Positions 1-33,094 of a DNA stretch of 33,094 bases are shown in pieces. How positions within the stretch are numbered: the stretch's first letter is position 1; every line of letters starts with the position of its first letter. The stretch is from a virus. The stretch is taken from positions 1-33,094 of IMG/VR virus record IMGVR_UViG_3300010885_022219; one strand, 5' to 3'. Both the position numbers and the translations under genes were made by a program. The notes below the pieces were generated by a model. That model saw nothing but the letters and a program-made list of their open reading frames with translations, searched no databases and was not told the origin of the DNA.

Positions 1-438
1 ATATTGTTGATGTTTAATGATAGAATTAGATATTATCTAAGTCAATTAGATGCTAATTGTATATGCAACTTCAATGAATATTTCGAAGAAGAAATAATTA
101 ACGAAAAAAATAAAGTTTGTTCGTATTATAATTTCTCTGGTGCAGAGAGAAAAAATATTGATTTTGCTTGCTTATTCTCTTTCATGGATATGAGAAGAAT
201 ACAAGGTAATGTCACTTATAATATAAGCATTTATGATGAACTTTTTGATAGTTGTCTAGATCAAAAAGGAAGTGATTTAGTTACAAAATTAATCAAAGAC
301 AGAGTTCAAAAATATGATGAATGTATCTTAGTTATTTCTCATAAAAAAGACAGTATAAATGCCGCTACAGGAGATGTTATTTTCCTAGAAAAGAAAGATG
401 GCATAACAAGTAGATTGGATTACAATCCATTTCTATAA
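1..438 (+). CDS. gp46-like recombination endonuclease ATPase subunit, C-terminal fragment
   Basis: This is the C-terminal ATPase end of an SbcC/Rad50-type protein, corresponding to T4 gp46, which with gp47 resects DNA ends for recombination-dependent replication. An ABC signature-like segment (FSGAERKNIDFA) is followed by a Walker B strand (ISIYDELFD, where the usual E follows the D) and an H-loop-like ISHK. That order is typical of the C-terminal lobe of this family. The reading frame is open to base 1, so the gene begins upstream of the window; the in-frame TTG at base 4 is not a credible start. The N-terminal Walker A lobe and the coiled coil are missing only because of the window edge. 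A strong terminator follows directly. The signature has SGA rather than the usual SGG. Confidence 0.8.
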   Translation: MLLMFNDRIRYYLSQLDANCICNFNEYFEEEIINEKNKVCSYYNFSGAERKNIDFACLFSFMDMRRIQGNVTYNISIYDELFDSCLDQKGSDLVTKLIKDRVQKYDECILVISHKKDSINAATGDVIFLEKKDGITSRLDYNPFL

Positions 439-441
439 AAC

Positions 442-476
442 AAAAAGGGAGCAGAAATTAATCTGCTCCCTTTTTT
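442..476. terminator. Bidirectional intrinsic terminator
   Basis: An 8-bp GC-rich stem (gggagcag/ctgctccc, 447-454 with 463-470) is flanked by an A run on the left and six T on the right. It lies between the convergent stops of the gp46-like gene (438) and the leftward gene ending at 492, so it can serve both strands. Confidence 0.88.
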
Positions 477-491
477 AATCCTTACTTACGT

Positions 492-707
492 TTATTGTGA
501 TACGAATGCGTAGAGTTCTTCGGCTCTAGCCAAAATATCCGTGGTCTTCGGATATAAAGAATCTACTAACGTAACATCATAAACATGATTCTTTTTGTCG
601 GCATTTACTCTATGTGTGTCTAGCTTTTGGTGATACTGTCCAACCAAATCGCTATGTGCCATAGATAAAACGTCCAAACGAATTTCGTATGCGTTTTTGT
701 TGCTCAT
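492..707 (-). CDS. Small conserved phage protein of unknown function (71 aa)
   Basis: This is a 71-residue soluble protein with no membrane segment or catalytic motif that I recognise. It begins MSNKNAYEIRLDVLSMAHSD. A similar opening (NAYEIRLDVLxMA) is, from memory, widespread among small proteins of marine T4-like phages, but I could not search for it. It is one of the few genes here with a clear Shine-Dalgarno sequence: AAGGAG lies about 11 bases upstream of the ATG on the minus strand. An exact T4-type late motif TATAAATA lies further upstream (735-742 on the minus strand), giving a true leader of more than 20 bases. The gene is therefore probably expressed late. It shares a bidirectional terminator with the gp46-like gene. 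Confidence 0.7.
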   Translation of the reverse strand: MSNKNAYEIRLDVLSMAHSDLVGQYHQKLDTHRVNADKKNHVYDVTLVDSLYPKTTDILARAEELYAFVSQ

Positions 708-734
708 ATGTGTGTGTCTCCTTTCTACAAAAAA

Positions 735-742
735 TATTTATA
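735..742 (-). promoter_or_regulatory. Late promoter motif TATAAATA with a normal leader
   Basis: On the minus strand this reads TATAAATA, the T4 late consensus, 27 bases before the ATG at 707. Unlike most late motifs in this window, it leaves room for a leader with an AAGGAG ribosome-binding site. Confidence 0.55.
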
Positions 743-779
743 ACAATACATATTTTTTTCAACAAAATATTGAATTTTT

Positions 780-805
780 TTTAAATAGATATAAATCTAT
801 TTAAA
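780..805. repeat. AT-only perfect inverted repeat at a start codon
   Basis: ttaaatagat (781-790), a 4-base loop (ataa), and atctatttaa (795-804) form a perfect 10-bp stem abutting the ATG at 805. It overlaps TATAAATC (790-797), a possible late promoter -10 motif. No ribosome-binding site is visible here. It could be an operator-like palindrome or simply two overlapping late motifs. Confidence 0.5.
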
Positions 806-2025
806 TGATCAATACATTTAATCCTACAAAGCCGTTTCAGAATTTTGCGCCTGTTGTACCTCCATTTCCTAAGACAACAGTTTCTATTGGTAATTCTCCT
901 CCTCCACCACCAAACGAAGAAGCTCAGTTACCTAGAGTAATTCAGTTCGGAGCAGATTTGAGTGGATGTGGTTTATATAGGCTTGGATGGGTCAGTCATT
1001 TATTGAACTATCAAGGCCATATGATGGTTACTGATACTACTGTCATGGTTTTAGATCCTAGATGGTATGTAAATGTCAAGGCAGTTAGATTACAGCGTCA
1101 GGCTACTTCATCACAATTGGAGTTCGTAAAATTCTTAAAGGAAGTTCAGAAGGAAGTTGGATTTAAGATCATTTATGAAGTGGACGATGTTGTGTTTAGA
1201 GAAGATATTCCTGATTATAACAAGTTTAAAACTGCATTTACATCTGATGAAATTCGAAATAATGTAACGAGCATTATCAATATGTGCGACGAAGTTAGTG
1301 TAACTTGTGACTTCATGAGAGATTTATATAGACAACGCACAGGTAAGCAAGAAATCACTGTAATCCCTAATTTTCCTGCGAAATATTGGATCGGAAATCA
1401 TTTCAATCCAGATCGTATTAATGCTTTATATGACAAAAATAAAAAGAAACCTCGTATCCTTTATGCAGGTAGTGGTGCTCACTTTGATGTTGAAAATCGT
1501 GTCGGTCAAAAGGATGATTTCGAACATGTTATCAAAGCTATCATAGATAGCAGACACAAATATCAGTGGGTATTTTTAGGAGCATTTCCTCCTCCTTTAT
1601 ATCCCTACATTCAAAGCGGAGAGCTAGAATTCCATCAATGGCAGAGATTGTATGATTATCCCCAAAAGATTTATGATCTTGGAGTTCAAATGATGGTTGC
1701 TCCGTTGCAAGACAATTCATTCAATAAGGCAAAGAGTGATTTAAAATACATTGAAGCTTGTGCGTTTGGTTTGCCTGCTGCTTGTCAAGATCTCTGTACA
1801 TACAAAGATGCAGAAATTAAATTTAAGACTGGCGAAGAAATGCTTGATAAGATTCATAATGAATTATCAAGAGCAGGACACTACAAGAACAGTTCGTTCA
1901 AACGCCGCAAGGTTGCGGAAGATCGATTCTTGGAAAGAGATGAAAATTTAGGTTCTTACCAAGAACTATTTTTGACACCTTATGGTTCTAAGGATCGCAA
2001 ACATTTGTCTCGCTTTAATCCTTGA
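805..2025 (+). CDS. GT-B-type glycosyltransferase
   Basis: This 406-residue protein resembles GT4-type (GT-B fold) glycosyltransferases, which move a sugar from an activated donor to an acceptor. A proline-rich tail (residues about 19-36) precedes an N-terminal domain that starts RVIQFGADLSGCGLYRLGW. The C-terminal Rossmann domain contains RILYAGSGAHFD (a typical donor-domain opening) and, near residues 310-324, KSDLKYIEACAFGLP, the acidic-plus-glycine-proline signature of GT4 donor binding. Phages use such enzymes to modify DNA or virion glycans, or to alter the host surface; the acceptor cannot be told from the sequence. The ATG at 805 directly follows an inverted repeat and a TATAAAT element, with no ribosome-binding site. 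The polymerase promoter starts within its stop region. Confidence 0.75.
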   Translation: MINTFNPTKPFQNFAPVVPPFPKTTVSIGNSPPPPPNEEAQLPRVIQFGADLSGCGLYRLGWVSHLLNYQGHMMVTDTTVMVLDPRWYVNVKAVRLQRQATSSQLEFVKFLKEVQKEVGFKIIYEVDDVVFREDIPDYNKFKTAFTSDEIRNNVTSIINMCDEVSVTCDFMRDLYRQRTGKQEITVIPNFPAKYWIGNHFNPDRINALYDKNKKKPRILYAGSGAHFDVENRVGQKDDFEHVIKAIIDSRHKYQWVFLGAFPPPLYPYIQSGELEFHQWQRLYDYPQKIYDLGVQMMVAPLQDNSFNKAKSDLKYIEACAFGLPAACQDLCTYKDAEIKFKTGEEMLDKIHNELSRAGHYKNSSFKRRKVAEDRFLERDENLGSYQELFLTPYGSKDRKHLSRFNP

Positions 2026-2050
2026 ATAGGGTAGTATTGTGTGATACAAT
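2022..2050 (+). promoter_or_regulatory. Extended -10 sigma70-type promoter of DNA polymerase
   Basis: TTGAAT (2022-2027), a 17-base spacer and TGA-TACAAT (-10 at 2045-2050). Only 8 bases separate the -10 from the ATG at 2059, so the transcript should begin at or next to the start codon. This argues against translation starting at the GTG at 2041, which lies upstream of the -10. Confidence 0.7.
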
Positions 2051-2058
2051 ACTCTCTT

Positions 2059-5000
2059 ATGTTAGGATACAGAAATGCCGTCTATAATTACAAGAATCAA
2101 GTAGTTGATATCTACACTTGGTCAAATGCAGGAGATCGAATTGTAACTTCGATAGAATGTTTTCCTTATTTTTATTACGAAGATAATAGTGGCTCTGATA
2201 TTAGTATCTTTAACACTAATTTAAAGAAGAAACATTTTAATAATGTTTTTGATAAAAGTAAATTTTTAAAGGAACGAGGCTTAAAAAGAGTATTCGATAA
2301 TTATAATCCAGTACAACAATCATTAATTGATATGTACTGGAATTATAATGATACTGAAGATTTTGCTAAATTTCCATTAAAAATATATTTTATTGACATC
2401 GAAGCTGTTGGTAAGCTGGGCTTTTCAAGCCCAAGCGAACCTAATGATGAAATTAATGTTATAACAGTATACGATTCTTTTACAAATAAGTATCATGTTT
2501 GGGGCACAAAGCCATACACTTCAAAATCTGAAGATGTAGAGTATTATTATTGCAATACTGAATATATTTTATTAGAGAAGTTTTTAGACTTCTTGAAAAG
2601 TGATTATCCAGATATTTTGTCTGGATGGAATTGTATAAGTAATGGTCAATATGTATGGTTAAATGACAGAATCGAAAAAATAGATAATTTATCATATTAT
2701 TTGGATAATCACCCACTTAAAACATATGGTGGAAGGATAAATAATCATGCTATGACTGGAATAAAAGAAGAATATTGCGTGAAAACTGAATTGGGATATG
2801 ATATTTTATGTTCAGATAAACATAAAATAATGTGTCATTCTAAATTAGTTGATGAATATAAAAACAAAAATACTTTGGGTAAAATTATTGAAGAATTAAC
2901 TGTATCTAATATAAAAACTGTTATAGATAACAAAGAGAAAGATGTATATGCTAGGATTCATGTGGGTTCTAATATTAATGCTGATCTCACATATAGAGAA
3001 TTTTTGGTGGATTTTTTCGATGAAATCGAGGAGAATCCTTCGTTTGATTTCGCTATAACATGTGCTAAGTTAAGAGATAAATTAAGATCTAACGAAGAAT
3101 TCCGCAAATTAATATCACACGAAGAATATTATAATGGAAAATTTTGGGAAAGATCTTCGAATTGGAGGTATTCTATTGTTAAGTCATTTTTGAATCGAAG
3201 TGAAGTGATTGATTTTTTAAAAACTACTAATAATTTCGTATTTAACCCCAGAGGTCGCAGATATTCAATTGATTTGAATAAGAGAATACCAGAACAGCTA
3301 ATTCAATTACTTGGATATATATTCACCGATGGTTGTCTGGATAAAAAAGATAAAACAATCACAGTATCTTCTAAAGATTTTGATTTAGTGGATTCTTATA
3401 CTAAGATCGTATCATCATACGTAAATAAAACTTTATCATCACCCAAGACAGTTAATCATAAATTGGGTATATGTTATTCGAAGAAATTTAGTTTAACTAA
3501 TGAAATTGGTTTCATGCTTGGAATGATTTATAATAAAGATTTAGGTAAACAGCCAAATATTAGGCTGATATCTAGATTATCATATAGCCAATTCTATCAT
3601 TTTTTTGCTGGAATGATTGATGGTGATGGATGGATCGGGGAAAGTGCTATTAATTTATGTAATTTTGATTGTAAAAAATATAATTTTTTGTTGGATATTC
3701 AACAAATCTTGTTATGGAATGGGGTTATAAGTTATAAATCTGAAGATTATGTGTCCATACCAATGTTTAGTAAAAATGTCGAATTCGTGAACAAATGCGG
3801 AGAAATCATGCATAATACTGAAAGATCAGAAAAAATAAAAAATATTAAAGAATCTCCAGAAAGAAACTCAAGTAATAAAAGTATTAGGTGGGTTTTTGAT
3901 GAAATTAAATCGGATATTTTAGTGAAAATTAGATCAATTGAATCCACTGGTAAAATGGTTGAAATGTATGATATAGAGACAGAGGATCACGTATTTTTAT
4001 GTAATGGAATGCTAGTCCATAACTGTGATAGATATGACATTCCTTATATCATCAACAGGATGGAAAAGGTCTTAGGGAAAGAAGAAACGGACACAATATC
4101 TCCCTACAAACGAAGGTATACAAAAGTTTTTAATGGCAAGTTTGGTAAAAAGGAAATAGTCCATCGAATAGATGGTGTGTCGTGCGTGGATTATATGGAC
4201 ATTTACAAAAAATTCTGTCCAGTAAACCGAGAATCATATAAACTAGATTACATTGGTCAGGTAGAATTGCAAGAAAATAAATTGGATTATGGAGATCAGA
4301 GTTTGTATGAATTCATGATGGAAGATTGGGAAACGTTTGTTGACTATAATATACAAGACGTAAAACTTTTAGTAAATCTAGAGAAAAAATTACAGTATAT
4401 TCAATTACTTAGAATGTTGTCGTATATCGGTTGTACGACATTTGAATCAGCATTAGGAACTGTTGGTGTTGTTACAGGTGCTGCTGGAATAGAGGCTAGA
4501 AAGCGCAATCAAAGATTGTGTACTTTTGTAGTAGAAGAAAACGAAGAACCAAGGGATTTCGAAGGAGGATTTGTATTTCATCCAATACCCGGTCATCATA
4601 CATCGATTGTAAGCTTTGACGCAAACTCGCTGTATCCAAATACAATGATAACGTTGAATACTTCGCCAGAAACGAAGATGGGAAAGATAGAAAGTATTCA
4701 AAAAGATAAGATTTCGGTAAGAAACATTGATGGAGTAGTGATAGATTTTACGCCTATAAATTTTTTAAATTACCTCAAAAAGGAAAACATTTCTTTGTCG
4801 AAAGCAAACGTTCTCTTTTCGCAAAAGAAGAAGGGGATTTTAGCAGATTTGGTAGATATTTATTATAAGAAACGTGTGTCAATCAGACAAGATTCAAAAA
4901 ATTTAAAAACTAAATTAAAGAATGAAAATGAAATTGATAAACAAAATTTAGAAAATAAAATAGATCAATTAGATACAAAACAACAGGCTATTAAGATCTT

Positions 5001-6015
5001 TTTGAACTCTGTTTATGGTGCTTGTGCGAATAAATTTTGTCCTATTGGTGACGTAGATATTGCAGAATCAATAACACTGACTGGTCAATCGGTAATTAAA
5101 GAATCTAGAGAAATCTTCAAAAGATTCATAACAGAAAAAACCGGAATCTCCGACATTTCGGAGTTAAGTAAAGGTTTGATTGCAGGTGATACGGACAGTT
5201 TGTATGTATCTTTCGATCAATTAGTTGATAAGTTTTCGGAAAATAATAAGATCACTCCACAAGCTTACGAAATAGCGGAAGAGTTTCAGACATACTTAAA
5301 TGATAATATTAAAAAATGGGCCAAAAACATTTTAAATACTAAAGATTGTAGGTTTGAATTTAAAAGAGAAAACATGTGTGATGCTGGAATTTTCTTGGAA
5401 AAGAAGCGGTATGTGTTGCACGTTCTGGATAAAGAAGGAATTCCATCAAACAGTTGGAAATATACAGGCGTTGAAGTGGTTACAACCACAATGCCAAAAG
5501 CTGTTAAGCCATATGTAAAAAGTATAATAGAAAATATTATTTTAACTAAATGTGAATCATCCACAAATGATTTATTTAGAAAGGCTTATGATACATTTTT
5601 CCAAATGGATATCTCTGAAATATCAATCTCAAAAGGAATTAAAAATTTAGAAAAATACGAAGCATTGTGTGAGGATTTTGTCACTTGTAAAGGTATGCCG
5701 TGTCATGTAAAGTCTGCGTATTACTATAATTTATTATTAGATAAATTGGGCATAACAAACAAATACGAAAAAATTGTAAGCGGAGATAAGTTAAAATATT
5801 TTTATCTAGAAACACCAAACGTCTATGGTATATCTACCATAGCTTTTAAAAATAAATACCCAATAGAATTTAAATCTATATTTAAACCAGACATTTATAC
5901 AATGTTTGAAAAGGATATGTTCATGTGTATAGAAAGATTTTATAAAATAATGAATTGGATTCCAAGAAAACCTACAGAACAATTAATTTGTTCTTTAGAT
6001 GATATTTTGGGTTGA
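2059..6015 (+). CDS. 43: Family B DNA polymerase (T4 gp43-like) with in-frame intein
   Basis: This is the replicative DNA polymerase with 3'-5' proofreading. The 1318-residue precursor contains a 464-residue intein; after splicing the product would be about 854 residues, close to T4 gp43 (898). Exo I is FIDIEAVG (D113, E115). Exo II reads GWN/CDRYDIPYIINR once the intein is removed. Exo III is YNIQDVKLL. Polymerase motif A is SFDANSLYPN (D854 in the precursor), motif B is KIFLNSVYGA, and motif C is AGDTDSLYVSFD (D1044, D1046), so all catalytic residues are present. I chose the ATG at 2059 because a strong promoter lies just upstream and overlaps the alternative GTG at 2041. The next gene follows after 34 bases. 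Confidence 0.95.
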   Translation: MLGYRNAVYNYKNQVVDIYTWSNAGDRIVTSIECFPYFYYEDNSGSDISIFNTNLKKKHFNNVFDKSKFLKERGLKRVFDNYNPVQQSLIDMYWNYNDTEDFAKFPLKIYFIDIEAVGKLGFSSPSEPNDEINVITVYDSFTNKYHVWGTKPYTSKSEDVEYYYCNTEYILLEKFLDFLKSDYPDILSGWNCISNGQYVWLNDRIEKIDNLSYYLDNHPLKTYGGRINNHAMTGIKEEYCVKTELGYDILCSDKHKIMCHSKLVDEYKNKNTLGKIIEELTVSNIKTVIDNKEKDVYARIHVGSNINADLTYREFLVDFFDEIEENPSFDFAITCAKLRDKLRSNEEFRKLISHEEYYNGKFWERSSNWRYSIVKSFLNRSEVIDFLKTTNNFVFNPRGRRYSIDLNKRIPEQLIQLLGYIFTDGCLDKKDKTITVSSKDFDLVDSYTKIVSSYVNKTLSSPKTVNHKLGICYSKKFSLTNEIGFMLGMIYNKDLGKQPNIRLISRLSYSQFYHFFAGMIDGDGWIGESAINLCNFDCKKYNFLLDIQQILLWNGVISYKSEDYVSIPMFSKNVEFVNKCGEIMHNTERSEKIKNIKESPERNSSNKSIRWVFDEIKSDILVKIRSIESTGKMVEMYDIETEDHVFLCNGMLVHNCDRYDIPYIINRMEKVLGKEETDTISPYKRRYTKVFNGKFGKKEIVHRIDGVSCVDYMDIYKKFCPVNRESYKLDYIGQVELQENKLDYGDQSLYEFMMEDWETFVDYNIQDVKLLVNLEKKLQYIQLLRMLSYIGCTTFESALGTVGVVTGAAGIEARKRNQRLCTFVVEENEEPRDFEGGFVFHPIPGHHTSIVSFDANSLYPNTMITLNTSPETKMGKIESIQKDKISVRNIDGVVIDFTPINFLNYLKKENISLSKANVLFSQKKKGILADLVDIYYKKRVSIRQDSKNLKTKLKNENEIDKQNLENKIDQLDTKQQAIKIFLNSVYGACANKFCPIGDVDIAESITLTGQSVIKESREIFKRFITEKTGISDISELSKGLIAGDTDSLYVSFDQLVDKFSENNKITPQAYEIAEEFQTYLNDNIKKWAKNILNTKDCRFEFKRENMCDAGIFLEKKRYVLHVLDKEGIPSNSWKYTGVEVVTTTMPKAVKPYVKSIIENIILTKCESSTNDLFRKAYDTFFQMDISEISISKGIKNLEKYEALCEDFVTCKGMPCHVKSAYYYNLLLDKLGITNKYEKIVSGDKLKYFYLETPNVYGISTIAFKNKYPIEFKSIFKPDIYTMFEKDMFMCIERFYKIMNWIPRKPTEQLICSLDDILG
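2632..4023 (+). mobile_element. Intein with LAGLIDADG homing endonuclease in the polymerase Exo II motif
   Basis: The intein runs from Cys (first residues CISNGQYVW) to the C-terminal LVHN, followed by Cys as +1 extein residue, so all splice-junction residues (C1, penultimate H, N, +1 C) are present. Block B appears as GYDILCSDKHKIM and block F as YDIETEDHVFLCNG. Two LAGLIDADG-type motifs sit about 100 residues apart: LLGYIFTDGCL (intein residues about 226-236) and FFAGMIDGDGW (about 324-334). Acidic catalytic residues are present in both, so the endonuclease may be active. Removal joins GWN to CDRYDIPYIINR, restoring a standard Exo II motif. The protein is therefore a contiguous, potentially self-splicing intein rather than a split one. 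Confidence 0.92.
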
Positions 6016-6039
6016 TTTTTTAATATTATATGGTAAAAT
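6012..6039 (+). promoter_or_regulatory. Extended -10 promoter of the 6050 gene
   Basis: TTGATT (6012-6017), 16-base spacer ending in TGG, and TAAAAT (6034-6039). The -10 ends 10 bases before the ATG at 6050. The -35 overlaps the polymerase stop codon. Confidence 0.6.
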
Positions 6040-6049
6040 AATTACTCAT

Positions 6050-6394
6050 ATGAATATTACTACATTTATTGATGCAATCGGGAGAAACATTATCGGTGAA
6101 CAAGTAACGAGGACACAAACACTTCTTACTGTCAAGAATCCAGCCATGATTAACGTTTCTCAGGCCCAGAATGGTCAACTTCAAGTACAACTAATTCCTT
6201 TGTTTTTTGCTGAATTTATTTCAGAATCTGCAAGGGCTGAAGGTAGCACATGGGACTTTAACACTGCAACAATTACACAAGGTACAGTTGAGGTCGATTC
6301 TCGTCTTGCTGAACAATATACCAGAGTGTTTAACGTTGCGCCTCCTACACCTGAAGGTGCTGGCGAAAATGTAGTTAAATTGTTTGACGAATAA
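6050..6394 (+). CDS. Conserved small protein between polymerase and uvsX (114 aa)
   Basis: A 114-residue soluble protein starting MNITTFIDAIGRNIIGEQ, with a central segment QLQVQLIPLFFAEFISESA and the C-terminal EQYTRVFNV. From memory, marine T4-like phages carry a similar small protein of unknown function in this same place between gene 43 and uvsX, so a role linked to replication or recombination is plausible but unproven. No catalytic motif is visible. I chose the ATG at 6050 because the upstream in-frame ATG (5999) would overlap the polymerase gene and lies upstream of the gene's own promoter. Its promoter class groups it with the replication genes. A strong terminator follows. Confidence 0.75.
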   Translation: MNITTFIDAIGRNIIGEQVTRTQTLLTVKNPAMINVSQAQNGQLQVQLIPLFFAEFISESARAEGSTWDFNTATITQGTVEVDSRLAEQYTRVFNVAPPTPEGAGENVVKLFDE

Positions 6395-6416
6395 TTTCTA
6401 TTCTTCCATAGAAAAC

Positions 6417-6450
6417 AAAAAAGCCACTATTTTTAATAGTGGCTTTTTTT
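6417..6450 (+). terminator. Intrinsic terminator before uvsX
   Basis: A 9-bp stem (gccactatt/aatagtggc, 6423-6431 with 6435-6443), 3-base loop and seven T. It ends the 6050 transcription unit, so uvsX depends on its own promoter directly downstream. Confidence 0.9.
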
Positions 6451-6455
6451 ATGTA

Positions 6456-6483
6456 TTGCTTTTTATATAATTTGTGGTATAAT
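6456..6483 (+). promoter_or_regulatory. Extended -10 promoter of uvsX
   Basis: TTGCTT (6456-6461), 16-base spacer ending in TGG, and a perfect TATAAT (6478-6483). Only 8 bases (tcttttct) separate it from the ATG at 6492, and there is no ribosome-binding site. This is the clearest candidate for a leaderless transcript in the window. Confidence 0.8.
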
Positions 6484-6491
6484 TCTTTTCT

Positions 6492-7625
6492 ATGGATAAA
6501 GAAATACTTAAAGCCTTGAAGGTGTTAGAAGAGGGAAATCCTTTCGCTTCGTTTTTAAAAGATTCTTCGTTGAGTCGTGTAGATAAGTGGTTTAGTACTG
6601 GAAGTTATGTTTTAGATGGTATCATTAGTGCTAGAATGATAAATGGTGGTATTCCTAGTGGTCGTTTGACTGTGTTTTATGGTGAGAGCATGACATACAA
6701 GTCATCGTTAACACAAAAGATTTTAGCGAATGCTCAGAAAGCTGGAATTATTCCAGTTATTTTTGATAGTGAAAATGCTATTGATGCTGAAGGTGCGGAA
6801 AGATTAGGTTTAGATACCTCTAAGATAATGCATGTTCCTATTTTTAATATAGAACAATGTAGAAATAGTTTATTTAAATTTTTAACTTCAGTAAAAGAAA
6901 AGGGATTAGAAGGTAAGTTTATTATCGCAATTGATTCTTTAGGGAATTTAGAAAGTGCAATAGAGACGGCTAGAATTGAAAAGGATTCAGTAAGTGTAGA
7001 TATGGGGTCTAGGGCGAGAGCTATTAAGTCTTTACTCAGAACGGCTACTCAATTATCTGCACAAACTAAAACTGCGATTATCATAACCAATCATTTGTAT
7101 GATAATCCCGGCGATTTACATCCTTCTTTGGTTAAGAATATGCCCGGTGGTAAAGCTTGTGTATATTTGCCATCTGTTTCCGTACAATTGATGAGGAAGC
7201 CAGTAAAGGAAGATGTTATTAAATCAGATTCTGGTGGTCTTGCTGTATTACAGAGAAATTATGTAGGGATTATTATTCGTGCGCTTACGGCTAAAAATAG
7301 GTTTGTTAAACAGTATTTAGAAGGAGAGATTTATGTTTCGTTTGAAAATGGTGCTGATAAGTATCACGGTCTTTTAGATATTGCAGTAGGATTAGGTATT
7401 ATAGAACAAACTGGTTCTACATACTTATTTAATGGTGAGAAGCTAGGATATGCGAAAAGTTTTGTAAATAAACAATCTTTTTGGGATGCCATTATTCCAT
7501 TGATAGAAAAAAGAATTAAAACCGAATGGGCTTATTCTTCTGAGCAAGAAAAAGAAAATAATAAGATGGAAAAGATGATCGAAGAAGAAATTGACGAAGA
7601 AACTAAAGATGAAATTGAAAAATAA
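6492..7625 (+). CDS. uvsX: UvsX, RecA-like recombinase
   Basis: This is the phage RecA homologue, which forms filaments on ssDNA and drives strand exchange for recombination-dependent replication and repair. The Walker A region is GESMTYKSS (residues 64-72); like T4 UvsX it deviates from the GxxxxGKT consensus in having an aromatic residue where the second glycine would be. The FDSENAID segment holds the likely catalytic glutamate (E94), and Walker B is FIIAIDSLG (D148). The protein has 377 residues (T4 UvsX 391). It ends in a strongly acidic, lysine-containing tail (EEEIDEETKDEIEK), as RecA-family proteins often do. It has its own extended -10 promoter and follows a terminator. Confidence 0.95.
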   Translation: MDKEILKALKVLEEGNPFASFLKDSSLSRVDKWFSTGSYVLDGIISARMINGGIPSGRLTVFYGESMTYKSSLTQKILANAQKAGIIPVIFDSENAIDAEGAERLGLDTSKIMHVPIFNIEQCRNSLFKFLTSVKEKGLEGKFIIAIDSLGNLESAIETARIEKDSVSVDMGSRARAIKSLLRTATQLSAQTKTAIIITNHLYDNPGDLHPSLVKNMPGGKACVYLPSVSVQLMRKPVKEDVIKSDSGGLAVLQRNYVGIIIRALTAKNRFVKQYLEGEIYVSFENGADKYHGLLDIAVGLGIIEQTGSTYLFNGEKLGYAKSFVNKQSFWDAIIPLIEKRIKTEWAYSSEQEKENNKMEKMIEEEIDEETKDEIEK

Positions 7626-7642
7626 TTAAAGTATGGTTAAAT
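7615..7642 (+). promoter_or_regulatory. Extended -10 promoter of the 7649 gene
   Basis: TTGAAA (7615-7620), 16-base spacer ending in TGG, and TTAAAT (7637-7642), 6 bases before the ATG at 7649. The -35 lies in the last codons of uvsX. The -10 also resembles the late motif (TTAAATA), so the class is slightly ambiguous. Confidence 0.5.
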
Positions 7643-7648
7643 AGTTTT

Positions 7649-7876
7649 ATGTTAAACGACATAAATACCGTATCCAGTCTATTATTCACAGAGTTTTCAA
7701 AACTTGGAAAATATGTTGCAGTACATGCAGAAGGAAATATTCTCCACATTAAACTACAAAATTCTCAAACTAGAATTTTAAACTGGCAAACAGTTCCTCT
7801 GGAGGAAATTTTAAGTACGGCAAAAGGTTTAACCTTAAACGAAAATTATAAAGGAAGCGTTCTGCTTCACGGATAA
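7649..7876 (+). CDS. Small protein of unknown function downstream of uvsX (75 aa)
   Basis: A 75-residue soluble protein, MLNDINTVSSLLFTEFSKLG at its start, that I do not recognise. No membrane segment, cysteine cluster or catalytic motif is visible. It follows uvsX by 23 bases, with a TGG-TTAAAT promoter element ending 6 bases before the ATG and no ribosome-binding site, so its promoter type groups it tentatively with the replication genes. A strong bidirectional terminator directly after it ends the rightward unit. Confidence 0.65.
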   Translation: MLNDINTVSSLLFTEFSKLGKYVAVHAEGNILHIKLQNSQTRILNWQTVPLEEILSTAKGLTLNENYKGSVLLHG

Positions 7877-7909
7877 AAAAAATGCCACCTTTTTGGTGGC
7901 ATTTTTTTT
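7875..7909. terminator. Bidirectional terminator between convergent genes
   Basis: aatgccacc and ggtggcatt form a stem with a 5-T loop, extended by an A run on the left and a T run on the right into a near-perfect 15-bp stem. It sits between convergent genes and includes part of the stop codon of the leftward gene (7908-7910). Confidence 0.9.
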
Positions 7910-8570
7910 AATAGTTTCTATATCTTTGTTCTATCGAGAATTTGTGTTGCCTCGATTTTATGTAATTTTCTCTCAATAAATTATTGATAGCTTTTTGTGA
8001 AAGTCTTACGTTTTCTTTTTTGATTACTGAATTTATAGGTGTTTCGTCTTCTGGTCTTTGGTCGTCGTAATCATGATAGTCTTCGCAATCTTCTTTTTCG
8101 TAATCTTGACAATCTTGACAATCTTGTGCATCTTCGTCCGTTTCATCTTCTGAAGAATAATCATCTTCGGTTTGATCTTCGTGGTTATCTTCAGACTCAA
8201 AGTCATCTTCGTGATTATCTTCACCTTGTTCAGAGGGTAAACCTGAATCTACTCCAGACATTTCGCCTTCGCTTTCCATTCTAGCATCTGCGATAGAACT
8301 CTTTAATTGTGGTTCAAATTTACCATTTGTTACTTCTTGATCGTTTGCGATTCTGATGATATCTTCATCAGCAATATCATTAATATCAACATCATCACCC
8401 TTCTCTTTTCTTAAAATGTCAGAAATTTTATTGACTACATAGGTAGGAGAATTTCCAAGAGAAGTCCTTACGAATAGGTTTGTGATACGTTGTTTAAGCT
8501 CATCAGAATGAAGTCTCCCTTCATTTAAGATTGAACGATTAGCCCATCCGGGTCGATTTAAGATACTCAT
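7908..8570 (-). CDS. Acidic, low-complexity late protein (220 aa)
   Basis: Unrecognised protein with three parts. Residues 1-95 look folded and contain a short charged helix-forming stretch (SDELKQRITNLFVRTSLGNS). Residues about 95-170 are extremely acidic with short repeats (EDNHED twice, then QDCQDCQDY and EDYHDYDD), including three or four cysteines in DC pairs. The C-terminal 50 residues are basic (QKAINNLLRENYIKSRQHKF). A folded head, acidic linker and basic tail is seen in phage scaffold or internal head proteins, but this assignment is only an inference. An AATAAATA late motif ends 6 bases before the ATG on the minus strand, which supports late expression. It is divergent from the glycosyltransferase at 8616. 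Confidence 0.7.
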   Translation of the reverse strand: MSILNRPGWANRSILNEGRLHSDELKQRITNLFVRTSLGNSPTYVVNKISDILRKEKGDDVDINDIADEDIIRIANDQEVTNGKFEPQLKSSIADARMESEGEMSGVDSGLPSEQGEDNHEDDFESEDNHEDQTEDDYSSEDETDEDAQDCQDCQDYEKEDCEDYHDYDDQRPEDETPINSVIKKENVRLSQKAINNLLRENYIKSRQHKFSIEQRYRNY

Positions 8571-8576
8571 ATTATA

Positions 8577-8584
8577 TATTTATT
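8577..8584 (-). promoter_or_regulatory. Late promoter motif AATAAATA of the acidic protein gene
   Basis: Minus strand AATAAATA, 6 bases (tataat) before the ATG at 8570. It is divergent from the TATAAATT motif at 8603-8610. Confidence 0.5.
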
Positions 8585-8602
8585 GATTTTTTTAAAAATT
8601 AA

Positions 8603-8610
8603 TATAAATT
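8603..8610 (+). promoter_or_regulatory. Late promoter motif TATAAATT of the 8616 glycosyltransferase
   Basis: TATAAATT differs from the T4 late consensus at the last base and ends 5 bases (tttag) before the ATG at 8616. There is no ribosome-binding site. Confidence 0.5.
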
Positions 8611-8615
8611 TTTAG

Positions 8616-9302
8616 ATGAATCCCAAAGTAATTATAGTATCTTGTACAAGAAAGTTAGAAATCGAAGCAAATAGTCTACCTTTATATCGTTCTTGGAAAG
8701 ATGGATTAAACACCCCAACATATAAATTGGATATTACTTGGGAAAATACTGATGGAATGCCTAAAGTTTACAATAGAAAAATTGAAGAATATAAAAACTC
8801 TGGAGCAGAATTTGTGGTTTGTGTGCATGATGATGTGTATATTGACGATTTAAAGTTATACGAAAAATTAAAAATGGGATATTCTTTAGGTTATAACATC
8901 ATAGGTTTAGCAGGAGGATTAAATCCAAGGTTGACAAATCCTGCTTTGTGGCATATAATGACGGAAAGAAATCAACAAAGAGGTGAAGTTTCCCATCCAG
9001 CAGGAAGTCAAAATCAAACGATGACGACAGCTTTTGGTCCTACTCCTTCTAGGGTTGCTATTGCAGACGGTTTATTTCTAGGGATTCATTTAGAATCCGT
9101 AAGCAAAACTAAATGGAAGTTTAATGAAAATTACACATTCCATCATTATGATATTTCTAGTTGTATTGACGCAAATCGTGAAAAATTAAAAATTGGTGTC
9201 TATCCAATTCACGTTATCCATAGTTCACCCGGATTACTTTCTGTTCACGAAAAAGCATGGGCAGACAGTAATGAATTATTCTTAAAAGAATATCAACAGT
9301 AG
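8616..9302 (+). CDS. GT-A-type glycosyltransferase
   Basis: A 228-residue protein with features of a small GT-A glycosyltransferase of the Glyco_tranf_2_5 type (family call from memory). The N-terminal strand is KVIIVSCTRK; the metal/nucleotide-sugar site is probably VCVHDDVYIDD (H71, D72, D73). Further conserved-looking pieces are ADGLFLGI and the C-terminal FHHYDISSCIDANREKLKIG followed by VYPIHVIHSS, where the histidines may be catalytic or metal-binding. It could modify virion, DNA or host-surface glycans; the substrate cannot be inferred. A late-type motif lies 5 bases before the ATG, so it may act late, perhaps on virion proteins. It is the second glycosyltransferase in this window and is unrelated in fold to the one at 805. 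Confidence 0.75.
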   Translation: MNPKVIIVSCTRKLEIEANSLPLYRSWKDGLNTPTYKLDITWENTDGMPKVYNRKIEEYKNSGAEFVVCVHDDVYIDDLKLYEKLKMGYSLGYNIIGLAGGLNPRLTNPALWHIMTERNQQRGEVSHPAGSQNQTMTTAFGPTPSRVAIADGLFLGIHLESVSKTKWKFNENYTFHHYDISSCIDANREKLKIGVYPIHVIHSSPGLLSVHEKAWADSNELFLKEYQQ

Positions 9303-9333
9303 ATTATTAATATAAAATGGATAATTATTAATA

Positions 9334-9735
9334 ATGGAATTAGAAATAGATAAAGCGGAAAATGAACACATGTTTTTATGTTTTTGTAGTTTAGTTTGTA
9401 TTACTCACAATAAAAAATTAAATTTACCAAATATTTTTTTGTTAGTATTAAAATGTGACAACTACAAATCCGTTTTAAAATCTCTATTATCAATAGATAA
9501 CGATTACGACTTATTCAAATACTTTATCGATTACGATTATACAATTTCAAAAAGCAAATACATTTCAAAATATTTAAATTCTAATCATGGAACAAAAATT
9601 AAAAAAAGTATATACGGATTTACAGAAAAAAATATACAACGAGTACCTAAAAGAATCAAGAAAATCAAAAAACCTGCCGTACAAAATAAGAAAGGACTTC
9701 ACAAAAATGAATCAGACAAATCAAATTTGTCTTGA
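9334..9735 (+). CDS. Unknown small protein overlapping the next gene (133 aa)
   Basis: An unrecognised ORF beginning MELEIDKAENEHMFLCFCSL. Residues 1-84 are rich in Leu, Tyr and Asp and look like a folded domain. The last 50 residues (highly lysine-rich) overlap the next gene in another frame by 149 bases and may be coded only incidentally. A weak TGG-ATAATT element ends 7 bases before the ATG, with no good -35 and no ribosome-binding site. The gene may be real with an unusually long overlap, or the two frames may be joined by a frameshift or sequencing error. Confidence 0.5.
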   Translation: MELEIDKAENEHMFLCFCSLVCITHNKKLNLPNIFLLVLKCDNYKSVLKSLLSIDNDYDLFKYFIDYDYTISKSKYISKYLNSNHGTKIKKSIYGFTEKNIQRVPKRIKKIKKPAVQNKKGLHKNESDKSNLS

Positions 9736-9904
9736 AAGACTCTCAAATCTGTTCGAAAAACATAAAGAAATAAACATTACAGATTTTTTTAGAGCACCCT
9801 ACTCTGTCTACTCTAACGAAGAGACTTTCGATCTGAAATTTTACACATCACAAAAGGCGATCCTTGTTTACAAAATCTTCGTGGAATCAAAAAAAGACGC
9901 TTGA
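9587..9904 (+). CDS. Conserved phage protein of unknown function, RKDF-type (105 aa)
   Basis: A 105-residue protein with the series NEYLKESRKSKNLPYKIRKD, then LSNLFEKHKEINITDFFRAP, then FDLKFYTSQKAILVYKIF. This series (Y..YL..SR...N.P.K.RKDF, then FF..P, then YFDLKFY..QKAI..Y) matches, from memory, a protein family found in many T4-like and other large phages, with no known function. The family-like part begins inside the overlap with the previous ORF, which suggests this frame is the real one in 9587-9735. No ribosome-binding site precedes the ATG. The ssb promoter overlaps its stop codon. Confidence 0.65.
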   Translation: MEQKLKKVYTDLQKKIYNEYLKESRKSKNLPYKIRKDFTKMNQTNQICLERLSNLFEKHKEINITDFFRAPYSVYSNEETFDLKFYTSQKAILVYKIFVESKKDA

Positions 9905-9929
9905 CTTCGACTTTACAGTATGGTATCAT
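9901..9929 (+). promoter_or_regulatory. Extended -10 sigma70-type promoter of ssb
   Basis: TTGACT (9901-9906), 17-base spacer ending in TGG, and TATCAT (9924-9929). Unlike the other promoters of this class it lies 41 bases before the start codon, so ssb should have a leader of about 35 bases. Confidence 0.75.
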
Positions 9930-9970
9930 GCTACCTCAATTAAATTCAACAACTAACTAAAATACTAAAT

Positions 9971-10822
9971 ATGATTACAGCATCAATGTTTAACTCAATC
10001 AAAGAAGCTCTTGCCAAGAGCGAATCCTCATCGTCAAATTCACTTTACAAGGAAATTTTGAAGTTCAAAGAAGGTAATACTTATGTTCTTCGTCTTTTAC
10101 CAAATCTAAAAGAACCCAGTAAGACTTTTTATCATTTCTTCTCTCACGGTTGGAATAGCTTTTCTACAGGGCAGTATGTTTCTGCTCTTAGCTTACAGAC
10201 AATCGGTCAACCTGATCCAATTGGTAGAGAACGCTATCGTCTTTCTAAGACTGGTACGGATGAAGAGAAGAAGAAGGTTGCAGATGTAAAATGGCAAGAA
10301 CAATGGTATGTAAACGTTTATGTTGTGGATGATCCCGTCAATCCATCAAACAACGGAACTGTAAAAATCTTCCGCTATGGAAAGAAGTTAGATCAAAAGA
10401 TCACTTCTGCTATTAGTGGAGATGATTCTGATGAGTTTGGCGTAAAAGTTTTTGATTTGTCTCCTGCTGGAGTGAATTTTAAACTGAAGGTTGAAAAGAA
10501 TCAAGGAGGATTTATTTCTTACGATGCGAGTAGATTTACATCTCCAGTAGATCTAAACCTTTCCAAGGAAAAGCAAACAGAAATCTTAGAATCTATCCAT
10601 GATTTAACTGCTGTTAATACACTAAAGTCGGAGCAAGAGCTTCTTGATATGTGGAATACACATTTCTTGTGCAAGGAAAACACTTCTACTCCTACAAGTC
10701 AAGCTAGTACAGTTTCTACACCAGAAACACCAAAAGCTGCCTCTAAAACAGAGGATAAAGCAGACGATTCGGAGATTTCCGATGAAATGATAGCAGATTT
10801 GCTAAAAGGTCTAGAAAATTAA
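9971..10822 (+). CDS. 32: Single-stranded DNA-binding protein (T4 gp32-like)
   Basis: Coats ssDNA at the replication fork and organises replication, recombination and repair. The 283-residue protein has the gp32 plan: a basic N-terminal cooperativity region, an OB core with LYKEILKFKEGNTYVLRLLP and TFYHFFSHGWNSFSTGQY, the stretch WYVNVYVVDDPVNPSNNGTV followed by KIFRYG, a Ser/Thr/Pro linker (about residues 235-262) and an acidic C-terminal tail ending ISDEMIADLLKGLEN that would contact partner proteins. The zinc-binding cysteines of T4 gp32 are absent: the core has no CxxC pair, although the first histidine (FSHGW) remains. It has a leader of about 35 bases, unlike its neighbours, and a strong terminator downstream. 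Confidence 0.93.
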   Translation: MITASMFNSIKEALAKSESSSSNSLYKEILKFKEGNTYVLRLLPNLKEPSKTFYHFFSHGWNSFSTGQYVSALSLQTIGQPDPIGRERYRLSKTGTDEEKKKVADVKWQEQWYVNVYVVDDPVNPSNNGTVKIFRYGKKLDQKITSAISGDDSDEFGVKVFDLSPAGVNFKLKVEKNQGGFISYDASRFTSPVDLNLSKEKQTEILESIHDLTAVNTLKSEQELLDMWNTHFLCKENTSTPTSQASTVSTPETPKAASKTEDKADDSEISDEMIADLLKGLEN

Positions 10823-10842
10823 ATCTTAAATAATTAAGAATA

Positions 10843-10877
10843 AAAAACCCTGAGTATAGAAAACTCAGGGTTTTTTT
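10843..10877 (+). terminator. Intrinsic terminator after ssb
   Basis: Stem ccctgag/ctcaggg (10848-10854 with 10864-10870), flanked by an A run and seven T. It separates ssb from the clamp cluster. Confidence 0.9.
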
Positions 10878-10889
10878 ATAACTAATAAT

Positions 10890-11348
10890 ATGTCTGAAGA
10901 ATACTTTTTACAAGAAAATCACGAAATCCACCCGCAAGAATTAAAAGATATTTTAACTGGTTTTTTGGGTCAAACATACGGAGAAATTTCAAAGTATGAT
11001 GCAAATATCGTTTCGGAAAATCCTTTTCTTTCTCCTAAGAAAAGAGAATTTCAGATGGTAGCCGAAAAGGTTTTACAAGAAGCCGTACCTTCTACACAAA
11101 GAACAAAACAAATACCAGTATCAAATCATCCCGTTCATATTCCGCAACCTTACATTCCACAACCACAAAATTTTCAACCAGTCGATAATTCTCAATTAGA
11201 ATTTAATTTTGATAACAGCATAACAGCAATTACTATTAATAATAGATTAAATGATATAGAAAAGCTTTTAAAAAAGCTCGACAAAACAGTATCATCTATG
11301 GTAGAATATTTGTCAAAGTATGAAGCTAATAATAAAGAACAAATTTAA
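10890..11348 (+). CDS. Unknown protein with C-terminal coiled coil (152 aa)
   Basis: An unrecognised 152-residue protein. It has an N-terminal charged region (residues 1-70), a Pro/Gln-rich linker (about 86-107, with PQPYIPQPQNFQP), and a C-terminal heptad-rich segment (RLNDIEKLLKKLDKTVSSMV) that should form a coiled coil. This arrangement suggests an adaptor or oligomerising protein, but no function can be given. It begins 13 bases after the ssb terminator with no clear ribosome-binding site, and its end overlaps the sliding clamp gene by 29 bases. The clamp promoter therefore lies inside its coding sequence. Confidence 0.65.
   Translation: MSEEYFLQENHEIHPQELKDILTGFLGQTYGEISKYDANIVSENPFLSPKKREFQMVAEKVLQEAVPSTQRTKQIPVSNHPVHIPQPYIPQPQNFQPVDNSQLEFNFDNSITAITINNRLNDIEKLLKKLDKTVSSMVEYLSKYEANNKEQI
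11278..11307 (+). promoter_or_regulatory. Extended -10 promoter of the sliding clamp inside the upstream gene
   Basis: TCGACA (11278-11283), 18-base spacer ending in TGG, and TAGAAT (11302-11307), 12 bases before the ATG at 11320. The TGG and distance match the other replication promoters, though both hexamers are weaker. Confidence 0.5.
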
Positions 11349-12060
11349 TTTTTTACAAAAATTCCTAATTCCCATCTCTAGAATTAACGATATCTGCTCA
11401 TTAAAAGTAGAAAATGGTTCATTGTATACAATGACCAGAACTATTGACAGCATGTTTGCTCTGTATGCATCTTGCGATGATGTAGAAATAGTTGATTATA
11501 CTTCAGATAAAAATCTTAATTTTTCTGATATTAAGAAATTTATTAAAGCTTTTGAATGTACTGAAGGAGAAACTATAGAACTTATTTTGAATGAAAATAA
11601 TGTTGAATATAAATCTCCTAATTTAAAATTCAAAATCCATTTAATAAATGATAATCTAATTAAGGTTCCAAATTATAATTTGGAAAAAATTAATAGTTTA
11701 GAATATAATTTGACAACTAAAATATTATCGAGTTCGATCTTATCTTTTATAAAGAGCAGCACATTCATCACTGATAGCAATAAGATTTATATTAGAACTG
11801 AAAACGATAACCTGATGGGTGAACTATGCGATAAAACTAGAAGTAATATTGATACTTTTACATCAAGATTATCTGATTCATATAATGGAGAAGAAACATC
11901 CAAGGATATTATTTTGAGTTTTGACATTTTTAGGATCATTTCTGCACTTAAAGTCGAAGAAATTGATTTCAAAATGAATACAAAACAAGGTTTTGTTGCT
12001 TTTGAGTTCTCTGAAGATAAATATAAGTTGAAATATGTAGCAACAACCATGATTTCATAA
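11320..12060 (+). CDS. 45: Sliding clamp (T4 gp45-like)
   Basis: DNA polymerase processivity clamp, which in T4 also activates late transcription. The 246-residue length (T4 228) and the layout MKLIIKNKFNFLQKFLIPIS then SLYTMTRTIDSMFALYASCD match the gp45 opening (short helix, first beta strand, ligand-binding region). The C-terminal end FEFSEDKYKLKYVATTMIS is a typical closing beta strand and tail. Overall identity looks low, so the call rests on fold-like pattern and on context among replication genes. The ATG at 11320 overlaps the preceding gene by 29 bases; the promoter inside that gene supports this start. If this phage has T4-type late transcription, the clamp would link replication to the late motifs described here. 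Confidence 0.8.
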   Translation: MKLIIKNKFNFLQKFLIPISRINDICSLKVENGSLYTMTRTIDSMFALYASCDDVEIVDYTSDKNLNFSDIKKFIKAFECTEGETIELILNENNVEYKSPNLKFKIHLINDNLIKVPNYNLEKINSLEYNLTTKILSSSILSFIKSSTFITDSNKIYIRTENDNLMGELCDKTRSNIDTFTSRLSDSYNGEETSKDIILSFDIFRIISALKVEEIDFKMNTKQGFVAFEFSEDKYKLKYVATTMIS

Positions 12061-12061
12061 T

Positions 12062-12424
12062 ATGACTTTAAATAAAAGACAACAGAATAAGATTAAAACT
12101 CCGGGTTATTTTATTAAAAGGTTAAGAGATTGTAAATTTGGTGTATTGCGTGTATTTCAACAATACGGAATTCACGATCATAGAAGATGGACGGTATTGA
12201 TTGATCCGGGCGGTTGCTCTATTTTTGTAACTTGTTATAATAATAGAAGTTTCAATGACGATATCATGTTCGAATTTAATGATGGTGGAAATTATTTTCC
12301 CAAAAACTTCTCAATAAGTACAGAATCTATCGAGGTTATTGTACAAGTTTTGATTGATAAGGGAGTTCCTGTTTTGGAAAAAAACAACACCTTTTTTAAA
12401 GAAAAACAAAATGACTCAAAATAG
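12062..12424 (+). CDS. Conserved hypothetical protein downstream of clamp (120 aa)
   Basis: A 120-residue basic protein. The central part (GYFIKRLRDCKFGVLRVFQQ, then YGIHDHRRWTVLIDPGGCSI) has many conserved-looking residues (Gly, Arg, Trp, Asp) and the C-terminal half has FEFNDGGNYFPKNFSI. From memory this resembles a short protein seen near replication genes in T4-like phages of marine bacteria, function unknown. The start follows the clamp stop by one base, with no ribosome-binding site, so translation is probably coupled. It overlaps the next gene by 14 bases. Confidence 0.65.
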   Translation: MTLNKRQQNKIKTPGYFIKRLRDCKFGVLRVFQQYGIHDHRRWTVLIDPGGCSIFVTCYNNRSFNDDIMFEFNDGGNYFPKNFSISTESIEVIVQVLIDKGVPVLEKNNTFFKEKQNDSK

Positions 12425-12764
12425 TGATGAAGACCCTATAGTTCCAAAAAAGAAACGTAATCTTTCTAAGAAACCTTTAAAGAAAGATATCGGATCGTCG
12501 CCCATTTCTTCAGATCAAATTCAAAAGCTTTTAAAAGAAGCTTTGATAAAAAACATGAAGGAAAAACATAAAGAAAGCGAATTGGAAGTAGATGCGTTGA
12601 TATCAACTATGGAAGAATTTTTGAGATCTTTTATTGTAATAGGATATAGTATGAATAATGAACCGATTGTTGTAACTAATGCTAAATCTCAATTAGATGC
12701 AGATGCATTATATACGGCACTTTCAAGATTATTTTTTTCGTTGAATGGTGGAGGGCCAATGTAA
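12411..12764 (+). CDS. Unknown basic/helical protein (117 aa)
   Basis: An unrecognised 117-residue protein. The N-terminal 35 residues are lysine-rich (VPKKKRNLSKKPLKKD), followed by helical segments (SSDQIQKLLKEALIKNMKEK). The C-terminal half (LRSFIVIGYSMNNEPIVVTN) looks like beta strands and ends LNGGGPM. The start is the ATG at 12411; an upstream ATG at 12354 would overlap the previous gene much more. It shares the junction TAATG with the next gene, so the genes 12062-13030 are probably co-translated. Confidence 0.6.
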   Translation: MTQNSDEDPIVPKKKRNLSKKPLKKDIGSSPISSDQIQKLLKEALIKNMKEKHKESELEVDALISTMEEFLRSFIVIGYSMNNEPIVVTNAKSQLDADALYTALSRLFFSLNGGGPM

Positions 12765-13030
12765 TGAGTACTAAACCACATCCATTAATTGGTCATTCAT
12801 ATTCCGTGACTGGTGGAACATACATAGGCGAGATGTTCGTCTATATAGAAGAGTCTCCAAACGAATTTCATTTTATTTCTGTTCCTAAAAATATTAACAG
12901 AAATGTTCCAAAAGATAAATTTTATTTTGGTTTAGAAAATGGAATTTTGGAGCATGTTCTGAAAATAGAACCTAAAGTGTTTAAATTGTTGAGTAAACAA
13001 TATACTTTTAACCTTAACAACGCTAAATAG
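12764..13030 (+). CDS. Unknown small protein (88 aa)
   Basis: An unrecognised 88-residue protein. The pattern HPLIGHSYSVTGGTYIGEMF, then VYIEESPNEFHFISVPKN suggests a compact beta-rich fold, and the C-terminal half is charged and helical. It is joined to the previous gene by a one-base TAATG overlap. A late motif CTAAATA covers its last codons and drives the next gene. Confidence 0.6.
   Translation: MSTKPHPLIGHSYSVTGGTYIGEMFVYIEESPNEFHFISVPKNINRNVPKDKFYFGLENGILEHVLKIEPKVFKLLSKQYTFNLNNAK
13023..13029 (+). promoter_or_regulatory. Late promoter motif CTAAATA of the 13035 gene
   Basis: CTAAATA, 5 bases (gtatt) before the ATG at 13035. It overlaps the end of the preceding gene and is isolated within the replication cluster. 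Confidence 0.6.
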
Positions 13031-13034
13031 TATT

Positions 13035-13238
13035 ATGGAAATAGTAAGACCTGTTAGAATTACATCACCAATTAGTGGACAACCAGTAGAACCAAGAATC
13101 ATTGAACGTAGGTATGGTGATAAGATTTATGTAGAAGCTCATTGGATTGATCCAAGTAGTGGTGCCTTTATTCGTAAGGGCATGGTTAAAATTTTAGACG
13201 CAGTTTCTAAAGAAGATATCACATCATCTTGCAGATAA
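13035..13238 (+). CDS. Small late protein, zinc-free beta-rich (67 aa)
   Basis: An unrecognised 67-residue protein: it begins MEIVRPVRITSPISGQPVEP, continues with ERRYGDKIYVEAHWIDP and ends with SGAFIRKGMVKI. The sequence looks like a small beta domain. A CTAAATA motif 5 bases before the ATG marks it as late, although it lies between replication genes; it may be a virion or assembly protein. Four bases separate its stop from the -35 of the primase promoter. Confidence 0.6.
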   Translation: MEIVRPVRITSPISGQPVEPRIIERRYGDKIYVEAHWIDPSSGAFIRKGMVKILDAVSKEDITSSCR

Positions 13239-13241
13239 ACC

Positions 13242-13269
13242 TTGTGTTTTGTAAAAAATCTGGTACAAT
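13242..13269 (+). promoter_or_regulatory. Extended -10 promoter of primase
   Basis: TTGTGT (13242-13247), 16-base spacer ending in TGG, and TACAAT (13264-13269), followed by 8 bases (cacaatct) and a GTG at 13278. The distance is the same as for the polymerase and uvsX genes and selects the GTG as start. Confidence 0.7.
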
Positions 13270-13277
13270 CACAATCT

Positions 13278-14267
13278 GTGAAGACCGTACCAGAAGATTA
13301 TGTTGTAGTTAAATTTTTTCAGTACGTAGGTGCTCCAGAAAAAAATAAATACAATAATACCTACCAAGGATCTTGTCCTATGTGCAGGGAAGGATCTTCT
13401 TGGTTAAGAAAACGCAGATTCTATTATCTGCCTAAATTAAATAGAGTATTCTGCCACAATTGTGGCTATAATAAATCTCCATTGTCTTGGATAATGGAGA
13501 TTTCTTGTTGTAGTTTGACCCAAATTCTTTCGGAGTTAAACGAAACATCTTCAGAACTTAAATTGGAAGAAGATAAAAGGCAAGAAATTAAGGTAGAAAC
13601 TCTACCTAAAGATTGTATAAATTTATTTGATGAAAGTCAATTACAATATTATAAACACAATAAAATTGTAAAACTTGCCTTAACTTTTATGCGTGGTCGA
13701 TTACTAGACACTGCTGTAAATCGCCCAGAAGCACTATTCTTGTCTCTTGACGATAGAATCCATAAGAATAGATTGATACTTCCGTTTTATGATGATAATA
13801 ATAAAATAGTTTATTATCAATCAAGGACTATTCTGGAAGCAGATATGATGTGTAAACCCAAATATCTATCTAAATTTAATAGCGAAAAGACTATATTTAA
13901 TATTAATAAAATAAATTCAGAATTAGATACAATTTATATTTTTGAAGGCCCAATAAATTCTTGTTTTATTAAGAATGGAGTTGCTGTCGGAGGAATACAA
14001 GAAAATTCTTATCAAATGTTCACTTGTAAACAAAAAGAACAAATCGACAAATTTCCTTTCCACAAAAAAATATGGATTTTAGATTCTCAATGGAAAGATA
14101 AAGCCGCTTTCAATAAAACTAAAAAGCTTTTAGAATTAAAGGAAAACGTTTTTATTTGGCCTAAAAAATTAGGCGAAAAATATAAAGACTTTAATGATAT
14201 AGCTATTGCTATTAAATGCAATCAAATATCACCAGAATATATAAAAGATAATTGTTCTAAAAAATAA
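13278..14267 (+). CDS. 61: DNA primase (T4 gp61-like)
   Basis: Synthesises RNA primers for lagging-strand replication together with a gp41-type helicase (not in this window). The 329-residue protein has an N-terminal zinc ribbon (C33, C36, C59, C62, as CPMC and CHNCG) and a Toprim-like C-terminal half with TIYIFEGPINSCF (catalytic E). The second Toprim element reads WILDSQWKDKA rather than the usual DxD, so the second aspartate is shifted or lost. The GTG at 13278 is chosen because it is 8 bases after a strong -10; an upstream TTG at 13242 would lie at the -35. The gene ends exactly where the leftward nuclease gene ends on the opposite strand. Confidence 0.88.
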   Translation: MKTVPEDYVVVKFFQYVGAPEKNKYNNTYQGSCPMCREGSSWLRKRRFYYLPKLNRVFCHNCGYNKSPLSWIMEISCCSLTQILSELNETSSELKLEEDKRQEIKVETLPKDCINLFDESQLQYYKHNKIVKLALTFMRGRLLDTAVNRPEALFLSLDDRIHKNRLILPFYDDNNKIVYYQSRTILEADMMCKPKYLSKFNSEKTIFNINKINSELDTIYIFEGPINSCFIKNGVAVGGIQENSYQMFTCKQKEQIDKFPFHKKIWILDSQWKDKAAFNKTKKLLELKENVFIWPKKLGEKYKDFNDIAIAIKCNQISPEYIKDNCSKK

Positions 14268-15125
14268 TTATATATTATATAAATGTTTTTTCCCATTATT
14301 AGAAAAAACTATAATTAAATGTTTATATCCAGCATCAAATGATGCTTTTTGTTTTATTAAATTTATTTCTTTGTTATTATTAAATGTGTATTCGCATTTA
14401 ATTTCAACTAAAAGATTTATTTTTGGTATAAAAATATCGGGAAAATATATTCTTCGTGATTTATAAAAATATTTAATTTTTGGTAAATCATGACATCTTC
14501 CTGCTTTTATATCATTTATTTTGATATCTGAATAATTTTGTAATATATACTTAATTCCTTGTTCTTCGTATCCTTGTAATCTATCAAATGTTATTTCGTT
14601 TATAGTACACGTTTTGTATTTATATCTATTTAAATTAGATTTTTCGAAAATTTCTGAATGCTGCATTGGGTTAGTAACACCAAATTTTTTTATATTACTT
14701 TCAATAACTTTTTGTTTTGTATATGAATTATTTTGAGATTCTGTATTAGATCTTATTTTTATATTATTCTTTCTAAGAATATTTAATATAGTTCTATGTG
14801 TTACCGAATATTTTAAACCCATTTCCACACAACCTTTTCCGTTTTTATATTCTTCTATAATTAAATTTATTATAGATTCATCTTTTATTTTTGCTTTGGA
14901 TTTTCCAAATTTTTTATTATAAACGTTAGTATTTCTAGCTTCTTTTGGATTCCTAATATAAATTTTGTTTTTTACTAGAATTTTTTTAATAGCATTTTGT
15001 GATGCTGAATATTCTATAGACAATGTTTTAATACCATAACCTTCTATATATTTAGATATAATAGTAGTTTCTTTATCTTTTAAAGCGGGGTTATTAGATT
15101 TATAAATTATATTTATATTATTCAC
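14268..15125 (-). CDS. Free-standing homing endonuclease-like protein, PD-(D/E)xK type with two HTH
   Basis: A 285-residue protein, probably a selfish nuclease gene. Two similar N-terminal blocks (about residues 22-57 and 84-125) look like helix-turn-helix repeats that bind DNA. A linker (KFGVTNPMQHSEIF) typical of phage endonucleases follows. The C-terminal domain has QGYEEQGIKYIL (E187), YFPDIFIP (D230) and LLVEIKCEYT (E241, K243), which fit a PD-(D/E)xK nuclease fold, then QKASFDAGYKHLIIVF. The start is a GTG at 15125. It is inserted in opposite orientation directly after primase and its base composition looks more AT-rich than its neighbours. The family call rests on motif pattern only; no GIY-YIG or LAGLIDADG motif is present. 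Confidence 0.75.
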   Translation of the reverse strand: MNNINIIYKSNNPALKDKETTIISKYIEGYGIKTLSIEYSASQNAIKKILVKNKIYIRNPKEARNTNVYNKKFGKSKAKIKDESIINLIIEEYKNGKGCVEMGLKYSVTHRTILNILRKNNIKIRSNTESQNNSYTKQKVIESNIKKFGVTNPMQHSEIFEKSNLNRYKYKTCTINEITFDRLQGYEEQGIKYILQNYSDIKINDIKAGRCHDLPKIKYFYKSRRIYFPDIFIPKINLLVEIKCEYTFNNNKEINLIKQKASFDAGYKHLIIVFSNNGKKHLYNI

Positions 15126-15130
15126 ATAAA

Positions 15131-15138
15131 TATTTATT
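15131..15138 (-). promoter_or_regulatory. Late-type motif AATAAATA of the homing endonuclease gene
   Basis: Minus strand AATAAATA ends 5 bases (tttat) before the GTG start at 15125, matching the structural-gene promoters. In such AT-rich DNA it could be a chance match. Confidence 0.45.
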
Positions 15139-15172
15139 CATTTATAATTAAATTATAAGACGCAAAGTATAA

Positions 15173-15598
15173 TTATACACCCCGGTATTTCGAATCAGTT
15201 GAACTTGCTAAATAACCTTTCAACATCTCATTGAGAGATGTTACTTCCATAGATACGCGAGCTATTTTCTTAGTTTCTGCGACTCTGATCTTGTCAAACA
15301 AAGAATCAGGAATGCAATTCTTTAGCTTAGATTGCATTGAATTAGGATCGGTTCCGTTCAAAGATCTAGAAAACTCTTCCAAATTCTTGATCCATCCTTG
15401 TAATGTAGTTACCATTTGTTGCTGCATCTTGGAAGTTGCGGCAAGATGATCTGCTGCTGCTCCACCATCGACATCAAAATCTTGAGGATTTGTTCCATTA
15501 TCCAAAGATTGTTGCATTGCTTCTGAATCTGATACTTCAGGAAGTTCTGGTTCTTCTCTTAGAACATGTACGAAGGCTTTTTGAAAAATATTATCCAT
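15173..15598 (-). CDS. Putative late head/virion-associated protein (141 aa)
   Basis: An unrecognised 141-residue protein with an acidic N-terminal part (MDNIFQKAFVHVLREEPELP), an Ala/Asp-rich centre and a helical C-terminal half (MLKGYLASSTDSKYRGV at the end). The N-terminal pattern FxKxFxxVLxEE resembles the start of the acidic protein at 24272-24910 and could be a head-targeting peptide, but this is an inference. The gene has a perfect CTAAATA motif 5 bases before its ATG on the minus strand, so it is almost surely late. Downstream on the same strand is the nuclease gene. Confidence 0.65.
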   Translation of the reverse strand: MDNIFQKAFVHVLREEPELPEVSDSEAMQQSLDNGTNPQDFDVDGGAAADHLAATSKMQQQMVTTLQGWIKNLEEFSRSLNGTDPNSMQSKLKNCIPDSLFDKIRVAETKKIARVSMEVTSLNEMLKGYLASSTDSKYRGV

Positions 15599-15603
15599 GT
15601 GAT

Positions 15604-15610
15604 TATTTAG
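15604..15610 (-). promoter_or_regulatory. Late promoter motif CTAAATA of the 15598 gene
   Basis: Minus strand CTAAATA, 5 bases (atcac) before the ATG at 15598. It is divergent from the GTAAATA at 15620-15626. Confidence 0.65.
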
Positions 15611-15619
15611 TCAAGATAG

Positions 15620-15626
15620 GTAAATA
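15620..15626 (+). promoter_or_regulatory. Late-type motif GTAAATA upstream of the 15663 gene
   Basis: GTAAATA ends 6 bases before a GTG at 15633 and 36 bases before the ATG at 15663. With the motif 10 bases away on the other strand it forms a divergent pair. If used, either the GTG is the start or the mRNA has a 30-base leader. Confidence 0.45.
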
Positions 15627-15662
15627 AATGTAGTGAAAATTAAAAATATAAGAGAAGATATT

Positions 15663-16004
15663 ATGGCTAATGCCGATAGGCAAGTAGCAGGTGTTGGTCC
15701 CGGCGCAACGGATGAACCGTTTTATCAAATGCCGATTGATATTCCTAACGATAGGCATATCAAGGCTGCTAATGCCACTTTACCCAATGAAATTCAAAGA
15801 TATAAAGATAGGATTTTTGAGATTTTTGGAAAAATGGCAGATCTTCGTGGAGATTTTCAAAAAGCATCTGATGAAAATCCAAGCGTAAAAGAATCACAAA
15901 AGGTAGCTTTAGATAAAGTAATTAAAAGATTAGACATATTAAATCAAAAATTAATACAAATACCTGACTTTTTAGTAGTTTTTGAGGTTGATTTAAAGGA
16001 TTAA
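15663..16004 (+). CDS. Unknown helical protein (113 aa)
   Basis: A 113-residue protein of unknown function. After an N-terminal MANADRQVAGVGPGATDEPF it has an amphipathic helical region (EIQRYKDRIFEIFGKMADLR, then KVALDKVIKRLDILNQKLIQ) that could form a coiled coil, and ends with VFEVDLKD. I prefer the ATG at 15663, preceded by a purine-rich AGAGAAG 5 bases upstream, over the GTG at 15633, which however is at the right distance (6 bases) from the GTAAATA motif; the start is uncertain by 10 codons. The promoter of the next gene lies in its last codons. Confidence 0.65.
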   Translation: MANADRQVAGVGPGATDEPFYQMPIDIPNDRHIKAANATLPNEIQRYKDRIFEIFGKMADLRGDFQKASDENPSVKESQKVALDKVIKRLDILNQKLIQIPDFLVVFEVDLKD

Positions 16005-16015
16005 TGTGGTATAAT
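15988..16015 (+). promoter_or_regulatory. Extended -10 promoter of the 16022 gene
   Basis: TTGATT (15988-15993), 16-base spacer ending in TGG, and a perfect TATAAT (16010-16015), 6 bases before the ATG at 16022. It is fully within the end of the previous gene and selects the ATG at 16022 rather than the one at 16004. Confidence 0.75.
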
Positions 16016-16021
16016 ACATTG

Positions 16022-16444
16022 ATGTGGATAGAAATTCTTAAACCATTACTACTCTTAACGAGTGTAAGTACTTTTTTTGCTCTATTAATAGGAAATAACG
16101 TTTATAACATGATAAACGTATTTGTTTTGACTACTATAATTCAAATTATACTAGATAGAGTATATAAGCAATATTTGATTTTACAGTCGGAAAAAATCAA
16201 AAACGAAAGAATCAAAGAATTTTCTAAACAAGGTATGGAAGTGGTGTGCCCTTGCTATCTAGAAAAAAGAATGTTCATCCCTATTACATTAAATGATGTT
16301 AATTCATTTAAATGTCTTGAATGTCAAAAAGAATGTCTTGTTCAATTAGAAGCAAAAACTTTTAATAAGACTGAAATTATTGATTTAGATCAGGCAGATG
16401 CAGCATTTTTAGAAATTTATAAAAAGATACAAGAAAAAGAATAA
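16022..16444 (+). CDS. Membrane protein with two TM helices and a zinc ribbon (140 aa)
   Basis: A small inner-membrane protein of unknown function. Two hydrophobic segments (about residues 8-24 and 31-44) form a hairpin, followed by a charged helix and a cytosolic-type zinc ribbon: CPC at 76-78, then CLEC at 98-101 and another cysteine at 105. From memory, marine T4-like phages have a similar TM-plus-ribbon protein of unknown function. Its class I promoter puts it with the early/replication genes; it may remodel the host membrane or anchor the replication machinery, which is speculation. I use the ATG at 16022 since the first in-frame ATG (16004) lies upstream of the -10. Confidence 0.75.
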   Translation: MWIEILKPLLLLTSVSTFFALLIGNNVYNMINVFVLTTIIQIILDRVYKQYLILQSEKIKNERIKEFSKQGMEVVCPCYLEKRMFIPITLNDVNSFKCLECQKECLVQLEAKTFNKTEIIDLDQADAAFLEIYKKIQEKE

Positions 16445-16446
16445 TT

Positions 16447-16851
16447 ATGCCAGATTATGATGTCCTTTCTAAGGAAATTCTCAACGCAACAGAAATACCA
16501 TCTTCGTTGACTTTTTCTAAACCTATATCTATTAATTTAGATTCTTTAAAAGATGATATTAGAATTTTAGTCTTATCAAAAGATAAAAGTCTTCTTAAAG
16601 CATATGATTATGCCTTTTTATCTGGACTAAGATCTAAGTCTGGTAATGATTCCTTAAAAAGTTTAATGAATTTATTAAGAGATTATTTTGCCCAAAAATA
16701 TAAAGACGATGTTGTTAAAAATTTAACTTTAAGAAAAAATTTTGATATAATAATTTCGTGTTTAGAATGTTTATCTATTAATGGAATAGATAGCAATTCG
16801 GACGAATTGAATACTTTAATACTTGGTTTTTTAGCTAAAAATTTTATATGA
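16447..16851 (+). CDS. Unknown protein (134 aa)
   Basis: An unrecognised 134-residue protein beginning MPDYDVLSKEILNATEIPSS. The C-terminal two thirds appear helical (LKSLMNLLRDYFAQKYKDDV) and contain one pair of cysteines (CLEC is absent; the pair is SCLECLS). No catalytic motif is visible. It starts 2 bases after the membrane protein stop and ends in an ATGA overlap with the next gene, so the three genes from 16022 form a translationally coupled operon. Confidence 0.6.
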   Translation: MPDYDVLSKEILNATEIPSSLTFSKPISINLDSLKDDIRILVLSKDKSLLKAYDYAFLSGLRSKSGNDSLKSLMNLLRDYFAQKYKDDVVKNLTLRKNFDIIISCLECLSINGIDSNSDELNTLILGFLAKNFI

Positions 16852-17090
16852 TAGACAAGCTTTTGATTAAAACAAAATCCAATAAAGAATATGTAATGAC
16901 CGTAGATTCTTATTCTCGGTGGTTGTGTCTAGTAGAAGCACTAGAAATAATAAACGAAAAGGCGAAGAAGTCTAAAATTGATTTGGAAAATAGTGACAGT
17001 TGGATTAAACCTTTAGCTTTACAAAAATATATAAAGCAAAGATTTCCAAGCATGAGTCACAATTTTAAAGTCGAAGAATATTTGATTTAA
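16848..17090 (+). CDS. Unknown small protein (80 aa)
   Basis: An unrecognised 80-residue basic protein: MIDKLLIKTKSNKEYVMTVD opens it, and the rest (LCLVEALEIINEKAKK, KPLALQKYIKQRFPSM) looks helical. It overlaps the previous stop by 4 bases (ATGA). Its stop codon overlaps the stop of the convergent cadherin-like gene, with no terminator visible between them. Confidence 0.6.
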   Translation: MIDKLLIKTKSNKEYVMTVDSYSRWLCLVEALEIINEKAKKSKIDLENSDSWIKPLALQKYIKQRFPSMSHNFKVEEYLI

Positions 17091-18349
17091 ATTATTGAAA
17101 TAAATGGTGGAACATCAGTTCCAGTAAATACGTTTGTATAGTCATTTATTGTAGCATTAAATGGGTTTTCATTGATTGTGTTTATACAAGCTAAGACCTG
17201 AGCATCTGTAGGTTTTACTTGTGGGTCTGAAAAATATCTATTTGGATCTTGTTTGTCTGTAATTGAAGGTTTAAATAATTGAACACATCCGATTCGATAG
17301 GCACTACTACCAGCATCTGTTTTACCCCAAATATTTAAATCATGCCCATAAGGTTTAAAAAATAAAAATCTACCATTTCCATCTAATGATGGACCTAAAT
17401 CGTCTCCGATTGGACCTATCAATCCATAAAAATTTTTATCTGTTGTCCATACGTTTGAAGAATTTTTATATGGTTTACTTATAGTGCTTATGTAATATTG
17501 ATCTGGAACTTTTTTTGTATCAAAACAAAAAACAAACCATCCTACAGCACTTATCGGATATTGACCAGTTCCTCTATCAAACATAGGATATTTTGTAAAA
17601 GATGCTGGCACACTATCTTCATTTATAACTTCTCCTAAAAACCCTTGTACAACTCTAACACTACTACTATTTGTAGATCCCGCAACAGATGCTTTATCTT
17701 TATTTGTAAAATTACATACACTATTTATTATATCATAATAAATATAAGAAATTCCTATTTCTTTACCAGTTCCTAAAGCTTTTGTGGTAAAATTAATTAC
17801 AGTATCTGTTATACTGTTTATAATTAAGTTGCTGGAAGCTACAACACTTTCTCTAACAATACTTATATTTTGTTTTGGAGTGTTTATGTCTCTATCTGGC
17901 AAATTATTGCTAAAAACAATTTTATTAGGAGCACAATTTACATTAGTTATATCAAACGAATATGTAGTACTTTCTGTTAAATCAAAAGATTTTGGTTGTT
18001 GAATGGGCGGTAAACAACTTACAGCAACAGTGACAGTAGCAACATTTGATGTTGCTGCACCATCCGTGACTTGATAAGTAAAAGTATCAAAACCAAAAAA
18101 ATTAACTTTTGGAGTATACGTAAAACTAGTTTTACTCGGATTTACTGATATAGTAGATCCATTTATCGAAGATGAATCGTAAGTATCTATTGATATATTT
18201 CCAGTAGGAAATGTATCTTGATCAAAATCATTTATCAATGGATCAAAAGTTAAAGCAACTCCCATGTTTGTACCAACAGAATCATCAAAAGCTACTGGTG
18301 GTAGATTTTTAACACTAATTATAATTGCGTATCCTGATCCTATAGCCAT
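17087..18349 (-). CDS. Tail/virion adhesin with cadherin-like domain (420 aa)
   Basis: Probably a tail fibre-associated or baseplate adhesin. The N-terminal domain (about residues 16-110) is of the tandem cadherin-like/VCBS type: PPVAFDDSVGTNMGVALTFD, a VLxNDxD-like LINDFDQD, then TYTPKVNFFGFDTFTYQVTD (the NFxGxDTFTYxVTDG signature). Such domains bind calcium and glycans in bacterial surface proteins. The rest (residues 111-420) is unrecognised, Asn/Ser-rich and contains aromatic-rich beta segments (VGWFVFCFDT, GRFLFFKPYGHD). The ATG at 18349 is chosen over the track of codons upstream because those overlap the previous fibre gene; GGAGG lies about 16 bases before it, rather far. Translation is probably coupled to the fibre gene. 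Confidence 0.7.
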   Translation of the reverse strand: MAIGSGYAIIISVKNLPPVAFDDSVGTNMGVALTFDPLINDFDQDTFPTGNISIDTYDSSSINGSTISVNPSKTSFTYTPKVNFFGFDTFTYQVTDGAATSNVATVTVAVSCLPPIQQPKSFDLTESTTYSFDITNVNCAPNKIVFSNNLPDRDINTPKQNISIVRESVVASSNLIINSITDTVINFTTKALGTGKEIGISYIYYDIINSVCNFTNKDKASVAGSTNSSSVRVVQGFLGEVINEDSVPASFTKYPMFDRGTGQYPISAVGWFVFCFDTKKVPDQYYISTISKPYKNSSNVWTTDKNFYGLIGPIGDDLGPSLDGNGRFLFFKPYGHDLNIWGKTDAGSSAYRIGCVQLFKPSITDKQDPNRYFSDPQVKPTDAQVLACINTINENPFNATINDYTNVFTGTDVPPFISII

Positions 18350-18351
18350 AA

Positions 18352-19959
18352 TTAATAATTTTGTCCTCCGATAAATCCAAACCAATCATTTGATATTTTT
18401 GTAAAACAAAAAACATCAGTTTTATTTTGAATTTTAGTTACTACTGGTGCTTTAGAGTATGCCCATCTTACAGTAGCTTGATTTATTGTCCAATTTGTAA
18501 CACTAAATGGTGCAACGTTAGTTCCTTTTTGAGTAATGAAAATAGTAACAGTATATGAATCTGATGGTTCATTATTAAAGGTAAAACCAGAAATATTACC
18601 TGTCATATCTACAGTAAATGTATTCGCACTACTTAAAGATAATACAACATTTCCGCTACTTTGTTTATAATAATAAACTTCAGAAAATGACTTTATGCCT
18701 AATGGTCCTGTCATTTTATCTCCCGATAAATGAACAAAATTGTTGTCTAAAAATCTTTTATTAACTGCATCTACATCTTTAGACGGATCTTTTAAATTCG
18801 TTATATTGTTGTTGTGAACATCGACAACACCAGATGATAAAAATGTTACGCTTGTGTTGTTTGTACTACCATTTGGTTTGATATCTAAACCTGTTCCATT
18901 TTGTAAAGCACAAATTGGAACACCACTCATAGTTATTGATCCAGTCACAGTTCCTCCAGAGAGTGGAAGATATGCCGATAATCTATTGGAAGTATTGTTA
19001 TTTAATTTATCTACATAATTTTTGGTAGTTGCCTGATTAACATTAGATAGATTGTCTGGATCTGCATTTAATATTAAATTTCCAGTCATTGTATCGCCAG
19101 ACAAATGGACGAAATATGATGCTCCTACTATACTAGCAGATACTTTACCATCAACATATTGTTGTGTGACCAAATCTCTTGTTGTTGATGGATTTTCATA
19201 TCCTGCTGCAACGGTTATATAACCTCTAGCCATTTGACTACCAGATATTGAAATGCATGAAGCATCACCATCATTTACATATTTTATAGTGGCAGCTTGT
19301 AACTGGTTAGATACATTTTTTACTGGATGTACATTCAATAACAAAGGGGTAGTATTTGTCATTGTTCCTCCAGAAAGTGGAATGTATAATGCTAAATCAG
19401 TTTTCTTAGCTAATAATCCCGAAGCACTACTAACTGTGCTATCAACATAACTTTTATTTGCTGCATGATTTGCTAAAGTGGGATTTCCATTTAACAACAA
19501 ATAGCCAGTCATTGGAGTGCTATTTCCTGATAATGGAACATAAACGCCTGATAATGCATCTACGTATTTTCTATTAACCGCATCAGTTGCTGATATAGGA
19601 TCTGCTACGTTTGTAATTCGATTAGAATTTACATTCAAAATACCAAAAATGTCAGCTTTAGCATTTACCACTAACGGTCCTGTCATTTTTTCATTTGGAC
19701 TAAGATTTGTTCCTGATTTATCTAATTTATTCTGTAAACCTTGATTTGATGTATTTACACTATTTTGCAAAACAGATATTTTAGTTTGAAAACTATCATA
19801 TACTATTCCGCTTACTTTAGCTGCTAAAGTATCTAAGGTTACTTTTTTTGTGTAAAAAGTTCCAACTACAGGATCACCAATATCGAAAGCTGTGTAATCC
19901 GTATTTTTAATTTCGTCTAACGAAGCTAAATCTAATCTATTGATGAAAGAGTCTGACAT
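18352..19959 (-). CDS. Repeat-rich tail fibre protein (535 aa)
   Basis: A fibre shaft protein. The body has about seven imperfect repeats of a unit like YxPLSGGTMTGxLxLN followed by NPxxxxxAATKxYVD, typical of trimeric phage fibres: PLSGNSTPMTG, PLSGGTMTN, HLSGDTMTG, PLSGGTVTG and HLSGDKMTG are all present, as are several KYVD/SYVD/QYVD. The N-terminal 70 residues (SFINRLDLASLDEIKN) likely attach to the baseplate, and the C-terminal 100 residues (ending NDWFGFIGGQNY) form a beta-rich tip like those of other fibres. An exact TATAAATA late motif lies 6 bases before the ATG. The gene is followed 2 bases later by the cadherin-like gene, so the two are probably cotranscribed. Confidence 0.85.
   Translation of the reverse strand: MSDSFINRLDLASLDEIKNTDYTAFDIGDPVVGTFYTKKVTLDTLAAKVSGIVYDSFQTKISVLQNSVNTSNQGLQNKLDKSGTNLSPNEKMTGPLVVNAKADIFGILNVNSNRITNVADPISATDAVNRKYVDALSGVYVPLSGNSTPMTGYLLLNGNPTLANHAANKSYVDSTVSSASGLLAKKTDLALYIPLSGGTMTNTTPLLLNVHPVKNVSNQLQAATIKYVNDGDASCISISGSQMARGYITVAAGYENPSTTRDLVTQQYVDGKVSASIVGASYFVHLSGDTMTGNLILNADPDNLSNVNQATTKNYVDKLNNNTSNRLSAYLPLSGGTVTGSITMSGVPICALQNGTGLDIKPNGSTNNTSVTFLSSGVVDVHNNNITNLKDPSKDVDAVNKRFLDNNFVHLSGDKMTGPLGIKSFSEVYYYKQSSGNVVLSLSSANTFTVDMTGNISGFTFNNEPSDSYTVTIFITQKGTNVAPFSVTNWTINQATVRWAYSKAPVVTKIQNKTDVFCFTKISNDWFGFIGGQNY
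18700..19710 (-). repeat. Fibre shaft repeats (PLSGGTMTG and ATKxYVD units)
   Basis: Degenerate repeated units of about 45-60 codons, each with an LSG[GDN]xMTG box and a [KSQR][YF][VL]D box. On the DNA level short repeats such as gttcctccaga are visible (near 18950 and 19365). They probably arose by duplication and mark a region prone to recombination. Confidence 0.7.
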
Positions 19960-19965
19960 ATCAAT

Positions 19966-19973
19966 TATTTATA
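19966..19973 (-). promoter_or_regulatory. Late promoter motif TATAAATA of the repeat fibre
   Basis: Minus strand TATAAATA, the exact T4 late consensus, 6 bases (attgat) before the ATG at 19959. No ribosome-binding site. Confidence 0.75.
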
Positions 19974-19977
19974 TAAT

Positions 19978-20661
19978 TTAATGTACTAATGAACCACTAT
20001 TGACACCTTTAATTGCTATGTTAATTTTATCTCCATATGGCGATTGTAAAATATAATCTGTACTCTTGGTGTTATTATTGTTGTATAATATTTTTGGAAG
20101 TTTCCCGCTGCCTTGTACGTGCAAATCTTTTATACTAAAAGCTATTTTTTTCTCCATTGCATTTAATGGAGAAGAATATCCAAATCCAATTTTATATGTA
20201 TCCGCTATATTAGTTAAAACTATGTTAGTTTTTATATTTAAAACATCAATATAATTATTATTAGAATCTTTTATAGATATAATTAAATTTTGTGCGGAAT
20301 TTGTTAAATTAAAACGTATAGTATTAAATCTATTATCTTGTGATATAAAAGGTTTTAATTCATTAAAAATATTTCCATGATATATATTATTAAAATTTGA
20401 ATCTTTAATCGTTATAAAATTTGTTGTATCAAACATTATACCTATCAATGATCCAACTACGCCAATGTCCGAATAATATGGCGCATATCCAAGACCAGAA
20501 TATCTTCCTCCTCCTACTAAAGATGAATTTTTAAATAAAAATGTAGAAAATCCTCCAGTTGCATTAACTTCCCCAGATATATTATATTGAATAGACCATG
20601 TTATATCAAAATTGGGATTGAGAGGATTATTTATACAAAAATTAAAAGTTGAATCACCCAT
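19978..20661 (-). CDS. Putative L-type-lectin-like virion protein (227 aa)
   Basis: A 227-residue beta-rich protein with the look of a legume/L-type lectin sandwich: GGFSTFLFKNSSLVGGGRYS, then GLGYAPYYSDIGVVGSLIGI and MFDTTNFITIKDS, and a late strand FNLTNSAQNLIISIKDSN. In L-type lectins the GFSTFLF and GIMFDT strands form the back sheet. It is probably a virion protein that binds host glycans, but the call rests on pattern only and the metal-binding residues were not verified. It has a perfect CTAAATA motif 6 bases before the ATG. Divergently, the main fibre gene starts 32 bases away. Confidence 0.6.
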   Translation of the reverse strand: MGDSTFNFCINNPLNPNFDITWSIQYNISGEVNATGGFSTFLFKNSSLVGGGRYSGLGYAPYYSDIGVVGSLIGIMFDTTNFITIKDSNFNNIYHGNIFNELKPFISQDNRFNTIRFNLTNSAQNLIISIKDSNNNYIDVLNIKTNIVLTNIADTYKIGFGYSSPLNAMEKKIAFSIKDLHVQGSGKLPKILYNNNNTKSTDYILQSPYGDKINIAIKGVNSGSLVH

Positions 20662-20667
20662 TCTAAT

Positions 20668-20687
20668 TATTTAGGATGGACTAAATA
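20668..20687. promoter_or_regulatory. Back-to-back divergent late promoters
   Basis: CTAAATA on the minus strand (20668-20674), six bases (gatgga), and CTAAATA on the plus strand (20681-20687). The first ends 6 bases before the ATG at 20661, the second 5 bases before the ATG at 20693. Both structural genes are served by a 20-base divergent block. Confidence 0.75.
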
Positions 20688-20692
20688 CTTTA

Positions 20693-22801
20693 ATGGCAGG
20701 AAATGCTCGATTTCACGATAAAGTTCATAGAAAAAATCACCATACGTTACCAACTGTTGGTTATCCTGATAGTGGTACAGATCCAATCGCATCTTATAGC
20801 GAGCCTTTTCAAGGAGATTTTGTTCTTAGTGGGTTACTAAGTGCAAAAACTGGTGTAAGATCTCTTTCTGTCTATGCGACTAGTGGAATGTATTGCGAAA
20901 ACATGTATGTAAGAAGTGTTACATATACAAATTATATTTCTGGTCAAGGAACAGAAACAATTATAAGTGATGGAGCATTAACTGGCTACGGTGATAATAC
21001 AATGACTTTGGATTATACCAAAGCAATTTATGCTAAAACTCCTCTTTTTAATATAACAAATAATTTATCTGTCGTTAATACAACATATTTAAATAAATTG
21101 TCTGTTAATGGCACATCCAATTTAAATGATGTATATTCAAATTCATTGAATGTTAGTGGTGATATATATGGTAAAAACATAACATCTACAAACCAAGGAG
21201 GATTAAATCAAATATCTTATAAACTAATAAGACAAGGTGCTGTTTCGAATGCAAAAAGTTGGGAATTAATTCATTTTAATGATACGCTAAGTGGTTCATT
21301 TGGTATAAGAACCAATAGTGACGATTATGCTACATCTTCTAATGCCTTTATAGCATATAGAGCACTCAATAGTATTAAAGTGGATTCAGTTTCATTATGG
21401 ACAAATGATAGCAATCGTTTTCATATTAATAGTTCTGGTAATATAGGAATTGGTACAACATCCAAAATACCAACAACATACAACAGAACATTAGTAGAAA
21501 TATTTGATAATACAATCACGGGAGGTGGATTGCTAGCATTAGGATCTCTTAGTGGTCACTCATTAATATATCGTGATGAAGCAACAAATTCTCTCAAAAT
21601 AGATTCAGACAGAGATTATAATTCTTCAGAAAGAAGAAATAAAACAGACTTAACACTTAATACAGGAAATAATATTAATTTTAGATATAATGGAACCGAT
21701 AAAGTTACTATACTTTCTTCTGGAAAGACTGGTATCAATCGTGTCGATCCAAACACCATGTTACACGTAAATGGTGATATTACAATTGATACTGGTTATT
21801 ATTTAAATTTACATACTACATCAGCACACACAGCAATAAAAAGAAATACTTCAATTAATGGTATAGAGTTCTATACAAATAGTCAACCAAGAATGTTTAT
21901 TTCTGATAATGGGAATGTCGGTATAGGAACTAGCACATTCTTACATACTCCAACAGACATGTTGGAAGTGAGCGGATCTGTTGGTGCAAATTCTTATAGA
22001 TCAAAACAAGGAAATCCAAATAATAATAACGAATCTACTGGAGGATATACTTTCGGTGATGATGGTGATACTGGTATGTTTTCTCCTTCGTCTGTAGCAA
22101 CTCCAGTTAGCCCTAACCTTGGTATTGTCGCTTTTTATGCTAATAGTTATGAAACTTCTAGAACATTCTGGAATGCATACCCGATATTTACCATAGGTTT
22201 ATCTGCTGCTTCGCAGGATTATTCTAGAACCACATTAGCAATAGGAGATAATAATAATGGTGGCTTAATAGAATTAAGAGATGGCAATTTATTATACAGC
22301 ACAATTTATAGAGATTCATTTACCAATAGCTTGTGGTTAAATGGAAAAAGTAATAATTCAGGAATTGTTTTATCTTCTGTAGGTACTGGTACTATTACTT
22401 TAGCTACTAGTGGAAATTCGACAGCACTAGTAGTTCAAAATGACGGTATTGTTAATATTCCAGTTATTAAAAATGGATATATTTCTAGTTTAACTGCTAG
22501 AAGCACACAATCTACTTATGTTCCTACATCTGCATTTAATGCAAATAATGATATTACATTATCTTTAAGTTCTAAAACCTATCAATTTATAGGAAATATT
22601 ACAACTAATAGAAATTTATTTTTACCTGCTGTTAATTTAAATAATGATGAATTAACTTTTATTATTAAAAATATAACTGATACAAATCCAAATAATTATA
22701 TTTCTGTAAAAGATAATTCTTCTAATGAATTATATCAATTAAGTGGTGGTAAAAATATTCAAGTTATTTGGAAATCTCCTTACTGGTATACTTTAACATA
22801 A
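20693..22801 (+). CDS. Large tail fibre protein (702 aa)
   Basis: A structural fibre. The N-terminal section MAGNARFHDKVHRKNHHTLP followed by TVGYPDSGTDPIASYSEPFQ resembles, from memory, tail-fibre N-termini of marine T4-like phages and probably attaches to the virion. The body is Asn/Ser/Thr/Gly-rich with repeated GNIGIGT, GNVGIGT and GKTGINR boxes, which occur in trimeric beta fibres and in tail-fibre proteins with chaperone domains; no peptidase-type chaperone motif is visible. The C-terminal 100 residues (KTYQFIGNITTNRNLFLPAV) look like a terminal tip. A CTAAATA motif lies 5 bases before the ATG with no ribosome-binding site. The Ig-like gene follows after 2 bases. Confidence 0.85.
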   Translation: MAGNARFHDKVHRKNHHTLPTVGYPDSGTDPIASYSEPFQGDFVLSGLLSAKTGVRSLSVYATSGMYCENMYVRSVTYTNYISGQGTETIISDGALTGYGDNTMTLDYTKAIYAKTPLFNITNNLSVVNTTYLNKLSVNGTSNLNDVYSNSLNVSGDIYGKNITSTNQGGLNQISYKLIRQGAVSNAKSWELIHFNDTLSGSFGIRTNSDDYATSSNAFIAYRALNSIKVDSVSLWTNDSNRFHINSSGNIGIGTTSKIPTTYNRTLVEIFDNTITGGGLLALGSLSGHSLIYRDEATNSLKIDSDRDYNSSERRNKTDLTLNTGNNINFRYNGTDKVTILSSGKTGINRVDPNTMLHVNGDITIDTGYYLNLHTTSAHTAIKRNTSINGIEFYTNSQPRMFISDNGNVGIGTSTFLHTPTDMLEVSGSVGANSYRSKQGNPNNNNESTGGYTFGDDGDTGMFSPSSVATPVSPNLGIVAFYANSYETSRTFWNAYPIFTIGLSAASQDYSRTTLAIGDNNNGGLIELRDGNLLYSTIYRDSFTNSLWLNGKSNNSGIVLSSVGTGTITLATSGNSTALVVQNDGIVNIPVIKNGYISSLTARSTQSTYVPTSAFNANNDITLSLSSKTYQFIGNITTNRNLFLPAVNLNNDELTFIIKNITDTNPNNYISVKDNSSNELYQLSGGKNIQVIWKSPYWYTLT

Positions 22802-22803
22802 TT

Positions 22804-23118
22804 ATGTTTATAAAAAATGGTGGTTTTAAAAAACATAGTCGCATAATTTCTTATGTGCAACCAAATATTTATGTTCAACCTATTGGTGGAACTATAAATG
22901 TTGGAGATGATTATACTTTTACTATCAATGCAAGAGGAAGTCTTGATTTAACGTATCAATGGTATAAAAATAGTTTTCCATTATTTGGAGAAACAAACAG
23001 TTATTTAAAAATAACAAATGCTCAAACTTCAGATGCTTCCAATTATTATTGTTCCGTAACTAATAACAGAAATACTATAAATAGTAATATCGTACAGCTT
23101 GAGGTTATATCCGTTTAG
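22804..23118 (+). CDS. Single-domain Ig-like virion protein (104 aa)
   Basis: Nearly the entire protein (residues about 18-103) is one immunoglobulin-like I-set domain: QPIGGTINVGDDYTFTI, then LDLTYQWYKNSFPLFGE, then YLKITNAQTSDASNYYCSVT. The tryptophan of the B-C region and the DxxxYYC motif are present, but the first conserved cysteine is replaced (TFTI), so no canonical disulphide can form. Such domains decorate phage virions and are thought to help weak binding to carbohydrates or surfaces. It starts 2 bases after the fibre gene (ATG at 22804) without ribosome-binding site, so it is probably a late, coupled gene. Its stop is next to the stop of the convergent neck gene. Confidence 0.8.
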   Translation: MFIKNGGFKKHSRIISYVQPNIYVQPIGGTINVGDDYTFTINARGSLDLTYQWYKNSFPLFGETNSYLKITNAQTSDASNYYCSVTNNRNTINSNIVQLEVISV

Positions 23119-23882
23119 TTTTTAGGATTTAAATCGTATGTGCCGTATACGGATGTATCATTGAAACTCATATCAATAACAAATTCTTTACTTTCCTTGT
23201 CAGCAGACCAATCATACGATTTTTGTGATGAAGAAAGTTCACCAACAATATTACTGGATAATTTGCCATAAAAATTATCATCATTAACTTGATTGTTTGC
23301 AGTTTCTTGTGGTAATCCGGGTTCCCAACTGTATTCTAGGCGTTTTGCAGTTATTTTCCATCCGTAATGACCACCTAGAGGATTAATACTATCTCCGATA
23401 TCTTGATCTCTTCTTTCTGTTATTTGAAAGAAATTACCAGATCTACCAGAAACTCGATCATTACCATATTCGGTCATTTTGAAAACATCACCTGATTTAG
23501 GTTCGATGTCTTGACCTAATTGTGAATATATATTATCTCCAGATACACCTTTATAAAAATTATTAAAAGCCATGTAACCTACAACTTCATCGTCAGCCTG
23601 AAATCCAAATTTACTTAATGATAAACTACTTTCATTTAAGTTTATTATCATTTTCAAGCGTATCGGTCCGTGGTATACGCTAGTAGGTTCTTCACCATAA
23701 AGCATATTTGCGCTCGAAAGTGTTGTTGTATTAACCCAATAATCTATTTTTTGGCCCATCGAGTGAACCATTTCTTCTGCTACATTAGCTATAACGTCTC
23801 TGTCTGGTTGTAATCTGTCTTTATCATACAACTCATAACATAAACTATTATTTCCTGCGCCAGAATAGTAGCAATTTGACAT
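23115..23882 (-). CDS. Putative neck/head-closure protein (T4 gp14-like)
   Basis: A 255-residue virion protein. Its N-terminus (SNCYYSGAGNNSLCYELYDK) and the C-terminal part, with EPKSGDVFKMTEYGNDRVSG, then GNFFQITERRDQDIGDSINP and GHYGWKITAKRLEYSWEPG, match my memory of gp14-type neck proteins of T4-like phages (length T4 gp14 256). This protein closes the filled head and joins it to the tail, interacting with gp13. A gp13-like gene is not in this window. The start follows the end of the upstream gene by one base, so translation is likely coupled. Its stop codon overlaps that of the convergent Ig-like gene. Moderate certainty only. Confidence 0.5.
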   Translation of the reverse strand: MSNCYYSGAGNNSLCYELYDKDRLQPDRDVIANVAEEMVHSMGQKIDYWVNTTTLSSANMLYGEEPTSVYHGPIRLKMIINLNESSLSLSKFGFQADDEVVGYMAFNNFYKGVSGDNIYSQLGQDIEPKSGDVFKMTEYGNDRVSGRSGNFFQITERRDQDIGDSINPLGGHYGWKITAKRLEYSWEPGLPQETANNQVNDDNFYGKLSSNIVGELSSSQKSYDWSADKESKEFVIDMSFNDTSVYGTYDLNPKN

Positions 23883-23883
23883 A

Positions 23884-24195
23884 TTATGATTTCTTTTTTA
23901 TAATTCCCATAGGAGTTTTAACAATTACAAAATTACTCTTTCCTAATCGTTTAGCTTTTCCCATTGGAATGTTATCAATATTTATATTATATTTATCTTT
24001 TATTTCAATATTATCTTTTGGTGTCATAGATCCTAATTTATGTTCGTTATCTTTTTTAACATAATTAATATCATTTTTATCTTTATGCCTTTTAGCAATT
24101 AAACCAATTTTATCTGGATTAACCAATACTGAATCCCTTCTATGATAAGGCATGGCTAATTCTTGCATCAAATAAAATTCTTTAAACAATAACAT
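23884..24195 (-). CDS. Small basic late protein with head-targeting-like N-terminus (103 aa)
   Basis: An unrecognised, strongly basic 103-residue protein rich in Lys/Asn/Asp, ending GIIKKKS. The start MLLFKEFYLMQELAMPYHRR resembles the FxEFxxE pattern of T4 internal head proteins and capsid-targeting sequences, which direct proteins into the prohead for later cleavage and packaging with DNA. This is an inference. A CTAAATA motif 5 bases before the ATG marks it as late. It precedes the neck-like gene and is separated from the acidic protein gene upstream by a strong terminator. Confidence 0.6.
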   Translation of the reverse strand: MLLFKEFYLMQELAMPYHRRDSVLVNPDKIGLIAKRHKDKNDINYVKKDNEHKLGSMTPKDNIEIKDKYNINIDNIPMGKAKRLGKSNFVIVKTPMGIIKKKS

Positions 24196-24200
24196 ATATG

Positions 24201-24207
24201 TATTTAG
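24201..24207 (-). promoter_or_regulatory. Late promoter motif CTAAATA of the basic protein gene
   Basis: Minus strand CTAAATA, 5 bases (catat) before the ATG at 24195, directly after the terminator at 24212-24244 on that strand. Confidence 0.7.
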
Positions 24208-24211
24208 TCAA

Positions 24212-24244
24212 AAAGAAAGGGGACTTTGATAGTCCCCTTTCTTT
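24212..24244 (-). terminator. Long-stem terminator after the acidic protein gene
   Basis: A perfect 14-bp stem (24212-24225 with 24231-24244), loop of 5, with a T-rich run (ctttctttttga) on the minus strand. It is 28 bases after the stop at 24272 and 5 bases before the next late promoter. The opposite strand also has a T run, so it may work in both directions. Confidence 0.88.
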
Positions 24245-24271
24245 ATTTTTTTATTTATTGTTTGTTTTTAA

Positions 24272-24910
24272 TTAAGGATGGAAAAGAGTCTTTCCGGGAC
24301 CGCTAACATTAGCGGCTCTACCCTTAGCCTTCATCGACTTTCCATCATCATATTTGGTACTGGCGGGCATATATTTTTCAGTACCGGGAGTTTGAGAAGT
24401 TCTTTCTGCTTTGCCGTGCGCTGATGTTTTAGCTGCCATTGCGCCTGTTACAGTTTGATTTTTATTTCTCAAGGATTCGCCTTTATTATTGAAGGGAACA
24501 TATTCAGATTGAGGAGATTCTTTCAATTTGTCATCATTATCTTCTTCTTGTTCTTCTTCTTGAGAATCTTCTTCATCATCCCAACTTTCGGCAGATTCAT
24601 CACCACCAAAAGATTCGGATTCTTCGCCTTCACCACCCATATCTTCACCTTCACCACCCATGTCTTCACCCATATCTTCACCTTCTTCACCACCACCTAA
24701 AACACCACCAAGAATATCGTACAGTGCTTGTGCAGTAGATCTATCAAGAGTAATAGTAACTTCATCTCCACCTTCGCCACCCATATCATCACCACCCATT
24801 TCATCACCCATATCTTCACCACCACCTTCACCAGTATCAATACCTAGTGCTTGTTCATCGTTTTCCATTACTTCTTCAAACAGTTTTTCAAATAGAGATT
24901 TATTGCTCAT
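24272..24910 (-). CDS. Acidic Gly/Glu repeat protein, putative head core/scaffold (212 aa)
   Basis: An acidic low-complexity protein. The N-terminus MSNKSLFEKLFEEVMENDEQ is followed by two blocks of GGEDMG-type repeats (about residues 25-50 and 72-95), separated by a hydrophobic helical stretch (TITLDRSTAQALYDILGGVL), then a Glu/Asp-rich segment (ESWDDEEDSQEEEQEED), and a basic C-terminal half ending GPGKTLFHP. Such charge distribution resembles phage prohead core or internal proteins, and it lies just upstream of the terminase. The LxE near the N-terminus could be a prohead protease site. These assignments are inferential. A GTAAATA motif 5 bases before its ATG indicates late expression. Confidence 0.7.
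   Translation of the reverse strand: MSNKSLFEKLFEEVMENDEQALGIDTGEGGGEDMGDEMGGDDMGGEGGDEVTITLDRSTAQALYDILGGVLGGGEEGEDMGEDMGGEGEDMGGEGEESESFGGDESAESWDDEEDSQEEEQEEDNDDKLKESPQSEYVPFNNKGESLRNKNQTVTGAMAAKTSAHGKAERTSQTPGTEKYMPASTKYDDGKSMKAKGRAANVSGPGKTLFHP
24560..24850 (-). repeat. Tandem-like GGEDMG coding repeats
   Basis: Degenerate repeats of an 18-24-base unit (cttcaccacccatatcttca and variants on the plus strand) encode GGEDMG/GGDDMG blocks. The length is likely to vary between strains by slippage. Confidence 0.6.
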
Positions 24911-24915
24911 ATTTT

Positions 24916-24922
24916 TATTTAC
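24916..24922 (-). promoter_or_regulatory. Late-type motif GTAAATA of the acidic head-type gene
   Basis: Minus strand GTAAATA, 5 bases (aaaat) before the ATG at 24910. Confidence 0.55.
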
Positions 24923-24983
24923 TCTAAAATGTGATTTTTTTTCAAAAAAAAATTTATTTTTTTAAAAAATGATAAGTATATAC

Positions 24984-26684
24984 ATGGGAAGAAAACCAAA
25001 AAAAGAAATTTACATGAATAATCCGTCTCTACCAACGGTAGAGGCACAATTCGAATGGACGCCAGAAATGGTTGCAGATTTAAAAAAATGTAAAGATAAT
25101 ATACTTCATTTCGCAGAAAATCATTTTTATATTGTTGCTGCTGATGAAGGAAGAATAAAAATACGTTTACATCCTTTTCAAAAAAAAGCATTAAGGATGA
25201 TTAGAGATAATAGATTTAGTATGTTTCTATTCTCACGACAAGTGGGTAAATCAACTATTGCTACAATATTTTTATTATGGGTTGCCATGTTTCAAGACGA
25301 TCAAAGAATATTACTTGTTGCTAACAAAGAAAATACAGCAAAAGAAATCTTTAGAAGAGTTCGATTTGCATATGAAAATCTTCCTAATTGGTTAAAAGCA
25401 CCGATTCAATATTATGGTTTGGAAGCTATGGAATTAGCTAATGGATCTCGTATATCAATTACAACCACTACAGGAACTGCTGGTCGTGGTTCTATGGCAA
25501 ATATATTGTTTGTTGATGAAGCGGATTGGATCGAGCCAAATATGTTGAATGAATTTTGGGCATCTATATATCCAATTATTTCATCTTCTACAAAATCTAA
25601 AATCATTATGGCATCGACACCAAGAGATACATCTGGTTTATTTTATAAATTATATGATGGATCTGTAAAAGGTACAAACGATTGGGTTCATATGAGAGTT
25701 TTGTGGAATGAAGTTCCCGGTAGAGATGAAAAGTGGAAGAGACAAACTATGGGATCTTTATCTGATATGGGAATGTGGAAACGCGAATTTGAGTGCGTTT
25801 TCGATCAAGTTGGAGAGTCTGCGTTAGATGCAGATTTATTTGACGAGATGAGAAGAAATACATTTGATCCCATGTATGTGTATGATGACGGAAAATATCT
25901 ACTATGGGAAAAACCAGACCCAGAAAAATTATATGTTGCTGGTGTAGATATTTCAGAAGGTGTTGGTAAAGATGCATCAGTTGTACAAATTTTAGATATT
26001 ACAGAACCTAGAAGAATAAAACAAGTTGCAGTATATCATAATAATAAAATATCACCTACCGAATTTACTCCAAAATTAAGAGAAATATTACAAAATTGGG
26101 GAGATCCGTTAGCAATGATAGAAAGAAACTCTTGCGGAGGTCAAGTTGTTGACAATCTAAAAAAAGATTTTAATTATGATAATATTGTAAATTGGGGAAT
26201 TAATAAAATTGCTTCAAGGAAATCAAACCAACTTGGTATTGTTGCACATACAAATACTAAATATGATGCAGTTTTAAATAAAAGATATTGGGTTAATACA
26301 AAAAAAGCAGTTCAAATTAATGATATTAATACAGTTTTAGAATTAAAAGATTTCGTCAGAAACGAAAACAGAACATGGAGCGCAAAACACGGATCACACG
26401 ATGATAGAGTGATGTCTTTAGCATGGGCATTAATGATTTTACACGAAGAAATTGCTCCTGTTTATTTTGATATCATAGAAAAAAATGAAAATAGTAAACC
26501 TGAAGTAATTAAATCGATGGATTACGGAATAAAATATTTTATGAATCCAGTATCGATATACACAAACGAAAAGGATGGAGTTGGTGGTGATGCTTTACCT
26601 ATTTTTGTGAGTGGTAATATTTCAAGCGAAAATCCTGAAATTGACGATTTATACTATCAAGGTTGGAAACCGTATATGGCTTAA
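24984..26684 (+). CDS. 17: Terminase large subunit (T4 gp17-like)
   Basis: Packaging motor and headful nuclease. The N-terminal ATPase has a Walker A-type SRQVGKST (residues 84-91), a Walker B ILFVDEAD (174-181) and a coupling motif MASTPR (209-214). The C-terminal RNase H-like nuclease has VAGVDISEG (D322), AMIERNSCG (E380) and HDDRVMSLAWA (D473/D474), so all catalytic acids are present. Length is 566 residues from the ATG at 24984 (MGRKPKKE), close to T4 gp17 (610). An in-frame ATG 15 bases upstream (24969) is also possible; I prefer 24984 because the MxRKPKK opening is, from memory, common in this family. No ribosome-binding site or clear late motif is visible. The next gene's late motif overlaps the stop codon. 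Confidence 0.93.
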   Translation: MGRKPKKEIYMNNPSLPTVEAQFEWTPEMVADLKKCKDNILHFAENHFYIVAADEGRIKIRLHPFQKKALRMIRDNRFSMFLFSRQVGKSTIATIFLLWVAMFQDDQRILLVANKENTAKEIFRRVRFAYENLPNWLKAPIQYYGLEAMELANGSRISITTTTGTAGRGSMANILFVDEADWIEPNMLNEFWASIYPIISSSTKSKIIMASTPRDTSGLFYKLYDGSVKGTNDWVHMRVLWNEVPGRDEKWKRQTMGSLSDMGMWKREFECVFDQVGESALDADLFDEMRRNTFDPMYVYDDGKYLLWEKPDPEKLYVAGVDISEGVGKDASVVQILDITEPRRIKQVAVYHNNKISPTEFTPKLREILQNWGDPLAMIERNSCGGQVVDNLKKDFNYDNIVNWGINKIASRKSNQLGIVAHTNTKYDAVLNKRYWVNTKKAVQINDINTVLELKDFVRNENRTWSAKHGSHDDRVMSLAWALMILHEEIAPVYFDIIEKNENSKPEVIKSMDYGIKYFMNPVSIYTNEKDGVGGDALPIFVSGNISSENPEIDDLYYQGWKPYMA

Positions 26685-26687
26685 ATA
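26681..26687 (+). promoter_or_regulatory. Late promoter motif TTAAATA of the 26693 gene
   Basis: TTAAATA, 5 bases (ataaa) before the ATG at 26693; its TAA is also the terminase stop codon. Confidence 0.6.
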
Positions 26688-26692
26688 ATAAA

Positions 26693-27268
26693 ATGAATTA
26701 CTATAATCAATCAATTTTAAATAAATCTAGGAAAGATAAATTTTCTCTTACTATATCTTTACCAAAAGAATTAATACCACATAATAAAAGAGTTGATCGT
26801 TCTAATAGTAATTTAAGTTTAGATACTCTACAATTTTCTGTATATGGAATTATTGTTCCTAAAAATAGTATTCCGCAAGAAGATGCAAGGTATTCTGGTG
26901 GTAATGTTTATGTGTCTTCTCATAGTAAACCATCATACGATCCTGTTTCTGTAAATTTTACTATAGATAATGAATTTAATAATTATTGGGTAATTCATAA
27001 ATGGTTAGATTTATTAAGAAATGAAAGAACTGGAATATATGACGGAGTTTTGGATTATAATAAAGATATGGGATTGGGAAAATATTCTTCAGATTTTATA
27101 ATAACAGCAAAAGACGAATTCCATAATGATATTATTAAATGGACATATAAATCATCCTTTCCTGTTGGTTTAGGAGAAATCTCTTATAATCATAGAGATG
27201 CCGCAGAAATAGAAACAACTTTAGAATTTGTTTTCAGAAGAGTGGAAACAAATTTATTAAAAGTATAA
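26693..27268 (+). CDS. Tail-tube-like protein between terminase and sheath (191 aa)
   Basis: A 191-residue beta-rich protein. The pattern (VSVNFTIDNEFNNYWVIHKW with a long helix, a central EFHNDIIKWTYKSSFPVGLG and the closing strand ETTLEFVFRRVE) fits the gp19-type tube fold, whose closing part alternates hydrophobic strands after a GEISY-like turn. It may be a tube variant or a tail-terminator or tube-initiating protein, such as gp54 or gp3 of T4. The start is the ATG at 26693 because of the late motif just upstream; an in-frame ATG at 26663 lies inside the terminase gene. The sheath gene follows 32 bases later. Confidence 0.6.
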   Translation: MNYYNQSILNKSRKDKFSLTISLPKELIPHNKRVDRSNSNLSLDTLQFSVYGIIVPKNSIPQEDARYSGGNVYVSSHSKPSYDPVSVNFTIDNEFNNYWVIHKWLDLLRNERTGIYDGVLDYNKDMGLGKYSSDFIITAKDEFHNDIIKWTYKSSFPVGLGEISYNHRDAAEIETTLEFVFRRVETNLLKV

Positions 27269-27288
27269 CAAAAATCAACTAAAAAATA

Positions 27289-27295
27289 CTAAATA
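27289..27295 (+). promoter_or_regulatory. Late promoter motif CTAAATA of the tail sheath gene
   Basis: CTAAATA, 5 bases (tcttt) before the ATG at 27301. No ribosome-binding site, although the sheath is one of the most abundant virion proteins. Confidence 0.75.
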
Positions 27296-27300
27296 TCTTT

Positions 27301-30276
27301 ATGGCAAGAAGCATTCAATCTCCCGGTGTAGAAATCATCGAAAAAGATCTATCATTATCTCCCGTATTACCAGCAGGAACCAATATCTTTATGGCTGGTT
27401 TTGCAGGAAAAGGTCCAACTGATGAAATTCTACAAATCACATCTTTAGAAGAATTTGAACAAGTTTACGGCGTACCCACAAATTCAGCAGAAAGATATTT
27501 TTATTATAGTGCTCGTCAAGTTTTAAATAGTTCTAGCGGAAATTTGTATGTAAGTCGTATGCCTTATGGTGATGGTAGTGGTGATGGTTACGGTTCATCT
27601 TTCGGCGCATTGGTGTATCCTGTTGTTGCGGTCAAAGAAAAATTAAAAGTCACATATTCAACCACAGTTGTTCCTATATTATCTACAATGTTTGCTTTAA
27701 TTCCTTCTGTAATTACAGCAGATAGAGTATTATTAGCAAGAAATAATAATTTTAATTCAACAGGCATAACCGCTAATGAAGTATTTGAAGAAAAACAAGG
27801 AAAAGCTTTAGTAAATGGATGGGTTTCTTATTATAATACCAACAGAAATTCTAATGCGTATAATTCAACATTAGGTTACTACGTTAGCGCATTAGCATTA
27901 AGTGCAAAATCAACAGCAGATTCTATTGTAGTTAATACTTTAGATATACCTGCACAAGTTTATAGAAATACAAAATTATTTCCTAGTGCTATTCTTAACT
28001 ATACTAGTGTTTCGGCAGCTATTGAAGCTACTCCTAGTTTGAAAGTCATTAAAAATACTCTATTGACTAATGGTATTGATTCTTATCAAGTTTTTAACGT
28101 AAACGAAGGAACAGCATTAGTTAATGGATTACTAGCTCATTATATTTCTTATAAAGATAGTGTTAATACTGTTTTAAAACAACAAGCAATACAAGCAAAG
28201 TCATATTCTGATTATTTGGTATTAGGAAATGAAACAGAAGTTACGGGAGATATTACTTCCGATTTAAAAACTAAATGTACTTATGTTTTAGGTGCTCCAA
28301 AATATTTTGATTTGACATTAGAACAATATCAAGCAGTTTTAGATAATTCTGCTTTCACTAATTCAAATTTCAATTGGTCTGCAAGCGCATCACCAAATTC
28401 TGATATTAATGGACCACAAGATTTTGGTAAAGCTGGTCTAATTATAGTGAATAAAATTCAGTCTACTATTAATAATAGATACGAAGGTCATTATATTGGT
28501 ATAACTGATAATATTAACATTCAACCAAATAGTGATCACACTGGAATTAATGCAATTTATACTAACGGACGAGCACAAATTCAAACTGGCTTAACAACTG
28601 ATGGTGCAACTGCCGCATCAAGATATATTCAAATTCCAACTACTAAATTAGCTTTCCCTCTTTCTGCGACTACAGATACTGGAAGCAATAGAAATGGTAG
28701 CAGTATTTCCGAAGCATTAGAAAAAACTCCTGCTGCATTCACTGACATTTATTCTGAAAAGTTTGATGATACAATTTCTTTTGGATTATTCAAACTCAGA
28801 ACAAGTCCATACAATCCAGATGCTGTTACATTAAGTTTTGCTTTTGAAGAAGCAAGATGTGGATCTTTTGATAATTATCGTCAAGTAAACAATCAAAATG
28901 GTGGTATCCCAGTAAGCTTCTTCATCGAAAATACTGTAAACGGTTCTAACAATATTAATGTTCTTGTTAATAGCTATATTAGTTCTAAAAATATCGGACC
29001 TTGGTTAGACAATAATGGTGTACCTATTAAAAAAGTTCGTGTTTATACTCACAGTTCTACAAATTCATTAATAAATTATGCAGATGCAACTTCTACTCGT
29101 ATTGGTTATCATTTAAATGATTTACCTCTTATCGACAGCAGATTAGATTATGCTGATGCTGCATTCCCAGTTGGAAGTTTCTCTTCTTTTACAACTACTG
29201 GAAAAGCGATAGGTTTGTTAGGTTACAAAATAGATCGTACACTTCGTAAGATTGAAAACGACGAAATATTTGATCTAGATATTGTTTGCGAAGCTGGATT
29301 GGGAACTATTTACGCAACTGCTTGTGCAAATCATATCAATTATTTCGACGATTCACAAAGCTCTGATGGTTTAGTTGCTGGTATGCAATCCATTTCACAA
29401 AATGAACCCGGTATTGTAGATGACGAACGAAATGATGTCAAGGTTAATTATAATGCAATCTTTACAATATTTGATAATTTCTGTTCTCAAACACGTAAAG
29501 ACTGTTTATTTATTGCAGATCCTTTAAGACAAATATTCATTACAGGAACAAACAATAAAGTAATGTCTGATCATAATAAGTCATTTTCTCAGTACATTTA
29601 CAATCCTATGAGGCATTTGTATGAAAATGCAAATAGTAGCTATTCATGCGTGTACGGTAACTGGGCGAAAGTTCTAGATATTTTCTCTGGATTAAATATT
29701 TGGGTTCCTTTCTCTGGCTTCGTAGCTGCTGATATGGCTAATGTTGATAGAGATTTCGAACCTTGGTATGCACCTGCTGGTTTTACAAGAGGTCGTATAA
29801 CAAACATCCTAGATGTTGCAATAGCACCAAAACAAAAAGAAAGAGATATGCTCTACAAAATTGGTGTTAATCCTGTAGCATTTTTCCCAAATGATGGTAT
29901 TAACATCTTTGGTCAAAAAACATTACTACGTCAACCTAGCGCATTTGATAGAATCAATGTTCGCAGATTATTCTTGTATCTAGAAAAAGCTACAAAGAAA
30001 ACTACTAAGTATTTCGTATTTGAACCTAATACATCATTTACTAGAAATCGTGTAATATCTACTCTATCTCCAATTTTTGATAGAGCAAAGAATACTCAAG
30101 GATTGTACGATTATCAAATTGTATGCGATCAAAGAAATAATACTCCTGATATTATCGATCAAAATGAATTAATTGTAGACATTTACATCAAACCAGTTCG
30201 TTCTGCTGAGTTTATCTTGGTAAACTTCTATGCAACATCTACTGGAGCTAATTTTAGCGAAATAATTGGTGCCTAA
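27301..30276 (+). CDS. 18: Tail sheath protein (T4 gp18-like), unusually long (991 aa)
   Basis: Contractile sheath subunit. The N-terminal PGVEIIEKDLSLSPVLPAG and the C-terminal core (FVFEPNTSFTRNRVISTLSP, then FDRAKNTQGLYDYQIVCDQR and the final ELIVDIYIKPVRSAEFILV) fit the conserved sheath domains. T4 gp18 has 659 residues, so this protein is about 330 longer. Much of the extra lies at about residues 110-330, where a segment is duplicated (ALVNGWVSYYN and ALVNGLLAHYI). These insertions would face outward in an assembled sheath. Low-complexity regions and Asn/Ser richness are frequent. A CTAAATA motif lies 5 bases before the ATG. It is followed by two tube-like genes. Confidence 0.92.
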   Translation: MARSIQSPGVEIIEKDLSLSPVLPAGTNIFMAGFAGKGPTDEILQITSLEEFEQVYGVPTNSAERYFYYSARQVLNSSSGNLYVSRMPYGDGSGDGYGSSFGALVYPVVAVKEKLKVTYSTTVVPILSTMFALIPSVITADRVLLARNNNFNSTGITANEVFEEKQGKALVNGWVSYYNTNRNSNAYNSTLGYYVSALALSAKSTADSIVVNTLDIPAQVYRNTKLFPSAILNYTSVSAAIEATPSLKVIKNTLLTNGIDSYQVFNVNEGTALVNGLLAHYISYKDSVNTVLKQQAIQAKSYSDYLVLGNETEVTGDITSDLKTKCTYVLGAPKYFDLTLEQYQAVLDNSAFTNSNFNWSASASPNSDINGPQDFGKAGLIIVNKIQSTINNRYEGHYIGITDNINIQPNSDHTGINAIYTNGRAQIQTGLTTDGATAASRYIQIPTTKLAFPLSATTDTGSNRNGSSISEALEKTPAAFTDIYSEKFDDTISFGLFKLRTSPYNPDAVTLSFAFEEARCGSFDNYRQVNNQNGGIPVSFFIENTVNGSNNINVLVNSYISSKNIGPWLDNNGVPIKKVRVYTHSSTNSLINYADATSTRIGYHLNDLPLIDSRLDYADAAFPVGSFSSFTTTGKAIGLLGYKIDRTLRKIENDEIFDLDIVCEAGLGTIYATACANHINYFDDSQSSDGLVAGMQSISQNEPGIVDDERNDVKVNYNAIFTIFDNFCSQTRKDCLFIADPLRQIFITGTNNKVMSDHNKSFSQYIYNPMRHLYENANSSYSCVYGNWAKVLDIFSGLNIWVPFSGFVAADMANVDRDFEPWYAPAGFTRGRITNILDVAIAPKQKERDMLYKIGVNPVAFFPNDGINIFGQKTLLRQPSAFDRINVRRLFLYLEKATKKTTKYFVFEPNTSFTRNRVISTLSPIFDRAKNTQGLYDYQIVCDQRNNTPDIIDQNELIVDIYIKPVRSAEFILVNFYATSTGANFSEIIGA
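27775..28230 (+). repeat. Internal duplication within the sheath insertion
   Basis: Residues 159-212 and 262-310 of the sheath protein are diverged copies: EVFEEKQGKALVNGWVSYYN and QVFNVNEGTALVNGLLAHYI, with AKSTADSIVV and AKSYSDYLVL further on. Only 49 residues lie between them. The DNA shares gctttagtaaatgga / gcattagttaatgga. Confidence 0.7.
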
Positions 30277-30278
30277 AA

Positions 30279-30285
30279 CTAAATA
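30279..30285 (+). promoter_or_regulatory. Late promoter motif CTAAATA of the 30296 tube gene
   Basis: CTAAATA, 10 bases before the ATG at 30296. The larger gap leaves room for a leader of a few bases, unlike most late motifs here. Confidence 0.65.
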
Positions 30286-30295
30286 ATATACATAT

Positions 30296-30889
30296 ATGCA
30301 AACCAATCAAGTAATTAATACATTTTATGATAATGCGGTAATTAGTGATTTCTCTAGGGATTATCTATTTCGTGTAGAATCAATAATTATCGATGGTATT
30401 AGAGGTCCAGCTTTGGTGCTTGATCCCACCGATATGTTGTACGCAAGAACAGCAAAATTACCTGCACGTACTATAGTTAATCAAACTGTAAAGTATGCAG
30501 GTCAAACATTTAATGTTCCCGGATCAGTAGAATATCCCGGCAGCGAATCCTATGAAATGGAGTTTTATTGCCCAGAAACTTCAACAATTCGTGAGCGTTT
30601 GATGAACGAATCACATCGTACTTTCGGTAATGTATTTGGTCTTGCTGGTAGTGGTAGAACTGGTGGGTCTATTACAAATAGATTCTCTACAATTACATTG
30701 CTACAATTAGATAAGAGATTGGACATCGTTTCAAAATATACATTAATTGGTTGTTCTATTCGTAATGTTGGTGAAATTGCATATTCTATTGCTGATGGTA
30801 ATGGTGCCGTTATGACATTCAACGTTGGTATAGCTTATCACTTCTTTAGTAGAACTAATTTTAATGGCGTTCCTGCTAATAATAGTTAA
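30296..30889 (+). CDS. 19: Tail tube protein (T4 gp19-like)
   Basis: Inner tail tube subunit, through which DNA is injected. The 197-residue protein has the characteristic gp19 order: FSRDYLFRVESI, a loop and YARTAKLPARTIVNQTVKYA, then FNVPGSVEYPGSESYEMEFY (with the second strand), and closing strand region KYTLIGCSIRNVGEIAYSIA followed by FNVGIAYHFF. T4 gp19 has 163 residues. It directly follows the sheath gene, as in T4, and is the best candidate for the main tube protein among the three tube-like genes. A late motif covers the end of the sheath gene. Confidence 0.85.
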   Translation: MQTNQVINTFYDNAVISDFSRDYLFRVESIIIDGIRGPALVLDPTDMLYARTAKLPARTIVNQTVKYAGQTFNVPGSVEYPGSESYEMEFYCPETSTIRERLMNESHRTFGNVFGLAGSGRTGGSITNRFSTITLLQLDKRLDIVSKYTLIGCSIRNVGEIAYSIADGNGAVMTFNVGIAYHFFSRTNFNGVPANNS

Positions 30890-30892
30890 ATA
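30886..30892 (+). promoter_or_regulatory. Late promoter motif TTAAATA of the 30900 gene
   Basis: TTAAATA, 7 bases (ctattag) before the ATG at 30900. It contains the stop codon of the 30296 gene. Confidence 0.6.
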
Positions 30893-30899
30893 CTATTAG

Positions 30900-31592
30900 A
30901 TGCCACTCGAAACTAGAAAAAATAGTTTAGTAAATAATTTCCTAGATTTACTAGGAACATATTGGGCTTATAATCTCTCATTAAAGACACAATGGGGGAT
31001 TATAATTCAACCCGATTCTAATAATAATTTATTTTCTATAATAAGAGATTATACTGACATAGATATAAATGGATTTTATATAGATCCACAAATTCAAAGT
31101 AAATTACTTAATGAAAAGACCCAACCCAACATAGATGGGCTGGGTCTTTATTTTGCTCAAACAGTCAAGATGCCAAAAGAGTCCGTTACGGTGGCTAGCA
31201 TGGGCGTGGAGGGCATGGGAGGTTATTTGAAGGGTGTAGTAGCGGGAGATAGATTAGACATGCAAGGAAGGCATTTAAGCATTGATTTCTTAGAAACAAA
31301 TTTAGATTTTACCGAAGGATTAATCCGTCCTTGGATAATTACAGCGGCATATAAAGGATTAATTTCTACAAGAAATGATTCTATAAAAGCTACAATTATT
31401 GTAAATGAATATACAAGACAGAGTTCAAAATCTGACAAGCCTTTGAGAATACAACACACTTTTACTGGATGCGTTCCGATAGATTTACAAGAAAAAACTT
31501 TAAAATATGACACAGAAGAAGTGACGACAAATTCTGTAACTTGGGTATATAATCATTATACTTATAAAGTAGACCCAACTTACCAGAGTTAA
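30900..31592 (+). CDS. Second tail-tube-like protein downstream of gp19 (230 aa)
   Basis: A 230-residue protein with a gp19-type fold pattern: YFAQTVKMPKESVTVASMGV, LSIDFLETNLDFTEGLIRPW, then ATIIVNEYTRQS and the closing strand SVTWVYNHYTYKV. It is larger than gp19 and has an N-terminal extension of about 70 residues (NSLVNNFLDLLGTYWAYNLS). It may be the tube initiator (gp54-like), a tail tube cap or a baseplate tube protein such as gp48. A terminator-like hairpin lies inside its coding sequence. The following baseplate protein gene starts 5 bases after its stop. Confidence 0.65.
   Translation: MPLETRKNSLVNNFLDLLGTYWAYNLSLKTQWGIIIQPDSNNNLFSIIRDYTDIDINGFYIDPQIQSKLLNEKTQPNIDGLGLYFAQTVKMPKESVTVASMGVEGMGGYLKGVVAGDRLDMQGRHLSIDFLETNLDFTEGLIRPWIITAAYKGLISTRNDSIKATIIVNEYTRQSSKSDKPLRIQHTFTGCVPIDLQEKTLKYDTEEVTTNSVTWVYNHYTYKVDPTYQS
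31115..31155 (+). terminator. Terminator-like hairpin inside a coding sequence
   Basis: aaagaccca-a-ccca (31115-31128) pairs with tggg-c-tgggtcttt (31136-31149), a 13-bp stem with one mismatch and a 7-base loop, then attttg. It is the strongest GC-rich hairpin within a gene here and has both flanking A and T runs. It could be an attenuator or a decay barrier rather than a full terminator. Confidence 0.5.
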
Positions 31593-31597
31593 TATTA

Positions 31598-32500
31598 ATG
31601 AACTTTTCAACAAAACTATTTCTTCCTATTTTAAAAAAAGAAATTAGAATAGAACCGATTTGTAATCGTTATTATTTTAATTTAATTAAGTATATAACAA
31701 ATGACGACGAAGAAGGAATTAAAGATTATTTAGAATATATAATATCACAAATAGTTGTCGATAAAGATATTATAAATGATCTTTCAAATTTAGAAAAATT
31801 TTTAATTTTAATTAGTAGTAAATCTTTTTCATCTGGAAATAAAATACAAATATCGGGAGAAAATCAAGTAAAAACCGATATATTAATATCATCTATAATT
31901 AAAAATATATTAACAAATATAGAAAATTACGATTTTAATAATACTATAATTATAGATAATATTCAAATTAATTTAAATTTACCAAAAAAAATAAAGTTAA
32001 AAGACGAAGAAGACATTTATAAAGAAATAATAAATGAAATTAAAATAGACGAAGAATCTATTAAGTTTTTTTTGTTGACAGATTTTGAAAAGAATGCTAT
32101 AATAAACTCAATTCCTATTTCTCTTAATAATTACATTTTACAATATATTAAAAAAATTCAAGAAACTCTTGATAAAATTGTAATATTATTTGGAGGAGAA
32201 AAACGAGGATTTGCTGATCTAAAATTAAATGTATTTGATAATTCTTTATTTTATTTTTTAAAATCACTATTTAATGATGATTTAAAAAATTTTTACGAAT
32301 TACAATTTATATTAATTAATAAAATATCTTTTACATACGATCATTTTTTATCATTAACTCCAAATGATTGTAAAATTTTTATAAATTTATACAACGAAGA
32401 TATTAAAAAACAACAAGAAGAACAAAAGAGTAGCAATGCTTCTATGCCTTCTCTTCCTTCTATGCCCAGAATGCCATCGATGCCTTCTATTCCTAAATAA
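31598..32500 (+). CDS. Baseplate hub assembly protein (gp51/gp26-like) (300 aa)
   Basis: A 300-residue, Lys/Ile-rich, mostly helical protein. Beginning NFSTKLFLPILKKEIRIEPI and ending FLSLTPNDCKIFINLYNEDI followed by KKQQEEQKSS, it follows my memory of the T4 gp26/gp51-like baseplate hub assembly proteins, where the L.P.[DC][CR].I motif and a KQxEE tail close the domain. Assignment to gp51 or gp26 is uncertain. The C-terminal tail (SNASMPSLPSMPRMPSMPSI) contains five Met-Pro units in a row, an unusual proline repeat that may interact with a partner. The next gene follows in 37 bases. Confidence 0.6.
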   Translation: MNFSTKLFLPILKKEIRIEPICNRYYFNLIKYITNDDEEGIKDYLEYIISQIVVDKDIINDLSNLEKFLILISSKSFSSGNKIQISGENQVKTDILISSIIKNILTNIENYDFNNTIIIDNIQINLNLPKKIKLKDEEDIYKEIINEIKIDEESIKFFLLTDFEKNAIINSIPISLNNYILQYIKKIQETLDKIVILFGGEKRGFADLKLNVFDNSLFYFLKSLFNDDLKNFYELQFILINKISFTYDHFLSLTPNDCKIFINLYNEDIKKQQEEQKSSNASMPSLPSMPRMPSMPSIPK

Positions 32501-32537
32501 TTTATTGTAATTTTAACTTTTTTGATTAAATTAATAT

Positions 32538-33094
32538 ATGAGTGTTTCTAACATTTTATCAAAATTAAAACAAATTAACGATTCAAATTTGGTTACAGTG
32601 TATGTACCATCTGCTGAAAAACTTTTATCTTTCAAGCCTTTGTCCGTTAAGCAACAAAAAGATTTGATAAAAAGTGGTTTAGACGGGGCGATGGCAGGAA
32701 TTACTATAACTAATGTTATTAATCAGATCATTTTAGACAATTCTGTCGAAAAGCATGATTTTTTAGTTACTGATAAGTATCCAATTATTCTTTCTTTGAG
32801 AAGACAATCTTTTGGAAATTTGGTAAAAATAAAAGAAGAAGAAAAAGAAACTGTATATGATTTGGATGAAATTCTTTCTAAAAAATTAACCTACTCGCAA
32901 GAAGGATCTGCCATAATTGGTTTAGCAAATACAACACTAAAAGCTCATTTGAATTTAGTTTCTTTAGAAGAGGATACTAAAATTAACAATATTCAAGTAG
33001 AAAAAACAAGGAAAAATAAAGACGAAGAAATTAGTGATACTGTAGGTTCTTTGTTTGTTTATGAAATTGTTAAATTTATTTCAAAAATTGAAAT
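32538..33094 (+). CDS. Baseplate hub assembly protein, N-terminal part (partial)
   Basis: An open frame of 185 codons that runs off the window. The start MSVSNILSKLKQINDSNLVT is followed by VYVPSAEKLLSFKPLSVKQQ and then KDLIKSGLDGAMAGITITNV. From memory, this [FL]xPLxVKQQK..LL motif is typical of T4-like gp26/gp51-type baseplate proteins, as is the preceding gene, and the pair fits baseplate hub assembly. It begins with the ATG at 32538 behind a weak TTAAATT. The C-terminus is outside the window. Function is therefore only probable. Confidence 0.6.
   Translation, partial: MSVSNILSKLKQINDSNLVTVYVPSAEKLLSFKPLSVKQQKDLIKSGLDGAMAGITITNVINQIILDNSVEKHDFLVTDKYPIILSLRRQSFGNLVKIKEEEKETVYDLDEILSKKLTYSQEGSAIIGLANTTLKAHLNLVSLEEDTKINNIQVEKTRKNKDEEISDTVGSLFVYEIVKFISKIE

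Follow-up and report, generated by a model that had tools for sequence, protein, structure and literature searches.

Several genes in the 33,094-nt stretch of viral DNA analysed here (the window; IMG/VR record IMGVR_UViG_3300010885_022219) have a promoter-like element so close to the start codon that it may be asked whether their mRNAs carry a leader at all. The window encodes PolB gp43, UvsX, a gp32-type ssb, primase, TerL gp17 and the sheath protein gp18, which places it among the T4 superfamily myoviruses, and we take it to be part of the genome of an as yet uncultured member. The original prediction held that the replication genes of this virus are transcribed from start-abutting sigma70-type promoters into leaderless mRNAs lacking ribosome-binding sites.

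Inspection of the window sequence located all eight promoter sites of that prediction at or near the expected positions (Table 1). The sigma70-type elements combine TTG at -35 with TAnAAT at -10 and a spacer of 16-18. Five of the six sites described as TTG with an extended -10 are of this type, with the -10 ending 6-10 nt before the start; the sixth, at the 7649 gene, carries GTTAAATA at a distance (d) of 5 nt from the start codon and belongs rather with the late sites described below, though it is a weak case with no conservation in orthologues. The clamp was confirmed as a weaker seventh site with its 18-base spacer, and several relatives have a comparable element at a comparable distance. 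Polymerase orthologues keep TTGA, a spacer of ~17 bp and TGnTAnnAT, followed by M-x-GYR at the ATG; because relatives retain both features there, the polymerase start is ATG 2059 and not GTG 2041. TTGA and TGTTAnnAT are likewise kept near the ATG in relatives of the 6050 gene, and most of ~60 uvsX relatives of 57-87% identity have a -10-like element directly 5' of the ATG. Terminator-like hairpins precede several start-adjacent genes, for example at 6417-6449 before uvsX. An extended -10 matrix derived from the window matched at 5-10 nt before 3 starts (0.2 expected), and as it was trained on these same sites, the out-of-sample evidence for sigma70-type adjacency comes from the relatives.

Table 1. 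Putative promoter elements of the window (window positions; distance from the end of the -10 or late element to the start codon).
Feature	Position	Strand	Element	Distance (nt)	Start
DNA polymerase promoter, start-abutting	2022..2061	+	TTGAAT 2022, 17 bp, TGA-TACAAT 2045-2050	8	ATG 2059
6050-gene promoter	6012..6052	+	TTGATT 6012, 16 bp, TGG-TAAAAT 6034-6039	10	ATG 6050
uvsX promoter	6456..6494	+	TTGCTT 6456, 16 bp, TGG-TATAAT 6478-6483	8	ATG 6492
Late-type rather than sigma70-type element, weak case	7636..7651	+	GTTAAATA	5	ATG 7649
Late-type promoter	8568..8584	-	AATAAATA	6	ATG 8570(-)
ssb promoter	9901..9973	+	TTGACT, 17 bp, TGG-TATCAT 9924-9929	41 (G-poor leader)	ATG 9971
Clamp promoter	11278..11322	+	TCGACA, 18 bp, TGG-TAGAAT 11302-11307	12	ATG 11320
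Late-type promoter	13022..13037	+	GCTAAATA	5	ATG 13035
Primase promoter	13242..13280	+	TTGTGT 13242, 16 bp, TGG-TACAAT 13264-13269	8	GTG 13278
Late-type promoter	15123..15138	-	AATAAATA	5	GTG 15125(-)
Late-type promoter	15596..15611	-	ACTAAATA	5	ATG 15598(-)
16022-gene promoter	15988..16024	+	TTGATT 15988, 16 bp, TGG-TATAAT 16010-16015	6	ATG 16022
Late-type promoter	19957..19973	-	TATAAATA	6	ATG 19959(-)
Late-type promoter	20659..20675	-	CCTAAATA	6	ATG 20661(-)
Late-type promoter	20680..20695	+	ACTAAATA	5	ATG 20693
Late-type promoter	24193..24208	-	ACTAAATA	5	ATG 24195(-)
Late-type promoter	24908..24923	-	AGTAAATA	5	ATG 24910(-)
Variant late-type element, terminase	24971..24986	+	TAAGTA	5	ATG 24984
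Late-type promoter, tail sheath	27288..27303	+	ACTAAATA	5	ATG 27301
Late-type promoter, tail tube	30278..30298	+	ACTAAATA	10	ATG 30296
Late-type promoter	30885..30902	+	GTTAAATA	7	ATG 30900

The dominant start-adjacent signal of the window is the T4-type late promoter nnTAAATA, which the original prediction overlooked and which ends 5-6 nt 5' of structural-gene starts. Most orthologues share the motif and spacing of the gene starting at 15598(-), most tail sheath orthologues have CTAAATA at the same spacing, and TAAATA lies near the start in most tail tube orthologues. Terminase orthologues converge on the Met of ATG 24984, with TAAGTA or TAAATA 5 nt before it, and this ATG, five codons inside the longest ORF, is probably the real terminase start.

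A check for positional motif enrichment in related phages, proposed together with the prediction, revealed strong enrichment near starts. The late matrix matched at 4-8 nt upstream of 11 of 35 genes in the window (0.7 expected), and of 82/281 (4.5 expected), 53/178 (3.6), 38/151 (3.0), 23/107 (1.9) and 20/61 (1.1) genes in relatives. The share in relatives is thus 21-33% against a shuffled expectation of ~2%; these counts are blurred by taking the first ATG of the longest ORF as gene start, and they are non-independent, as two of the genomes, G002 and G003, are closely related to each other and others have ancestry in common with the window. Among the controls, T4 gave 0/113, a cyanophage 0/57 and HTVC008M 7/105. 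Coincidence or biased gene calling might be invoked for such AT-rich sequence, as TATAAT and TAAATA are common words at 30.5% GC and a generic promoter scan found 107 matches against 98.3 in shuffled sequence. Yet a motif-first scan that made no use of annotation produced a single-position peak: in a 236-kb relative, 67 of 418 TAAATA occurrences lie at d=5; the T4 distribution instead rises broadly at d=25-29. Shuffled sequences fall short of the observed counts by more than 10-fold, and T4 and HTVC008M, at 34-35% GC, have no comparable peak. With shuffles and AT-rich control phages both against it, chance was ruled out and retains practically no probability.

The two motifs differ upstream. 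TTG stands at a spacer of 16 in 38 of 88 start-adjacent TATAAT-type sites (at spacers 15-17 in 49 of 88) vs 6 of 229 TAAATA sites, and promoters read by gp55 have no -35 (PMC2988020). The TTG spacer peak at TATAAT-type sites and its absence at TAAATA sites separate a sigma70-type class from a putative gp55 class; the 229 late sites, with nnTAAATA as a TATAAATA-like box at -10 and no TTG peak, conform to T4-type late promoters. A gp55 homologue is encoded by four relatives, and the window fragment ends before any gp55 gene. One or the other motif is present at divergent heads in 62% of cases and at genes lying 6-25 nt after a same-strand gene in 71%, vs 18% for genes whose gap to the preceding gene is <=5 nt. 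We consider it highly improbable that the AT-rich elements are translation signals, such as an unstructured or non-SD (Shine-Dalgarno) initiation box, and not promoters. SD content is low, and AT-rich initiation regions without an SD do exist in some bacteria (PMC9581028); translation would nevertheless have no need of a TTG held at a constant 16-bp spacing, the words are the exact sigma70 and T4-late consensus with no comparable peak for permuted AT words, and the elements are rare before tightly overlapping genes.

Read as promoters, the elements predict where transcription begins. The T4 late box starts at -13 (PMC2988020), and therefore d=5 places the A of ATG at +1. Among 139 late genes with d=5, 88% have T or C immediately before the ATG, vs 55% of 221 other starts; at d=6 that base is a purine in 66% of 52 genes. 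The pyrimidine at d=5 is an initiator signature that would make the A of the start codon +1. SD-like motifs precede 6-13% of genes in this lineage vs 58% in T4 and 51% in HTVC008M, so that starts generally lack an SD site, with individual exceptions. The predicted absence of ribosome-binding sites accordingly stood for the named genes and failed window-wide, where two genes have RBS-like sequences upstream (AAAGGAGA at gene 492-707(-) and GGTGGAGG at the 12764 gene). RegA was not found in the contigs of eight relatives by a search that recovered it in four control phages, an absence that is not final as these relatives are fragments. The eight relatives likewise showed no bS21 or IF3 gene of their own that might assist translation.

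Enrichment, the -35 behaviour of the two sigma classes, the initiator signature and SD scarcity together support the leaderless mRNAs predicted from start-abutting promoters. The prediction is supported for the replication genes, and its restriction to them is not, as both early and late promoter classes are involved. Across this large, uncultured T4-like group, most messages should start at the start codon, at the predicted transcription starts, without a ribosome-binding leader. The elements could also be promoters whose leaderless products are minor, most protein being made from longer read-through mRNAs started upstream. Many co-oriented genes with short gaps would permit read-through, and genes with gaps <=5 nt mostly lack elements; on the other hand, with SD-like sites rare, read-through mRNAs would have no conventional ribosome site, several start-adjacent genes lie after terminator-like hairpins (as does uvsX), and divergent heads carry elements although no co-directional gene lies upstream. 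We regard this alternative as improbable. Start-codon-adjacent transcription from two promoter classes, with leaderless initiation, is very probably the best explanation.

Under two-class, start-adjacent transcription, most transcription units would start at, or ~0-4 nt from, the start codon. Replication genes would be served by host sigma70-type promoters (TTG, 16-17 bp, TAnAAT), often with TGn added in the window's subclade, and structural and other late genes by T4-type late promoters (nnTAAATA without a -35), where the host RNA polymerase would work with a gp55-type sigma factor supplied by the phage. The -10 of both classes would be placed so that +1 is the A of ATG or just before it, and ribosomes would initiate on the 5'-terminal AUG. 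Within operons, genes would overlap or be coupled, a few retaining an SD site. A number of the start-adjacent promoters could merely supplement others further upstream, in which case leadered read-through mRNAs would be made as well. The G-poor, repeat-rich ssb leader of one subclade is the exception to lineage-wide start-adjacent promoters. The ssb promoter lies 41 bases before its start, as predicted; the leader measures 41-107 nt in the near clade, and ssb would be leaderless in most of the distant relatives compared. Its retention in the window's subclade may serve autoregulation.

We infer the host, like leaderless translation and the transcription starts, from sequence, and tentatively suggest that it may belong to the Verrucomicrobiota. 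A search of genome contigs with UvsX yielded no relative, TerL had only weak matches (21-33% identity) in 388 Verrucomicrobiota genomes, and UvsX only RecA-level matches (~30% identity or less) in 195 genomes of one family. The presumed host's genes show no SD enrichment and a weak leaderless signature: 15 of them have a bipartite promoter at d=4-8, vs 5.3 expected from other distances. One tRNA-Asn in each of three relatives is uninformative on the host. A Bacteroidota-type host was rejected because the early motif, TTG-16/17-TATAAT, does not match the Bacteroidota promoter TAnnTTTG, and a SAR11-type host because HTVC008M retains SD sites.

On balance, we favour the view that a whole T4-like lineage gave up SD leaders and RegA-type control, its host-sigma and gp55 promoters being set so that most units start at AUG, one subclade's ssb leader excepted; this would probably match Verrucomicrobiota hosts without SD signals. 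T4 is the standard example of phage gene expression that is leadered, SD-driven and leader-regulated. If the proposal is true, a late-sigma promoter and a translation start can be shaped by evolution as a single unit, and host ribosomes are predicted to initiate efficiently on a 5' AUG. Promoter spacing would provide a start-codon choice rule for many environmental contigs, and the lineage a natural system for testing leaderless initiation on mRNAs as abundant as that of the tail sheath.

Among known systems, T4 late transcription (gp55/gp33/gp45) shares the TATA-like box at -10, the lack of a -35 and the gp55 homologue found in relatives; it differs in that the box here, nnTAAATA, is less strict in its first bases and ends 5-6 nt before the start codon, whereas in T4 itself the late box lies mostly ~25-29 nt from the start and SD sites are of the GGAG type. 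The late promoter motif of phiKZ-type giant phages includes TATG, so the promoter may run into the start codon there as well, but these phages use a multisubunit RNA polymerase of their own, unrelated to sigma70/gp55 promoters. Leaderless genes of Mycobacterium and other bacteria (the GeneMarkS-2 leaderless class) likewise have a -10 one start-site distance upstream and no SD, and reportedly make up to 40% of transcripts in leaderless bacteria (PMC9581028); here the arrangement occurs in a phage and would extend to promoters of a phage-encoded sigma. No earlier report of genome-wide leaderless T4-like phages was found among the open-licence papers searched. Lambda cI is a single leaderless phage gene (PMC9031893) whose mRNA similarly starts at or near the AUG; it is one regulatory gene, whereas leaderless expression here would span replication and structural genes genome-wide.

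The 33,094-base virus record (30.5% GC) encodes a family-B polymerase, UvsX, a gp32-type ssb, primase and TerL, identified with PHROGs, as well as a sheath protein matching T4 gp18; its source is an uncultured T4-like myovirus. No close cultured relative was found, TerL, UvsX and sheath being ~29-38% identical to INPHARED phages. In IMG/VR, relatives were recovered by TerL (22 loci), ssb (10 loci) and UvsX (146 loci, 80 of which were retained at 57-87% identity); going by contig identifiers, their samples presumably came from lakes and sea. Conservation also settles the predicted starts of polymerase and TerL (see the table), on which orthologue N-termini converge.

All eight promoter sites described with the prediction of leaderless replication mRNAs are present in the window, including the clamp and ssb promoters, 12 and 41 nt from their starts. 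The six principal sites had been described as sigma70-type, 6-10 nt from the start codon; this holds for pol, the 6050 gene, uvsX, primase and the 16022 gene, while the site of the 7649 gene (GTTAAATA, 5 nt to ATG) fits the late class. The latter is not kept in orthologues, several of which have GGAGGTGA at that place. GGAGGTGA, a strong SD match, precedes the gene downstream of uvsX in L034, L035, L043, L047, L108 and L032; at uvsX orthologue ends it can also be read as UvsX C-terminus coding sequence, and the window is without it there.

Structural and late genes, which the original prediction did not cover, carry T4-type late promoters (nnTAAATA), mostly 5-7 nt from the start. A motif-first scan, for which gene annotation is not required, placed TAAATA at a distance (d) of 5 nt from the start codon in 73 of 439 cases in TerL loci and at d=6 in 13 of 439, and revealed a sharp TATAAT peak at d=6-8 in UvsX loci. 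Might both motifs reflect one sequence bias? TTG lies at a 16-bp spacer in 38 of 88 start-adjacent TATAAT-type sites (49 of 88 at 15-17 bp), and no TTG spacer peak was found among 229 TAAATA sites. According to PMC2988020, the late promoters of T4 contain an 8-bp box, placed roughly one helical turn ahead of the transcription start, and show no conservation at -35. Judged by these sequence features, the split is the sigma70 versus gp55 distinction, i.e., two promoter classes. A gp55 homologue was detected in four relatives, at most 50% identical to the protein of Pelagibacter phage HTVC008M over 78 residues.

Matrices trained on the window were applied to relatives and compared with dinucleotide shuffles of each upstream region, and the anticipated start-adjacent enrichment was found: the late matrix matched at 4-8 nt in 82/281 genes (4.5 expected), 53/178 (3.6), 38/151 (3.0), 23/107 (1.9) and 20/61 (1.1). 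No such match occurred in 113 T4 or 57 cyanophage genes. HTVC008M, which retains SD sites, showed a small excess (7/105 genes versus 1.6 expected), possibly a partial form of the arrangement. Only in the window and the relatives nearer to it was the TGn-extended early matrix enriched; those farther away have TATAAT lacking TGn instead, at 5-9 nt in 22/181 and 19/155 genes of the mutually close G002 and G003. The start-adjacent promoter of uvsX is kept in most of ~60 relatives, and the arrangement is likewise kept at pol, the 6050 gene, 15173(-), sheath and tube. As expected of promoters, one or other element precedes 62% of genes at divergent heads and 71% of those that follow a same-strand neighbour by 6-25 nt, compared with 18% where genes overlap or touch. 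Terminator-like sites number 20 in positions 1-17200 (5.7 expected). SD-like motifs precede 6-13% of clade genes, versus 58% in T4, 51% in HTVC008M and 32% in the cyanophage.

Coordinates of features in the window and in related contigs
Feature	Location	Strand	Remark
DNA polymerase ORF	2041-6015		read as holding an in-frame intein-like insert, roughly codons 195-660; homology picks up again around 4020
Predicted pol start	2059		ATG
Predicted TerL start	24984		ATG
ORF adjoining primase gene	14268-15125	-	late-type element precedes GTG start
Gene with SD-like site	492-707	-	
Gene with SD-like site	12764		
nnTAAATA carrier	13035		
nnTAAATA carrier	20693		
nnTAAATA carrier	30900		
nnTAAATA carrier, sheath			
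nnTAAATA carriers, seven genes		-	
nnTAAATA carrier, tube			10 nt to start
Terminator hairpin	6417-6449		strong, intergenic; scored on both strands
Terminator hairpin	7874-7910		strong, intergenic
Terminator hairpin	10842-10876		strong, intergenic
ssb leader	9930-9970		
ssb leaders, L108, L045, L034, L043, L112			
DUF1501 protein	L149:1305-2504		
DUF1501 protein	L129:7124-8392		
DUF1501 protein	L131:14244-15605		
Phage-like part of L174	1-4950		4.9 kb

The sigma70 -10 hexamer spans -12 to -7, so that +1 would fall on the A of ATG when d=6, and a 2-nt leader would remain when d=8. The T4 late box has its first base numbered -13 (PMC2988020); its 8 bp thus end at -6, whereby d=5 would place the A at +1 and d=6 would leave a 1-nt leader. 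Of 139 d=5 genes, 88% have T or C and 1% have G immediately before ATG, compared with 55% pyrimidine among 221 other intergenic starts; where d=6 (n=52), and +1 would fall on this base, it is a purine in 66%. Initiators usually prefer a purine at +1 and a pyrimidine at -1, and these base preferences lend independent support to the predicted +1 positions.

Near-clade ssb is preceded by a promoter 41-107 nt upstream of its start and by a leader whose last 40 nt hold 0-3 G, in many cases as tandem (AACT)n or (AAACT)n repeats; in most of the distant relatives shown, ssb is predicted to be leaderless, the order being TTG-TATAAT-6 nt-ATG. Since T4 gp32 represses its own translation via an unstructured leader, the near-clade leader is plausibly a putative autoregulatory site. 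RegA, a T4 translational repressor, targets initiation regions (PMC3014915). Its Pfam family was present in 4/4 control T4-like phages and was not found in eight relatives, including contigs of 236, 171 and 155 kb, although these may be incomplete; such absence fits a loss of leader-based control.

DUF1501 genes, which are unusual as auxiliary genes of a phage and point to Verrucomicrobiota or Planctomycetota hosts, were found in two relatives; one adjoins a gene that reads as DUF1549-like. The nearest cellular DUF1501 proteins belong to these two phyla, and one phage copy places near Akkermansiaceae sequences. L174, a GTDB MAG contig titled Roseibacillus sp. SP52, joins phage-like DNA (~33% GC, ~80% identical to phage G002 over 2.6 kb) to bacterial DNA (51-61% GC); given ambiguous bases near the junction, this may be a misjoin. 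SD enrichment was not found in Verrucomicrobiota genes (13.5% versus 17.4% in a control interval), in which bipartite promoters are weakly over-represented at d=4-8 (15 versus 5.3); in Planctomycetota SD is present (34%). We tentatively lean towards Verrucomicrobiota as host.

The leaderless reading of the replication genes is thus supported and extends to genes with late promoters: it is very probable that most transcription units are transcribed leaderless or nearly so. Both ingredients, T4-type late promoters and leaderless mRNAs, are of already known kinds; among open-licence papers, no earlier report of a T4-like phage with leaderless mRNAs across its genome was found. The late box is placed otherwise than in T4, where TAAATA forms a hump at d=25-29; the 236-kb relative has 67 sites precisely at d=5 and 0-4 per position beyond d=11.
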